A stretch of 56,387 bases of DNA from Allohoeflea poritis (GTDB taxonomy: Bacteria; Pseudomonadota; Alphaproteobacteria; Rhizobiales; Rhizobiaceae). Position 1 is the first letter of the stretch; every line of letters starts with the position of its first letter. A program made the translations under genes and the position numbers. Under the pieces are notes generated by a model. The model saw nothing but the letters and a program-made list of their open reading frames with translations, ran no database searches and had not been told where the DNA came from. This document shows, in pieces, positions 1 through 56,387 of the stretch. Where the stretch lies: the NCBI RefSeq assembly GCF_027889715.1, contig NZ_JAPJZH010000024.1, positions 1 through 56,387 of the forward strand, written 5' to 3'.

Positions 1-66
1 GTGAAACACCCCTGCGCCAATGGTACTTCGTCTCAAGACGCGGGAGAGTAGGGCACCGCCAGGTCC
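1..66 (+). rRNA. rrf: 5S ribosomal RNA, 3' part
   Basis: The first 66 bases match the 3' half of alphaproteobacterial 5S rRNA, including the segments GCGCCAATGGTACTTCGTCT and GCGGGAGAGTAGG. The 5' part lies outside the window. With the tRNA-fMet that follows, this marks the downstream end of an rrn operon. The exact 3' end is uncertain by a few bases. Confidence 0.9.
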
Positions 67-175
67 GCAAAAAGCAAAAACATATCTTCTCTTTAAAATG
101 TTCGAGCCAAGCCATTTTCAGCGCCGATTAAGGTGCAAGTTTCGCTTCGGTTCGAGCGCAGGACACAAAAGTTGA

Positions 176-335
<160 letters not shown>

Positions 336-375
336 CCACTCGAAAATCAAAATTAAGCCAAGTGCGAACTCAGCC

Positions 376-420
376 CTCAAAAGGCAGAGGTCACAGGTCC
401 GAATCCAGCCGGGTGCTGCA
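376..420 (+). pseudogene. decayed tRNA 3' half (relic 1)
   Basis: This runs ungapped against the fMet tRNA from CTCA of the anticodon loop to the 3' end. It shares GGTC, CAGGT, GAATCCA/AAATCCT-type T-arm spacing and a terminal CA. About 28 of 45 positions match. It could derive from a different tRNA, since the T-loop reads TCCGAAT. It is not a functional tRNA, because there is no 5' half and the T stem is broken. Confidence 0.4.
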
Positions 421-513
421 AAAATCTAATAAATTCAAGAGATTGAAGATATGTTTGAGAGTTTGTATTTCTGAAACAAGAATGGGTCACCTCATGATTA
501 CCACGTGAATTCA

Positions 514-547
514 TGAAGGCCGCGAGTTCAAGTACTGCTTGCAACCA
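514..547 (+). pseudogene. decayed tRNA-fMet 3' end (relic 2)
   Basis: The stretch from TGAAGG to GCAACCA resembles the fMet 3' end: TGAAGG, a GTTCAA T-loop core, CTGC and GCAACCA all recur, with a 2-nt shortening. There is no matching 5' half. It is read here as a trace of another attachment event at the same tRNA. Confidence 0.45.
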
Positions 548-741
548 TCTCAGGGCAAAAAATCCAACCAAGACATGGAGAATTCGATGCCAACCCAACG
601 GTCCGACCGACCGAGAGGCAGCCATTGTTGATCCGTCTTCGGATATCCATTGCCTTGCCCGGATATTGTCCTACCGAATGGTAGAGGAAGTAACCGGACC
701 ATCAGGAAGCGGGCTTGCGTCGTTCATGGAAGCTCCTCGAT

Positions 742-900
742 CTAATATCCAAGATTGCCGGGTAACCACAGTCTTATGCCGGGAAAGGTAACGACGATCA
801 CCAGTGTCAGCAGGTTGATCAGGAAAAGCAGTGCATTGGCGCTCAGCAATGGGCGCAGACAGCACCCGGCAATCTGGTCAATGCCGCACTCAGTCCTCAT
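742..900 (-). pseudogene. C-terminal remnant of TRAP large permease DctM
   Basis: Reading the minus strand from 900 to the TAG at 742-744 gives 52 residues whose last two thirds look like the final DctM helix and tail: NALLFLINLLTLVIVVTFP, then GIRLWLPG. The FP-x-x-x-LWLP ending is typical of DctM and matches the layout of the intact DctM at 15899-17248 (LTLVILIMYP, ISLWLP). The other ~400 residues are absent, because the formamidase gene stops at 904 directly upstream. It appears to be the stump of a gene lost when the cassette arrived. Confidence 0.65.
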
Positions 901-903
901 CTC

Positions 904-1740
904 TCAATGTTCTACTGCCTCATGATGGTCTCCAGCGAAGGTGCGAGCTAGCGGATGATAGGGAACTTTCAGTCCGTCTATGACATCAAAATGATGCCTT
1001 CCCCGATCTTGAACGAAACTTGTAGGTAGGCCCTTGCTGGCCCAGACTTCGGCCAAACATCGAGATTGACGGACAAATTCTGGCCGTTCGTCGTCTCCAA
1101 CCCAACATGTTAGTTCTGGCCCTGCAACAGGATCATGCAGCACGGGACTTTCGATCTCGGCCTCCTTCTGGTCGAGTTTTAGCAAAACGTTCATCTCAGT
1201 CAGACGAAGCGGTCTCAAGTCATGCAGCCCGCTTATGGAGAGCACACGATCGATTCTTGAGAGCACACCCGGCGGGAGAGGGGTGTCGTCGCAGATCATT
1301 CGGGTGACAAGATGTCCGCCGGCAGAATGACCTGCCAATCTGACCGGGCCGTCGAACTTCTCAGAGGCACCTTCAATCGCGTGGCCGACTTGTCGGGTTA
1401 TATCTCTAATCCTGGCTTCGGGCGCCAAGGTATAGCTGGGTATTACGACGGCCCAACCAAGGCTCACAGCGCCAGCGGCGAGGTCGGACCAACTGGATTT
1501 GTCGAATTCAGACCAATAGCCACCGTGAACAAAAACCGCCAAGCCAATTGGTTCGCCATCCGGGCGGAAAATGTCCATACGCTCGCGTCTGTGATAGCCG
1601 TATGGAACATCCGGTATAGTGAAAGCACTGGACCGATAATCGGCTGCACGCCTGGCCCATAAATCAGGATAATCCTCGCCTTTGTCGATGTAACGCGCAT
1701 TTGAAAACGCGTCGTCCCAGTTGATCTTCGCAATGCTCAT
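904..1740 (-). CDS. kynurenine formamidase, alpha/beta-hydrolase type
   Basis: This 278-residue alpha/beta hydrolase carries the oxyanion motif HGGYW (72-76) and the nucleophile elbow GHSAGG (Ser139). A C-terminal GRHHFDV supplies the likely catalytic His near 250, and Asp216/217 is a plausible acid. HGG-x-W with GHSAGG is characteristic of the eukaryotic-type arylformamidase family, which hydrolyses N-formylkynurenine to kynurenine and formate. Most bacteria use the unrelated metal-dependent KynB, so the assignment leans on context: kynA and kynU lie in the same cassette. Its start overlaps the glutaryl-CoA dehydrogenase stop by 4 bp, so the two are cotranscribed. A general esterase remains possible. 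Confidence 0.75.
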
Positions 1741-2975
1741 GAGAATGCCTGCAGACCGGTCTGACCGCGTCCAAGGATGAGCGCGTGGATATCGTGCGTG
1801 CCTTCGTAAGTGTTGACCGCTTCAAGGTTCATGACGTGCCGGATTACGCCATACTCATCCGAAACACCGTTGCCACCGTGCATGTCCCGTGCTTCGCGAG
1901 CGATCGCCAAAGCCTTTCCGCAGTTGTTTCTTTTGACGAGACTGATGAGCTCGGCAGAATTTTCATGGGCGTCCATCATACGCCCCAGCCGCAACGAGCC
2001 GAGCAATCCAAACGAGATGTCAGTCTGCATGTCGGCGAGCTTCTTTTGGATAAGTTGCATTGCCGCAAGTGGCTTTCCGAACTGCTTGCGTTCCAGTGTG
2101 TAGTTGCGCGCGGCATGCCAACAGGCTTCCGCCGCACCCATGGCGCCCCAACTGATGCCAAATCGTGCCCGATTCAGGCAGCCGAACGGTCCGGCTAGCC
2201 CCTCAACATTTGGGAGAAGGTTCTCTTCGGGGACAAAGACATCGCTCATCTGGATCATGCCGGTGACAGATGCGCGCAGTGAGAATTTTCCCTCGATCTT
2301 GGGTGCATCGAGACCGCTCATACCCTTTTCGAGAACAAAACCTCGGATGCGCGCTTCATGCGCGTCGGACTTGGCCCAAACCACAAAGACATCGGCAATC
2401 GGACTGTTGGTAATCCAGTTCTTGGCGCCGGACACAAGATAGCCGCCGTCCACCTTCTTTGCCCGTGTGATCATCGATCCCGGATCAGAGCCATGGTCTG
2501 GTTCGGTCAGACCAAAGCAGCCAACCCACTCGCCGGAAGCCAGTTTGGGTAAGTACTTGCTGCGCTGCTCTTCCGACCCGTAGGCAAAGATCGGATGCAT
2601 CACAAGTGAACTCTGTACGGACATGGCCGAGCGGTAACCGCTATCGACGCGCTCGACTTCTCTCGCAACCAAGCCGTAGGAGACATAGTTCGTTCCAACC
2701 CCGCCATAGGCCTCGGGAATTGTCGGGCCCAGCAGGCCGAGTTCACCCATTTCCGTCATGATGTCCCGGTCGAACACTTCGCGCCGATTTGCCTCGATCA
2801 CACGCGACGCCAGATTGTCCTGACAATAGGCGCGCGCTGTGTCGCGTATCATTCGTTCTTCATCTGACAACAGGTTTTCCAGGAGGAACGGGTCCTCCCA
2901 ATTCAAAGCCTCCGGCTTGGCTCGCGCAGTTTCCGGCGTTACGTGAACGCTTTCGATGGATTTCGAGTTTTGCAT
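1737..2975 (-). CDS. gcdH: glutaryl-CoA dehydrogenase
   Basis: This 412-residue acyl-CoA dehydrogenase oxidises and decarboxylates glutaryl-CoA to crotonyl-CoA, passing electrons to ETF. The C-terminal signature [16 protein letters not shown] carries the catalytic base (Glu391), and the flavin/substrate segments [13 protein letters not shown] and KNWITNSP are present. This signature separates GcdH from other family members. It is transcribed away from the anthraniloyl-CoA monooxygenase across a 150-bp promoter gap with a strong palindrome. Glutaryl-CoA is the expected end product of the CoA-dependent anthranilate route, so the pairing is functional as well as positional. Confidence 0.92.
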
Positions 2976-3029
2976 CGCGCTTCTCTCCCTTATGGCTGTT
3001 TCGCAAAAGCATATATTTTAAGTTTAAAA

Positions 3030-3045
3030 ATTTCAAGCTTGAAAT
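3030..3045. promoter_or_regulatory. palindromic operator between gcdH and the anthraniloyl-CoA genes
   Basis: ATTTCAAGCTTGAAAT is a perfect 16-bp palindrome in the AT-rich 2976-3124 gap between two divergent operons. TTCAA-TTGAA dyads of this size are typical operators for MarR-type repressors that respond to aromatic acyl-CoAs (family knowledge). The local MarR gene at 13922 is a possible partner, but its own promoter dyad has a different sequence. Confidence 0.55.
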
Positions 3046-3124
3046 ATATTTGGTTTCGCGTTATGAACACAGCGTTCGCAACTGATCGTCCAAGGGGCAC
3101 AGCATTGAGACAATGGAGGAAACC

Positions 3125-5416
3125 ATGCGTATAGCGTGTTTGGGTGGTGGGCCGGCTGGGCTATACTTCGCTATCTCCGCTAAACTGCGCGACCCTTTGC
3201 AAGAAGTCGTCGTCATCGAGCGAAACCGGTTCGATGATACGTTCGGGTGGGGCGTGGTGCTATCGGACGAAACTCTTGAAAACCTTGCCGCAAACGATGC
3301 GGTCAGCGCCAGAACCATTGGTGAAAACTTCGCGTACTGGGATGACATCGCACTCCACTACGAAGGCCAGACACACATTTCTTCCGGTCACGGATTTTGT
3401 GGGATCGGGCGCAAAAAACTCTTGCTCATTCTTCAAGAGCGCGCACGGGAGGTCGGCGTTGAACTGCGCTTCGAGACCGAAGTGGACAGTGCGGAGGAGT
3501 ATCGAAAGAGCTTCGATGTGGTCGTGGCGTCGGACGGTCTGAATTCAAAAACCCGCGCTCTGTACTCCGATGCGTTCAAACCCGAAATCGACCAACGCCT
3601 ATGCCAGTTCATCTGGTTGGGCACACATCAGAAATTCTCGGACGCGTTCACGTTCATTTTTGAAGAGACCCAGCATGGCTGGATCTGGGCTCATGCCTAC
3701 CAGTTCGACGAGGATACAGCCACGTTCATCGTCGAGTGCTCTCAGGAAACTTTTGATCAATTTGGGTTTGCGCAACTGAGCCAGCAGGAAAGCATCGAGA
3801 TCTGCCAGACCATTTTCAAGGATCACCTTGGTGGCCATGAACTAATGACCAATGCGAATCACATCCGTGGTTCTGCTTGGATTCGCTTCCCGCGGGTGCT
3901 GTGCGAAAAATGGCACCATGACAACGTCGTGCTGTTGGGGGACGCCTCTGCAACCGCACATTTTTCGATAGGCTCGGGCACAAAACTCGCGTTCGAAAGT
4001 GCGATCGCACTCGCGGAATACATCCACACGGAAAGCAGTCTGGAAAAGGCATTTACCCGATATCAGGAAGAGCGCCGGCTGGAAGTCCTGCGCCTCCAAT
4101 CAGCAGCCCGGAACTCGCTTGAGTGGTTTGAATCGGTCGAGCGCTATCTTGGTATGGATCCCGTCCAACTGAACTACTCCATGTTGACGCGATCGCAACG
4201 GATCAGTCATGAAAATCTGCGGCTTCGTGACCCCGAATGGCTGGAGCAGGCAGAACGCTGGTTCATGCGCGAGGCTGGAATGAAAGCTGACGCTCCCGTT
4301 CTACCGCCCATGTTGGTTCCGTTCCGCTTGCGGGAAATGGAACTCAAAAACCGCATCGTAGTTTCGCCAATGGCGCAATACAAGGCAGTCGACGGGTGCC
4401 CGACCGATTGGCATCTCATCCACTATGGGGAACGCGCAAAAGGAGGTGCTGGGCTCGTCTACACCGAAATGACCTGCGTTTCAGACACGGGCCGGATCAC
4501 GCCGGGATGTCCGGGGCTTTACGCGTCGGACCATGAGATCGCCTGGAAGCGCCTCACTCGGTTCGTGCACGCAGAAACCGATGCGAAAATCTGCTGCCAG
4601 ATAGGTCATTCCGGACGAAAGGGCTCCACCAATATAGGCTGGGAGGGGATGGACACACCCCTTAAAGCCGGAAACTGGGAATTGATTTCAGCCTCGGCAA
4701 TTCCGTGGACGGACAGAAACTCGGTTCCGATGGAGGCCACAGAGACCGACTTGCAGGAAATCAAGTCTCAGTTTGTTGCCGCTGCCGAAATGGCCGATCG
4801 CGCTGGTTTCGACATGATCGAGCTTCACGCCGCGCACGGATATCTGCTCTCTTCCTTCATCTCACCGGTTTCCAACGTTCGGTCCGACAAGTACGGCGGC
4901 AATCTGGAATGCCGTTTGCGTTATCCGCTCGAAGTCTTTGCTGCAATGCGCGACGTCTGGCCTGATAACAAACCCATGTCGGTCCGAATTTCGGCCAATG
5001 ACTGGGTCGGAGACGATGGCATTACGCCACAAGACGCGGTGCACATAGCCAGAGCCTTCGGCGCGGCCGGTGCCGACGTCATTGATGTTTCGGCCGGACA
5101 GACGACTCCAGACGCAAATCCCGTATATGGCCGCATGTTCCAAACGCCGTTCAGTGATCGGATCCGCAACGATGCTGGAATCAAAACCATTGCCGTCGGA
5201 AACATTTTCGAGGCGGATCACGCCAACTCGATCCTCATGGCTGGCAGAGCAGATTTGGTTGCCGTTGGACGGCCCCACTTGGCTGATCCCTATTGGACGC
5301 TTCGCGAGGCGGCCAAGATAGGCGATCGCCAGGCATCATGGCCTCTGCCCTATCTGGCCGGACGCGATCAGGCGTGGCGCCTCGCCGACCGCGCTTCAGA
5401 GGCGATACGCGTATGA
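3125..5416 (+). CDS. 2-aminobenzoyl-CoA (anthraniloyl-CoA) monooxygenase/reductase
   Basis: This 763-residue two-domain flavoprotein has an N-terminal class A FAD monooxygenase (GGGPAG at 7-12, [14 protein letters not shown] as the second FAD motif) fused from about residue 393 to an Old Yellow Enzyme reductase domain ([18 protein letters not shown], then [16 protein letters not shown]). The fusion is the hallmark of 2-aminobenzoyl-CoA monooxygenase/reductase and the related salicylyl-CoA 5-hydroxylases. It hydroxylates and then reduces the ring of the CoA thioester, opening a beta-oxidation-like route to glutaryl-CoA. The start at 3125 is chosen because GGAGGA (3115-3120) lies 4-5 nt upstream; an ATG at 3113 is less likely. 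The adjacent anthranilate-CoA ligase and kynureninase favour aminobenzoyl-CoA as substrate. Confidence 0.88.
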
Positions 5417-5615
5417 TCTTTCTCACTCGAGCAATCTGTCTGCAACAAAGAAAAAGCTCGGGCAGTGCTCTTGCCGGAACCAGACATAAGCCGTGCACAC
5501 CTCACCTTCGTGCACAATCTGAGATTGGAGCGTTGCGCGCCCGCAAAGGTACGCCAGACGCTGAGCGCGCGGCGCATGTGTGGCTGACATTCCCAAATCG
5601 TCAGGAGTAATCAGG

Positions 5616-7235
5616 ATGCTCGGATCAACGGCCCATACCGACACTTTCGCGCGTGATAACCTGCCAACCCAGGATCAATGGCCCGATCTGAATTTGGACG
5701 GTTTTGACTATCCGGATCGACTGAATGTCGCCACCGAGCTGACCGATGTTATGGTTGAAAAGGGGTTTGGCGACAACATCGCGTTGATCGGAAACGGGCG
5801 GCGCCGAACCTATAAGGAACTGGCGGATTGGAGCAATCGACTAGCTTATGTCCTTGCGGACGATCTCGCCGTAAGGCCGGGCAATCGCGTACTCATCCGT
5901 TCCGCCAACAATCCGGCGATGGTTGCGTGCTGGTTGGCCGCAACCAAAGTCGGTGCAGTTGTCGTCAACACGATGCCGATGCTGCGTGCCGGTGAACTGT
6001 CAAAATACGTCGCCAAGGCTGAGATCACACACGCCCTTTGTGACACACGCCTGATGGATGAAATGACGGCTTGCGCCCTTGAAAGTGACGGTCTCAATAC
6101 GGTGGTGGGCTTTGATGGCACATCGAACCACGACGCGGAACTCGATCGTCTGGCGCTTGAGAAGCCGGTGCAGTTCGATGCTGTGAATACCAGCCAGGAC
6201 GACGTCGCATTGATCGGCTTCACGTCAGGTTCTACCGGCGAGCCAAAAGGGACGATGCACTTCCACCGTGATCTCCTGATCATAGCAGATGGCTATGCGA
6301 AGGAAGTGCTGAAGGTCCGGCCCGACGATATTTTTGTCGGCTCTCCGCCGCTTGCCTTCACTTTTGGATTGGGTGGCCTGGCGATCTTTCCGCTCCGCTT
6401 CGGCGCCACGGCGGCGTTGTTGGAGATGGCCTCACCGCCAAACATGATCGAAATCATCGAAAGATACAAAGCCACGGTTTGCTTCACGGCACCGACGGCT
6501 TATCGGGTGATGATGGGAGCCATGGATGAAGGTGCTGACCTTTCATCACTGCGCGCCGCCGTTTCTGCCGGGGAGACGCTCCCCGCGCCGGTGTACGAGG
6601 AATGGAAACAGAAGACCGGAAAACCCATGCTCGATGGGATCGGTGCGACAGAATTGTTGCACATCTTCATCACCAACCGATTTGAGGATCACCAGCCGTC
6701 ATGTACGGGCAAGCCGGTGACCGGTTACGAGGCGAGAATCATCGGCGAGGATGGTGAGGTGGTACCGCACGGTGATATCGGCCGTTTGGCTGTACGGGGT
6801 CCGACAGGCTGTCGCTATTTGCGCGGCGAGCGTCAGAATGAATATGTGCAAGACGGCTGGAACATCACCGGTGACGCATTCTGGCAGGACGAAGATGGGT
6901 ATTTCTATTTTTCCGCGCGCAACGACGACATTATCTTATCATCCGGTTACAACATCGCCGGCCCCGAGGTAGAAGCTGCTTTGCTATCACACGATGCGGT
7001 TGCCGAGTGTGCGGTCGTGGGTGTTCCCGACGACGAGCGAGGCAGCATTGTGCAGGCTCATGTAGTCCTCAATGCAGCTCTTGAGCTCTCCGACAGCCTC
7101 GCCAAAGAACTACAGGATCACGTCAAGGCGACGATCGCACCATACAAGTATCCCCGCTCCATCGTTTTCGCGGACGCTTTACCGAAGACAGAAAGCGGCA
7201 AGATCCAGCGTTTCAAACTGAAGCAATCATCATGA
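5616..7235 (+). CDS. 2-aminobenzoate-CoA ligase (AMP-forming)
   Basis: This 539-residue adenylate-forming ligase of the benzoate-CoA ligase group has the P-loop FTSGSTGEPKGTMHFHRD, an acyl-pocket segment GIGATELLHIF, and the C-terminal KTESGKIQRF with the catalytic Lys. It activates anthranilate to anthraniloyl-CoA with ATP, feeding the preceding monooxygenase. The ATG at 5616 has AGGAG nine bases upstream; a GTG at 5580 in the same frame would add 12 unlikely residues. The stop overlaps the tryptophan dioxygenase start by 4 bp (ATGA), so the two are translationally coupled. Specificity for aminobenzoate is inferred from context. Confidence 0.85.
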   Translation: MLGSTAHTDTFARDNLPTQDQWPDLNLDGFDYPDRLNVATELTDVMVEKGFGDNIALIGNGRRRTYKELADWSNRLAYVLADDLAVRPGNRVLIRSANNPAMVACWLAATKVGAVVVNTMPMLRAGELSKYVAKAEITHALCDTRLMDEMTACALESDGLNTVVGFDGTSNHDAELDRLALEKPVQFDAVNTSQDDVALIGFTSGSTGEPKGTMHFHRDLLIIADGYAKEVLKVRPDDIFVGSPPLAFTFGLGGLAIFPLRFGATAALLEMASPPNMIEIIERYKATVCFTAPTAYRVMMGAMDEGADLSSLRAAVSAGETLPAPVYEEWKQKTGKPMLDGIGATELLHIFITNRFEDHQPSCTGKPVTGYEARIIGEDGEVVPHGDIGRLAVRGPTGCRYLRGERQNEYVQDGWNITGDAFWQDEDGYFYFSARNDDIILSSGYNIAGPEVEAALLSHDAVAECAVVGVPDDERGSIVQAHVVLNAALELSDSLAKELQDHVKATIAPYKYPRSIVFADALPKTESGKIQRFKLKQSS

Positions 7236-8071
7236 GCAAACAACCCTACGATCCCGGTTCTGAAGGCGCCCAAACCGACTTCTCCGACTCGATGTCTTAC
7301 GGGGACTATCTGCACATCGATAACGTGCTGGCGCAGCAGCATTGTCTGAGCGATGCGCATGACGAGATGCTCTTCATCATTCAGCACCAGACCGCAGAAC
7401 TCTGGATGAAGCAGATACTGCACGAAATGTCTGCTGCAAGGCAAGCGCTGAAAGCAGGCGACACCGCTAATATGTTCAAGATGCTTGCACGTGTCAGTCG
7501 CATATTCGAACAACTCAACAATCAGTGGGATGTCCTGCGTACAATGACTCCCGCAGATTACACGCGTTTTCGCCGATGGCTTGGACCGTCATCGGGTTTT
7601 CAATCCTATCAGTACCGCATGATCGAATACGTTTTGGGAAACCGAAATCCCAACATGCTCAAGCCCCACGAGCATCGACCGGACGTCCTTCAGGCGCTGA
7701 CCGAAGAACTCGAACGCCCGAGTTTTTATGATGAGGTTATCCGTTTTCTCTTTAAGACCATCGATGGAGATGAAAGCGCAGCGCCGGAACCTCAATTGGA
7801 CTGCCCACATGTGGCAATTCCGGAGGTGCAAGCAAAATGGAAACTGGTTTATCAGGATATCAATCGATACTGGACACTGTATGAACTATCCGAAAAACTT
7901 GTTGATCTGGAAGACTACTTCCGACGTTGGCGATTCAATCACGTCACCACCGTTGAACGAGTGATTGGTTTCAAACGTGGCACCGGCGGCACGTCTGGCG
8001 TGAAGTATCTGAAACGCATGCTCGAAGTCGAATTGTTTCCCGAACTCTGGCGCCTGCGGGGAGATCTTTAA
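7232..8071 (+). CDS. kynA: tryptophan 2,3-dioxygenase
   Basis: This 279-residue haem dioxygenase opens the indole ring of L-tryptophan to N-formylkynurenine. Diagnostic segments are SYGDYLHIDNVLAQQH, IIQHQTAELWMKQ, the proximal haem ligand His237 in RFNHVTTVERVIG, and the substrate loop KRGTGGTSGVKYL. Its length is normal for bacterial KynA. It is the first enzyme of the pathway encoded around it, coupled to the ligase upstream and separated by two bases from kynU downstream. Confidence 0.96.
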   Translation: MSKQPYDPGSEGAQTDFSDSMSYGDYLHIDNVLAQQHCLSDAHDEMLFIIQHQTAELWMKQILHEMSAARQALKAGDTANMFKMLARVSRIFEQLNNQWDVLRTMTPADYTRFRRWLGPSSGFQSYQYRMIEYVLGNRNPNMLKPHEHRPDVLQALTEELERPSFYDEVIRFLFKTIDGDESAAPEPQLDCPHVAIPEVQAKWKLVYQDINRYWTLYELSEKLVDLEDYFRRWRFNHVTTVERVIGFKRGTGGTSGVKYLKRMLEVELFPELWRLRGDL

Positions 8072-8073
8072 TA

Positions 8074-9261
8074 ATGCCGCTTCCCAGAAAAGAGCTCTTC
8101 GACATCCCAAGGAACGTGATTTATCTCGATGGAAATTCTTTGGGGCCACTGCCAAAAGGCGCGATGGAACGCGGGCAGGCGGTGATATGCAACGAATGGG
8201 GGCAGCAGCTGATTCGGGCATGGAATAGAGCTGACTGGATCTCATTGCCGCAACGTGTGGGCGACCGCATAGGGCAGCTCATCGGTGCCCCAAATGGCAG
8301 CGTCGCCACCGGTGACACGCTTTCAATCAAGGTCTATCAGGCTCTGGCGGCCGCATTGAAAATGCGCCCGGATCGCAAAGTCATCTTGTCGGACACCGGA
8401 AACTTTCCAACCGATCTGTACATGGCCGAAGGCCTGATCCGGACCATCGACAAGGGACATGACCTTCGCTTGTCCGCGCCAGAGGATGTCGCTGGGGAAA
8501 TCAACGCAGACGTGGCCGTCGTCATGTTGACACACGTCGATTACCGTACCGGGCGCATGCATGACATGGCAGCCATTACCGCGGCTGCGCACGAGGCAGG
8601 TGCGGTCATGATTTGGGACCTCGCCCATACCGCCGGCGCAATGCCGGTGGAAATAGCACGAACAAACGCCGAGTTTGCGGTCGGTTGTACCTACAAATAT
8701 CTCAATGGCGGACCTGGTGCTCCAGCCTTCATTTATGTCCGCCCGGACATCATTGAAAATGTTGAGCCAGCCTTGGCGGGGTGGATGGGTCATGATGCGC
8801 CATTCGCTATGGAACTGGTCTATCGACCCGCATTTTCCACAGAACGACTTCGCGTCGGAACTCCGCCGGTAGTGCAATTGTCACTGCTCGACGCGGCGCT
8901 GGACGTTTGGGATCAAGTCGACATGAACGAGATCCGTCACGCGTCGCAGGAGTTGTCGGAGCTCTTCATCTCAGAAGTTGAGACACGATGCCCCGAACTC
9001 TGTCTCGCCTCACCACGAGACGGCGGGATGCGCGGCAGCCAGGTTTCTTTTACTTTCGAAAAGGGCTACGCAGCGATGCAAGCATTGATTGATCGCGGTG
9101 TCATTGGTGACTTCCGCAGTCCTGACATCATGCGTTTCGGCTTCACTCCGCTTTACCTTGACAAACATGATTGCGTGGCCGCCGCGGAGATCATCGAAGA
9201 AGTGATCTCGAACGAAGTGTGGCGCGATCCGAAGTATCAGAAGAAAGCGAAAGTGACCTGA
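8074..9261 (+). CDS. kynU: kynureninase
   Basis: This 395-residue PLP enzyme of fold type I cleaves kynurenine to anthranilate and alanine. It shows YLDGNSLGPLPKGA near the N-terminus, the aspartate segment IWDLAHTAGAMP, and the PLP lysine (Lys208) in GCTYKYLNGGPGAP. The C-terminal DFRSPDIMRFGFTPLYL is also characteristic. It lies immediately after kynA, and its product is the substrate of the CoA ligase in the same operon. Confidence 0.95.
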   Translation: MPLPRKELFDIPRNVIYLDGNSLGPLPKGAMERGQAVICNEWGQQLIRAWNRADWISLPQRVGDRIGQLIGAPNGSVATGDTLSIKVYQALAAALKMRPDRKVILSDTGNFPTDLYMAEGLIRTIDKGHDLRLSAPEDVAGEINADVAVVMLTHVDYRTGRMHDMAAITAAAHEAGAVMIWDLAHTAGAMPVEIARTNAEFAVGCTYKYLNGGPGAPAFIYVRPDIIENVEPALAGWMGHDAPFAMELVYRPAFSTERLRVGTPPVVQLSLLDAALDVWDQVDMNEIRHASQELSELFISEVETRCPELCLASPRDGGMRGSQVSFTFEKGYAAMQALIDRGVIGDFRSPDIMRFGFTPLYLDKHDCVAAAEIIEEVISNEVWRDPKYQKKAKVT

Positions 9262-9341
9262 AAGTCCTTTTGTCACGCGTGCTCGAACAGCCGCGAGACA
9301 GATGTCGGCAATAGTTGAAACACACCCATGGAGTCGCGAAC

Positions 9342-9743
9342 ATGAAATCGGAGATCATTCACCCTGATGGCTGGGCGCCGGCGATAGGATACTCAAATGG
9401 CATTCAGATGCCTGACGGTACTTTGCACATTGGCGGTCAGATCGGCTGGGATAAACGTGGCAAGTTCCCCGACGGAGGATTCGTGGATCAAACGGAGCAA
9501 GCGTTGTCAAATATCGCAGAGATTGTACGGGCGGCAGGCGGCGAGGTAACCGATATAGGTCGCATGACATGGTTTGTGAAAGACAAAGCCGAGTACCTGG
9601 CCAATCTAAAAGAAGTCGGCAAAGCGTATCGCAGGGTATTCGGAAAGCACTTTCCAGCCATGTCGATGCTTGTGATCAATGACCTCATCGAGAATGAGGC
9701 TCTCTTGGAGATCGAAGCGACAGCCTATATTCGACGTCCCTAG
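9342..9743 (+). CDS. RidA/YjgF-family enamine/imine deaminase
   Basis: This small RidA-fold protein (133 residues) has the conserved ends GTLHIGGQIGWD and FPAMSMLVINDLIENEALLEIE. RidA proteins speed hydrolysis of enamines and imines to ketones and ammonia. The product of anthraniloyl-CoA dearomatisation is an enamine/imine-type cyclohexenone, so a deaminase fits as the last gene of this operon; that role is inference. The start at ATG 9342 follows GGAG by 8 nt; an in-frame TTG at 9315 is weaker. It ends 34 bp before the convergent Usp gene. Confidence 0.75.
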   Translation: MKSEIIHPDGWAPAIGYSNGIQMPDGTLHIGGQIGWDKRGKFPDGGFVDQTEQALSNIAEIVRAAGGEVTDIGRMTWFVKDKAEYLANLKEVGKAYRRVFGKHFPAMSMLVINDLIENEALLEIEATAYIRRP

Positions 9744-9777
9744 TCTAGCTTGATTTCGTACCACGGTCGCCAGTCCA

Positions 9778-10605
9778 CTAATGAGCGAACAGGATGGGGA
9801 CGGCAGATGCAGCCAGGACGTCCTTGGTCACACCGCCAAAAAGCTCTTCTCTAAAGACACTGCGTTGAAAAGCCCCCATGACGAGCAGTCCAGCGCCGCA
9901 TTGACTACAATAGTCGAGAATGGTCTGTGCAATCCCGGCTTCGGAGAGGGGTAATCGCGCCATCTCCGTGTCGATTCCATGTCGTGACAATGCAGTTTCG
10001 ACATCCATTCCTTTTAGAGGGTGACCCAGATTTCCAGTCTCAACCGTTATGATATGGACCCGCTGCTTGGTCTCGAGAATCTGCATTGCATCGTGCAGGG
10101 CCCGCGTCGCAGCTCGTTGACCGTCCCAGGCCAAAACGGCGTCTTTGTGGATTGCTTCCGGGCGAAGGTTGCGTGGAATTGCCAAAACGGGCCGTCCGCT
10201 GGCGACAGCAATCCTGTCAGGATGCAAGCTCAGCCGTTCACGACCCTGAACCACGTCCCGACGGCCGACGACAGTGATGTCGTATAGACGCGCATAATCG
10301 GCAACGGTCGCATCCGCATCACCTTCGATCGTGATCCAGTGCAGCATATCACCGGCGATTTTTCCTTTGGCTTGCTCTTCAAAGCGGGACTGCCACTTCG
10401 TGTGGTTTTGCGTCTCCAGCTCATCAAGTGTCTGGCGCAAACTCTCCGGTATCCACGTTTCCTGGCTCAATCGTGCTTGCGCGCTGCGATGTGCCAACAG
10501 TCCTGTGACATGTGCGCCGTATTTTTCATGCATCATCAAGGCCGCATGCAACGCCGCGTCCGAAGATTCCGAACCGTTGTAGGCAACAAGGATGTTTTTG
10601 ATCAT
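9778..10605 (-). CDS. tandem universal stress protein (UspA family)
   Basis: These 275 residues hold two Usp-like halves. The first starts MIKNILVAYNGSESSDAALHA. The second starts near residue 155 (DAVLAWDGQRAATRALHDAM) and ends LLVMGAFQRSVFREELFGG, a degenerate form of the ATP-binding loop. The gene follows tctA by 13 bp and is probably the last gene of the transporter operon. Usp proteins next to TRAP and TTT transporters are common; a role in modulating uptake is inference. Confidence 0.85.
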   Translation of the reverse strand: MIKNILVAYNGSESSDAALHAALMMHEKYGAHVTGLLAHRSAQARLSQETWIPESLRQTLDELETQNHTKWQSRFEEQAKGKIAGDMLHWITIEGDADATVADYARLYDITVVGRRDVVQGRERLSLHPDRIAVASGRPVLAIPRNLRPEAIHKDAVLAWDGQRAATRALHDAMQILETKQRVHIITVETGNLGHPLKGMDVETALSRHGIDTEMARLPLSEAGIAQTILDYCSQCGAGLLVMGAFQRSVFREELFGGVTKDVLAASAVPILFAH

Positions 10606-10618
10606 GTGGGTCTCCGGC

Positions 10619-12211
10619 TCATCCTGCTAACCTTCGTCGACCGGTAGATGCGAATACCACCACGACGGCCAATATCATGAAGGTTGCTGCTACCGGGCTC
10701 GAAACCAGAAAGAACGGATCCCCGCCCGTTGCGGCAAACGCCTGGCGTGCGCTGTCTTCGATCTTCCCGCCTAGGATAAACGCGATGACAAACGGCAGTG
10801 GAGAGATCGCCAGCACGCGCATTCCATATCCCAGCAACCCGAAGCCCAATGTGAACCACACGGCTGCCATATCGGTTTCCTGGACATAGATTGCCGTCAA
10901 CGTCAGCATCAGAACGATCGGCAGGAGGATCTGTTTTGGGACGCGAGTCATGATGCCCATGGAACGCATAAACAGACCGCCGATTGTCCAATTCATGATG
11001 TTGGCGAGGATCATGGCTGTGAAGAGTCCAAACGCAATCACCAATTCAGGATTGACTCGCTCCGCATCGAACTTGAATACCGATGGCCCGGGATTGAAGC
11101 CGCCAATACTTTCGGCTGCCAGGATCAGAAACACAGCCGCTGTGTTGCCCGGGATCCCGAGCGATAGCACGGGGATCAGGTTAGCACCTGAAACTGAGGA
11201 GTTCGCCGCCTCAGTCGCGGCAACCCCCTGCGGAGCTCCCTCGCCGAAAGCGGGTTCGTCTTCCTTGCGCCTCTTGTCGTACCGTTGTTTGCCCACCGTG
11301 TAGCCAAGGGTTGCGGCCAAGGTGGATCCGATGCCAGGCAACGCACCGATAGCCGTTCCAATAACTGCGGAACGCGCGATGTAGGGCATTAGTCCGCGGA
11401 TGTTCGCCAATGAAAGACTCTGGCTGGCGTCTTCGACAAGCTTTGTCTCCAGACGCTCAGCATCGCGTTCTCGCCAATACTGAGCAAGTTCATGGAAAAC
11501 GGCACCGACAATCAGAACGCCTAAAATTGCGGCGGCTAGAGGGAATCCCTGACCAAATGCCGGCATTCCCATTGTCAGCCTGGGGTAAAAATCCTGACCG
11601 GTCCCGACATATGCAACAAGCAAACCAAGTCCCGCGGAGACCAAACCCTTTGCTGGTGAACCACCGACGGCAGCAGCGATAAAGGAAAGAGACAGGATCA
11701 GAAGAGCGGTTTTTTCCGGAAGATCGAGATAGCTCTCCACCAAAATAGCCAGAAAAGGCGCGCACATGATCAAGACAATATCCGAAAAGGTATCTCCAGA
11801 TACCGAAGAGAAATGTGCAACCCGTAACGCTTTCGTTGCCTGACCCTTTTGGGTCATCGGGTAACCGTCAAGCGTTGTCATATACGCGTCTGGCGTCCCA
11901 GGTGTATTGAAGAGAATTGCGGGAACGGCGCCACCTATGGTGGCTCCTTTCATGATGCCGATCAAAAAACCCATTACCGGCAGAAGTGCGTCCGGTGTGA
12001 AGCCAAACACCGATATCAGGATCGGCAGCGAAATCGCCATAGCGATTGGGCCTGCCAGTCCTGGCGTTGCTCCCACTGCTATTCCCAGGAGGAAGCCGCA
12101 GAATATCATCACCAAAGTAACGGAGATCGAAACGCCAAGAACAGAAAACAGTTCCGGGCCCTGAAACACCGCAAGCACTCCTGACCATACGTATTCGAGC
12201 GGGGTCATCAA
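10619..12211 (-). CDS. tctA: tripartite tricarboxylate transporter large permease TctA
   Basis: This 530-residue inner-membrane permease with about 12 hydrophobic segments has the TctA repeats: GATPGLAGPIAMAISLP near the N-terminus and GALPGIGSTLAATLGYTVGK in the middle, plus GAPQGVAATEAANSSVSGA and SLGIPGNTAAVFLI. It forms the transport pore with TctB. Its start overlaps the tctB stop by 4 bp (ATGA). The substrate cannot be read from sequence; position in the kynurenine/anthranilate cassette suggests an aromatic or short acid. Confidence 0.93.
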   Translation of the reverse strand: MMTPLEYVWSGVLAVFQGPELFSVLGVSISVTLVMIFCGFLLGIAVGATPGLAGPIAMAISLPILISVFGFTPDALLPVMGFLIGIMKGATIGGAVPAILFNTPGTPDAYMTTLDGYPMTQKGQATKALRVAHFSSVSGDTFSDIVLIMCAPFLAILVESYLDLPEKTALLILSLSFIAAAVGGSPAKGLVSAGLGLLVAYVGTGQDFYPRLTMGMPAFGQGFPLAAAILGVLIVGAVFHELAQYWRERDAERLETKLVEDASQSLSLANIRGLMPYIARSAVIGTAIGALPGIGSTLAATLGYTVGKQRYDKRRKEDEPAFGEGAPQGVAATEAANSSVSGANLIPVLSLGIPGNTAAVFLILAAESIGGFNPGPSVFKFDAERVNPELVIAFGLFTAMILANIMNWTIGGLFMRSMGIMTRVPKQILLPIVLMLTLTAIYVQETDMAAVWFTLGFGLLGYGMRVLAISPLPFVIAFILGGKIEDSARQAFAATGGDPFFLVSSPVAATFMILAVVVVFASTGRRRLAG

Positions 12212-12774
12212 AAATCGCCGTTGGGAGGCAGGAGCAAATCATCAAACGGAAAGTCGTAGATGGCAATCATGAATATGACTGCGCAGACGGCAGACAATGC
12301 CGCTCGGATACTGAAGCGCCCCTCCGCCAGCGAAATGACTCCGGTGATCGACAGGACGCCTCCCAAAAAATAACCGATATACTTCCAAGGCGGTGTGTCA
12401 CGGAGCAGCCGGTACTCTAGATCCGAACCGGTTATGAGATTGTTGATTTCAACTGCTGCCGGCCCGGCAAAGCGCATGATCAAGAACCCGGCTGCAATTA
12501 CCGCCGCCATTAACGTGACGATCCCCAGGTTCAGCGGATCGATTTGTGGTTGATCTGACGCCTTGCGCTCAAAAACGAGCAACAGTGCTCCTCCAATCAA
12601 GAGAAAGATCCCTGCGATCATCGGAGCCATTGAATCGCCGATAAGGGTTTGACGGCGAACTCTTTCAATAACTCCGGTGGTCGTATCGAGCGGGATCCAG
12701 ACGAAGACCAGCAACAGCGAAAACACCACAATGGCCCAGCCGAGGATCACGTTAACGCGGCTGGAATTTGGCAC
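12208..12774 (-). CDS. tctB: tripartite tricarboxylate transporter small subunit TctB
   Basis: This 188-residue membrane protein with four predicted helices is the small permease subunit, placed between tctC and tctA as usual. The GTG at 12774 is preferred because GGGAGG sits five bases upstream; the GTG at 12780 would overlap that ribosome binding site. Sequence is poorly conserved in this family, so the call rests on size, topology and gene order. Confidence 0.85.
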   Translation of the reverse strand: MPNSSRVNVILGWAIVVFSLLLVFVWIPLDTTTGVIERVRRQTLIGDSMAPMIAGIFLLIGGALLLVFERKASDQPQIDPLNLGIVTLMAAVIAAGFLIMRFAGPAAVEINNLITGSDLEYRLLRDTPPWKYIGYFLGGVLSITGVISLAEGRFSIRAALSAVCAVIFMIAIYDFPFDDLLLPPNGDF

Positions 12775-12846
12775 AAGCACCTCCCGGCTAGGACGTATCT
12801 GACAGAAGAGATTTTCCGGTTCTGGGCCGGCCTCCTGCCTTCCGGT

Positions 12847-13800
12847 TTACTCGGAGGCAGCGGTGAGCAATTCACCGGCCTTTTCGTATTCAGACTGGAG
12901 CACCGCATCGAGTTCCTGACCGCTAAAGACGGTTGCACCGCCAAATGCTCTTTGGACAAGCCCGCCGGCTTTTGTTTCCGGGTCTGATACAACAGCTGCA
13001 ATCGCACCTGCGATCGCATCGCGCGCCGTTGTGTCGAGGCCGGCAGGTGCCACGAAGACAAACTGTCCATCAGAGTTGAATGGTACGCCCAGGGTCTCCA
13101 TGGTCGGCGCTTCCGGCGTCTGATCCAGGGGCGCGGACAGGGCGGATGCAAGGTTAACGAGTTCTCCGGTCTCGACGCCTTGTGCCTGGATCCCCGCCAT
13201 GAAACCAACATCCAGATCGCCCGCGTTTACACCGTCCATGACCGCACGACCACCCTGTACTTCAACGATGTTGAATGTGACGTTGTTTGCTTTGCCAAGA
13301 AGATAGGCCAGATCGGCAAGACGGGGGCTCATTACGCCAAACCGAACCTGCTCACCGCCTTCGGCGGCAGCGACCATGTCCGCAAAACTGGCCCAACCGC
13401 GATCTGTTTTTGCCACGATTCCCATCTGGAACCCAGCCGTCGTCGTGAGGCCCGCGAAGTCGGCCGGTGTCATACCTGCTCCCGGCGCTGCTGCCATGTT
13501 GTAGCCAAACGTCTCGGTCACCGCGATGCCGATTACGGTTCCGTCAGCAGCAGCGCCCTTAAGCTGATTGGCCATATTGAGACCGCCCTTACCGGTCACA
13601 TTCTCCGGAATGATCTCCCAGCCGTGGCGTTCTTGAAGATCTTCAGCAATCAATCGTGCCTGAGTGTCGGCACCGCCACCTGCCCTGAAGGCAATCATCA
13701 TCTTTATTGGTCCCGGAGGAATCCAGTCCGCTGCGTTAGCGGACACCGTGACCGCAACCGTCAAGACCGTGGCGGCCGCAATTCGCAGAAATTCTCGCAT
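12847..13800 (-). CDS. tctC: tripartite tricarboxylate transporter periplasmic binding protein TctC
   Basis: This 317-residue solute-binding protein starts with a Sec signal peptide (MREFLRIAAATVLTVAVT, cleavage after SANA). The family hallmarks are visible: IPPGPIKMMIAFRAGGGADT, the ENVTGKGGLN segment, and a C-terminal helical tail. It captures the substrate for the TctAB permease. The ATG at 13800 has AAGGAG seven bases upstream, and the preceding in-frame 19 codons do not look coding. It is transcribed divergently from the MarR gene, across a dyad that could control both. Confidence 0.92.
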   Translation of the reverse strand: MREFLRIAAATVLTVAVTVSANAADWIPPGPIKMMIAFRAGGGADTQARLIAEDLQERHGWEIIPENVTGKGGLNMANQLKGAAADGTVIGIAVTETFGYNMAAAPGAGMTPADFAGLTTTAGFQMGIVAKTDRGWASFADMVAAAEGGEQVRFGVMSPRLADLAYLLGKANNVTFNIVEVQGGRAVMDGVNAGDLDVGFMAGIQAQGVETGELVNLASALSAPLDQTPEAPTMETLGVPFNSDGQFVFVAPAGLDTTARDAIAGAIAAVVSDPETKAGGLVQRAFGGATVFSGQELDAVLQSEYEKAGELLTAASE

Positions 13801-13852
13801 GCTGTTTCTCCTTGCCAACCAAAGGTATATTAAGGCAATAGAAAGTGGATAT

Positions 13853-13871
13853 GTCAACGTTTTAAGTTGAC
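13853..13871. promoter_or_regulatory. inverted-repeat operator between tctC and marR
   Basis: GTCAACGTTTTAAGTTGAC has perfect 6-bp arms (GTCAAC/GTTGAC) around a 7-bp AT-rich centre. It lies between the divergent tctCBA and MarR genes, 52 bp before tctC and 51 bp before marR. This is the classic position for MarR autoregulation plus control of the divergent transporter. The binding itself is inferred. Confidence 0.6.
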
Positions 13872-13921
13872 CTATCTACGAGTTTTTGTCTATTTCAACG
13901 TAAGCGCCAAGGGGGTTCAAT

Positions 13922-14392
13922 GTGGCCGAAGCGGTCCGAGAAATGAGCGAAATTCCGGCCGAGCAGCATCTCTCCTTCCCACTGGCGAGGCTGAATGCAA
14001 AGCTCACGGCTCAAGCCAACCGGCTTCTGCGCAAGCACTCGGACTTGTCGCTAAGTGAATGGCGTGTGGTTGTTTTTTTAAGTTCCCGTGGAGAAGGCAG
14101 TCTGGCGGACTTCATTCGGTTCTCGGGACTGGATAAGTCACAAATGAGCAAGATCACGCAGGATCTGATTCGGCGCGGTCTCGTGCATACACGCCAGTCT
14201 GAGGTCGACCTCAGGGTACAGATTCTCTCTATCACGCCAAAGGGGGAGTTGGCCTATCAGCAGGCATTGCCGCATATGCGTAGCAGGCGCGAGCATCTGA
14301 TCGCGGCCCTTAGCCTTGAAGAACAGGCGCAATACTTCTCAATTCTGAGCAAGATCGAAGCGGCATCTGAAGCCTATGAGGCTGAACTGTGA
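13922..14392 (+). CDS. MarR-family transcriptional regulator
   Basis: This 156-residue winged-helix protein has a helix-turn-helix and wing in LADFIRFSGLDKSQMSKITQ, followed by LIRRGLVHTRQSEVDLRVQ, typical of MarR. It probably represses the divergent tctCBA-usp operon and perhaps the anthraniloyl-CoA operons, relieved by an aromatic ligand or CoA ester. The GTG at 13922 follows GGGGG by a few bases; an ATG at 13943 (MSEIPAE) is a possible alternative. Confidence 0.87.
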   Translation: MAEAVREMSEIPAEQHLSFPLARLNAKLTAQANRLLRKHSDLSLSEWRVVVFLSSRGEGSLADFIRFSGLDKSQMSKITQDLIRRGLVHTRQSEVDLRVQILSITPKGELAYQQALPHMRSRREHLIAALSLEEQAQYFSILSKIEAASEAYEAEL

Positions 14393-14702
14393 GCCCAACG
14401 CGTCTTACAGCCATTTTGTCGACCGGGCATCAGATGCGCGTGCCTCGCTGTGGCGATCAGCAATCAATGAGAATCACGCTATCCAGATCACCTTGTCAGC
14501 TTCGGAAAGATGATTGCCCAGAATCCATCTCCGGTCTGCAGTCCATCATCAGAAACCCTGGCGACCAGAGGCGTCGTCTGACTTCGTCTTCGATGCGACA
14601 ACGCCATGCCGAGTTCTCTTCAGATCGATTGATAAGCCTTGGATCGGCATTCAATTCAGGCGTACCTATTATCGCGCGAGCTTCGTCATGAAAGGAAAAG
14701 GT
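14393..14702. other. gap without recognisable gene
   Basis: No convincing gene is visible here. One open frame overlaps the marR stop as GTGA, but its translation is Arg/Ser-rich and unlike any domain. No hairpin or repeat stands out. Confidence 0.5.
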
Positions 14703-15551
14703 ATGAAACTGACAGTTCTTGGATCGGGCTCCCCGGAAGCCTACATCCGTCGTGCATCGTCCGGATATTTGCTGGAGGTAGGCGAAGACAAGATTCTTTT
14801 TGATTGCGGCGGAGGTGTGTTTGACAACTTGGTCCGGTCCGGTCGCCTTCCCTCCGATATCACGCACCTGTTCTTCTCGCACCTCCATACTGACCACATG
14901 ATGGACTATGCCCGCCTTGTCCACGCGGCGTGGGACGAGGGCGCAAAACCGCTTTTGGTTTGGGGTCCCAAACCGATTGCGCGGCAATCCGAACTTCTCT
15001 TTGGGCGGGAAGGTGTTCTGTCACCAGATTTGATTGCACGTACAGAACTCGCGCCAAGCCAACAGGTGTGGGTTGCGCGCGGCGGAACACTCCCGCGTGC
15101 TTGGCCTTCTCCCCAGGTTACCGAGATATCTCCCGGTTTTGCTTTTGAGGGCAATGGCTGGATGCTCAAGAGCTGCGAAGTCCCGCATGCGCAACCGGCC
15201 TTTGACTGTATGGCGTTCTCGGTCGAGAGCGGCGATAAGAAGTTTGTCTATTCCGGCGATGCTGGCATCTGTGATCCACTCAGGAAGCTGGCACGTGATG
15301 CGGATTTCCTGTTGCACTGGTGCTACTGTCTGACCGGCGAAGAGGTGCATCCGGCGATCAAACAGAACTCGCCCAATCCGGCTGAAATAGCGCAGATGGC
15401 AGAGTCGTCAGGAGTCAAAAGACTTTTGATCTCGCATTTCCGAATCCACATGGATACGGAAGAGGGTCACGAGAGAACCCGAAACGACCTTGAGGCGAAT
15501 TTCAACGGACCGGCCAGCGTGGCTGAAGATCTGGAGGTTTACGAGATTTAG
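14703..15551 (+). CDS. MBL-fold metal-dependent hydrolase (RNase Z-like)
   Basis: This 282-residue metallo-beta-lactamase-fold protein begins MKLTVLGSGSPEAYIRRASS and has the metal-binding HxHxDH motif in SHLHTDHMMDY. A later Asp (YSGDAGICDPL) and His (LISHFRIH) complete a two-metal site, in the arrangement of the RNase Z/arylsulfatase subgroup. The ATG at 14703 follows AAAGGA by six bases. The substrate is unknown; such hydrolases often accompany catabolic operons, and a thioester or lactone is possible but not shown. Confidence 0.8.
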   Translation: MKLTVLGSGSPEAYIRRASSGYLLEVGEDKILFDCGGGVFDNLVRSGRLPSDITHLFFSHLHTDHMMDYARLVHAAWDEGAKPLLVWGPKPIARQSELLFGREGVLSPDLIARTELAPSQQVWVARGGTLPRAWPSPQVTEISPGFAFEGNGWMLKSCEVPHAQPAFDCMAFSVESGDKKFVYSGDAGICDPLRKLARDADFLLHWCYCLTGEEVHPAIKQNSPNPAEIAQMAESSGVKRLLISHFRIHMDTEEGHERTRNDLEANFNGPASVAEDLEVYEI

Positions 15552-15710
15552 TGACCGGCTAACAAGAGGGTCGGCCAAGTCTACTACGCGCTGTTTGTGC
15601 ATTTTTTTCAACAGATCTCTTCAAGGTCTGGGGACTGTTCAGGCCGACTTTGGTGGCGCAAGGAGTTAACCAAGACGGAACCGGGCGTGCACTCGATCAG
15701 GAAAACGCAA

Positions 15711-15757
15711 GGCATATAACCTGAAGGTCGCAGGTTCAAATTCTGCCCCCAAAACCA
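15711..15757 (+). pseudogene. tRNA-fMet 3' half, relic at the cassette end
   Basis: From ATAACCTGAAGG onward it matches the fMet gene base for base through the T arm (AAGGTCGCAGGTTCAAAT), with one C-to-T change, then CTGCCCCCAAAACCA in place of CTGCCCCCGCAACCA. The 5' half is missing or unrecognisably decayed. It is the distal half of the direct repeat that encloses the 15.5-kb cassette. Confidence 0.85.
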
Positions 15758-15763
15758 GATTTG

Positions 15764-15793
15764 GCCCGCTATTCCAACAGGATAGCGGATTTT
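15764..15793 (+). terminator. terminator hairpin after the tRNA relic
   Basis: CCGCTATTCC (15766-15775) pairs with GGATAGCGG (15780-15788) around AACA, followed by ATTTT. Compared with 258-288, two wobble pairs have become Watson-Crick pairs, so the hairpin seems to have been maintained. Confidence 0.65.
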
Positions 15794-15898
15794 CTGATTC
15801 TTGAGCATGCTTCTTTGTTTGGTGTGGGTACCAAAAGTGTCCCGGAAATCCCCTGAAACGCAGGTTCTGCGGGCGGTTCGAAGCGGGCAGATCCCAGG

Positions 15899-17248
15899 TC
15901 ATCCTCCCAGCATGGCTTGCGGTAGCCAAAGGCTGATTTGCGGGTACATGATCAAGATAACCAAAGTCAGAACATCCATCAGTAGGAACCATAGGATACC
16001 CGCGAAAATCTTCTCCAGCGGGACCTTGTCACCAACAACACCTTTCAAAACATAGACATTCAGACCGACAGGCGGAGTGATTAGGCCGATTTCCAGAAGT
16101 TTGATCATAATGACGCCAAACCAAATGAGATCATATCCCAGGTTTTCGACAACCGGCACCACCACCGGTAGCGTTAGCAACATCAGGCCGAGCGGATCAA
16201 TGAAAGTCCCAAGGACAATGTAGACGACGGAAAGACTGAGAATAATCCAGAAGGGATGCACATCGCCGAGCGCCGCAGCCAATTCCGTCAATGCGCCGGC
16301 GACGCCGGTGAGCGCGATGAAGCCAACAAATATTTTCGCGCCGATGACCAACGCGAATACACTTGCCACTTGCTTAGCTGTTTCGATCGATGCGAGCTTG
16401 GCTTTGCGTCGATCCAGCCGGCGGGCCAGAAAACCCAACCCCCAAGCGCCAGCGCAACCAACGGCCGCTGCTTCGGTTGGTGTCACAATACCGGCATAAA
16501 TACCGCCCATTACCAGGATGAACAAAACGATGATCGACCACGTGCCTTTAAGTGCACGGAAACGCTCACCCCAGCTTACCGCTTCAACCCTCGGCGCCAG
16601 CTCAGGATTAATTGCCGCGCGAACCCAAATCATCGCGGCGTAAACAAGGGCCGAAAGAAATCCGGGGATCAGGCCGGCAAGGAGCAACTGCCCAATGGAT
16701 TCCTCGGTAAAGATTCCGTAGAGAACCATGAGAATCGAGGGCGGGATCAACGAGCCGAGCGTACCAGATGCTGCCACCACGCCGGTCGCCAAACCCTTGT
16801 CGTACTTGTACCTGAGCATTTCTGGAACGGCCAGTTTACCCATCGCCGCGGCAGTGGCGAGCGACGATCCAGACACCGCTGCAAACATGGCACATCCCGC
16901 AACAGATGCGATCGCCAGACCACCGTTAAGCCGGCTCAACCAAACCCGCGCTGTATAATAAATGTCCTTTGTAAAACCGGCATGGAAGGCCACGTAACCC
17001 ATCATCAGAAACAGCGGCACCGCAATAATTGGAAAGCTTGCAACAAAGGAGTAGGGTTCGAATTGCATAAATGAGAACGCCGCTTTGAAGCCGCGCTCGA
17101 AATCAAATTCTCGACCCGGCCGCCAGCCGATTGCAACGATCGTTCCGAGGAACCCGACGAGCCCCATCCCAAAAGCGATTGGGACGCGCAGAGCGACCAG
17201 CGCGAGCATCGAAGCCAATCCGATAATTCCAAGCGTAAGTGGATCCAT
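15899..17248 (-). CDS. dctM: TRAP transporter large permease DctM
   Basis: This 449-residue polytopic membrane protein of the DctM/ion-transporter superfamily has the segments AMGKLAVPEMLRYKYDKGLA and SGTLGSLIPPSILMVLYG (first half), and LGTFIDPLGLMLLTLPVVVP (second half), ending in ISLWLPQ. It drives sodium-coupled uptake of a carboxylate delivered by a DctP. DctQ is encoded 14 bp upstream, but no binding-protein gene is adjacent. The only lone DctP is at 37938. Its position right after the tRNA relic mirrors the dctM stump at 742-900. Confidence 0.93.
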   Translation of the reverse strand: MDPLTLGIIGLASMLALVALRVPIAFGMGLVGFLGTIVAIGWRPGREFDFERGFKAAFSFMQFEPYSFVASFPIIAVPLFLMMGYVAFHAGFTKDIYYTARVWLSRLNGGLAIASVAGCAMFAAVSGSSLATAAAMGKLAVPEMLRYKYDKGLATGVVAASGTLGSLIPPSILMVLYGIFTEESIGQLLLAGLIPGFLSALVYAAMIWVRAAINPELAPRVEAVSWGERFRALKGTWSIIVLFILVMGGIYAGIVTPTEAAAVGCAGAWGLGFLARRLDRRKAKLASIETAKQVASVFALVIGAKIFVGFIALTGVAGALTELAAALGDVHPFWIILSLSVVYIVLGTFIDPLGLMLLTLPVVVPVVENLGYDLIWFGVIMIKLLEIGLITPPVGLNVYVLKGVVGDKVPLEKIFAGILWFLLMDVLTLVILIMYPQISLWLPQAMLGG

Positions 17249-17262
17249 GAGCGTGGCTCTCC

Positions 17263-17799
17263 CTAGTCTAGTTCAATATCCAGGACGCGATCCTCTTCGG
17301 ACTTGCTTGCCTGGGACCGGCCGGAAATGAGGGCGGTGATATCTGAGAAAAAATCGACTACGAGGCGGACGACGAAGAGCACGACGCCAACAAATAGGAC
17401 GAATTTAAATGGTGCATGCGGAACATTAAGGGGGCCCTGGGTGTAGGAGCCGACCGCATAAGCCTCAATGAAAGCAATCCAGCTTGCCCAGGCGAGCAGA
17501 CCAAAAAAAGCAATCCCGACCGCAATGCCAAATATCTCCAAGACCACTTTCGCCCGGTTGGGTAGCCAGTCGGAAAATATCGTCACGAAGACGTGCTCTC
17601 TGGAAGCTTGAACCGCGGCCAGGGGCAAGAAAGCCAGAAAGACCATCAGCTTTTCACTTATTGAAAGATCGTCCGGAATTGGCGTGTTGAAAAAGTATCT
17701 GCCCGTGACCGACACACATGTCAGCAACATGATCGATATGAGTGCTGCCACGGCCAACCAAATTGCGAACTTATCAATTCTCCGAAGCGTCCGATCCAT
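17263..17799 (-). CDS. dctQ: TRAP transporter small permease DctQ
   Basis: This 178-residue protein with four hydrophobic helices fits the DctQ pattern: an opening helix (LAVAALISIMLLTCVSVTGRYFF, cut here for length: LAVAALISIMLL then TGRYFFNTPIP), then SISEKLMVFLAFLPLAA and a positively charged REHVFVTIF loop. It bridges the binding protein and DctM. It lies 32 bp downstream of the enoyl-CoA hydratase gene and 14 bp before dctM, so the three are likely cotranscribed. Confidence 0.88.
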   Translation of the reverse strand: MDRTLRRIDKFAIWLAVAALISIMLLTCVSVTGRYFFNTPIPDDLSISEKLMVFLAFLPLAAVQASREHVFVTIFSDWLPNRAKVVLEIFGIAVGIAFFGLLAWASWIAFIEAYAVGSYTQGPLNVPHAPFKFVLFVGVVLFVVRLVVDFFSDITALISGRSQASKSEEDRVLDIELD

Positions 17800-17831
17800 C
17801 TATCTCCTCCCGGTTTTCCCTCCCACCTGCA

Positions 17832-18695
17832 TTATTTTCCTTTAAAGACAGGCTCCCGCTTTGCGGCAAAGGCACGTTTGGCTTCCTTTGAGTCCTCCGA
17901 GGATTGCAGGATCCCAGCTGCATTAGATGTCATGACCATCGTCGTTTCGAGCGAGCTATCGAGAGCCGCACGCATGATGCGTTTCGAGATCCACTGAACC
18001 AGTGGCGGCTGTTTAGCGATCCGTTGGCAGAGATTGCGTGTGAAACTCCTCATCTCCGAGGATTTGACAAGGTGGTTGAGCAGCCCCCATTGATAGGCAG
18101 TGTCTGCTGTGAGTTCGTTCGTGTAGGCAAATTCAAGCGCTCGCCCGAGGCCGACCATCTTGGGCAAATAGTAACTTCCGCCATTTTCGATTATCTGTGC
18201 AACACCATGATAGGCCATGAAATGCGAATTCTCACATCCGATGCGGATGTCGCAATGCAGCGCCAAATCCATTCCCACACCTGCGGCGGTCCCGTTGACC
18301 ATCGCGATGGTTGGCTTGCGAACATTGGAAATTTCGCAGATCTTTCGGGTGAACCCGTGGTAAAAAAATTGCCGGGTGTCATCGACGTTTTCGGGATTTG
18401 CGTAGTCTATGCCACGCGTTCCGATGGGATGCTGACCCACCTCTTCGCCGCTTTTGGGACCCTTGAAATCGGCACCTGCACAAAATGACTTTCCCGCACC
18501 GGTCAGGACCGTTACGCGAACATCCTTGTCATCGTCTGAGGCGTGCAAATAATCGACTACTTTGGATACTGTCGCGAACTCTTGATGGTTACCCAAAATG
18601 GCGTTTCTGCGATCAGGCCGGTTCAGCGTTATCCAGGCCAGACCGCCTTTTTCTTTCGAATATTTTACATGCTCAACTTTGTCGGCTTCACTCAT
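17832..18695 (-). CDS. enoyl-CoA hydratase/isomerase family protein
   Basis: This 287-residue crotonase-fold enzyme has oxyanion-hole segments SFCAGADFKGP and NGTAAGVGMDLALHCD. A Glu in AQIIENGGSYYLP stands where crotonases keep a catalytic Glu; the second catalytic Glu is not obvious. It probably hydrates or isomerises an unsaturated acyl-CoA. AAGGAG lies eight bases before the ATG at 18695. It is downstream of a short acyl-CoA dehydrogenase and upstream of dctQM, in line with uptake and beta-oxidation of the same acid. Its exact reaction is unknown. Confidence 0.85.
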   Translation of the reverse strand: MSEADKVEHVKYSKEKGGLAWITLNRPDRRNAILGNHQEFATVSKVVDYLHASDDDKDVRVTVLTGAGKSFCAGADFKGPKSGEEVGQHPIGTRGIDYANPENVDDTRQFFYHGFTRKICEISNVRKPTIAMVNGTAAGVGMDLALHCDIRIGCENSHFMAYHGVAQIIENGGSYYLPKMVGLGRALEFAYTNELTADTAYQWGLLNHLVKSSEMRSFTRNLCQRIAKQPPLVQWISKRIMRAALDSSLETTMVMTSNAAGILQSSEDSKEAKRAFAAKREPVFKGK

Positions 18696-18812
18696 CCCGG
18701 TTACTCCTTGAATGCAGAACGGTCACGGAAGGATTGTTAGGCAAGTCGGCCACTGGTAGGTGCCGCCCAGATCAATTGTTTTTAAGCTTTCAATAACAAT
18801 GATCACCGGATT

Positions 18813-19868
18813 TCACCGCGATGCGATGAGTGGCCAAAGCTCATCTGCACCTTGTTTTGCAATTTCATTGCCGAGCTCAATCGCCCAGTCGGATTCGCTG
18901 CCGAACTGATCTCGCCAGCCCCAAATACGTCTGGAGTAGCGGCTGAGAACATATTCCGCGGTGTAACCGGTCGCGCCATGTGCTTGGTGGGCAATGGTTG
19001 ATCCGAGCGAGGCGGCCTCGCCGACTCGAATTTTGGCCGATGCACATTCCAAGAGGAGTGCCGGATCATCGTCGTCTTTGATCGTATCGAGTGCATCTGC
19101 CGCCGAGGCGACGGCCGAGTTCGCTGCTGCTACCTCGCACGCCAGGGTCGCAAGGTTTTGCTGGACTGCCTGAAACTTTGACAAGGTCCGTCCAAATGCA
19201 GAGCGCACTTGGACATAATCAGTGGTAATCTCTAACATCGCTTCCAGGGCGCCGGCCATTTGTGCGGCATAGGCCACCGCACCCAGGAACTGAGCGCGGC
19301 GCCTGGAGACAATATTTGGTCCTGCGCTAATGGGCGTTACGCGGCTTAAGTCAATGTCGCCAATTGGATCGGGCGATGTTCCGGGTTTTACCTGAACGAT
19401 GCAGTCGTCCGGGCGGACAACCACCGCTCGAATGCCCTGCGGGCTCGTAGCCATTACCACCAGTTGATCGCATTGCGAAGCAAAGTTAATCGACCTAACT
19501 GTCCCGACCAACCGGCCGTGTTGTGTTAAGTGAATCGAGTCGCCGGGGTGCTGTGGGGCCACCGAGAGCGCCAATTCAGACGGCGCAGAGCCCGACATTG
19601 CCAGAAGCCAGTTTGAAAGCATCGTCTCGGCCAAAGGAACCGGGGAGGCGTGCTTTCCACCTATCTTGAGGATCGCGAATGCCTGCATCAGCGTCAGACC
19701 CGCTCCACCGAGGGACTCGGGCACCAATGCAAACGTAAGACCATTTTCCACTAGCAAGGACCAAAGCCGTGCATTGGTTTCAGAACTCTCTGCGACCACG
19801 CCCGCTGATTGATCATAATGATCTTGGAAAAAACGATCAGCGGCCTCGGTCAGCAAACTATCAAGCAT
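18813..19868 (-). CDS. acyl-CoA dehydrogenase, short (likely non-catalytic partner)
   Basis: This 351-residue acyl-CoA dehydrogenase-fold protein has the helical N-terminal domain (LLVENGLTFALVPESLGGAG), a shortened beta domain, and the C-terminal helical bundle (VRSAFGRTLSKFQAVQQNLA, AHQAHGATGYTAEYVLSRYS). The G-T-x-E or G-A-T-E catalytic Glu motif of the full-length paralogues is missing at the C-terminus. Short subunits of this kind form alpha2beta2 enzymes with a full-length partner in steroid and terpenoid side-chain oxidation (known for FadE families). A GntR-type box lies about 66 bp upstream. Confidence 0.82.
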   Translation of the reverse strand: MLDSLLTEAADRFFQDHYDQSAGVVAESSETNARLWSLLVENGLTFALVPESLGGAGLTLMQAFAILKIGGKHASPVPLAETMLSNWLLAMSGSAPSELALSVAPQHPGDSIHLTQHGRLVGTVRSINFASQCDQLVVMATSPQGIRAVVVRPDDCIVQVKPGTSPDPIGDIDLSRVTPISAGPNIVSRRRAQFLGAVAYAAQMAGALEAMLEITTDYVQVRSAFGRTLSKFQAVQQNLATLACEVAAANSAVASAADALDTIKDDDDPALLLECASAKIRVGEAASLGSTIAHQAHGATGYTAEYVLSRYSRRIWGWRDQFGSESDWAIELGNEIAKQGADELWPLIASR

Positions 19869-20604
19869 TACATGTCATCCAAATGGTTCCGCAAAAATGG
19901 AATTTTCAGTGACTAATCCATCTTTGGATAAAAAGTAAGACCTTTTTATTGAAAGTATGCAAAAAGGTGGTTTATGTCTGATGAGGTTCACACGGGGGGC
20001 AACTCGCTGCCGCCGCGTGAGATCGCTTTGGCGCGCTGTTTGTTTGGGTGAAAAACGCCCCACAGGCGCGTTTGATATTGGAGTGACTACGCTGTTGAGG
20101 TCGTCCGCGGGCCCGATCAATACAGTATTTGCTCCTGAAGAAGAGAGATAGGTACTCAATGCGACAACCCAACATGTCCTTCGGTGATTTGGTTGAGTTG
20201 CTTCTGGATGACGCCAATGATGGCGAAGTTTTCGCGACCATGGGCTTGTTGTCAAATGGCTGTACGGCGGTGCTGGAATATGCCCGACCATACGCCCTAG
20301 ATCTTGATAGCTTGGCAGCCTCGCGGCGCAGGTATGAGCACTTGGCAACGATTAAGGCGGACACGGAGGCCGCGCCAACACACAATCCCAAAACAGGCAA
20401 ATTTGTTTGGTCGCGCGGTGACAATCGCTTCGGATGGCAGTGTTACCTGGGGGGATTTTACGGCACCGGGTGTCGCGTCGCCCATTTTTTGCCGGCGCTT
20501 AAGTGGGATCTTTCCATGCTGCCGGCCGTGTAGATCTGCAGGAAGCAATCCAGAGCTGGCACTGATTGACAAAGACAGGGCTTAAGAAAAGGGAGAGAAG
20601 CTGT
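19869..20604. other. 736-bp gap with decayed coding traces
   Basis: Apart from box A, no intact gene was recognised. Short plus-strand stretches look once-coding, for example MSDEVHTGGNSLPPREIALA from 19976, ending at a stop 25 codons on, and a 124-codon frame from ATG 20160 to 20533 without a known domain. A small unrecognised gene cannot be excluded. The thiolase-like gene begins at 20605. Confidence 0.4.
19934..19942. promoter_or_regulatory. degenerate GntR box A
   Basis: The sequence AGTAAGACC, flanked by A- and T-runs, is one base off the GGTAAGACC core found at other promoters here. It lies about 66 bp upstream of the acyl-CoA dehydrogenase start. Confidence 0.45.
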
Positions 20605-21777
20605 ATGACATCAAACCATCTGGCCTTTATTGCTGGCGCATTTGAGCATCCCACACGCAAGGCGATTGATAAGACGGTTGCCCAGTTACATGCCGAGTCC
20701 GCACTGGGTGCGCTGGCGGATGCCGGCCTAACCAAAGAAGATGTTGACGGTTATTTCTGCGCTGGCGATGCGCCTGGCTTGGGCGGCATGTCGATTGCCG
20801 AGTACCTGAACTTGAATCTGACACATACCGATAGCACGGAGACTGGAGGTTCATCATACCTGATTCACGTCGGACATGCTGTGCAAGCCATTGCGCAGGG
20901 TAAGTGCAAAGTTGCGTTGATCACTTTGGCTGGACGCCCTCGTGCCGATGGCGCGACGATGGCTCAGGCAACTCCGAGGGCATTGTTGCCGCCCGAAGAG
21001 AGTTTTGAAAGGCCCTACGGTCCGGTTATTCCGGCCTTGTATGCCATGGCAGCAAAGCGGCACATGTATGAGTACGGAACGACGTCGGAACAACTGGCGT
21101 GGATCAAGGTCGCAGCGTCACATCACGCCCAGCACAACAAGCATGCAATGCTGCGCGACGTTGTGTCCGTAGAAGAGGTCATAAATTCGCCGATCATAGC
21201 GGACCCGATTCACCGGTTGGACTGTTGCGTGGTCAGTGACGGCGGCGGCGCGGTGATTGTTGTCTCGCCAGAGGTTGCGCGCGACCTGGGGGACCGTTGC
21301 GTTGGCATTAAAGCGCACGCTGAAGCAGTCAAGCACCTGTCGGGCGGGTATTTTGACTTGACCTTCACCGGCGCTGTGGTCACTGGCCCCAAAGCATTTG
21401 CCGAAGCTGGCATTGTTCCCACTGACATCGACTACGCCTCAATTTACGACAGCTTCACGATCACGGTTCTCGAAACTGTCGAGGATTTGGGTTTTTGCCA
21501 GAAAGGAAAAGGAGGTGCATTTGTTGCAGATGGAAACCTGATTTCCGGCGTTGGCAAACTACCTTTCAACACAGACGGTGGGGGGCTGTGCAACAACCAT
21601 CCAACTAACCGCGGGGGGATGACCAAAGTGATCGAGGCAGTCCGGCAACTACGTGGCGAGGCCCATCCCAATGTGCAGGTTAATAACTGCGGTTTGGCAC
21701 TGGTTCACGGCACCGGCGGTGCAATCTCAACAAGAATGGGCAGTGCAACCCTGATTCTTGAAAGGAACGACGCATGA
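20605..21777 (+). CDS. thiolase-fold protein lacking the thiolase cysteines (Ltp2-like)
   Basis: These 390 residues have thiolase-superfamily layout: DSTETGGSSYLIHVGHAVQAI in the region where thiolases carry the nucleophilic Cys (quoted in part: TGGSSYL, 80-86), ASIYDSFTITVLETVEDLGF, GGGLCNNHPTNRGGM, and a final LVHGTGG where the second Cys is expected. Both catalytic Cys positions are replaced. The next gene overlaps by 4 bp and encodes a DUF35 protein, an arrangement known for the steroid side-chain retro-aldolase Ltp2-ChsH2. A carbon-carbon lyase acting on a beta-hydroxyacyl-CoA is more likely than a true thiolase, but this is inference. GGGAG precedes the ATG at 20605. Confidence 0.82.
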   Translation: MTSNHLAFIAGAFEHPTRKAIDKTVAQLHAESALGALADAGLTKEDVDGYFCAGDAPGLGGMSIAEYLNLNLTHTDSTETGGSSYLIHVGHAVQAIAQGKCKVALITLAGRPRADGATMAQATPRALLPPEESFERPYGPVIPALYAMAAKRHMYEYGTTSEQLAWIKVAASHHAQHNKHAMLRDVVSVEEVINSPIIADPIHRLDCCVVSDGGGAVIVVSPEVARDLGDRCVGIKAHAEAVKHLSGGYFDLTFTGAVVTGPKAFAEAGIVPTDIDYASIYDSFTITVLETVEDLGFCQKGKGGAFVADGNLISGVGKLPFNTDGGGLCNNHPTNRGGMTKVIEAVRQLRGEAHPNVQVNNCGLALVHGTGGAISTRMGSATLILERNDA

Positions 21778-22163
21778 TGCAGGATCGAACTTACCCTGAT
21801 CCAACACCAAACCTGGAAACCGAGCCTTTCTGGGCTGCGGCGAAGGATGAAAAGCTACTCCTCAAATACTGTAGAACTTGTGGCAAGGCCCACTATTATC
21901 CCCGAGCGGTTTGTCCACTTTGCGGAAGCACCGAAACGGAATGGCGTGAGGCATCCGGCAGGGGTGAGATATACAGTTTCACCCAGTTTCGCCGGGCGCC
22001 CGTTCCCTATGTGTTGGCCTATGTGACGCTCATAGAAGGGCCGGCCATGCTTACAAACGTCGTCGACTGCGAATTTGATGATCTGAAAATCGGCCAACCG
22101 GTGGGCGTGACCTTTCGCGATACACAGGCTGGTTTCAAACTCCCGGTTTTTCGCCCGGTTTGA
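21774..22163 (+). CDS. DUF35 zinc-ribbon/OB-fold protein, partner of the thiolase-like gene
   Basis: This 129-residue protein has a four-cysteine zinc ribbon (CRTCGKAHYYPRAVCPLCGS) followed by an OB-fold half (GEIYSFTQFRRAPVPYVLAY). DUF35 proteins bind thiolase-like enzymes and acyl-CoA substrates; ChsH2 is the studied example. The gene overlaps the preceding gene by 4 bp, so the two proteins are expected to be made in equal amounts and form a complex. Confidence 0.88.
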   Translation: MMQDRTYPDPTPNLETEPFWAAAKDEKLLLKYCRTCGKAHYYPRAVCPLCGSTETEWREASGRGEIYSFTQFRRAPVPYVLAYVTLIEGPAMLTNVVDCEFDDLKIGQPVGVTFRDTQAGFKLPVFRPV

Positions 22164-22499
22164 CAATGGCAACATCGTCGCCCTTGTCTTGATGGTTGAC
22201 ATAGGATCAGGGCAGGGCGGATCAGTTCAGGCTGGACCGCCATGAAGCGTTTGGTGTGCGCGATTGCGTAATCCTGCCGAAGATAGCGGCATCGCGAAAA
22301 TCCGACGCTTCTTCGGGTCGTAGCGTTTTAGAATTTGAATTCGTGCCCGCAGGCACCCGTTGGAAAAGACAGCGCCACGTGAGTCAATTTCGACGAGATG
22401 AGGATGTAATTGATCACCAATCGACGCCAAGTAATATAAACCCTGCCAACGGATGAAGTTGTTGATCGGCAATCTCCACGCCAAGCTCAGCACTTACCA
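22164..22499. other. gap after the DUF35 gene
   Basis: No intact gene is visible. The minus strand here may contain a badly decayed RibF C-terminus (a SFPTG stretch resembles the GFPTAN motif), but the match is too weak to annotate. Confidence 0.35.
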
Positions 22500-23108
22500 A
22501 ACTGGGTTCCCATGGGCGTCCCAACATTATTATCGCCATGCGATATTATAGCCATGGCGATATCACCTTGATGAAGTGCGGCCTGAACGGACGTCGAAGA
22601 GAAAGCACCCAGTTTCGACACTACAGTCGTCAAAATCGATCTTTTACCAGCCAGCTCCGCCAATTTGCGGGTGCGACCCGTACGGTTAATTCCGAAGCGA
22701 AAGCCCGAACCGACCACCACATGTTTGACACTCAGCCCGCTGAATAGGATCTCAGCAACTAATTCTTGGGGTATCATTGAGCGGAATAGTTCATCGAACC
22801 GTGGCTGAAACAGCAACTGGATATTCTGGCACTTTGCAAAATCAATTTTTGCTCGGCTACAGCTGCTGATGTCCCAAGTGGAATCCGTCGAGATTGCCGA
22901 TGGCCAACACCGCACCGCGTAGGTGATCCCCGACATTTGTGGCATCCTCGAGCACTACCAGCTCGGGTTTCTCAAGGCGGTTCATTTCGCGGGCGTATTC
23001 CCGTGGACGGGAATTCTGTTCGTCAGCATTTGCTATTGAAGCCATTTTGTCCGCGGTTCCATCATGTTTGCCATGTCTCGTTCGATAATGGGATCCATTT
23101 TTCGGCAT
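22500..23108 (-). pseudogene. ribF: broken ribF (FAD synthetase) gene
   Basis: Two pieces in different minus-strand frames together resemble RibF. The N-terminal piece (ending near 22857) reads LRGAVLAIGNLDGFHLGHQQ, the nucleotide-binding motif of RibF, then stops. The second piece (22945 to about 22500) continues with RFDELF, IPQELVAEIL, KHVVVGSGFRFG and GAFSSTSVQAALHQGDI, the later adenylyltransferase motifs in correct order. About 50 residues and a frame are lost at the junction. The C-terminal kinase domain is not clearly recognisable in 22227-22490. It lies downstream of, and in line with, a FAD monooxygenase gene. Confidence 0.78.
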
Positions 23109-23156
23109 GTTGCCGGTCGAGAATTCAGCAATCCAAGAGATGCCAAGGCCTTGTCG

Positions 23157-24842
23157 TTAGCGGCCGGACGATCGTTTTGCATCTTGAGCGCCGAGACTTG
23201 ATCTTTTCCCAACTACCTTTTCGAGAACAAAGGACGGGTCGAGCGGTAGATGTTCGTTTCGCCAGGCTACGTGGCCATCCGGCCGGACCAACACAAACCG
23301 TCGATCATAAATGTTGGCGATATCGGGCTGATCAACGAGCAGAACTTCAAATGGTATGCCAAGTTCCTTGGCCTGCACGGCAAATGCTTCCTCGGCGGCG
23401 CGCCGATCAACATCGGTAAATGTCAACAACACAAAGCCGCCGCCAAAAAAGTCGATCATTGAGCGACCGTCCCGTAGCCAAGCATGTGGCGCTCGCGCAC
23501 CCGGGCGACTTGTCTGATTGTATATTATGGCTTCTTCGTATTCTTTCGCGATAAGGTCGGGATCTTCGCCTTCTTCATATATAATAATATCTGAGTTCAT
23601 ATACCGATTGCCAAGATGCATGTTTAGCGAGAACCATTCTCTGCGCAAGCCTTCATCAAAATACTTCCGCAGCCGGCGGCGTTGTTCCCGGCCCTCGTCG
23701 CTTTCCTTGAACATCTCCTCGGTCGCTGCCGCCGCTTTCATCGTGTTGAGGTTTCCGGTAGAAAACTGCGTAAACCGCGCTGCAATGGGAATTCGTTCCT
23801 GATCATAAGATCTTAACAGGGCTTCCTTGTCGCCCCAGCCTTGCAGTATCGCAGATAGCTTCCATGCCAGATCAACCGCGTCACCAATTCCCGTATTCAT
23901 GCCCAGGCCGGCGGTGGGCGATGTACGGTGGCAAGCATCGCCACATAGTATCACGCGACCGGAATGGTACCGATCTGCTACCAACTCTGATCGAATCCAC
24001 GGCATAATGGAGATGACAGTCAGGTCGAATTTTTTTCCAACCATTTTGTAGGCGAATTCGGCCACTTCCTCCTCGTTGTAAAGGGGTTGCGGGTTCTTGT
24101 CGCCGATTATCGACATTCGCCATCTGTCGCGGCCGTCTATGGCTACGATTGTTCCCCACGCCCCATCAGGCCCCACGAACATGTAACGATATCCCGGCGT
24201 CTTATCATGGAGATCGTTGAAACCTTGTGCTTCGAATATCACGTTGGTTGTGTAAGTGAGGACTCCGGCGCCGTGCATTTCAATGCCGAGCTCGTCTCTT
24301 ATTCCAGAGTTGCCTCCGTCACACCCGACCAGGAACTGCGCAGAGATTTGCTTGGTCTCACCAGTCTTCAGGCACGAAATTTTGGCGACCACATGATCGC
24401 TTTTCTGTTCATGCTCCAAATACTTTAAACCATAGTGGATCTCGGCGCCCTTTTCTCGCGCGAATTCTGTCAGGACAGGATCAAAGAAATTCTGCGGACA
24501 GCGCTCCCGTGTCACCGGGCTTTGTGCCGGGGGGATTTCACGACTCATCGAAGGCATTATTTGTCGACCTATTTCAAAGCCGGTCATGGTTGTGAGGAAA
24601 ACATTATCCTGCGGATAGTCGCGATTATAACCAGCATTGTGGACCCGTTCGGTGAGACCCCAGCGCCTCATATACTCCATCGTTCGAATGCCCACCATAT
24701 CCATCTTTGGTTGTCCGGCCGTGCCGTCGTTCATATCGACAAGTGTTACTTCATGGCCGCGGTTCGACAAATCACCCGCTAGGGCAAGCCCGACCGGCCC
24801 CGCTCCTACAACAAGGATTTCTGTTTCAACTTTGAATGTCAT
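23157..24842 (-). CDS. class A FAD-dependent aromatic monooxygenase
   Basis: This 561-residue flavoprotein of the phenol hydroxylase/MhpA/TfdB group has the GxGxxG FAD motif in EILVVGAGPVGLALAGDL, the NAD(P)H/FAD DG motif region VGCDGGNSGIRDELG, and the second FAD motif VILCGDACHRTSPTAGLGMN. A C-terminal thioredoxin-like domain ends RPDGHVAWR, typical of this group. It probably hydroxylates a phenolic or hydroxybenzoate-type ring to make a substrate for the gentisate-type dioxygenase encoded 3.6 kb upstream. The ATG at 24842 directly precedes the flavin motif; further upstream codons look non-coding. A GntR-type box lies 237 bp upstream. Confidence 0.86.
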   Translation of the reverse strand: MTFKVETEILVVGAGPVGLALAGDLSNRGHEVTLVDMNDGTAGQPKMDMVGIRTMEYMRRWGLTERVHNAGYNRDYPQDNVFLTTMTGFEIGRQIMPSMSREIPPAQSPVTRERCPQNFFDPVLTEFAREKGAEIHYGLKYLEHEQKSDHVVAKISCLKTGETKQISAQFLVGCDGGNSGIRDELGIEMHGAGVLTYTTNVIFEAQGFNDLHDKTPGYRYMFVGPDGAWGTIVAIDGRDRWRMSIIGDKNPQPLYNEEEVAEFAYKMVGKKFDLTVISIMPWIRSELVADRYHSGRVILCGDACHRTSPTAGLGMNTGIGDAVDLAWKLSAILQGWGDKEALLRSYDQERIPIAARFTQFSTGNLNTMKAAAATEEMFKESDEGREQRRRLRKYFDEGLRREWFSLNMHLGNRYMNSDIIIYEEGEDPDLIAKEYEEAIIYNQTSRPGARAPHAWLRDGRSMIDFFGGGFVLLTFTDVDRRAAEEAFAVQAKELGIPFEVLLVDQPDIANIYDRRFVLVRPDGHVAWRNEHLPLDPSFVLEKVVGKRSSLGAQDAKRSSGR

Positions 24843-25221
24843 CGGCTTCGTGCTCTTTTTTGTTGTGACAGGGCCAATCATCGACTTAGCCTGCTGATTG
24901 ATTGAGTGGTTTCGAACCAATAGCTAACTGATCTCATCGGGTGCGTTAGATGGGTTTAAGGGAACAGTTTCCCAGGTTTGGAGCTCGGTCTTCGGGTTGG
25001 AAGTCAAAGTCATCATTTGCAGGCCCCGTTGCGGGATTCCGCAAAATCTTGCGTTTACGGTTTTACACTTTGGCAAATGGTAAGACCAAGGTCAATGAAC
25101 CTTGAATAACTATGTCTTGATTCCGACAAGCAAATTGTCAGCCCGTGCTCATCTGCCGGCTTTTATGCTCGCCATCAGCGGCCGCCTTGTTGATTGGCGT
25201 CGCCGCAAGTCAACAATACAG
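24843..25221. other. promoter gap of the monooxygenase
   Basis: No gene is visible in this 379-bp stretch. It holds GntR box B (25079-25089) and probably the promoter of the minus-strand monooxygenase. Confidence 0.5.
25079..25089. promoter_or_regulatory. GntR box B (TGGTAAGACCA)
   Basis: TGGTAAGACCA matches the core of the PdhR/FadR-type operator (TGGTnnnACCA). It stands alone in the gap before the monooxygenase gene. Confidence 0.65.
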
Positions 25222-25836
25222 CTAGAAAGGACGTGATTTTTGCCTTCTTGCCAGCGCCTTGCCGCGCCGAGATCCAAGTCTTTTCGATTGATCGAGCCAC
25301 CGGGAGCGTTTTCCCTCCGATGAGTTAGCAATCGGCCCGAAAGTGAATATCCGGGTTGGAGAAACACCGGCTGGCTTTAGCATGGCACGTTTAATCAGAT
25401 TGTGTCCCGGCGCGCCCAAGACCCATTTGTAAAGCCTTGGAGGTGTGTCCATCGTGACAATCACATCTGCGGACCGGCCGGTAAGATGCCGCTTGGGAAG
25501 CAAAGTTCCTGGTTCGAATTCGAACGCCCAGTTCTTTCCAAAGACCTGTTCCAAAAAACCTTTTAATCGGGCCGGCATCGCACCCAACCATGTTGGGTAG
25601 GCGAACACGATATGGGCAGCAGAACGAATCCGGTTTCTGGCGTCTTCGAACACCGGGTCCAACGGTCCTGGTCGGCCAGACGGGGTTGCGTCGAAGGGCA
25701 TTTGCGACAGATCCATGAAGTCAACTTCGCAGCCTGAATCGCGTACACCTTCGGCATATGCCTCGGCCAGGGCACCACCGTAGCTCTTGATCGTTGGAAA
25801 ACCGAAAATAATGAGAATCTTCGAGGGAGCGCCCAT
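25222..25836 (-). CDS. NAD(P)H-dependent flavodoxin-fold oxidoreductase
   Basis: This 204-residue flavodoxin-like protein of the NQO/KefF family starts KILIIFGFPTIKSYGGALA and has the FMN-loop FAYPTWLGAMPARLKGFLEQVF, plus VTMDTPPRLYKWVLGAPG. It probably reduces a quinone or supplies reduced flavin. Its ATG lies one base after the stop of the flavoprotein gene upstream, so the two are cotranscribed. The basic C-terminal tail (LGSRRGKALARRQKSRPF) is a little longer than usual. Confidence 0.8.
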   Translation of the reverse strand: MGAPSKILIIFGFPTIKSYGGALAEAYAEGVRDSGCEVDFMDLSQMPFDATPSGRPGPLDPVFEDARNRIRSAAHIVFAYPTWLGAMPARLKGFLEQVFGKNWAFEFEPGTLLPKRHLTGRSADVIVTMDTPPRLYKWVLGAPGHNLIKRAMLKPAGVSPTRIFTFGPIANSSEGKRSRWLDQSKRLGSRRGKALARRQKSRPF

Positions 25837-25837
25837 G

Positions 25838-27283
25838 CTACTTCACCGGTTTTTGTCGAATGGCGCCGTTCGCGGCTACGCGCCCGAAGATCACGGACTT
25901 TGAAAGCGAAGAGCCGCTCATATATCCACTGCCGTGAAAACCGCCGACGCATTCACCAGCCGCGAATAAACCCTCTATCGGATTGCCGAAAACGTCCAAC
26001 ACTTCCATGTTCCGGGTTACCCGTAAGCCGCAATAAGTCGCCAGCATAGCCGTCGTGCATGGATAGATGTAAAATGGAGCTGAATCGATTTTGGAAAGCG
26101 TACCCCAGCCGCGACCGAGGCTGGTTCGCCCGAAGACGGTATCACCGCCTGCATCGACGTCGCGATTGTATTTTTCAATGGTTTTGGTAAGCACGTTGCC
26201 ATCCAAGCCTACCAGCTCGGCGAGCGCTTCGATGGTATCGGCTTTTTTTACCAATCCCAGTTCGAGCGCTCCTTCGAAGTCGTTCGCATTCGGCGCTTTA
26301 CGAGATTGATCCATGATTGACTGATCCCAAACTTGGAACCCGATGGAACGTTGTTGATCGAGGCAGATTTCGCCAAGTTTTTTGTAAGAAATCGACTCGT
26401 CTGCAAATCGTTCGCCGTTCAGATTTACCGCCACGGCGCCACGGTAAATGGCAAGACGCAACAGTGCTTCGCTCGCCTTGGGAGGATTGTCTTCGGGATA
26501 GTTGTTGAGCGAAACGCCAAAGGTTCCATTTAAGAACGCCGTATCGACAAAGTCCGCGCCTAGCTTCCACGCCATCAACAATCCGTCGCCGGAATTTCCT
26601 TCGCCCCCCAACCGTAAAGCCCGCGCCATGCTCGGAGCGAATTTGGCGATCAGTTCGGCATTTCTGGAAAACCCACCGGTGGCGATCACAACGCCAAGTC
26701 GTGCGTTGACAGTTTCGCGCAATCCATTGTGGTCGATTGTAGCGCCGCTGACACGGCCATCGCCGTCAACGTACAAATTGGTAGCCGAAGCGTTGTTTAG
26801 ATAGGTGATGCGGTCATCATCCAACACACGTTGGTGCAGGGCGTCCATCAGCTGCTGCGGATCTGTTGCGTGGGTGCGTGGTACAGATTGATTGGAGCTT
26901 AAAGTGACGGGATGAAAAACGACCCCGTTCGCCAACAGCCAGTCAAAGGCTTCAGATTGATGTTCCATGTAGAGCGATACAAGCTGCGGATCTGCTGCGT
27001 TTCCGGACGCCGCCATGATGTCATCGGCCATGGTTTGAGCGGTATCTTCGAAGCCTGCAGCTCGCTGGGCAGCAGTGCCCGCAAATGCAAATGATCCGCT
27101 GCTTTGAACCGTGCTTCCGCCATATTCGGCGTTTTTCTCAACAAGAAGCACTTTGAACCCTTGACCGGCCGCCTCAAGAGCGGCGCTATGGCCCGCAAGA
27201 CCGCCTCCCAAAACCAGAAGTTCACACTCTTCCAATGCATGTATGCGTACGTCGTTCGTCATAACACTCTCAGCCCTACTCAT
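25838..27283 (-). CDS. FAD-dependent fumarate-reductase-like oxidoreductase
   Basis: This 481-residue FAD_binding_2 family protein has ECELLVLGGGLAGHSAALEA (dinucleotide fold), EKNAEYGGSTVQSSGSFAFA, and the C-terminal GLFAAGECVGGFHGSGYMSG that closes the FAD site. The family includes fumarate reductase, urocanate reductase, tricarballylate dehydrogenase and ketosteroid dehydrogenases: all move hydrogens across a C-C bond next to a carbonyl. The exact substrate is unknown. No haem motif or Sec signal is visible, so it is likely cytoplasmic. The start at 27283 (AAAGG eight bases upstream) or 27262 is plausible. GntR box C lies 50 bp upstream. Confidence 0.85.
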   Translation of the reverse strand: MSRAESVMTNDVRIHALEECELLVLGGGLAGHSAALEAAGQGFKVLLVEKNAEYGGSTVQSSGSFAFAGTAAQRAAGFEDTAQTMADDIMAASGNAADPQLVSLYMEHQSEAFDWLLANGVVFHPVTLSSNQSVPRTHATDPQQLMDALHQRVLDDDRITYLNNASATNLYVDGDGRVSGATIDHNGLRETVNARLGVVIATGGFSRNAELIAKFAPSMARALRLGGEGNSGDGLLMAWKLGADFVDTAFLNGTFGVSLNNYPEDNPPKASEALLRLAIYRGAVAVNLNGERFADESISYKKLGEICLDQQRSIGFQVWDQSIMDQSRKAPNANDFEGALELGLVKKADTIEALAELVGLDGNVLTKTIEKYNRDVDAGGDTVFGRTSLGRGWGTLSKIDSAPFYIYPCTTAMLATYCGLRVTRNMEVLDVFGNPIEGLFAAGECVGGFHGSGYMSGSSLSKSVIFGRVAANGAIRQKPVK

Positions 27284-27332
27284 TGGCGTCGGCCTTTCAC
27301 AGTTTGCCGTGCGTTTCTCTAGAGTAGACAAA

Positions 27333-27343
27333 TGGTATTACCA
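27333..27343. promoter_or_regulatory. GntR box C (TGGTATTACCA)
   Basis: The box sits in a perfect 17-bp palindrome, AAATGGTATTACCATTT (27330-27346), 50 bp upstream of the flavoprotein start. It is the most symmetrical member of the set. Confidence 0.7.
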
Positions 27344-27501
27344 TTTAATTTGGCGGATATGGATTGTCAATCAAGCTTAACATCGAACCACCGAATGTTC
27401 CGACATTGGTCGGGCCCGCAGTGGTGCTTAACTCGAGTTTTAAAAGCAATGGCTGCACTCGAAAGACGACCGGCGGCAGGCGATCCGTGATTGGAACTGA
27501 A

Positions 27502-28389
27502 CTATTCTTGTGGTTTGTCCCATACCGGGTGGTCGCCGACCGCACTACTCTCAACCCTGACCTCCAATGCACCGACGCCTTCCGCGAAACTTGCCACGAG
27601 ATCTCCCTCCTTGATCGGGCCAACGCCGGAAGGGGTTCCGGTAGCGATGACGTCACCGGGATAAAGTGTCATCACAGCCGAAGACATCTCAATCATGGTT
27701 GGGATGTCGACAATCAGATCGCGGGTGTTGGCTTTTTGCCGCTCTTTGCCGTTTACGGTGAGACGAATGCCCATTTCTTGCGGATTTGTGATCTCATCGC
27801 GGGTGACAATCCAAGGTCCAAGCGGGCAAAAGGTGTCATAGGACTTGCGCATGACCCTTTCCTCTTTGCCGCGGATCACAACATCGATCAGACAGGAATA
27901 GCCGAAAATGTGCTCATAGGCTGCCTCCTTGGCAATTCCCCTGCCGCCCTTTCCGATAATAATCGCCAGTTCGCATTCGTGGTGAACCTCTCGTCCCTCA
28001 ACAGGCGGAAGTCGGATCGGTTCATTGGGTCCGCTGAGGCTGGAATTTGCTTTCAGGAAGAAGCCTTGCCCTCCCGATGTATACTTTGAAATCAATCCGA
28101 CTTTCGATGATTTCTGTTCCTCAATGTGGGCTTGGTAGTTAGCTGGAAAGGCGATCACTTTGTTAGGCCAATTGATCGGACAATCCAGCGTAACATCCTG
28201 AAGAGGAACACGCGGCGCACTATCAGGTAACTCCAATGATCCAATTCGTGAATTGCTGCGTTCGATGAATTGGATCATCGCGGTGTCCGGCCAACGCTTC
28301 GGGTTCAAGTGCTCCAATTCGGTTAGGTCAACAACGTCATTGCTTTCTATGACCCCGACACGTCCGCCGTTAAATCGAACAACTCTCAA
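27502..28389 (-). CDS. fumarylacetoacetate hydrolase-family protein
   Basis: This 295-residue FAH-fold hydrolase has the metal site HHECELAIIIGKGG, GYSCLIDVVIRGKEE, and the family ending YPGDVIATGTPSGVGPIKEGD. Members hydrolyse 2,4-diketo acids such as fumarylpyruvate and maleylpyruvate or decarboxylate related dienes. Encoded next to the gentisate-type dioxygenase, it probably cleaves the ring-opened product. AAGGAG lies seven bases before TTG 28389, which opens the usual N-terminus (RVVRFNGGRVGV), so that TTG is chosen as start. The gene begins 14 bp after the dioxygenase stop. Confidence 0.87.
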   Translation of the reverse strand: MRVVRFNGGRVGVIESNDVVDLTELEHLNPKRWPDTAMIQFIERSNSRIGSLELPDSAPRVPLQDVTLDCPINWPNKVIAFPANYQAHIEEQKSSKVGLISKYTSGGQGFFLKANSSLSGPNEPIRLPPVEGREVHHECELAIIIGKGGRGIAKEAAYEHIFGYSCLIDVVIRGKEERVMRKSYDTFCPLGPWIVTRDEITNPQEMGIRLTVNGKERQKANTRDLIVDIPTMIEMSSAVMTLYPGDVIATGTPSGVGPIKEGDLVASFAEGVGALEVRVESSAVGDHPVWDKPQE

Positions 28390-28403
28390 GAACTGTCTCC
28401 TTA

Positions 28404-29456
28404 TCAAACATCAGTTTCTTCGCGCCAAAGTCCGAGTGTTTTCATGACCGGGAAATCGTTGACTTGAAAAAGCAGACAGTCGTCGGAATCTGATCGATTG
28501 GCGTGTGCGTGCTTTGCCCAAGGCGGAACTGAAAAGAAGTCGCCTTGAGCCCATTCGAACACATCATCGTCGACGACTGTTTGGCCATTTCCGCGCACCA
28601 CGTGGTAGACTGAGCTTCCGGTATGTCGATGCGGTTTTAACGATATCCCAGGTCTGAGACGCTGAAAGAAAGTCCCTATGGTCGGATTGGCCGGGCCACC
28701 TGTCAGCGGATTTGAAAACTCAAGGATGGTATCGTCGTGCGGATCTGGTTCGAGCATTGCCGCATTGTGTATGGCATCTTCCATGCGTGCCTTGGGGTAT
28801 GCCAGAAGCGGATTGGGGCGCTCCAAACGGGATGGGTATGTGGGCCGCATTATCCCGCTGCCGTATTCGCTGAACGATGCCTGCGGATTATTCAAAACCG
28901 GCTGGCGCGGCGCATCGGAACCTTCATAGAAGACAGCCTCCAAGCTACGCACCAGTGAAATATCCAACACGTCGAGCCAAATCATGGGTTCATCACCGAG
29001 ATGCTCGTGATCGTGCCAAGCCCCATTTGGCGTGAAGACCAAGTCTCCCTCGTTCATCTGATACTGCTCACCATCGACAATTGTATTGGCACCCTTGCCG
29101 TGCATGATGAACCGAAGGGCGGAAGCTGTGTGTCTGTGGGCGGTGGCGACTTCTCCGGGATTGATAAATTGAATTGATGCCCAGATTGTTGGTGTTGTCC
29201 CGTATTCGAGACCAGGATTGCCAAGTCGAAGCGTTCTACGGACCGAACCATGCTCGAGCTTGATGTCACGCCCGATACGATCCAGATTTTCCATGATATC
29301 GGCGTGTTTCCAGTGGCAGGGCACCATTGTCGGTTTCGGCACGGGCGTAAACAGCGGCGGGTCATCGGCCTGATGGATTGAGAAATTGAGCGCTTGTAAA
29401 TCGGCTTGCAGGTTCTTTCGAGCGTCGCCGTCATTGGCGGTCATGACATCAGACAT
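28404..29456 (-). CDS. gentisate 1,2-dioxygenase-like bicupin
   Basis: This 350-residue two-cupin Fe(II) ring-cleavage dioxygenase has N-terminal iron ligands in TAHRHTASALRF and GAWHDHEHLGD, and a second cupin with KPHRHTGSSVYHVVRG and VPPWAKHAHANR. The family cleaves gentisate to maleylpyruvate; some members take salicylate or 1-hydroxy-2-naphthoate. One oddity is FIMHGKG where many gentisate enzymes have F-I-x-E-G, a change near the iron site. GGAGA precedes the ATG at 29456. No GSH-type maleylpyruvate isomerase is encoded nearby, so direct hydrolysis by the adjacent FAH protein is expected. Confidence 0.88.
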   Translation of the reverse strand: MSDVMTANDGDARKNLQADLQALNFSIHQADDPPLFTPVPKPTMVPCHWKHADIMENLDRIGRDIKLEHGSVRRTLRLGNPGLEYGTTPTIWASIQFINPGEVATAHRHTASALRFIMHGKGANTIVDGEQYQMNEGDLVFTPNGAWHDHEHLGDEPMIWLDVLDISLVRSLEAVFYEGSDAPRQPVLNNPQASFSEYGSGIMRPTYPSRLERPNPLLAYPKARMEDAIHNAAMLEPDPHDDTILEFSNPLTGGPANPTIGTFFQRLRPGISLKPHRHTGSSVYHVVRGNGQTVVDDDVFEWAQGDFFSVPPWAKHAHANRSDSDDCLLFQVNDFPVMKTLGLWREETDV

Positions 29457-29623
29457 GCGTTTCTCCATGGTTTTTATTGAGCCGGCGACAGATCGCGGGC
29501 GTTTGGTTCAAGTCAGCAACTGGAGCGCTAAAGAATTTAGATGTAATAGTTTTGGATCTTGGGAGTGGCCAATATACAAGTACGAATGCTAGATGCGGTA
29601 TTGTGTTTGCGTATTTCATTGCA

Positions 29624-30397
29624 TTATACGGAAGAATATCTTCCCCCTGTGACTCTAATGTCTTCGCCCGAGATGAATCCTGTTTCAGGCGATGCAAGAA
29701 ATAATACGCAATCAGCTATATCGCTGACTTCACCTGGCCGCTTTATTGGCGTGTGTTCTTTGGCCCGGCGATCAATGTCGGCATATGTGGGCATATTCAT
29801 CACCCGATCTGTCCGGATGAGCCCAGGCGAGACAGCATTGACGGTAATGCCCTGTGGCGCCAGTTCGATGGACATTGCGCGCGTCAGTCCGAGTACGCCG
29901 GCCTTGGCCGCCGAATAGTTTGCCTTTTTCCTCTCACCCAGGCTTGCCCGTGATGCGATGTTTATGATGCGACCGTAGGACGATGGGATCATCCGCGCCA
30001 CCACGGCCTGCGAAACGAGGAATACGGAAGTCAGACAGACATTGAGCACGGAATCCCAATCCTCCTGAGACATCTCCAAAAAACTTCGGTCGCGTGAGAA
30101 ACCGGCGTTGTTGACAAGGATTTGAGGCTCTCCCAATTCGGAAACTGTCTGGTTCACCGCATCAGCGATTGACTCTGCTTTCGTTACGTCGGCTTGAAAC
30201 GCGACCGCTCTGCCACCCAAGGTTTCGATCTTATGGACCGTCTCTTTCGAAGCGGCTGTGTCAAGGTCCCAGATCGCGACTTTCGCACCAGCGCCAGCCA
30301 GTGTTTTGGCGATACCCTGACCGATGCCGGCGCCGCCGCCGGTCACGATCGCTACCTGATCTTGCAACCTATGTGGCAAGGTGAGGGATCCTTTCAT
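29624..30397 (-). CDS. SDR-family oxidoreductase
   Basis: This 257-residue classical short-chain dehydrogenase has the cofactor motif VTGGGAGIGQGIA, the NNAG motif (ILVNNAGFSRD), and the catalytic YSAAK (Tyr/Lys) after INIASRASLG. It is a FabG-like 3-hydroxyacyl or alcohol dehydrogenase of unknown substrate. The start at 30397 overlaps the end of the MmgE/PrpD gene by 29 bp with no clear Shine-Dalgarno site, suggesting translational coupling. Confidence 0.85.
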   Translation of the reverse strand: MKGSLTLPHRLQDQVAIVTGGGAGIGQGIAKTLAGAGAKVAIWDLDTAASKETVHKIETLGGRAVAFQADVTKAESIADAVNQTVSELGEPQILVNNAGFSRDRSFLEMSQEDWDSVLNVCLTSVFLVSQAVVARMIPSSYGRIINIASRASLGERKKANYSAAKAGVLGLTRAMSIELAPQGITVNAVSPGLIRTDRVMNMPTYADIDRRAKEHTPIKRPGEVSDIADCVLFLASPETGFISGEDIRVTGGRYSSV

Positions 30398-31787
30398 TAT
30401 TGATGAAACTTGGCTCGAACGGCTCAAATATGAAGTCCAAACCACCAGTAATTCTCTCTAATTCACTGACCCGGCCGATCAGGAATCGAAGATCGCTTTC
30501 CTCCGCAATATCCGAAGCCAGGGTCAAAAACTTGGTAATCACTTCGTCATCGGACAGGGGATTGCTCGGAGACCCCTTGGGCGCATTGCATGCCGTCTTT
30601 CTGGTTGTGCCATCGACAAGTTCAATTTCGACACGGCACTGATGGTAATGGTCCAGCTTGAGGTCCTCCCTGATCTCGATTGAGTTCATCAGACGCTCAA
30701 ACCGGGGATCGGAAGCGATATCGCGCGCGCTTACCGTGTGTTCAGGCAGAATTACATCATGCTCACCAAGCGCTAGAGCAATGCAGTATTCGGCGTGGAA
30801 GCGTGCTTCCATTGGGGTAGATGGTGGCTCGTCCTTTTTTACACCGGCGATGATGTAGGGCGGAAGGAAGACACGCGCTTTGATGATCAGGTTCGGATCA
30901 ATTCCAGATTTTCTGAGTTCAATTGAGGCGTCAATTGCAGAATGAATATATCCGCAACACGCATGGAACTTCCGCCTCGGTGCCGTCAATGCCCAGGTCT
31001 GGGCGGTCAAAGCAGCAGAATCGAATCTGCGTGCCAATGTTGCAAACAGTCCAATGGGGCTCTCCAGTAAGGCCGGCGGACCAGTCAGACCGCCCATGGC
31101 ATATCTGGCGGCGCGTAATCCAACGCTGCCGGGCCATGAACCGAACAACAATGGCTTGGTGGATCTGCCCTCTCCGAAAATCACCTCCGCAGGGCACCAA
31201 CCGGCGAGGGCACCCGAAATGGCCATGGCTTCAGCGACCTGAGCGCGATCGCCGCCCAGTAGCTTTGCACAGGCCGCGGCAACACCGATCGTGGACGGAA
31301 TGCCCGGCGGCGTCACACCTACATCCTCATAGGACTTCATGGTTGGATAATAAGCATTGTAAATTCGCGCGGTCGCCTCTATCCCAGCGATTATGGCCGA
31401 AAGTACGTCCGTACCGGCGCTTTCTTGCTCTTGTCCGAGTGCGAGCGCTGTGGGCACCACTGCAATGCTAGCGTGCCCGGCAATCAGGTCATTGAGTTCG
31501 AAGACATCTCCCATATAGGCGTTGACTATCGCCGCGACATCGGTGGGTACTTTTCGCGAAGACCCGATGACCGAAGCGCGGCTTGGCTTATTGCCAGCGA
31601 CGCCTAATTCGGCGGCAAGGAGCCTGCGGGCATCGTCATCGCGGGAACCGGCGGCAATGCATCCAACAGTGTCCAGAATACAAAGCTTGGCCTGGTCGCG
31701 TACATCTGCAGGGCAGGACTTTATCGTCAGTGAAGAACAAAGCCCCGCAATTTCCCAAAACGGTTTGAATTTGCTTGGATCAGACAA
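30369..31787 (-). CDS. MmgE/PrpD-family protein
   Basis: This 472-residue member of the MmgE/PrpD family includes 2-methylcitrate dehydratase and cis-aconitate decarboxylase among its relatives. Visible segments are LCILDTVGCIAAGSRDDDAR, VFELNDLIAGHASIAVVP, KLLGGDRAQVAEAMAISGAL and RRKFHACCGYIHSAIDA. It may dehydrate or decarboxylate a tricarboxylate-like intermediate. The TTG at 31787 follows AGGGA and overlaps the previous stop by 8 bp; codons further upstream lie inside the neighbouring gene and are not PrpD-like. Its role in a ring-cleavage cluster is unclear. Confidence 0.8.
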   Translation of the reverse strand: MSDPSKFKPFWEIAGLCSSLTIKSCPADVRDQAKLCILDTVGCIAAGSRDDDARRLLAAELGVAGNKPSRASVIGSSRKVPTDVAAIVNAYMGDVFELNDLIAGHASIAVVPTALALGQEQESAGTDVLSAIIAGIEATARIYNAYYPTMKSYEDVGVTPPGIPSTIGVAAACAKLLGGDRAQVAEAMAISGALAGWCPAEVIFGEGRSTKPLLFGSWPGSVGLRAARYAMGGLTGPPALLESPIGLFATLARRFDSAALTAQTWALTAPRRKFHACCGYIHSAIDASIELRKSGIDPNLIIKARVFLPPYIIAGVKKDEPPSTPMEARFHAEYCIALALGEHDVILPEHTVSARDIASDPRFERLMNSIEIREDLKLDHYHQCRVEIELVDGTTRKTACNAPKGSPSNPLSDDEVITKFLTLASDIAEESDLRFLIGRVSELERITGGLDFIFEPFEPSFINNERIPHLAT

Positions 31788-33201
31788 GTTGAGGGTCCCT
31801 GAGTATTTGTTCGGAGGCGCGCAGCCCTGTAACCGCCGACTTGACCAAGCCGCCGACATAGCCCGGCTTTTCGCCACCTTCTAAACCACCGGTGCAAGCA
31901 CCTGCCGCATAGAGGCCGGGTATGGGTATGCTGTCTTTTGTTGCCGACAGCACCTGGCTGTTTGCGTCGATTTCAATACCACCCATCGTATGCGTAATTC
32001 CGGCAATGATGGGTGCCGCAAAATACGGCGCTTCTTCAATCGGCCAAAGATTTTGGGGCGTGAAACTCCGGCATGGCGTTAAAGAAGAGCCATCGTTCTT
32101 AGCGATAGCGCTATTGTGGGAGATTACCGTTTCGCACAGATTTTCTGCCGGCAAAGCAATCCTGTCGGCCAGCTCTGACAAGGTATCACTTTGGATCACC
32201 GCGCCCTCCAAATCCAAAAGATTGGGATTTGGGGGAATAAAGCGTGCCCTGCCTGGACCTTCCCAAATATTATGATCAAAGATCACCCAAACTTTATCCG
32301 GATCGGGTTGCCTGGCTACCGCATTGGCAATCGACACACCGCCCAGCCCTTCGTCGCAAAAACGCCGGCCGTAAGCATCCACAACGATTCCGGCCAGCGC
32401 GAGATAATCGAGCCAAGGGTATGGCCAGTAGCGACTGTCTTGAGCGCTTGGAGCTGACTGCAGGTGGCCATAGAAACCGCTAAGGTCGGTCACTTTGCCG
32501 CCAAATGCCGAAACCATTTTTAGTCCATCGCCGACACTTTGCCCGGAGTTCCTTTGCAGCAATCTTTCGGGCAATGCCGAGATGTTCTCGCGCAACAGGT
32601 CGCTGTTTGACTGGAAACCGCCATCGCAGATTATGGTAGCGCCGGCGAGTATCGTGACCGATTGGCCATTTTCTTGAAGGGCCGTCATGCCTAGGCAGCG
32701 ACCGGCATCTCCGACTAGCTGCTGGCCATGGAGACCTCTATGCAGTTCCCCACCCAGATCCAACAGCTGTCGTTCAAGCGTTCTTAAAAGGACATCGCCG
32801 GACCGCCCTTCCGTGCTGCCACCAATGCGGTTTATTGCTGGCGGCGCGAGTACAAAATTGTGCCATGGGTCAGGGCTCCCTTTGACAAAGCGAATCCCCT
32901 GGTTTTGTAACCATCTCACAGCGCGGATGGCATCGGTTGCAACTGCTTCAGCCAGGTCTTCGCGTGCTGAGTAGCCGGTCTCCTCCAGAATGCGGCCTTT
33001 CAAGAGTGCCGGATCGCTGAGGATATCGGTTAAGCAGACATGGAAGACACCACCGGACATCCGCGTGTTGCACGGATAACGTTCATCTTTGCCTTTTTCT
33101 GCAACAAGGACCGACTTCCCAGCCTGGGCCAGTCTTAACGCGCAGGTGATTCCGGCAAGACCGGCACCCATCACGACGGCATCTACGGTAAGGTCGGTCA
33201 T
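31780..33201 (-). CDS. FAD-dependent oxidoreductase, tricarballylate dehydrogenase-like
   Basis: This 473-residue FAD_binding_2 protein has VDAVVMGAGLAGITCALRLA, EKGKDERYPCNTRMSGGVFH, and the C-terminal GLYAAGACTGGLEGG. The NTRMSGGVFH stretch resembles TcuA-type tricarballylate dehydrogenases. The second such flavoprotein lies at 25838, and the two are clearly different. It is encoded directly after a small two-helix membrane protein (stop 33202, start 33201) and before the PrpD gene, so it may hand electrons to the membrane, but no cytochrome or iron-sulfur partner is visible. Confidence 0.82.
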   Translation of the reverse strand: MTDLTVDAVVMGAGLAGITCALRLAQAGKSVLVAEKGKDERYPCNTRMSGGVFHVCLTDILSDPALLKGRILEETGYSAREDLAEAVATDAIRAVRWLQNQGIRFVKGSPDPWHNFVLAPPAINRIGGSTEGRSGDVLLRTLERQLLDLGGELHRGLHGQQLVGDAGRCLGMTALQENGQSVTILAGATIICDGGFQSNSDLLRENISALPERLLQRNSGQSVGDGLKMVSAFGGKVTDLSGFYGHLQSAPSAQDSRYWPYPWLDYLALAGIVVDAYGRRFCDEGLGGVSIANAVARQPDPDKVWVIFDHNIWEGPGRARFIPPNPNLLDLEGAVIQSDTLSELADRIALPAENLCETVISHNSAIAKNDGSSLTPCRSFTPQNLWPIEEAPYFAAPIIAGITHTMGGIEIDANSQVLSATKDSIPIPGLYAAGACTGGLEGGEKPGYVGGLVKSAVTGLRASEQILRDPQLV

Positions 33202-33426
33202 TTAGCGTGGCATCATTGTATCGGCGACGAGAGCGACGATTTCGATTAGGAGGCGGACGATGGCAAACGCGGCAACGGCCGATAAGGCCGCCAATGGTAA
33301 TACCAGCATCGCACCCGTGTGGAAAAACAAGGCGAAACCGGTCACCAGTACATAGCCGGCGGCAACCCATTCGATTAATGGCTTGTTTTTTATTGCGAAC
33401 CGAATGGATGGGTAGTCTTGATCCAA
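33202..33426 (-). CDS. small two-helix membrane protein, unknown
   Basis: This 74-residue protein has two hydrophobic segments, WVAAGYVLVTGFALFFHTGA and VLPLAALSAVAAFAIVRLL, and basic N- and C-terminal ends. No family was recognised. It is the first gene of the flavoprotein-PrpD-SDR operon, directly abutting the next start, with a GGAGG-type site (AAGGAGGTGAG) just before its ATG. A membrane anchor or electron-transfer partner for the flavoprotein is conceivable but unsupported. Confidence 0.65.
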   Translation of the reverse strand: MDQDYPSIRFAIKNKPLIEWVAAGYVLVTGFALFFHTGAMLVLPLAALSAVAAFAIVRLLIEIVALVADTMMPR

Positions 33427-33491
33427 ATCTCACCTCCTTATCTGCCGGTGGGTTGTTACGGATTGCCGATCGATAAGCTGTATCGTTATAA

Positions 33492-33502
33492 TGGTAATAC
33501 CA
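33492..33502. promoter_or_regulatory. GntR box D (TGGTAATACCA)
   Basis: The box is flanked as AATGGTAATACCATTTT, 66 bp upstream of the small membrane protein that opens the flavoprotein-PrpD-SDR operon. It is the reverse complement of the box C core. Confidence 0.68.
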
Positions 33503-33650
33503 TTTTAAAGACACCACAATATGATAAGAAAGATTGGCTTAAAAAACCGGCAAATCTCGTACTTTGAAGGCTAATTACACTCCAGTGGGTCGCGCAGAAG
33601 CGAAGTCGCCTTCTGCGCAGTCATTGGTCAGGGCTTTACTTGCCGGACCC

Positions 33651-34751
33651 TTACAGCTTGCCGTAGATTTCCCGGCGCAATGCAGCTTCGTATGCATCGA
33701 TGTCATCGCCCAACTCGTCGACAATTGTCTCCCACTTGGCCAAGTTTTCGATGAATGCGCCGACGATCGCATCGGCGTCAGCCACACCGGCTTCAGATGC
33801 CGCTGCAACGACCCGTTGTGTTTCTGCTTCAATATGCGCATCGATGACGTCGCGAACTTCCTGCCCAGGTTGGGTGACGTTGAATCCCAGTGTTTCGGCA
33901 TCGTTGATTACTTTTTCGGATTCGTTCCGGTAAGCAAATGCAGCCTTTGCGACACCTATTGGAGCGGCATCCAGCAGGACGGCGCGCTGCGTATCGGTAA
34001 GGTCTTCCCACATGTCCTTTCTCAGATTCAGCATTGGGCCACCAAACGTAGCGCCCGATGCGGTCAGCAGAACATTCTTGGCCACATCTCCAAATGAGCG
34101 GGTCACCAGCCAACCTGGCGAGCCGAGCGTGCAATCGATCTGGCCCCGTTGAAGGCCTTCATAAACCTCACTTATGGTCATATTCACAGGCACGCCCCCG
34201 ACCGCTGTCGCAATTCCGGACAGCGCGGCGGTTGAGCGAATTCGTTTGCCGTTGAGGTCAGAAAGGGTTGTCAGCGGATCAACACATAAGAAGCTGTAAG
34301 GTGCTGTCGAGTAGCCGCCGAGAAACTGCACATTCCAGGATGCAAGCTCAGCAAGACAGCCCTCGCAATTTAAGAGCACTGTTTCGGTAAATGCCGCTGC
34401 CGCGACACGCGGATCACCACCTAAAACACTGAGTGAAGCGATAGTGTTCAGGACAGGCAAGTCGGTTGGATAGTAGATGGTCGAGACCATGCCCCCATCA
34501 ACAATACCATCTCTGATCCCAGCAAGTGTCGTTTTGGTGCCAACAACTGCACCGCCGGCCATGAGTTGGTAGTCAATTTCATTGCTGCTTTTCTCCTTAG
34601 CAGCTTCCAGAAACGGAATGATGCCTTCGCGGACAAGCACGGATTTTGTCGATCCGTAGGCGCCGTAGGTGATCGTCTCGGCTCCGACGGAAAGCACAGA
34701 ACCGGCGAGCATCGTCGCAGCAAGGCCAAATCGGCTGATTATAGAAGTCAT
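33651..34751 (-). CDS. dctP: TRAP transporter solute-binding protein DctP
   Basis: This 366-residue periplasmic protein has a signal peptide (MTSIISRFGLAATMLAGSVL, cleavage after SVGA) and the DctP core, including the LNGKRIRSTAALSG loop, which holds the carboxylate-binding Arg, and the TISEVYEGLQRGQIDC segment. It is the third gene of a complete dctQ-dctM-dctP operon on the minus strand. GGAGGAG precedes the ATG. The ligand is unknown. Confidence 0.92.
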   Translation of the reverse strand: MTSIISRFGLAATMLAGSVLSVGAETITYGAYGSTKSVLVREGIIPFLEAAKEKSSNEIDYQLMAGGAVVGTKTTLAGIRDGIVDGGMVSTIYYPTDLPVLNTIASLSVLGGDPRVAAAAFTETVLLNCEGCLAELASWNVQFLGGYSTAPYSFLCVDPLTTLSDLNGKRIRSTAALSGIATAVGGVPVNMTISEVYEGLQRGQIDCTLGSPGWLVTRSFGDVAKNVLLTASGATFGGPMLNLRKDMWEDLTDTQRAVLLDAAPIGVAKAAFAYRNESEKVINDAETLGFNVTQPGQEVRDVIDAHIEAETQRVVAAASEAGVADADAIVGAFIENLAKWETIVDELGDDIDAYEAALRREIYGKL

Positions 34752-34778
34752 TGGTTTTCTCCTCCATTTTTTTGTGAA

Positions 34779-36089
34779 TCAGTCGCTCATCACGCTCGGC
34801 AAAAAGAGCGTAATTTGCGGAAACAAGATCAGCAGAGAGACGACGATGAGCTCGGCCAACAGGAACCAAGCGACACCTTTATAGATCGTGCCCAAGCTGA
34901 TCGAATTTCCCACAACCCCCTTCAGGACAAACACGTTGAGGCCAACCGGCGGCGTAAGCATGCCAATCTCCATGTATTTGACGAGCAAAATACCCACCCA
35001 GATCAAGCTGACATCCAAAGCGTCAAGTATTGGTAGAAGTATTGGAAGTGTTAGTAGCATAACACCCAAGGGGTCCAAGAACATGCCAAGAACAAGGTAG
35101 ACAAGCCCGGTCATTATCAGGATCGTCGAAACATCGAGGCTCAACCCGACGACATATTCGGTAAGCTGAAAGGGGATGCCTGTGAAAGCAAGGAAACGCG
35201 TAAAAAGCGAAGCGCCGATCGCAATCAAGAAGATCATCGCCGTGCCGGTCACTGCATCGCGTAGGCTGTTTGACAACACCGACCAGGAAAAGCGCCCTTG
35301 CACTGCGGCAACAAGCGTTGCGATCAATGCACCAAGAGCTGCCGCCTCGGTCGCACTGGCCAGGCCGCTGTAAATGCTTCCAATTACGCCGATAACGAGG
35401 ATCGGCAGTGGCCAAATCGTCACAACCAGGGAAAGCCTCTCTCTAAGGCTATAGGTCTCGTGTACAGGCGGTGCCAGACTGGGATTGAGCGAGGATCGGA
35501 CGACAATCATCACCGCATAACAAAGGGCCGTTAAAAAACCTGGCAGGATACCGCCGATAAGGAGCTTTCCGACCGGTGCCTGCGCAAATACGGCATATAA
35601 GACAATGAGTATGCTAGGCGGTATGATGGCGCCCAGGGTTCCGACCGCTGCTGCGACGCCAGTTGCCAGACTGGGATTGTACCCCAACCGCAGCATCTCT
35701 GGAACGGCAATCCGGCCCATTGCCGCCGTGGTCGCTAGACTTGATCCCGATGCGGCAGCGAACCCCGCGCCCGCAAAATTGGTGGCGACTGCCAAACCCC
35801 CCGGCAGTCGGCCAAGCCACGCCCGCGCAGCGTCGAAAAGGCCCGCAGTCAGACCAGAGTGCGATGCGATACCGCCCATCAACAAGAACATTGGAATTGC
35901 CGACAAAGTCCAGTGCGCGGTGAAGTCATACGGGATCGATGCCAGTGCCCCGAACGCTGCCTGCTCGCCACGAATCCAGAAAATGCCAATGAAAGATACG
36001 GCTGTGAGCGATAGTGCAATCGGTATGCGAAGAAACATCAGAAGCAAAAGAGTTCCAACGCCGAGCAGGCCTATCTCAAAGGGTGCCAT
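34779..36089 (-). CDS. dctM: TRAP transporter large permease DctM
   Basis: This 436-residue polytopic permease resembles the DctM at 15899 in motif order (AMGRIAVPEMLRLGYNPSLA, VGTLGAIIPPSILIVLYAVF, LGMFLDPLGVMLLTLPILLP) and ends LFLPSVMSD. It is encoded between dctQ and dctP with gaps of 21 and 27 bp. With them it should form a complete sodium-coupled acid uptake system. Confidence 0.93.
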   Translation of the reverse strand: MAPFEIGLLGVGTLLLLMFLRIPIALSLTAVSFIGIFWIRGEQAAFGALASIPYDFTAHWTLSAIPMFLLMGGIASHSGLTAGLFDAARAWLGRLPGGLAVATNFAGAGFAAASGSSLATTAAMGRIAVPEMLRLGYNPSLATGVAAAVGTLGAIIPPSILIVLYAVFAQAPVGKLLIGGILPGFLTALCYAVMIVVRSSLNPSLAPPVHETYSLRERLSLVVTIWPLPILVIGVIGSIYSGLASATEAAALGALIATLVAAVQGRFSWSVLSNSLRDAVTGTAMIFLIAIGASLFTRFLAFTGIPFQLTEYVVGLSLDVSTILIMTGLVYLVLGMFLDPLGVMLLTLPILLPILDALDVSLIWVGILLVKYMEIGMLTPPVGLNVFVLKGVVGNSISLGTIYKGVAWFLLAELIVVSLLILFPQITLFLPSVMSD

Positions 36090-36110
36090 CTTCTTGAAGT
36101 GCCTTTGTTT

Positions 36111-36599
36111 TTATTGATGCGGCGGGGTGGAAGAGGGTCGCAAGAGCTGACCGGCCAACACAAATGCGAAAGTCGCAAAGCCAACAACGACGAACCATCG
36201 CGTCGGCCAAACGACAAGGTACGTCGTCATGACCGGAACCGCCTCACCGCGCTGTGTCTGTTCGATCGCAATTTCCGAACTTGCAAAGCAGAGCAATGCA
36301 ACGAGCAAAAGGGAAACCGAACCGGCAAAAAATTGTATCGCGGCTTGTGTCTTGCGACTGTTGAAAATGTGAGATGATATCTCGACAGTCGCATGTTCCC
36401 GGCGGCGTTGCACTTCCGCAAAACCAAGAAAAACAATGGCCGTCATGTAAAAGTGGCTTACAATCTCAATCGTGCCTGGCAGGGGTGAATTTAACAGCTG
36501 TCGGGAAAGTGTGTCTGCTGCGACATGCACCACCATCACCGCGGTAGCCAAGGTGGCAACTGCCATAGGTAGTTTCTTAAGCTGTTTTGCCGCTCGCAC
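36111..36599 (-). CDS. dctQ: TRAP transporter small permease DctQ
   Basis: This 162-residue protein has four hydrophobic helices in the DctQ pattern: MAVATLATAVMVVHVAADTL, SHFYMTAIVFLGFAEVQRRR, a middle helix, and FVVVGFATFAFVLAGQLL. The GTG at 36599 is taken as start because GGGAGG lies six bases upstream; ATG 36566 would remove the basic leader. It is the first gene of the operon, with GntR box E 56 bp upstream. Confidence 0.85.
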   Translation of the reverse strand: MRAAKQLKKLPMAVATLATAVMVVHVAADTLSRQLLNSPLPGTIEIVSHFYMTAIVFLGFAEVQRRREHATVEISSHIFNSRKTQAAIQFFAGSVSLLLVALLCFASSEIAIEQTQRGEAVPVMTTYLVVWPTRWFVVVGFATFAFVLAGQLLRPSSTPPHQ

Positions 36600-36654
36600 T
36601 CGCAGCCTCCCTAGCAGAGCACATTGCCGTCCTGAATAAACAAATAAGCGCAAA

Positions 36655-36665
36655 TGGTCAAACCA
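36655..36665. promoter_or_regulatory. GntR box E (TGGTCAAACCA)
   Basis: AATGGTCAAACCATTAA is a near-perfect palindrome in the gap between the divergent TRAP operon and the GntR gene, 56 bp from dctQ and 179 bp from gntR. It could support both control of uptake and autoregulation. Confidence 0.7.
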
Positions 36666-36843
36666 TTAACTATGTGGAGTTGGCGATTGGTCAGTTTTGC
36701 GTTGAAATGGAGCAGTCAAACAAGCAGCAACCGTCACTGATCTTGACAGCATATGCTGGCTTAAAGCAGGGTTAGCAGCTGAGAATCATGAGCAAACCAG
36801 GTGGGCCATTTTGGAGATTCAAACTGGATCATGATCGATAGGG

Positions 36844-37614
36844 ATGGAGATGACGGATACCGCACCTAAGCCAAGCTACGAGCCGATTACACGACAACGC
36901 ACGTTTGAAATAATCGCGGACCGAATTCGCGAGTCACTGATTTCCCAAGAGCTGCGACCCGGAGATAAACTGCCTTCCGAGCGTATATTGGCGGAACAAT
37001 TCAATGTTAGCCGACCGGCTGTTCGCGAGGCTTACCGCGTCTTGGAAATGGCCGGCATTTTGCAGATGAAGAAAGGTGTAAAAGGCGGTGCGTTTATTAC
37101 CCAGGGCAATCAGCAGCTCCTGGTCGACAATATGTCCGACTTGCTCCGCGTTGGAAACATTTCGCTGGAGTCGATGATTGAAGCCAGAATTTGGATCGAG
37201 CAAGTAGTTGTTCGCGTTGTCTGCGAACGCGCTTCGCCCGAGGACATTGACAGGCTTGAAGAGAACGTTGTGCAGGCCGAAAGGTCGTTCCTGGCTCACG
37301 ATTACGAAGCCAAAACGCGATTGAACATCGAGTTTCACAATCTGATGGCTGAGGCGACAGGCAACCCTGTTCTGGTCATGATCATGCGAAGCCTCACGGA
37401 TGTGTTCATGTTTTTTGCTCGCCGCTTGGGTCCTGAATCGACACGTTCGACTTTCGAATCGCGGCAAAGACTGCTGATGCATCTGCGCAATGGCAACGTT
37501 GAGGAAGCCATCGCAGAAACAACCCAAAACCTTCTTTCTGTGCAGGATCTGTACGCCTCTATGGCGGAAGAACTTCGGCTGGCTTCCGGTCGCGACGAGA
37601 AATCGAGCAACTGA
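36844..37614 (+). CDS. GntR-family (FadR/FCD) transcriptional regulator
   Basis: This 256-residue protein has an N-terminal winged helix (ELRPGDKLPSERILAEQF, NVSRPAVREAYRVLEMAG, KKGVKGGAFIT) and an all-helical FCD ligand-binding domain (NIEFHNLMAEATGNPVLVMI, with further His and Glu residues that may hold a metal). FCD regulators bind TGGTnnnACCA palindromes and are usually released by a carboxylate. This is the only GntR gene in the window and is surrounded by such palindromes, so it is the prime candidate for the regulon controller. The start could be 36844 or 36850. Confidence 0.9.
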   Translation: MEMTDTAPKPSYEPITRQRTFEIIADRIRESLISQELRPGDKLPSERILAEQFNVSRPAVREAYRVLEMAGILQMKKGVKGGAFITQGNQQLLVDNMSDLLRVGNISLESMIEARIWIEQVVVRVVCERASPEDIDRLEENVVQAERSFLAHDYEAKTRLNIEFHNLMAEATGNPVLVMIMRSLTDVFMFFARRLGPESTRSTFESRQRLLMHLRNGNVEEAIAETTQNLLSVQDLYASMAEELRLASGRDEKSSN

Positions 37615-37937
37615 GCCAATCTGGCCCGCTTGCTCTCAAGACTTTTCCAACCTTCGGAACAACATTGTTGCAACGCGCGAAGCGGTTTTCCGCATCGCGC
37701 GAACCGTTTGGTGCACTTTTTTTTTAGGGTAGCTTTCACAGTCTTGCACTTGACCGGTTCTTAAAAGTCCGCCTATATGGCTTTTGTGAATAGGAAAAAG
37801 GACAGACCAATCGCCATACAAAGATAAAACGCTCCACATAGGGCGTGGCAATCATCTAGTTAGACAAGTGTTTGGGCGTCTCGATTGCGAGGTGCGGTTT
37901 CACTAAGTGCCGAATGTTTGTCAGAGGAGGAGAATCC
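37615..37937. other. gap between gntR and the lone dctP
   Basis: This 323-bp stretch has no gene. It contains a long hairpin with a later T-run (described separately) and a weak box-like sequence, TAGTTAGACAA at 37857-37867, 70 bp before dctP, that departs from the GntR core at two positions. Confidence 0.5.
37674..37726 (+). terminator. probable terminator after gntR
   Basis: A 12-bp stem with one mismatch (CGCGCGAAGCGG, loop TTTT, CCGCATCGCGCG) at 37674-37701 is followed 16 bases later by a run of nine T (37717-37725). The distance between stem and T-run is longer than usual, so the call is moderate. Confidence 0.5.
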
Positions 37938-39017
37938 ATGAAGTTAATGCAATTTGCCGTCGCTGCCGCTGTGGCTGTCGGTTCCATCGCAATCACAGCG
38001 CCAGCGAGCGCGGAAGCTGAGTTTCGGATCAGTTACGCGGACTTCGGGGCAAACCGGGGCCCAAGGGCAGCTGAACTGGTTCGTTGGGCAGACGAGATCA
38101 ACAAACGCACTGACGGGCGTGTTGAGATTGAGTTTTTCTGGTCTGGATCACTCATGAAAACAAAGGACATCTGGCAAGGTGTCAAGGGTGGCGTTGCGGA
38201 GATGGGAACTGTCATCGCAGCCTTTCATCCCGCCGAGTTTCCGGTTTGGGGTCGTGCAACGGGCGCAATGAATGAACCCGATACATGGGTTGGTATACGT
38301 GCTTGGACAGATCTTGCGACCGAAAGTGAGCTATTTGCCAACGAGCTTGAGAACAACGGGATAAAGGTATTGCTGCACAATACCGGCGGTCCGATGCAAC
38401 TGGTATGTAAGGACGTCGCACCGACCACGGTCGAAGAGCTGCAAGGGCTCAAAATCGGGGCTTCTGGCGCGGTGAACGCGCTGTTGTCCGGCGTTGGCGC
38501 TGCATCCCAGGTCATTTCCACCAGTGAGACTTATGTGGCTCTTGACCGCGGTGTTGTCGATTGCAACGTTTTTGCATCGGCGTTTATCACGTCCTACAAA
38601 CTGTATGAAATCACCGACAATGTTGTGGCTTGGAACATCTATACTCCGTACACATACGGGGGTGTGGTCAACCTTGAATATTGGAACTCCCTTCCGGCCG
38701 ATATCCAAGAGGTGATCGAAGAGGTCAGTGCCGAATACAGAGATCGCCTGGCAAAAAGTGTGAACGAGCAGGCCACCGAGGTGCTTGAGCAGGTTCAAGC
38801 GGGAATTGATGGGCACACCATGAATGTGGTGGAAATGAGCGCTGAGGAATTCGACCGCTTGCGTCCTTACAATGATGTCTACCTGCAAGAGTGGCGTGAA
38901 AAACTGGCTGAAGCCACGTCTGCGGAAGCAGTTGCTGAGTTTGAGGCGCTTCATGCCGAACTGATGGAAAAATACCGTATGGAAAGAGACGAAAAGGGCT
39001 ATCCTTGGGAGAGGTAG
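37938..39017 (+). CDS. dctP: TRAP transporter solute-binding protein DctP (lone)
   Basis: This 359-residue periplasmic protein has a signal peptide (MKLMQFAVAAAVAVGSIAIT, then APASA) and the DctP fold: LQGLKIGASGAVNALLSGVG, TSETYVALDRGVVDCNVF and YTYGGVVNLEYWNSLP. In the LQGLKIGA loop the canonical carboxylate-binding Arg (usually K-x-R) is not obvious, suggesting an altered ligand. AGAGGAGGAG precedes the ATG. No permease gene is adjacent and a terminator follows, so it is transcribed alone. It may serve the DctQM pair at 15899-17799. Confidence 0.9.
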   Translation: MKLMQFAVAAAVAVGSIAITAPASAEAEFRISYADFGANRGPRAAELVRWADEINKRTDGRVEIEFFWSGSLMKTKDIWQGVKGGVAEMGTVIAAFHPAEFPVWGRATGAMNEPDTWVGIRAWTDLATESELFANELENNGIKVLLHNTGGPMQLVCKDVAPTTVEELQGLKIGASGAVNALLSGVGAASQVISTSETYVALDRGVVDCNVFASAFITSYKLYEITDNVVAWNIYTPYTYGGVVNLEYWNSLPADIQEVIEEVSAEYRDRLAKSVNEQATEVLEQVQAGIDGHTMNVVEMSAEEFDRLRPYNDVYLQEWREKLAEATSAEAVAEFEALHAELMEKYRMERDEKGYPWER

Positions 39018-39062
39018 GTCTTGGAATACCCAAACTAAAAAACAAAAAACATCCTCCCAAAT

Positions 39063-39096
39063 TATTGGGGCCGGATTTATCTGGCCCCAATTTTTT
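39063..39096 (+). terminator. rho-independent terminator after dctP
   Basis: TTGGGGCC (39065-39072) pairs perfectly with GGCCCCAA (39083-39090) over a 10-base loop, followed by six T. It ends the lone dctP transcript before the GMC gene. Confidence 0.88.
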
Positions 39097-39147
39097 CAAC
39101 GCAGCTGCAGTGGCACCATCGGGCGCTACGGTGGGGTGCCGCTTCAA

Positions 39148-40773
39148 ATGACATCATCAACAGAGACCTTTGACTATGTCGTTGTTGGCTCAGGTTCGGC
39201 GGGCGGTATCGTTGCCTCCCGATTAAGTGCATCTTCCAAGTACTCGGTGGTTTGCCTTGAGGCTGGCGCCCGCGGATCCGGTTACATTTGGACCAAAATA
39301 CCGGCTACGGTTTCCTTTATGATCGACGATCCCAGGGTGAACTGGTGCTACAAATCGGATGCGTCGACCGGCCCGGCAAATCGTGCTTTGAACATTCCAC
39401 GGGGGAAAATACTTGGTGGCACCAGTGCCATCAACGGAATGACCTGGGTTCGCGGTCAACACGAGGACTACGATCATTGGGCACAGATCGGGAACTTGGG
39501 TTGGGCATTTCAGGATGTACTGCCCTTCTTTAAGAAGATCGAGAGCTATCCGGTCGGCGATCCAAAGCTACGCGGCCATGTCGGCCCTATTCGGGTTACC
39601 AGTGGTCAGAAGATCACGCCATTTTATGACCTGTTTCTGGAGACTGCGCGCGTCGCTGGGATACCGGGAAATCGTGACTATAACGGCGCTGACCAAGAGG
39701 GCGCGACTATTGCGCAAGCAGCATCTTATAAAGGCGTGCGCGAGAGCACGGCCAATCGCTATTTAGATCCAGCCACACGTCACAATAACTTGGAAATCAA
39801 GAAAGGCGCCGAAGCAACGAGGCTGTTATTTGAAGCCGGCAGATGCATTGGCGTCCTGTACATGCAAGGCTCCCACGAAAGGAAGGTACTGGCCCGGAAT
39901 GAAGTCGTCGTTTGTGGCGGTGCCGTCAACAGTCCAAAGCTATTGGAGCATTCCGGGATTGGCGACGCGGAACGTCTATATGACTTAGGAATTGATGTCA
40001 TAAGCCATCTGCCTGGTGTTGGCGAGAATCTCAGCGATCATTTCACGCCCACGATGAAATACCAGATCACCCAGTCTGGCCAATCAGCCAGTGAGCTGAT
40101 GCATGGTTGGCGCAAGTATCGCGAAGTGTTGCGCTATGTTTTGTTCAGACGTGGTTTCCTAGCACAGTCTTTTGGCGCTATGCGCGCCTTTTTCAGAACC
40201 CGGGAAGATCTGACCCGACCAGATGGCCTTATGGTGATTGCACCGTTCATGGTCGAGAATTTTGAGGGTGGCCGTAAGATATCAAAGGTCCCCGGTGCGA
40301 GCTTTTTCACGCATGTTCTGCGACCAGAAACGCGCGGCAGCATCCATGTTACATCGCCTGATCCGAAGCAGCCACCAGCCATCCGGGAGCGTTTCTTGGA
40401 AACCGAGAACGACAAATTGGGTGCAATCGCTTGCTTTAAGAAAGTTCGCCAACTGACGGAGACCAACCCGATCGCTTCAATCCTGGGCGCGGAGTTGCAG
40501 CCGGGTCGCCAAGTTGAGAGCGATGACGAGATCCTGCAGTTCATTCTTGAAACCGGCCAGACCACCTATCACCCCGTTGGCACATGCAAAATGGGCCAAG
40601 ACCGCGACGCGGTCGTCGATGAGCGGTTGCGGGTCCATGGGGTGCATGGATTACGTGTTGCCGATGCCTCAATCATGCCGACGATAACTTCCGGCAATAC
40701 GGGCCTGCCCTGTATGATGATCGGTGAGAAGTGCGCGCACATGATTATCGAAGACCGCGAACGGAACGCATGA
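39148..40773 (+). CDS. GMC-family FAD oxidoreductase
   Basis: This 541-residue glucose-methanol-choline oxidoreductase has the FAD motif DYVVVGSGSAGGIVASRLS, the GMC signature GKILGGTSAINGMTWVRG, VVVCGGAVNSPKLLEHSGIG, and the catalytic His in TTYHPVGTCKMG with VADASIMPTITSGNTG near the end. It oxidises an alcohol to an aldehyde, commonly feeding an acid to CoA activation. The ATG at 39148 is preferred over GTG 39136. The next gene starts 19 bp downstream. Confidence 0.9.
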   Translation: MTSSTETFDYVVVGSGSAGGIVASRLSASSKYSVVCLEAGARGSGYIWTKIPATVSFMIDDPRVNWCYKSDASTGPANRALNIPRGKILGGTSAINGMTWVRGQHEDYDHWAQIGNLGWAFQDVLPFFKKIESYPVGDPKLRGHVGPIRVTSGQKITPFYDLFLETARVAGIPGNRDYNGADQEGATIAQAASYKGVRESTANRYLDPATRHNNLEIKKGAEATRLLFEAGRCIGVLYMQGSHERKVLARNEVVVCGGAVNSPKLLEHSGIGDAERLYDLGIDVISHLPGVGENLSDHFTPTMKYQITQSGQSASELMHGWRKYREVLRYVLFRRGFLAQSFGAMRAFFRTREDLTRPDGLMVIAPFMVENFEGGRKISKVPGASFFTHVLRPETRGSIHVTSPDPKQPPAIRERFLETENDKLGAIACFKKVRQLTETNPIASILGAELQPGRQVESDDEILQFILETGQTTYHPVGTCKMGQDRDAVVDERLRVHGVHGLRVADASIMPTITSGNTGLPCMMIGEKCAHMIIEDRERNA

Positions 40774-40792
40774 TGAAAAGGTGTAAGAGACG

Positions 40793-42058
40793 ATGACCGA
40801 GACGGTTTCTTTGGCAACCGAGCAACAGGTTCGCGACGATGTAAGAGATTGGATCGCTCTAAACTGGAACGTCAAATTAAGCCTTTCCGAATGGCGGGAG
40901 CTTCTGGCGGATTCAGGTTGGGGGGCACCGAGCTGGCCGGCAAGATGGTATGGCAAAGGCTTGCCAGCCACCATGAACAGCATTGTTGAAGAAGAGTTCT
41001 TCAATGCGCAAGTTGTCGGTGTCACAAGGAAAGGCGCCAATCGTCTCGCTGCACAGACAATTCTAGCCCATGGAACCGACGCCCATAAAAAGCGGTTCTT
41101 GCGTCCCATGTTAACGGGCGCGGAAACATGGTGCCAACTGTTCAGCGAGCCGGGCAGCGGTTCTGACCTGGCTGGGGCGATGACCCGCGCTGTTCGCGAT
41201 GGTGACCGGTACATCGTCAATGGTCAGAAAGTATGGACCTCGATGGCCCATATTTCAGATTGGGGTATTTTGCTTGCCCGTACCGATATGGATGTCCCAA
41301 AACATCAGGGCTTGAGTTTCTTCTTAATCGATATGCGCCAGCCCGGGATCGAGGTTCGACCCTTAAGGCAAATGAATGGGCACGCTTCTTTCAATGAAGT
41401 CTTTTTCGACAATGCAGTGGTCAACGAGAACGACCGTTTGGAGGATGAAGGCGATGGTTGGCGGGTAGCGACCACGACATTGTTGAATGAGCGCCGCAAC
41501 TTCGATGTCGCAAGCAAGAAACACACCGGATTTGACAGGCAAGAACAGATCTACGTCGAGGAAGCCGAAGAAATCGCGGTCGCACTAGCGCCACACAGTT
41601 GGTATCCGCAAAGGGAGGGCAGGATCGATTTGCTGCTTCCTAGAGCAATTGAGCGTGGCAAGTTTGGTGACGCGGCCCTGCGTCAGGAAATAGCACGACT
41701 GTTTGTGCTGCAACGATGCCGGGAAATGGCGTCGCAACGTGCCAGGGCGGCCATTGAGGCGGGCGGAACGCCCGGACCGGAAGGTTCTGTCGGTAAATTA
41801 GCCGGTGCCCGCGTTTCAAGGGAATGCGCTCGGGTACACACGATCATATCTGGAGCTGACGCCATGCTCGATGGCGTAGATTCGGAATTGAACGGCACAG
41901 TCGCGGAGATTTTTCTTTCGACACCTGCCAATTCGTTGGCCGGGGGCACCGATGAAATCCAAAAAAATATCCTGGCTGAGCGTGTTCTTGGCATGCCAAA
42001 GGAACCGAGAAATGATGTTGACCGTCCATTTAAGGGCGTCCCAAAAAATGCTTTGTAA
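40793..42058 (+). CDS. acyl-CoA dehydrogenase, full-length
   Basis: This 421-residue acyl-CoA dehydrogenase has the flavin-binding CQLFSEPGSGSDLAGAMTRA, KVWTSMAHISDWGILLAR, and the C-terminal SLAGGTDEIQKNILAERVLG, which supplies a catalytic Glu. It is the type used for branched or ring-substituted acyl-CoAs. About 1 kb downstream lies a short acyl-CoA dehydrogenase without that motif (43016), with which it may pair as an alpha2beta2 enzyme. Confidence 0.88.
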   Translation: MTETVSLATEQQVRDDVRDWIALNWNVKLSLSEWRELLADSGWGAPSWPARWYGKGLPATMNSIVEEEFFNAQVVGVTRKGANRLAAQTILAHGTDAHKKRFLRPMLTGAETWCQLFSEPGSGSDLAGAMTRAVRDGDRYIVNGQKVWTSMAHISDWGILLARTDMDVPKHQGLSFFLIDMRQPGIEVRPLRQMNGHASFNEVFFDNAVVNENDRLEDEGDGWRVATTTLLNERRNFDVASKKHTGFDRQEQIYVEEAEEIAVALAPHSWYPQREGRIDLLLPRAIERGKFGDAALRQEIARLFVLQRCREMASQRARAAIEAGGTPGPEGSVGKLAGARVSRECARVHTIISGADAMLDGVDSELNGTVAEIFLSTPANSLAGGTDEIQKNILAERVLGMPKEPRNDVDRPFKGVPKNAL

Positions 42059-42069
42059 TCAATAATTTA

Positions 42070-42993
42070 ATGTACTATCGAAAGCCTCAGTTAATGTTAT
42101 CCGATAATAATAAGGGTGCGCTTTTCATGATGAGCGCGATGGCGGTTTTGACCGCCGCTGAAGCAATACAAAAAACGATCGGCTCGCAGATCCCATTGTT
42201 TCAAATGCTGTTCATCCGATCCATTATGGGTTGTGTTCTACTAATACCACTTAGCTACGTAATCGGACCTATTCAGTTCCCTGCTGATGTACGTACAAAT
42301 GCGATTCTCTTCATTCGCAGCTTGGGTGACGTTGGCGCTTCTTTTGCATATCTGGCGGCGATAATCAGCATCCCTTTGGCAAATGCCCGCGCCATCGTGC
42401 AGATACTACCCTTGGTGATGTCCCTTTGTGCGTTCTTTTTCCTAGGTGAACGTCTCGGCTGGCGACGCATAAGTGCGATTCTGGTTGGATTATTTGGTGT
42501 CCTACTAATTGTTAAACCTGGTTCGGAAGGTTTTGGATTACCTGCGTTACTTGTGCTGTGTGCTGTTGGCTTTTCTGTAGTTCGCGATCTCGGCACCCGC
42601 TTTGTAAGACCCGATATCAACTCATTGACCGTGGCTGCATATGCGACGCTGATGGTTGCGGTTTGTTCCGGGATCGCGTCGGCATTCACGGCCTGGGACC
42701 CCGTGAGCGTTACTCAGATCGGTCTGATCTTCGTGGCGGCGATTTCGCTGCTCGCTGTATACCTCTTCTTGATCCTCGCCATGCGATACGGGCAAATTAC
42801 ATTTGTCGCTATGTTCCGGTATACGGGACTGCTCTGGGCCATCTTTGCCGGGTTCATTGTCTTTGGTGATTGGCCCGATTCGCTCACTTTTGTGGGTGCC
42901 ATGCTGATTGTTGGATCGGGTGTTTTCGTGGTCTACCGGGAACGCCGTCTGGGACAAAACACAGCCTCTCGATCCCGCGATCCCCTCACATAA
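42070..42993 (+). CDS. DMT-superfamily (EamA) transporter
   Basis: This 307-residue protein has about ten hydrophobic segments in two EamA halves. RSIMGCVLLIPLSYVIGPIQ and RSLGDVGASFAYLAAIISIP belong to the first half; FRYTGLLWAIFAGFIVFGDW and MLIVGSGVFVVYRERRLGQN close the second. Members export or import metabolites. It is embedded between two acyl-CoA dehydrogenase genes (11 and 22 bp away), so a role in exporting or taking up a pathway compound is inferred. Start 42070 or 42094. Confidence 0.87.
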   Translation: MYYRKPQLMLSDNNKGALFMMSAMAVLTAAEAIQKTIGSQIPLFQMLFIRSIMGCVLLIPLSYVIGPIQFPADVRTNAILFIRSLGDVGASFAYLAAIISIPLANARAIVQILPLVMSLCAFFFLGERLGWRRISAILVGLFGVLLIVKPGSEGFGLPALLVLCAVGFSVVRDLGTRFVRPDINSLTVAAYATLMVAVCSGIASAFTAWDPVSVTQIGLIFVAAISLLAVYLFLILAMRYGQITFVAMFRYTGLLWAIFAGFIVFGDWPDSLTFVGAMLIVGSGVFVVYRERRLGQNTASRSRDPLT

Positions 42994-43015
42994 AGCGATA
43001 AAGACGGAGTTTGAA

Positions 43016-44137
43016 ATGCAGTACGTGTTGACTGAGGAGCAGAACGCATTTCGAGAAATGATTCACCGGTTTCTGGAAGTGCATTCGAGCAGTTCGCGAA
43101 TTCGAAGCGCGTCCTTGACTGAGTTGGGATGGGACAGGGATGTGTGGCAACAGCTATGTGCCGAGTTCGAGGTTCCTGCGACCTGTGTCCCGGAGGCCTA
43201 TGGAGGTCATGGATTTGGACTGACGGAGCTAGCGATCCTGGCGGAAGAGATGGGCAGGGCGCTTTATTGCGGCCCATTTTTCGGTTCGACGGTTCTGGCT
43301 TCACTTGTGATTTCAAACGGCGCGACCGATGAAATGAAAAAACTGCTGCTACCGGAATTGGTCAAGGGCAACAAACTGGCGGCGTTGGCGATCGCAGAGA
43401 CATGCGATCGATGGCGGGCTGCCGACGTAACCATGGTCGCAACCGATGACGGCGACCATTGGCGCTTGAATGGCGAAAAACTGTTCGTTGTTGATGGGCT
43501 TGGTGCCGATTTCCTCATTGTCATTGCGCGCTGTGCAGCCAAAGGAGAGATTGGCATCTTCAAGGTGTCCAGCCGGGACCAATCATTGTCACGGTTGGAA
43601 ATGCAAGGAATTGACCGCACTCGCCGGATGTCCCGAGTGCGGTTCAACAACACCCAAGCCACGAAGATTAGTCGCGCGGGTGATGTCGGGGATTTGGTCG
43701 ACGATGCACTGGACCAGGCGACGATCTGCTTATGCGCAGAGATGGTGGGGGGCGCTGAACGGCTTTTGGAGTCTGCAATAGAATATTCAAAGGTGAGATT
43801 TCAATTCGGGCGGCCAATTGGTTCGTTTCAGGCGCTCAAACATCGGGCAGCAGATCTTTTTGTCGACATAGAACTGGCAAAAGCTGCCGCACGTTGCGCG
43901 GCTACCGCCGTCGATGACGGCGATGAGAATATCTCCGAGCTGGCCTCGATTGCCAAAGCTGCGGCTTCTGAAGCTTACATGAGCGCCGCATTAGAGACCG
44001 TTCAGTTCTATGGTGGGATCGGGTTTACCTGGGAAAACGACACCCACCTTTGGTTCCGGCGCGCCAAAAGCAGCGAGGTATTTCTTGGCACCGCTGATTG
44101 GCACCGTGAGCGGTTTATCAAGCAGATCGCCGCATAA
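43016..44137 (+). CDS. acyl-CoA dehydrogenase, short (likely partner subunit)
   Basis: This 373-residue acyl-CoA dehydrogenase-fold protein has VPEAYGGHGFGLTELAILAE, SKVRFQFGRPIGSFQALKHR and QFYGGIGFTWENDTHLWFRR. The C-terminus reads SEVFLGTADWHRERFIKQ with no Glu at the G-T-x-E site, so it may be a non-catalytic subunit. It resembles the short protein at 18813. ACGGAG lies six bases before the ATG. Confidence 0.85.
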   Translation: MQYVLTEEQNAFREMIHRFLEVHSSSSRIRSASLTELGWDRDVWQQLCAEFEVPATCVPEAYGGHGFGLTELAILAEEMGRALYCGPFFGSTVLASLVISNGATDEMKKLLLPELVKGNKLAALAIAETCDRWRAADVTMVATDDGDHWRLNGEKLFVVDGLGADFLIVIARCAAKGEIGIFKVSSRDQSLSRLEMQGIDRTRRMSRVRFNNTQATKISRAGDVGDLVDDALDQATICLCAEMVGGAERLLESAIEYSKVRFQFGRPIGSFQALKHRAADLFVDIELAKAAARCAATAVDDGDENISELASIAKAAASEAYMSAALETVQFYGGIGFTWENDTHLWFRRAKSSEVFLGTADWHRERFIKQIAA

Positions 44138-44174
44138 CGCTCGGTCACTGCAGCCCAGAAAGGAGGTTCGACGA

Positions 44175-45188
44175 ATGAAAGGAATTGTCTTCCTTGGCAA
44201 TCGTGAACTTGAGCTTCGTGAGTTCCCGGATCCTATTCCAGGTCCAAGAGAAGCAGTCATTGAACTCAAAGCTAGCGGCATGTGCGGTTCAGACTTGCAT
44301 GCATACCGCCGTCAGGCAGCTGACAAACTTGTTATTGCCGGTCATGAGGCCAGTGGCGTGGTCGTGGCTGTTGGTGCCTATGTCGACCCAAATCGGATAA
44401 AAGTCGGTGACCGTGCCATCGCGCATATGGGATTTGGATGTAACAGCTGTCGGTACTGCGACGAAGGCTGGCCGCAGAACTGCACAAATCAACATATTGC
44501 AATGGGTTTTCATGCCGACGGCGCTCAAGCCCACTATGTCAAAGTGCCAATGGAGAATGTTGTAAAACTCAGCGATGAGTTGAGCTTTAAATGCGGCGCG
44601 GCAATAGCCTGCGGCACAGGCACTGCCTTTGGTGCAATAAAGCGGTCTGGGCTTCTGGCCGGGGAATCCCTTGCCGTGTTTGGGCAAGGCCCGGTCGGTT
44701 TGAGCGCGACGCTCCTAGCAAAAGTAATGGGCGCTACCGTTATCGCGCTGGATGTTTCTGAAGAACGTTTGTCCATGGCTCGAGCATTTGGGGCAGATCA
44801 TGTTCTAAATCCCTCCAATATGGAGGCCGACAAGGCCATCCGAGACCTGACCCGCGGTTTCGGGGTCGATCGGAGTATGGAATGCAGCTCAAATTCAGAG
44901 GCCCGCAGGCAGTCTGTCCGATGCCTCAAGCCTTGGGGAACTGCTTGTTTTGTCGGTGTTCACGGCGAAATGACGATCGATGTGAATGACATCATTTTGA
45001 ACCAAGTGAGTATCGTTGGTTCACTGACGTTTTCCCGAAACATGCTCCGGGAATGCATGGATCTAGTCGCGGATCGCGAAATCAATCTGGAGGCGCTTTT
45101 CACCCACACATTTCGACTAGAGGACGCGGTTGATGCGTATGCATTGTTTGACAAACAACAAATGGGGAAAGGCGTATTCTTGCTTTGA
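44175..45188 (+). CDS. zinc-dependent alcohol dehydrogenase (MDR family)
   Basis: This 337-residue medium-chain dehydrogenase has a catalytic zinc site (SGMCGSDLHAYR, GHEASG), the four-Cys structural zinc lobe (CNSCRYCDEGWPQNC), and a Rossmann motif (AVFGQGPVGLSATLLAKV). It oxidises an alcohol with NAD(P). AAAGGAGG lies eight bases before ATG 44175, although the open frame extends upstream. The next gene is another zinc alcohol dehydrogenase of a different subgroup. Confidence 0.88.
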   Translation: MKGIVFLGNRELELREFPDPIPGPREAVIELKASGMCGSDLHAYRRQAADKLVIAGHEASGVVVAVGAYVDPNRIKVGDRAIAHMGFGCNSCRYCDEGWPQNCTNQHIAMGFHADGAQAHYVKVPMENVVKLSDELSFKCGAAIACGTGTAFGAIKRSGLLAGESLAVFGQGPVGLSATLLAKVMGATVIALDVSEERLSMARAFGADHVLNPSNMEADKAIRDLTRGFGVDRSMECSSNSEARRQSVRCLKPWGTACFVGVHGEMTIDVNDIILNQVSIVGSLTFSRNMLRECMDLVADREINLEALFTHTFRLEDAVDAYALFDKQQMGKGVFLL

Positions 45189-45215
45189 AGCTAGCCAAGA
45201 AGAGCCTGCAGTCGG

Positions 45216-46316
45216 ATGAAAATGAAAGCAGCGGTGCTCAACGAGCCGCAAACACAGCTAATCGTGGAAGATGTCGAAATAGACGCGCCGATGGACAATG
45301 AGGTCCTGGTTAAAACCGCATATTGTGGTGTTTGTCACAGCGATGTCAGCCGAGTGGACACCCCGAAAGACGACTATGCCGGGCCACCAATGCATGGCCC
45401 TACCGTTCTGGGGCACGAAGCTGCCGGCGTTGTCATCGAAGTTGGAGCAAAAGTGACCGATGTGAAAGTCGGCGATCACGTGGTTGCCTGTAACTCGTCG
45501 TTCTGTGGCAAATGCGAGTTTTGTCTGACCGGACGCACAAACCTTTGCATCAACAAACCCAATCGCACCTTGGAGCAGCCGCCCCGAATTCGGCGTGGTG
45601 ACCAGCGCTTGTATCAACAGGCAGGAATCGGCGGATACGCTGAGTTTATGTTGATGCACGAAAACAGCGTCACGACAATTCGTGACGATATGCCACTTGA
45701 TCGGGCGTCATTGATTGGTTGTGGTGTCATTACCGGCATGGGAGCGGTTTTCAACCGCGCAAAAGTGTTTCCCGGTGCGAAAGTAGCGGTATTTGGCCTT
45801 GGTGGAATTGGAATGTCTGCGCTGCAGGGATCTTTCATAGCTGGCGCGCTGCAAATCATTGCAGTCGATATCAACTCCGCTCGCTTACAGCAGGCGACCG
45901 CATTTGGTGCTACCGATGTCGTGAATGCAAAAGAGGTAAACTCGGTCGACTCGGTCAAACAACTGTCTGGTGGTGGCGTTGACTTTGCCTTTGAGGCTAC
46001 CGGTTCGGAGTTTGTGGCGGCTGATGCTTTTCACTGTTTGAAGGACGGCGGCACGGCAATCATGCTTGGTGTAGCAAAGAAAGGAGCCAAAGTCGCGGTC
46101 GATGCCGCTCAACTTCGGCGGGAAAAAGTCCTGACCGGCAGTTCAATGGGTTCCAATCACTTCAAACTCGACATCCCACAATACATCGAATTCTATCGTC
46201 AGGGGCGGCTAAAACTCGACGAGATGGTGACCCGCGAATTCGCGCTGGTAGACATTAACGAAGCGTTTGATCTGCTTCGCAATGGCGACGGAATGCGATC
46301 AGTTATAAAGATGTGA
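45216..46316 (+). CDS. zinc-dependent alcohol dehydrogenase, class III-like
   Basis: This 366-residue zinc alcohol dehydrogenase has the catalytic CGVCHSDVSR and GHEAAG, the structural lobe FCGKCEFCLTGRTNLC followed by an insertion (RIRRGDQRLYQQAGIGGYAE) typical of class I/III-like enzymes, and the NAD motif VFGLGGIGMSALQG. It probably oxidises an alcohol intermediate. It is the last gene before a 269-bp gap with three GntR boxes. Confidence 0.88.
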   Translation: MKMKAAVLNEPQTQLIVEDVEIDAPMDNEVLVKTAYCGVCHSDVSRVDTPKDDYAGPPMHGPTVLGHEAAGVVIEVGAKVTDVKVGDHVVACNSSFCGKCEFCLTGRTNLCINKPNRTLEQPPRIRRGDQRLYQQAGIGGYAEFMLMHENSVTTIRDDMPLDRASLIGCGVITGMGAVFNRAKVFPGAKVAVFGLGGIGMSALQGSFIAGALQIIAVDINSARLQQATAFGATDVVNAKEVNSVDSVKQLSGGGVDFAFEATGSEFVAADAFHCLKDGGTAIMLGVAKKGAKVAVDAAQLRREKVLTGSSMGSNHFKLDIPQYIEFYRQGRLKLDEMVTREFALVDINEAFDLLRNGDGMRSVIKM

Positions 46317-46329
46317 TTGAATACGTAAA

Positions 46330-46340
46330 AGGTAAGACCA
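46330..46340. promoter_or_regulatory. GntR box F (AGGTAAGACCA)
   Basis: This is the first of three boxes upstream of the acyl-CoA dehydrogenase at 46586. It shares the GGTAAGACC core with box B. Confidence 0.62.
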
Positions 46341-46364
46341 AAATTCTTGACACGTGGGTATTTT

Positions 46365-46375
46365 TGGTTAGACCT
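46365..46375. promoter_or_regulatory. GntR box G (TGGTTAGACCT)
   Basis: This is the second box in the gap, 35 bp (about three and a half helical turns) from box F. Confidence 0.58.
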
Positions 46376-46460
46376 TGGTTGGTGCGCGCTCATGACCTTT
46401 GTGATGCTCAATTCTCATTCGCTCTCAGCGATGGACCAACCGTGGATTGACTGTGGCATT

Positions 46461-46471
46461 TGGTCTTACCG
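46461..46471. promoter_or_regulatory. GntR box H (TGGTCTTACCG)
   Basis: This is the third box, about 115 bp before the acyl-CoA dehydrogenase start. Its core is the reverse complement of that in boxes B and F. Confidence 0.62.
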
Positions 46472-46585
46472 ATATTAAGGCCGGTAAATTGTGCTTGGTA
46501 TCATATCGATGGCAAAGAATCGCGCTGGGTGGGGTTCGGTTTTGGGGTGGGTTGGCTCACCGTTTGCACACATGGACAGTAGAAA

Positions 46586-47746
46586 TTGTTTTTGAATCTG
46601 AGTTTTGACCCGGTTAGGCTACCGCCAGAATGCGACGAACTTCGAAAGGAGGTTCGCTCATTTTTGGCGCAAGAGGTGTCTAATGGCACCTGGGATCCGT
46701 CGGACCGATCGACAGTCAGGAAAATTGATAGGGATTTTGCGCGCCGGGTGGGGCGCCATGGCTGGATCGGGATAACCTGGCCGACAGAGTATGGTGGTGG
46801 CGGCAAGACCTTCCTTGAACGCTACGTATTGCAGGAGGAGATGATTGTTGCTCAGGCTCCTGCAACCTCCTTTTCTACGGCAGACCGGCAAAGTGGGCCT
46901 ATCTTGCTGAAGTACGCGAACGAAGCGATCAAGCGTGAAATAATCCCCAAAATTGTCTCTGGTGACGTATCGTTTTGTATCGGCATGTCTGAGCCTAACT
47001 CGGGCTCGGATCTTTTTGCGGCAAGTGCGCGCGCAAAACGCGTCGAAGGTGGCTACGTTGTCCGCGGCACGAAAATCTGGACGTCTTATGCCCACGAATG
47101 CCAGTACATGATTGGGCTATTTCGAACTGCCGATGCTACGGAAACCGATAGGCGACACGGGCTGAGCCAGTTTCTCGTTGATCTTTCATTGCCGGGAATC
47201 TCCGTTAATCCGATCGTCGATCTATCGGACAAGCACTCGTTTAATGAGGTCGTGTTTGACGACGTGTTCTTGCCGGAAGACCGGCTGATCGGAATCGAAA
47301 ACGAGGCATGGAAGCAGGCAACAAGTGAACTTGCCTATGAGCGGGCAGGGCCCGATCGTTTCTTAGAAACAGTGTTTGTCTTGTTTGCGTTGGTAGAGGT
47401 ATTGGGTTCGTCACCGGCTGCCAGAGAGGCCGAGGGTATTGGACGATTGGTTGCGCAGTTGCATACGCTACGGCGTATGTCGGTATCAGTCAGTGGGATG
47501 CTTGCCAACGGCGCAGAGCCCACCTTACAGGGCTCCATTGTGAAGAACCTGGGTACGATCTGGGAACAGGAACTGCCGGAAAAAGCGCGTGAGCTAGCAG
47601 CTTTCGTAGACCGGTCAACGGCTACTTACCAAAAATTCGAACATGCCTTGCGGGATGCAACGTTAATTGCCCCGAAGCTAACCATTCAGGGTGGTGCAAC
47701 TGAAATACTTCGCGGGATCATTGCTAGGGCACTGGGCCTTCGCTGA
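46586..47746 (+). CDS. acyl-CoA dehydrogenase, full-length
   Basis: This 386-residue acyl-CoA dehydrogenase has CIGMSEPNSGSDLFAASARA, TKIWTSYAHECQYMIGLFR, and TIQGGATEILRGIIARALGL carrying the catalytic Glu. No ATG is available after the upstream in-frame stop, so a TTG start at 46586 or 46592 is inferred from the normal family N-terminus (RLPPECDELRKEVRSFL). There is no clear Shine-Dalgarno site. It opens the operon controlled by boxes F-H and is followed 34 bp later by the acyl-CoA synthetase. Confidence 0.87.
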   Translation: MFLNLSFDPVRLPPECDELRKEVRSFLAQEVSNGTWDPSDRSTVRKIDRDFARRVGRHGWIGITWPTEYGGGGKTFLERYVLQEEMIVAQAPATSFSTADRQSGPILLKYANEAIKREIIPKIVSGDVSFCIGMSEPNSGSDLFAASARAKRVEGGYVVRGTKIWTSYAHECQYMIGLFRTADATETDRRHGLSQFLVDLSLPGISVNPIVDLSDKHSFNEVVFDDVFLPEDRLIGIENEAWKQATSELAYERAGPDRFLETVFVLFALVEVLGSSPAAREAEGIGRLVAQLHTLRRMSVSVSGMLANGAEPTLQGSIVKNLGTIWEQELPEKARELAAFVDRSTATYQKFEHALRDATLIAPKLTIQGGATEILRGIIARALGLR

Positions 47747-47780
47747 ATCCAAACGCGGAAACGAAAATCCAGGTAGAAAG

Positions 47781-49988
47781 ATGCAGAACCTCGATACTTA
47801 CTTGTGGCCCAAGTCCGTGGCATTGATCGGCGCTTCGCCCGAGGAAAACAATGCAAAGGCGGGCATCCGCGGCCGGTTGACCAGCGTCCTTTTGCAACAC
47901 GGCTATGACGGGGAAATTTTTCTAATTTCGCGGAGTAACCATGAGATTTCTGGGCGAAAAACATACCGGTCTATTCTGGAAGTACCCAGCGATGTTGACC
48001 TGGCGATTATCGCGACACCGGCTCAGTACGTCGTCGATGAAGTCAGAAACTGTGCGACTGTTGGTGTGAAATCTATACTGGTTGTCTCGTCGGGATTTGC
48101 TGAGTCCAAAGAAGATGGAGCGGCAGAACGCCAAAAGGCTATCGAACGGATCTGCAGGCTAAACAGAATCAATCTGGCTGGCCCCAATTGCCAGGGATTT
48201 GTGAACACACTCAATGGCCTGTTTGCTACTTTTGCAAAACCTTATGACAAGCCGAATTATGCCATTGTGCCCGCATCCGGCCGATCAGGTAGGGTGGCCA
48301 TAATTTCGCAATCTGGTGGCATCGGAAACGGGTATTTTGTGCACACCCGCTTAAAGGAGATGGCTGCCAGCTACATTCTAACGACCGGCAATGAAGCCGG
48401 CGTGAACCTGTCTGAACTGATAGAATATGTTCTAGATCGGGGAGAAACCAGCGCGATCCTTGTTTTGATGGAAGACATCAAGGACCCCCAGACATTTATT
48501 CGAGCAGCGGACAAGGCGCTTAAGATGGGGGTGCCGATAATCGTTTCAAAAATCGGCAAGTCCGAAGCAGGGCAGCGCGCAGCTGAGTCGCATACTGCGG
48601 CTTTGGCTGGAGGATATAGTGGCACACAGGCGGTTTTTCGAAAATACGGTATCATCGAAGCTGACGATATTGGTGAAATGGCCGACATCGCCAACGGCTT
48701 TTGTCATTTCGGGAATTGCCTCCCTGCAGGGAACCGGGTGGCAATCTTAACCGGTTCAGGTGGTGGCGGCGGCCTTATGGCAGATGCTGCGTCCGGAGCT
48801 GGCCTTGTCGTACCTGAACTTGATGTTGAAACCCGAAGGTCATTGGATCGGGTAATACCCGATTATGGAACTTCGCAAAATCCGGTTGACGCCACCGCAC
48901 AGGGCCTTCGTCTGGTGCGCTATTCGGGCCTGATAGAGCGAGTCATGCCTTCCAGCGAAATTGATGCTGTCCTTTTTGTTGCATCGACGCGCGATACGCT
49001 GACATTTGAGCTCGATGCTGAGAGGCTTACGGAAATCTCAGCTGAACTGCAAAAACCGGTTCTCGTGTGGACGTACACGGTACCGTTTCCGCATATACAA
49101 GAAATGTATGGAGAAGTCGGTCTGCCGCTATTCACAGACCTGCGAAACTGCACGCGAACGATGCGGGAAATGGCTGATTACCACGCGTTCCGGACATCCT
49201 ACCTCAGCTGTCCAGTTGAGCCGTCACTGCCCGGTTGCGACAAGACCAGTGCGGCGTCGCTGCTGGTGGGAATGAGCGGTGCCTTACCCGAGTTCCAATC
49301 AAGACCGATCCTTGCAAGTTACAATATCTGCGAAGCAGCAGATCTCCTGGTCGATTCGCCCGAATCTGCAGCTGAAGCGCAGGCTTCGCTGGATGTCCCG
49401 ATTGCTCTTAAGGTCCAATCACCCAGTATTCTGCACAAATCGGATGCCGGGGCGCTAAAGCTAAATATCAAAGGTCCGGGTGCCGCAGCTAAAGCCTATA
49501 GTGACATTGTGGCGAACGCCAAAAAGTATGATCCCGATGCTAAGATTGCTGGTGTCCTTGTTCAACCAATGATGCCCGACGGCGTCGAAATGATACTCGG
49601 CATCTCCCGAGATGAGACATTCGGGCCGATGTTGATGGTTGGTTTGGGCGGGATTTTTGTAGAGATCCTCAATGACGTGGCGTTTGCTCCTGTACCTTTG
49701 AGCCGAAACGAAGCGCGCAGAATGTTGCGTCGTTTAAAAGGATTTCCGCTCTTGTCGGGCGCACGCGGTACGACTCATGCCGATCTTGACGCGCTGGTTG
49801 AAATGATGGTTCGCCTCGCTAAGCTCGCCGATGATTTTCGCGATCATATTGCGGAGATTGATCTCAATCCGGTGATCGTGCACCCAATGGGCGAAGGTGT
49901 TTCGGTGGCAGACGCGATGCTTGTTGTTGACGGCAGTTTTGGCATGTCGAAGCAAGACCAACATCGGACAACTCACTCCGCAGCGTAA
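47781..49988 (+). CDS. NDP-forming acyl-CoA synthetase
   Basis: This 735-residue single-chain member of the ADP-forming acetyl-CoA synthetase family has an N-terminal CoA-binding domain (LWPKSVALIGASPEENNAKA), a succinyl-CoA-synthetase-like domain (VAIISQSGGIGNGYF, phospho-His271 in ESHTAALAG), and an ATP-grasp domain at the C-terminus (PIALKVQSPSILHKSDAGAL, MVGLGGIFVEILNDVAFAPV). It activates an organic acid to its CoA ester using ATP. The ATG at 47781 follows AGGTAGAAAG. Its genomic setting suggests activation of the imported acid. Confidence 0.88.
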   Translation: MQNLDTYLWPKSVALIGASPEENNAKAGIRGRLTSVLLQHGYDGEIFLISRSNHEISGRKTYRSILEVPSDVDLAIIATPAQYVVDEVRNCATVGVKSILVVSSGFAESKEDGAAERQKAIERICRLNRINLAGPNCQGFVNTLNGLFATFAKPYDKPNYAIVPASGRSGRVAIISQSGGIGNGYFVHTRLKEMAASYILTTGNEAGVNLSELIEYVLDRGETSAILVLMEDIKDPQTFIRAADKALKMGVPIIVSKIGKSEAGQRAAESHTAALAGGYSGTQAVFRKYGIIEADDIGEMADIANGFCHFGNCLPAGNRVAILTGSGGGGGLMADAASGAGLVVPELDVETRRSLDRVIPDYGTSQNPVDATAQGLRLVRYSGLIERVMPSSEIDAVLFVASTRDTLTFELDAERLTEISAELQKPVLVWTYTVPFPHIQEMYGEVGLPLFTDLRNCTRTMREMADYHAFRTSYLSCPVEPSLPGCDKTSAASLLVGMSGALPEFQSRPILASYNICEAADLLVDSPESAAEAQASLDVPIALKVQSPSILHKSDAGALKLNIKGPGAAAKAYSDIVANAKKYDPDAKIAGVLVQPMMPDGVEMILGISRDETFGPMLMVGLGGIFVEILNDVAFAPVPLSRNEARRMLRRLKGFPLLSGARGTTHADLDALVEMMVRLAKLADDFRDHIAEIDLNPVIVHPMGEGVSVADAMLVVDGSFGMSKQDQHRTTHSAA

Positions 49989-50066
49989 TTCAACCGTATG
50001 AGCGCGTGATCGAGCTAAGGCGCTTCGCGCAATATTTGGATCTGGGTTTATTGAGAGGCAAAGGCA

Positions 50067-52361
50067 ATGAATGAACGGGTAAAAACGCCGGAAGGTAGAC
50101 CTTACTATAAGGAGATTGGAACCCGCCCTATTCGACCCGATGGTGTTGAAAAAGTAACTGGTTCCGCACGATTCGGCGATGACTTTACATTGCCGGGGAC
50201 ATTAGTCGGCAAAATCTTGAGATCGCCGCATCCTCACGCGCGTCTGATTTCTGTTGACACATCCAATGCAAAGAAAATCGCCGGTGTAAAGGCGATCGTC
50301 ACGGGGTCTGATTTTCCAGATCAACCATTTGCCTACACCGGTCCAGCGGTGCTCGAGCGCAACATGTGGCACGTTACGCGCAACGTGATAGCAAGAGAAA
50401 AAGTACTGTATGAAGGGCATGCGGTTGCTGCAGTGGCCGCCGTTGACGAAAAAACGGCGTCCGCAGCATTGCAGGCGATCGCGGTCGAGTACGAGATCCT
50501 CCCACACGTAACGACACTGGATGAAGCATTGGCACCAGATGCAGTGCTTTTGTTTGAGGATATGATCACGCGCGGCGTCGAACCGGCACCTGAGAAACCT
50601 ACAAACATAGCCAGGCGCGCGAATTACGAGAAAGGACAGATCGATACGGCTTGGAGTTCGGCTGATCTTATCGTGGAGCGGAGCTATGAGACCAAGCCGG
50701 TTCATCAAGGGTATATCGAGCCTCATGCTTGTCTGGCCCACTATCATCCGGACGGTCAAGCCGATCTTTATACATCGAGCCAGGGCCACTTCCAGATGCG
50801 GGCCTTAACGGCCACTTTGACCGGGATGCGATTGACTGACATCAGAGCTATTCCGGCAGAGATTGGCGGCGGCTTTGGTGGCAAGACGGTCGTGTATCTT
50901 GAGCCGTTGGCGATGATGCTTTCCAAGATGTCGGGATTTCCGGTCAGAATGAAAATGACTCGCTCAGAAGTGTTCAAGGCCTCTGGACCGGCAGCCGGTA
51001 CAAAAGCGCGGATTAAACTTGGAGCAAAAAAGAATGGCACGCTGGTCGCCGCTGAAGTTGAAATGTATTATGAAGCCGGCGCCTTCCCGGGGTCTCCGTT
51101 TGTCAACGGCGTCCTGTGTTGCGTTGCGCCTTACACGATTCCCAATGTCCGACTGACAGGATGGGACGTAGTCGCAAATCGTCCGAAAGTTGCTGCTTAC
51201 CGTGCGCCCGGGTCTCCGCAGTCGAACTTTGCGTTTGAGAGTACGGTTGACATAGTCTGCAAAAAGTTGGGTTTGGACCCGATCGCATTTCGAAAGATGA
51301 ACGCTGTGCAAGTCGGGGCAGAACTGCTCGGTGGCCGACAATTAAACCACGAGGGATATCTGCAGCTACTGGAGGCGACTGAAAGGCATCCGCAATATGC
51401 GACCGAGTTAGGGCCCAATCAAGGGCGCGGGTTTGCTGCCGGTTACTGGCCAAACGCTGGAGGAGAATCCGGTGCGACGGTCTATGTAAATGCAGATGGC
51501 ACCGTTAATATCGCTACCGGTAGCCCCGACATAGGAGGCTCTCGTGCCTCTATGGCTCAAATGACGGCTGAAACACTTGGTATCTCCTATGATCGGGTTC
51601 GTAGCGCCGTCAACGATACGACGTCGGTTCCCTTTACTCACGTTACCGGTGGTTCGCGCGTGACCTTTGCGACCGGAAAAGCGGTGGTCGCAGCGTGTGA
51701 AACAGTGATCGCTGACCTACGCGCCAGGGCCGCAAAAATCTGGGATGTCGATGTGGACGCAGTAGACTGGAGAGAAGGGGCGGCGCACCCGTCATCTTCA
51801 AATGTGGGGGATTTTGATCCTTTAACTCTTGGCGATTTGGCAGCAAGGGCAACGGAAACCGGCGGACCAATTGGCAGTTCCGGTGCGCTCAATGCAACTG
51901 GGCACGCCCCAGGGTTCTCTGCGGCGCTTTGCGATGTTGAAGTTGATCCCGAGACAGGGCACGTAAAGATTATCCGTTTTACCGTCGCGCAAGATGCCGG
52001 GGTGGCGATCCATCCGTCCTACGTTGAAGGGCAGATGCAGGGAGCGGTAGTTCAAGGAATTGGCTGGGCGCTTTCGGAAGAATACATCTATGGTCCTGAT
52101 GGCCGGCTGCAGAACCACGGATTCTTGGATTATCGGATGCCGGTAGCGTCCGATCTGCCGATGATTGACCCCATTGTGGTCGAAGTGCCGAACCCAGATC
52201 ATCCATTCGGGGTGAAAGGCGTCGCAGAGGCCGGAATGGTTACGGCGATGGCTAGCGTTGCCAATGCCGTTGCGGACGCCGTTGATCGGCGAATGACTTC
52301 GCTTCCGATTTCGCCGCCCAAGCTCGCCAAAGAAATCGCAGCGGGCAAAGCAGCAATGTGA
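50067..52361 (+). CDS. molybdenum hydroxylase large subunit (xanthine oxidase family)
   Basis: This 764-residue molybdopterin-binding subunit has RPDGVEKVTGSARFGDD at the start, PAEIGGGFGGK near 268, an AYRAPGSPQ active-site loop near 380, and the catalytic-Glu region GVKGVAEAGMVTAM near 720. The loop lacks the Cys-Ser of true CO dehydrogenase, so it is a hydroxylase of the xanthine/aldehyde/aromatic group rather than CoxL. FAD and Fe-S subunits follow immediately. The substrate is not evident; hydroxylation of a heteroaromatic or CoA-linked ring, or aldehyde oxidation, are options. Confidence 0.9.
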   Translation: MNERVKTPEGRPYYKEIGTRPIRPDGVEKVTGSARFGDDFTLPGTLVGKILRSPHPHARLISVDTSNAKKIAGVKAIVTGSDFPDQPFAYTGPAVLERNMWHVTRNVIAREKVLYEGHAVAAVAAVDEKTASAALQAIAVEYEILPHVTTLDEALAPDAVLLFEDMITRGVEPAPEKPTNIARRANYEKGQIDTAWSSADLIVERSYETKPVHQGYIEPHACLAHYHPDGQADLYTSSQGHFQMRALTATLTGMRLTDIRAIPAEIGGGFGGKTVVYLEPLAMMLSKMSGFPVRMKMTRSEVFKASGPAAGTKARIKLGAKKNGTLVAAEVEMYYEAGAFPGSPFVNGVLCCVAPYTIPNVRLTGWDVVANRPKVAAYRAPGSPQSNFAFESTVDIVCKKLGLDPIAFRKMNAVQVGAELLGGRQLNHEGYLQLLEATERHPQYATELGPNQGRGFAAGYWPNAGGESGATVYVNADGTVNIATGSPDIGGSRASMAQMTAETLGISYDRVRSAVNDTTSVPFTHVTGGSRVTFATGKAVVAACETVIADLRARAAKIWDVDVDAVDWREGAAHPSSSNVGDFDPLTLGDLAARATETGGPIGSSGALNATGHAPGFSAALCDVEVDPETGHVKIIRFTVAQDAGVAIHPSYVEGQMQGAVVQGIGWALSEEYIYGPDGRLQNHGFLDYRMPVASDLPMIDPIVVEVPNPDHPFGVKGVAEAGMVTAMASVANAVADAVDRRMTSLPISPPKLAKEIAAGKAAM

Positions 52362-52404
52362 ACGCGGTCTTTGTTACCATCATGTGTGTGAGGGAAATGG
52401 TTAC

Positions 52405-53277
52405 ATGCAGTATTCCGCACCCGAAACAATAGAATCGGCGCTCAAGCTACTGGAAAGCGATGACGATGCTCGAGTCATGGCGGGAGGCACGGATTTGATT
52501 GTTCAAATGACGTCTGGCATGCGGTCACCAAGCCACGTTGTTGATATTAAGCGAATACCCGAACTTTGCGGTGTCGTGCAAACTGCTGACGGCGGTTGGA
52601 AAATTGGCGCTGCTGTGCCGGGCGCTGAACTGAACGAACATGTGGAACTTAAGCGAGACTGGCCGGGATTTGTGGAAGCGACTGATCTCATCGGATCAAT
52701 GCAGGTGCAGGGGCGGGCGACCCCTGTTGGGAACTTGTGCAATGCGTCTCCAGCTGGTGATGCAGTACCCGGCATGGTTGCCGCCGGTGCCACTGTAACC
52801 GTCGCTGGATCAAATGGGTTCCGTGATGTTGCCGCGCACGATGTTCCTGCCGCCCCTGGTAGAACAAATTTGGAGAAGAATGAATTCGTCATCGCCGTGA
52901 ACCTGCCGCCTAAACCTCCAAACTCCGGTGATGCTTATTTGCGTTTCATCCCACGAACGGAGATGGATATTGCTGTGGTAGGAACTGGGGTATTCTTGGC
53001 ATTTGGTGAATCCGGTCATGTCAGGGAGGCTCGTATTGCGCTCGGAGCAATCGCGCCGACGGTTGTTTTTTGCACGGAAGCTGCCGACGCCCTTATAGGC
53101 TCTCGTTTGGAAGAAGAAGCCATTGAAGCAGCGGTGTTGGCTGCACGAAACGCTTGCAATCCGATCGACGACAAGCGCGGTACAGCCGAATTCAGGGTCC
53201 ACACTGTTGGGGTCCTCATAAAGCGTTCGATTGCGATAGCTACTCAGCGTGCCAAGCGACAAGTTGGGATGGATTAA
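52405..53277 (+). CDS. molybdenum hydroxylase FAD subunit
   Basis: This 290-residue FAD_binding_5 protein begins QYSAPETIESALKLLES and has AGGTDLIVQMTSGMR and ATPVGNLCNASPAGDAVPGM for FAD, then RTEMDIAVVGTGVFLAFG. It passes electrons from the Fe-S subunit to an acceptor. It starts 43 bp after the large subunit; GAGGGA lies before the ATG at 52405, preferred over GTG 52384. Confidence 0.9.
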   Translation: MQYSAPETIESALKLLESDDDARVMAGGTDLIVQMTSGMRSPSHVVDIKRIPELCGVVQTADGGWKIGAAVPGAELNEHVELKRDWPGFVEATDLIGSMQVQGRATPVGNLCNASPAGDAVPGMVAAGATVTVAGSNGFRDVAAHDVPAAPGRTNLEKNEFVIAVNLPPKPPNSGDAYLRFIPRTEMDIAVVGTGVFLAFGESGHVREARIALGAIAPTVVFCTEAADALIGSRLEEEAIEAAVLAARNACNPIDDKRGTAEFRVHTVGVLIKRSIAIATQRAKRQVGMD

Positions 53278-53278
53278 A

Positions 53279-53752
53279 ATGTCGAAAATGCACATAACCA
53301 CGTCAATCAACGGTGACACAACCGAGTTTCTAGCCGAGGCGGATCAGACCTTACTTTCTGCTTTGCGGGACAATCTCCGGCTTACCGGCACGAAAGAGGG
53401 TTGCGGATCAGGCGATTGTGGGGCGTGCTCCGTTAGAGTGGACGGCCGTGTGGTGTGTTCCTGTCTGATGCTTGCGCCCGAGGCGCAGGATAGAGCTATC
53501 GAAACAATCGAGGGAATGGCTGACGGCGACAATCTGCATCCGGTGCAACGGCGCTTTTTGGAGGAAGCGGCACTGCAATGCGGATTTTGCACACCTGGAT
53601 TCCTGATTGCCGCGCGAGATCTGCTTGATCGAAACCCCAATCCGACCGAGACGGAAATAAGGTTTTGGCTAGCCGGAAATCTGTGCCGCTGTACTGGTTA
53701 TGACAAAATCGTTCGAGCGGTCCAGAAGGCGGCGGAGGATGTTCGCGGTTAA
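53279..53752 (+). CDS. molybdenum hydroxylase 2Fe-2S subunit
   Basis: This 157-residue protein carries two [2Fe-2S] clusters. The N-terminal plant-type cluster has Cys42, Cys47, Cys50 and Cys62 (GCGSGDCGACSV), and the C-terminal cluster uses LQCGFCTPGF and LCRCTGYD. It completes an L-M-S set with one base between its ATG and the previous stop. It links the molybdenum site to the FAD subunit. Confidence 0.93.
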   Translation: MSKMHITTSINGDTTEFLAEADQTLLSALRDNLRLTGTKEGCGSGDCGACSVRVDGRVVCSCLMLAPEAQDRAIETIEGMADGDNLHPVQRRFLEEAALQCGFCTPGFLIAARDLLDRNPNPTETEIRFWLAGNLCRCTGYDKIVRAVQKAAEDVRG

Positions 53753-53797
53753 GCGGCGGCAGGAAGCGGCGCGACCCCGAACTGCTTTGCCCTTCCG

Positions 53798-54658
53798 TTA
53801 ATCCGAAACAACAATACGCCCATTGTTGAGAACTACGCGATCATTGGCAAGGGCTCGGAATGCGATGGTGTTTCCATCTTGCCAACTATCGATCCGAACA
53901 GTGTCACCTGGAAAAACCGGGCTGGAAAAGCGGGCTTCATGCGATATGAGTTTTGAGCCGTCTAAGCCGCAATAGGTTTTTAAAATCCCAAAAGCCGAAA
54001 GTCCGTAGCTGCAGAGGCCATGGAGTATTGGTGCGCGAAACCCGGCCGCGGACGCAACTGCCGGATCCGCATGCAACGGATTCCAATCTCCAGACAAGCG
54101 ATAGATCAAAGCCTGATTAGTTTGTGTTGATATTTCAAGGACGTTGTCGGGTTCTCGGTCAGGGAGCCTGGCAGGGTTCGGAAGTTCATCAGACTGCTTA
54201 CCAAATCCACCATCTGCTCGAGCGAGAGTTGTTGATGTTATGGTTGCGATGTTTTCACCAGTACTTTTTTCAGCAAGCTTTCGCTCGTTAAGTACCAATG
54301 CGCCCCGGTTTACGCCCTTGTCGACAACACTAACTATTCGTTGAGAGCAAATCACAGTCCCTGATGTTGGCAGCGTGCGATGCATCTCGATGCGTTGACC
54401 GGCATGAACCATCTTTGAGTAGGTCACGCCTGTGGAAGGGTCGGTCGCCCAGTTTGAGCGCATTCCGATAGCAACCACTTGAGTGGGCATCGTGGAAAAT
54501 CGTTCATGGCCCTCGTAGACGAAGCGCAGCGCTTCATTGTCCTCTGGATCTACGCCAATTCCAAGGCCGAGCGCATACAAAATGCTGTCGCGTTCAGTGT
54601 AATGGCATTCCAGATCCGGAAACGGATAGTTTAGTGTAGCTTCATAATTCAGCGCCAA
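53798..54658 (-). CDS. MaoC-family 2-enoyl-CoA hydratase (hydratase 2-like)
   Basis: This 286-residue double-hotdog protein has a degenerate N-terminal half and a C-terminal half with the hydratase 2 motif GDWNPLHADPAVASAAGF and APILHGLCSYG, whose Asp and His are the known catalytic pair of (R)-specific enoyl-CoA hydratases. AAGGAG lies seven bases before TTG 54658, which gives the usual N-terminus (ALNYEATLNYPFPD); the longer frame to 54730 has no fitting site. It is divergent from the SDR at 54774 over box I, and together they make an MFE-like hydratase/dehydrogenase pair. Confidence 0.87.
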   Translation of the reverse strand: MALNYEATLNYPFPDLECHYTERDSILYALGLGIGVDPEDNEALRFVYEGHERFSTMPTQVVAIGMRSNWATDPSTGVTYSKMVHAGQRIEMHRTLPTSGTVICSQRIVSVVDKGVNRGALVLNERKLAEKSTGENIATITSTTLARADGGFGKQSDELPNPARLPDREPDNVLEISTQTNQALIYRLSGDWNPLHADPAVASAAGFRAPILHGLCSYGLSAFGILKTYCGLDGSKLISHEARFSSPVFPGDTVRIDSWQDGNTIAFRALANDRVVLNNGRIVVSD

Positions 54659-54759
54659 AAGCGAGCTCCTTCTCAAAGACTGTGACACGACCGAAGATCG
54701 TGGTCGCAGCGGGATTGCATCATCGACCACAAACAGCTATGAACCATTAAAGGTATAAA

Positions 54760-54770
54760 AGGTCTTACCA
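54760..54770. promoter_or_regulatory. GntR box I (AGGTCTTACCA)
   Basis: It lies between the divergent MaoC and SDR genes and ends only three bases before the SDR ATG at 54774. A bound repressor would lie over the transcription start or leader of the SDR gene. Confidence 0.65.
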
Positions 54771-54773
54771 AAA

Positions 54774-55685
54774 ATGAAAATGCTAAATTCCCAAGTTATT
54801 CTGGTCACCGGCGCAGGTCAGGGGCTTGGCCGAGAAATTGCAATCATGGCCGCCAAAGAAGGTGCAAGTGTTGTTGTAAACGACATTGGCGCCAGCCTTG
54901 ACGGAAAAGGAAATGACCGAACCGCGGCGGAAAAAGTCGTTGGAGAGATTGAGGAGCTCGGCGGGATCGCGGTGGCGAATTTCGACTCGGTTTCTGATTG
55001 GAACTCTGCGCACGCTATGGTCAGCCAGGCGGTGGATCGATTTGGGCGCTTGGACGGTATTGTCAACAATGCGGGTATCCTGCGGGATTCGATATTCCAC
55101 AAGATGCAAGAGCAAGATTTCGACGCCGTAGTCTCCACTCATTTGAAAGGGACGTTTAACGTTTCTAGAGCCGCGGCCGAACAATTCAGGGCGCAAGATT
55201 ACGGCCGCATGGTTCACATGACCTCGACATCTGGTCTTATCGGTTCGGTGGGGCAAGCAAATTATTCCGCTGCGAAAATGGGAATCATTGGATTGTCCAC
55301 CAGCATCGCCATTGAAATGGGTCGTTACAATGTGACGTCTAACTGTGTGGCTCCATTCGCTTTCAGCCGTATGACTGGTTCAATCCCAGTAAATACGAAA
55401 GACGACGAGGCCCGGATGGAACGCATCAAAACCATGGAGGCATCCAAAGTTGCCGTCTTGGTTGCTGCACTGCTTTCTAAGGATGCGGCCAAAGTATCCG
55501 GGCAGGTGTTCTCTTCTCGAGCAAACGAAATTTCACTGTACAATGCTATGCGCCCCTTTCGCACCCTCCACAGGTCGCCAGGATGGCGGGTACCAGAGGT
55601 CGTGAATACTGTCTTTCCTGCGTTTGAGTCCGACTTTTCACCTCTCGAGGTGACGGGAGACGTCTATCGTTGGGACCCAGTGTAA
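54774..55685 (+). CDS. SDR-family 3-hydroxyacyl-CoA dehydrogenase, multifunctional-enzyme type
   Basis: This 303-residue short-chain dehydrogenase looks like the N-terminal dehydrogenase unit of peroxisomal multifunctional enzyme 2: ILVTGAGQGLGREIAIMAAK, NDIGASLDGKGNDRTAAEKV, IVNNAGILRDSIFHKM, catalytic Tyr/Lys in YSAAK. In MFE-2 the hydratase 2 domain is fused; here it is encoded separately and divergently. It probably oxidises a (3R)-hydroxyacyl-CoA. Start 54774 or 54780; no convincing Shine-Dalgarno site, so a leaderless mRNA is possible. Confidence 0.88.
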   Translation: MKMLNSQVILVTGAGQGLGREIAIMAAKEGASVVVNDIGASLDGKGNDRTAAEKVVGEIEELGGIAVANFDSVSDWNSAHAMVSQAVDRFGRLDGIVNNAGILRDSIFHKMQEQDFDAVVSTHLKGTFNVSRAAAEQFRAQDYGRMVHMTSTSGLIGSVGQANYSAAKMGIIGLSTSIAIEMGRYNVTSNCVAPFAFSRMTGSIPVNTKDDEARMERIKTMEASKVAVLVAALLSKDAAKVSGQVFSSRANEISLYNAMRPFRTLHRSPGWRVPEVVNTVFPAFESDFSPLEVTGDVYRWDPV

Positions 55686-55808
55686 AGCAAGCATGTCTTG
55701 TCAGCCGGCATTGCTGTTTGATCAGGCGGAAGACGAACCGGAAAAATGCCTCTTTCCCACAAGCCGATTTAAGTGAATTGGGCAGTAGGCATAGGCCGTG
55801 GTCTGACT

Positions 55809-55995
55809 GAATGTGTGGAAGACATTCTTGCGGAAAGCGACCGTCCGGAGCTCACTTCTGCCTAGATCGTATCTGGCGGTCGTGGTGTCGGATCAGGAGA
55901 AAACTTGCCGTTGATCGAGGACCTGTCGGACGTCTTTGGCGCAATTGGTATCGAGGATCGTGCAGAAATGTATATGGGCTCAAGCCCGACCTAGG
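55809..55995 (+). pseudogene. etfA: etfA (electron transfer flavoprotein alpha) remnant
   Basis: The plus strand reads ESDRPELTSA, then an in-frame TAG, then IVSGGRGVGSGENLPLIEDL and SDVFGA. SDRPELTSA followed by SGGRGVGSGENF is the start of the FAD-binding domain of ETF alpha. The next expected motif is absent, another stop follows near 55995, and the N-terminal domain and the tail are missing. It is a dead fragment, next to genes whose dehydrogenases need ETF. Confidence 0.78.
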
Positions 55996-56387
55996 CATTA
56001 TGGGCTAGACGCTCGGTTTAATCCCCGAAATGAAAGGTCTCCCACTTGAGGGTAATAAGCAGCCCACTAACCACTCACCGGTAGAAAATGGCGCGCATCT
56101 TTGATTGCTTGTGCGGACGCCTTGCTACCGAGTGTCACTTGTGGTTAAAGGTAATACCAATAACAGTGACAAATTCTTACGTCCAGTTCAGGTGGGATTT
56201 TCCGTCGTGCATTCCCAAAAAACGCCAGCCGACTGGAGAATGCTACAGGGTTGGGAGAGGATGAAAGAACAATGCAGCTTCCAAGAGACGTGGATGATAC
56301 TCCCGAGCCTTCGACACTTGCTTCCTCCCAAGTTGTGCGATGGCGCAACTGAATGGCGGGCGGGCTCCATCGGGCGCGCTCGCCGGT
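55996..56387. other. right end, no recognised gene
   Basis: Besides box J, a GGGAGAGG site precedes ATG 56261, from which the frame stays open to the window end (MKEQCSFQETWMILPSLRHL onward). The translation is not recognised, so it may be a new gene start or decayed DNA. Confidence 0.4.
56149..56159. promoter_or_regulatory. GntR box J (AGGTAATACCA)
   Basis: AAAGGTAATACCAATAA has the same core as boxes C and D. Its target should be a gene beyond the right edge or just inside it. Confidence 0.55.

Follow-up and report, generated by a model that had tools for sequence, protein, structure and literature searches.

According to the accessible text of Suvorova et al. (2015; PMC4494728), regulators of the FadR subfamily of the GntR family recognise an A/T-rich palindrome with TKGT/ACMA boxes in which GT and AC are mostly 3 nt apart, a single site in a divergon usually serves both operons, and position 39 of the HTH correlates with the central operator bases. 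PdhR of E. coli, a FadR-subfamily GntR protein described in the available excerpts as regulating its own operon (PMC10572922), has the operator (A)ATTGGTnnnACCAAT(T) with a GGTnnnACC core (PMC7660256). AphS and BphS, the repressors of phenol and biphenyl genes, are examples of GntR-family proteins that govern aromatic catabolism through several operators in each cluster.

The window analysed here, that is, the whole stretch of 56,387 bases, encodes a regulator of known kind: the GntR/FCD protein at 36844..37614 (forward strand) belongs to the FadR subfamily, as does PdhR, and we propose it as the binder of a set of palindromic boxes that share the PdhR core. The outer arms are ATT/AAT in PdhR and AAT/ATT here, and the PdhR regulon concerns pyruvate metabolism, whereas the boxes studied here mark a catabolic island. 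The form of the operator, its position in a divergon and a correlation between an HTH residue and an operator base are all paralleled in the accessible text of Suvorova et al. (PMC4494728). In contrast, the NanR operator given in the same text consists of direct repeats TGGTATAW (PMC4494728), and that of AphS/BphS, compared by operator and not by protein, is in the excerpts available an even palindrome, AAATmTCGAkATTT (PMC6449761), as opposed to the top dyad AATGG-N5-CCATT described below. The word "aromatic" is absent from the main text of Suvorova et al. as far as it is accessible, and the clade may be among its supplementary groups (PMC4494728). Among the matches listed in the literature, mostly outside subscription journals, there was no description of the clade, of the full operator or of an aromatic/CoA-thioester regulon.

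Palindromic boxes in the gaps of a catabolic island

The window contains 29 copies of the core palindrome GGTNNNACC, compared with 9.55 in shuffled sequence, and none of 100 shuffles reached 29. With genes called by our own small codon-usage script rather than a standard gene finder, the region to the right of position 19,869 carries 9 copies per 3,527 gap bases versus 9 per 32,992 coding bases (odds ratio 9.4, Fisher p 1.6e-5), and the first 19.9 kb, with 1 per 2,141 gap bases and 10 per 17,727 coding bases, shows no gap bias. The nine right-hand gap sites (1-based positions 25079, 27334, 33493, 36656, 46331, 46366, 46462, 54761 and 56150) are the complete set there; all nine had been listed in the initial annotation, eight of them one base too low, and its further statement that five sites share the core GGTAAGACC holds for four perfect sites, the fifth being the one-off site at 19934. 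A chance origin was ruled out by dinucleotide shuffling of the right-hand gaps, which gave a mean of 0.56 copies, a maximum of 4 and no case of 9 in 5,000 shuffles. Among all 3+3 inverted dyads with spacers of 0-10, GGT-N3-ACC ranked top in these gaps (z 9.4; largest z in 200 shuffles, 5.95), in a scan that counted the small ORF at 33205-33426 as gap and hence ten sites.

Genome-wide, WWWDGGTNNNACCHWWW is present in 9 copies per 5.58 Mb, 6 of them inside the window (1.0% of the genome), and TGGTNNNACCA in 52 copies, 7 of them inside; these totals are not high, as the backward-read patterns occur 7 and 62 times, and it is the concentration in the window that stands out. Since the GC content of the window is 53.6%, compared with 59-62% in eight other stretches of the genome, this genome-wide contrast is inflated; the gap shuffles are unaffected.

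The box AATGGTCAAACCATT (36653..36667), which scored highest in the window when a matrix derived from other species was applied, is located between gntR and the divergent dctQ, suggesting autoregulation of gntR together with control of the leftward TRAP transporter genes (DctP, DctM and DctQ; 33651..36653). The joint second score belongs to two exact matches to AATGGTNNNACCATT. One, AATGGTAATACCATT (33490..33504), precedes the leftward genes 33426-27505, which probably form one operon: a possible first gene of 74 aa (33205..33426), a small hydrophobic ORF found by gene calling, with a Shine-Dalgarno-like sequence read by eye and no Pfam match; genes for an SDR, an MmgE/PrpD protein and a FAD_binding_2 flavoprotein (29624..33201); and genes for a gentisate-dioxygenase-like cupin and an FAA hydrolase (27502..29468). 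The SDR-cupin gap within this string measures 158 bases. The other, AATGGTATTACCATT (27331..27345), precedes a leftward pair encoding a FAD_binding_2 flavoprotein, whose start is probably at 27283, and a flavodoxin-fold quinone reductase (25222..27331). The fourth score was that of AATGGTAAGACCAAG (25076..25090), before the leftward gene of a FAD-dependent aromatic-ring monooxygenase (23157..24920; Pfam FAD_binding_3 and Rng_hyd_C), whose nearest solved relatives are RebC and 2-hydroxybiphenyl 3-monooxygenase and whose homologues are boxed in loci L057, L091, L092 and L089. The closest solved relatives point to an aromatic-ring hydroxylase and a gentisate dioxygenase; for the PrpD protein, no solved relative was found at 1e-20.

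To the right of gntR, the box AAAGGACAGACCAAT (37797..37811; scores 11.8 and 11.2 with two backgrounds) occupies the gap before a rightward gene string (37872..46316) encoding a second DctP, a GMC oxidoreductase, acyl-CoA dehydrogenases, EamA and two zinc alcohol dehydrogenases. It was missing from the initial annotation, which had placed a weaker box at 37857; that candidate is poor and was rejected because the 37797 box scores better in the matrix. The gap before the rightward genes of an acyl-CoA dehydrogenase, an NDP-forming CoA ligase and a three-subunit molybdenum hydroxylase (46586..53752) holds AAAGGTAAGACCAAA (46328..46342), with the core GGTNNNACC and weak scores of 9.4 and 8.3, and two variants around GGTTAGACC (46363..46377) and GGTCTTACC (46459..46473) in which only the core is present and the matrix remains below 7.5; a weak sigma-70-like match (46447-46476) has the core of the latter in its spacer. 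Two further variants combine core and matrix matches, namely AAAGGTCTTACCAAA (54758..54772), between the divergent genes of a MaoC hydratase (reverse strand) and an SDR (forward strand; 53798..55685 together), and AAAGGTAATACCAAT (56147..56161), so near the end of the 56,387-base contig that any downstream gene lies off it. In locus L052, the gene string that includes a homologue of this SDR (50%) is preceded by a box. The right-hand boxes, from 46.3 to 56.2 kb, are a weaker, A/T-flanked variant.

At the left, the imperfect box AAAAGTAAGACCTTT (19931..19945), between the acyl-CoA dehydrogenase gene 18813 (reverse) and the thiolase gene 20566 (forward), is uncertain, scoring 7.8 with one background and below 7.5 with the other; homologues of the thiolase and ChsH2-type OB-fold protein genes (20566..22163, forward) are boxed in L072 and L054. 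The copy GGTAATACC at 33296 was rejected as a box, since it lies inside the short ORF preceded by the Shine-Dalgarno-like sequence, and its omission from the initial annotation was correct. Promoter scans of four short regions yielded few, weak matches. For the leftward operon at 33490 the match lies on the opposite strand, so these scans are not very informative.

The GntR clade and its probable conserved operator

The GntR protein 36844-37614 matches Pfam GntR (67.5 bits) and FCD (72.1 bits), both above cut-off, which is the domain layout of the FadR subfamily, and AATGGTNNNACCATT at 27331, 33490 and 36653 fits the operator form of this subfamily (A/T-rich palindrome, TKGT/ACMA, GT and AC 3 nt apart). 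The NCBIfam equivalogs NanR (128.7 bits, cut-off 260) and PdhR (94.1 bits, cut-off 330) were not reached. The best relatives are 37-46% identical; a first scan of genome contigs with this protein alone gave no match. The protein is the sole close member of its clade in its own genome, where the next relative is 31% identical. The best single-sequence PDB match is NanR (6on4). We take the metal ligands of the NanR-type FCD domain to be His/Asp residues and compared the sites on this assumption: in the alignment, NanR VDFH corresponds to EFY/EFH in the family, the position of the NanR His is occupied by R207, invariant in eight aligned relatives, and the last His is mostly kept. This alignment points to a possibly altered FCD metal site. 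A tree was built from 58 rows, comprising the window protein and 57 of the 80 loci. The group of 36 rows in which the window protein falls has 30 boxed rows, versus 6 of 22 outside it, but its support is 96/72 and the box label requires 11 changes on the tree.

When the 39 loci with a 37-46% identical GntR protein were scanned for dyads without bias, AATGG-N5-CCATT came out on top, with 41 copies in 25 loci where 0.25 were expected, compared with 3 copies in 41 distant loci. The probable conserved operator is larger than GGTNNNACC. A matrix trained on these 39 loci, for which only the gap bias is informative there, matched at a score of at least 16 in 69 gap, 5 near-start and 2 coding positions in 34 loci, leaving five without a match, and a half-swapped control matrix matched once. 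Distant FadR-type loci carry matches at 16 as well (12 of the 37 with genes called among the 41), so some of the signal belongs to the FadR subfamily in general.

The window took no part in the training, and the matrix ranked 36653, 33490 and 27331 first across its whole length. In the right-hand gaps it found nine matches of at least 7.5, where 1.2 were expected, and three of at least 18 versus 0.002. One of these nine, at 46430, is not a GGTNNNACC site. The initial annotation had proposed comparing matrix hits in gaps with those in coding DNA. Below a score of about 12.3 this matrix hits coding DNA as well: at 9 or more, the whole window gives 8 gap matches (including 37797, 56147, 46328 and 54758) and 9 coding matches (33293, in the small ORF, counted as coding), with gaps making up about a tenth of the sequence. 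The weak boxes are therefore credible as a group, not singly.

In whole genomes searched with AATGGTNNNACCATT at no more than one mismatch, the stretch carrying the GntR relatives holds all 3 places in G255, 5 of the 8 in G443 and 3 of the 5 in G596; L065 and L119 both come from a single G255 contig, as two stretches of it, and L074 belongs to G443, so that G255 and G443, unlike the window, are not independent of the matrix. Near the GntR gene of G035 there was no match within one mismatch, and a matrix match, AATGGGTGATCCATT, lies directly before that gene. The genome of the window has six more one-mismatch matches outside the window. At two mismatches, forward and backward-read counts were 111 to 47 in G000, 54 to 45 in G443, 78 to 60 in G596, 41 to 9 in G255 and 91 to 53 in G035; because these ratios are mixed, clustering and gap position were used rather than totals.

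In the comparison suggested by the initial annotation, boxes mostly stand beside homologous genes in other species: at a box score of at least 11.5 and with L074 and L119 omitted, 44 of 55 homologues of window enzymes are boxed, compared with 350 of 796 genes overall. The 11 homologues without a box include the closest TRAP permease (61%, L055). The median distance from box centre to start codon is 58 bp (pairs no more than 350 bp apart), compatible with an operator that overlaps the promoter or lies close to it. Boxed genes occur in differing combinations in other species; the Pfam tally covered 103 of 111 targets, eight near-duplicate Bradyrhizobium rows being omitted, and had no matched control tally.

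Among the relatives, the inner operator base follows the residue after the HTH sequence VSR: none of 15 locus rows with N is mostly C, as opposed to all four with P or S (p 2.6e-4). This comparison comprised 26 of the 39 loci, omitting five with two GntR proteins of different residue, five without a pattern match and three without boxes, and counted eight Bradyrhizobium-type loci once, giving 19 rows. The window protein has P after VSR, yet the base next to GGT is A in 12, C in 6 and T in 2 of 20 halves (33296 included), so that the trend of the relatives towards C is not followed.

A proposed regulon and its alternatives

Computation shows the boxes themselves, their bias towards gaps, their conservation alongside the GntR clade and their placement before homologous genes. 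From them we infer binding, repression, effector and substrate, and consider it highly probable that the boxes are operators of the GntR protein. A GntR dimer would probably bind each palindrome, with AATGGTNNNACCATT as the optimum and tolerated variants that lose the outer AAT/ATT arms. Through the box shared with the divergent TRAP operon, the regulator would control both itself and substrate uptake, and the remaining boxes would control the surrounding operons, predicted to form an aromatic or alicyclic acid route via CoA thioesters and gentisate-type ring cleavage. As the analogy of other regulators in the FadR subfamily suggests, the protein is most likely a repressor, of its own gene too, that leaves the DNA on binding a pathway intermediate of carboxylate or CoA type.

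The initial annotation, in which this protein controls a single pathway of about 36 kb, is supported in part: a FadR-type (GntR+FCD) regulon centred on 36844-37614 agrees with relatives' loci, where the palindrome recurs nearly always in gaps and in most cases ahead of homologous genes, and with a sole close clade member in the genome. The single pathway is the conjectural part; boxed genes combine differently elsewhere and the right-hand boxes are the weaker variant. The analysis joins the regulator, the DNA word it would read and about seven transcription units of this uncharacterised catabolic island into one testable unit, and the word offers a means of finding similar islands, and parts of them still missing, in other bacteria of soil and water.

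More tentatively, and as an idea we find plausible without favouring it, a so far undescribed FadR-type clade (Pseudomonadota, Actinomycetota and a few MAG rows in other phyla) may share AATGG-N5-CCATT as a portable tag. Tagged catabolic modules (ring monooxygenase, gentisate-type dioxygenase, acyl-CoA dehydrogenases, thiolase/ChsH2-type pairs, TRAP or tricarboxylate-type uptake) would recombine into one regulon, and several paralogous regulators per genome would read the same tag, with fine adjustment through the residue that follows VSR and the base adjoining GGT. If real, such a clade-wide operator would offer a handle on substrates, since the releasing ligand is likely a pathway intermediate.

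Two regulators might instead divide the island. The GntR protein 36844 would then act on the boxes with AAT flanks (25-37 kb), and the variants with AAA/TTT flanks (46-56 kb) would belong to a different FadR-type protein, whose gene may lie immediately beyond the end of the contig. The site classes do split by place, the right-hand class scores low, the last box is only 226 bases from the contig end, and relatives' clusters can hold two or three GntR paralogues; we nevertheless regard this arrangement as unlikely, given that the assembly has no second clade member closer than the 31% relative, that variants occur in relatives too (AAAGGTCCTACCTTT, ahead of the L089 gene string that includes the cupin), and that AAA and TTT account for 11 of 120 halves of 60 gap sites in the close loci. 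It is similarly improbable that the single GntR protein is an activator, or an activator at some boxes and a repressor at others: the GntR-family biphenyl regulators differ in this respect, BphS of KKS102 repressing and BphR1 of KF707 activating according to the excerpts available (PMC10282184), but blocking is favoured by the short distance of the boxes to start codons and by the box in the spacer of a weak promoter-like match. Very improbable is a general FadR/PdhR-like regulator whose sites concentrate here merely through A/T-rich DNA, since, although GGTNNNACC is the PdhR core in the accessible text of PMC7660256 and the contig is A/T-richer than the other stretches, the shuffles at local composition leave the excess in place, the sites cluster in the window with 6 of 8 examined pattern matches outside it lying inside ORFs, by which a genome-wide general regulon was rejected, and exact AATGGTNNNACCATT occurs in 25 of 121 family genomes, with two copies within 10 kb only in G000 and G405.

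A palindrome in the gaps of the right-hand region

The initial annotation proposed a GntR regulon of about 36 kb marked by nine palindromes in non-coding gaps. All nine sites are present, with eight of the nine coordinates actually one base higher, and together make up the complete set of GGTNNNACC copies in the gaps to the right of position 19,869 (9 per 3,527 gap bases, against 9 per 32,992 coding bases). Shuffling of these gaps (n = 5,000) yielded a mean of 0.56 sites and a maximum of 4, versus nine observed. The palindrome had been correctly recognized. As an internal control, the first 20 kb held one GGTNNNACC site per 2,141 gap bases and 10 per 17,727 coding bases. To offset the by-eye choice of motif, all 3+3 inverted dyads with spacers of 0–10 were ranked in the right-hand gaps. 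GGT-N3-ACC ranked first (z 9.4; highest z over 200 shuffles, 5.95), in a count of ten sites that still treated the short ORF 33205–33426 as gap. This hydrophobic 74-aa ORF on the minus strand, which has a TTG start and a Shine-Dalgarno-like sequence and separates the 33490 box from the flavoprotein gene, gave zero matches in a Pfam search.

The probable operator of related GntR proteins

The FadR-subfamily regulator GntR (36844–37614, plus strand) shares 37–42% identity with its best matches in the order (297 genomes) and the family (394 genomes), and up to 42.5% with plasmid-borne relatives (among 15 of 35 records listed); no relative above 46% appeared among the matches listed. The best 80 of a larger set include proteins from Chelativorans, Variovorax, Hydrogenophaga, Bradyrhizobium, Celeribacter, Ciceribacter, Amycolatopsis, Nocardia and others. 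When the most over-represented 5+5 inverted dyad was sought, with no motif preset, in the 39 loci carrying a 37–46% identical relative, AATGG-N5-CCATT came first (41 copies in 25 loci; 0.25 predicted from base composition), followed by ATGGT-N3-ACCAT (21 copies, 16 loci). In 41 loci with distant GntRs only, these dyads numbered 3 and 8 copies, respectively. The consensus, AATGG-T-Y-N-R-A-CCATT, rests on 44 distinct sites spread over 24 loci, its outer letters being partly set by site selection. At score 16, the resulting weight matrix matched 69 gap, 5 near-start and 2 coding positions, coding sequence being 91% of the DNA, and 34 of the 39 close loci had a match.

In a tree of 58 GntRs, the window protein falls inside a modestly supported group of 36 rows, 30 of them boxed, compared with 6 of 22 elsewhere. 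The boxed/unboxed label requires 11 changes on this tree, and therefore the box does not appear to be a clean single-origin mark. Some related clusters (L031–L032, L050, L053 and L055) carry two or three same-clade GntR paralogues with the same box type, making cross-control possible.

Applied to the whole window, the matrix, trained on zero window sequence, placed 36653, 33490 and 27331 on top and 25076 next; lower gap matches, among them 37797, 56147, 46328 and 54758, were interleaved with coding ones. At a score of at least 9 there were 8 gap and 9 coding matches (33293 among the latter), gaps making up about one tenth of the sequence. The right-hand gaps contained nine matches at a score of at least 7.5, against 1.2 in shuffles, and none of 1,000 shuffles reached nine; one of them, 46430, falls outside the GGTNNNACC sites and was kept off the box list. 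Boxes 46366 and 46462 and the one-off 19931, which show the core alone or weak scores, are weak candidates. On the right, the AAT arms of the boxes give way to AAA/TTT and similar ones, a variant also found outside the window, such as AAAGGTCCTACCTTT preceding the cupin gene string of the related locus L089. The boxes are very probably operators read by GntR 36844.

Boxed homologous genes and genome-wide distribution

Homologues of the window enzymes in related loci (at least 35% identity across 60% of the enzyme) were scored as boxed when a box of score at least 11.5 preceded the gene itself or one farther upstream in its string. This applied to 44 of 55 homologues, related loci and repeated families not being independent, versus 350 of all 796 genes. 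Boxed were the monooxygenase (45–55% identity) and cupin homologues in 4/4 cases each, those of the thiolase in 3/4 and of GMC in 3/3; TRAP large-permease homologues of 34779 were boxed in 4/7, the closest (61%) lacking a box. The regulator assignment of the initial annotation is very probably correct, the box being shared in the gaps of relatives' loci; its single pathway is a plausible proposal.

The window's own genome has three exact AATGGTNNNACCATT copies, all within the window, and outside it six one-mismatch places, which together with two further pattern matches fall inside ORFs in 6 of 8 cases. With up to one mismatch, AATGGTNNNACCATT lay inside the GntR stretch at 3/3, 5/8 and 3/5 places in genomes G255, G443 and G596, and at 0/3 in G035, where the matrix match preceding gntR reads AATGGGTGATCCATT. 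Exact copies occurred in 25 of 121 family genomes, two within 10 kb only in the window's own genome and in G405 (contig C41, 56733 and 56820, spaced 87 bases), whose best listed match to the window GntR is 28% identical.

Proposed control and known systems

Our statements on the effector, the substrate and whether control is negative or positive are inferences. In relatives, the box centre lies a median of 58 bp upstream of the start codon (pairs up to 350 bp), a distance that suits repression, and GntR bound at boxes close to start codons would probably act as a repressor. The window's best box is in the gntR/dctQ divergon; in the FadR subfamily, a single site in a divergon usually serves both operons, according to PMC4494728. 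The same paper (Suvorova et al.) correlates HTH position 39, taken here to be the residue after VSR, with the central operator bases. In relatives, this residue tracks the base adjoining GGT (A/T where it is N, C where it is P or S): this base was mostly C in 0/15 locus rows with N versus 4/4 with P or S (close GntR loci L057–L096 and L119), as regulator-operator co-evolution would be expected to look. The window GntR departs from this trend, having P after VSR yet mostly A next to GGT. In its FCD domain an invariant Arg aligns with a His of NanR, which, with others, we take to be a metal ligand; the metal residues seem altered, so that the mode of effector binding may differ.

The core GGTnnnACC is also that of the PdhR operator, (A)ATTGGTnnnACCAAT(T) (PMC7660256), so that this kind of system is already known. 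AphS/BphS, described in PMC6449761, are GntR repressors of aromatic pathways, with an operator unlike that of the window. No description of this GntR clade, operator or regulon was found among the literature matches listed, in a library with few subscription journals; a new regulon of a known kind is well supported.

Outside the boxed region, 3113–9261 brings together a salicylyl-CoA 5-hydroxylase equivalog, a benzoate-CoA ligase-like protein and a kynureninase equivalog, and resembles a kynurenine/2-aminobenzoyl- or salicylyl-CoA route. The contig (1–56387), with a tRNA-Met (176–252) near its start, has 53.6% GC versus 59–62% in eight other stretches of the genome, and is possibly an acquired island or plasmid.
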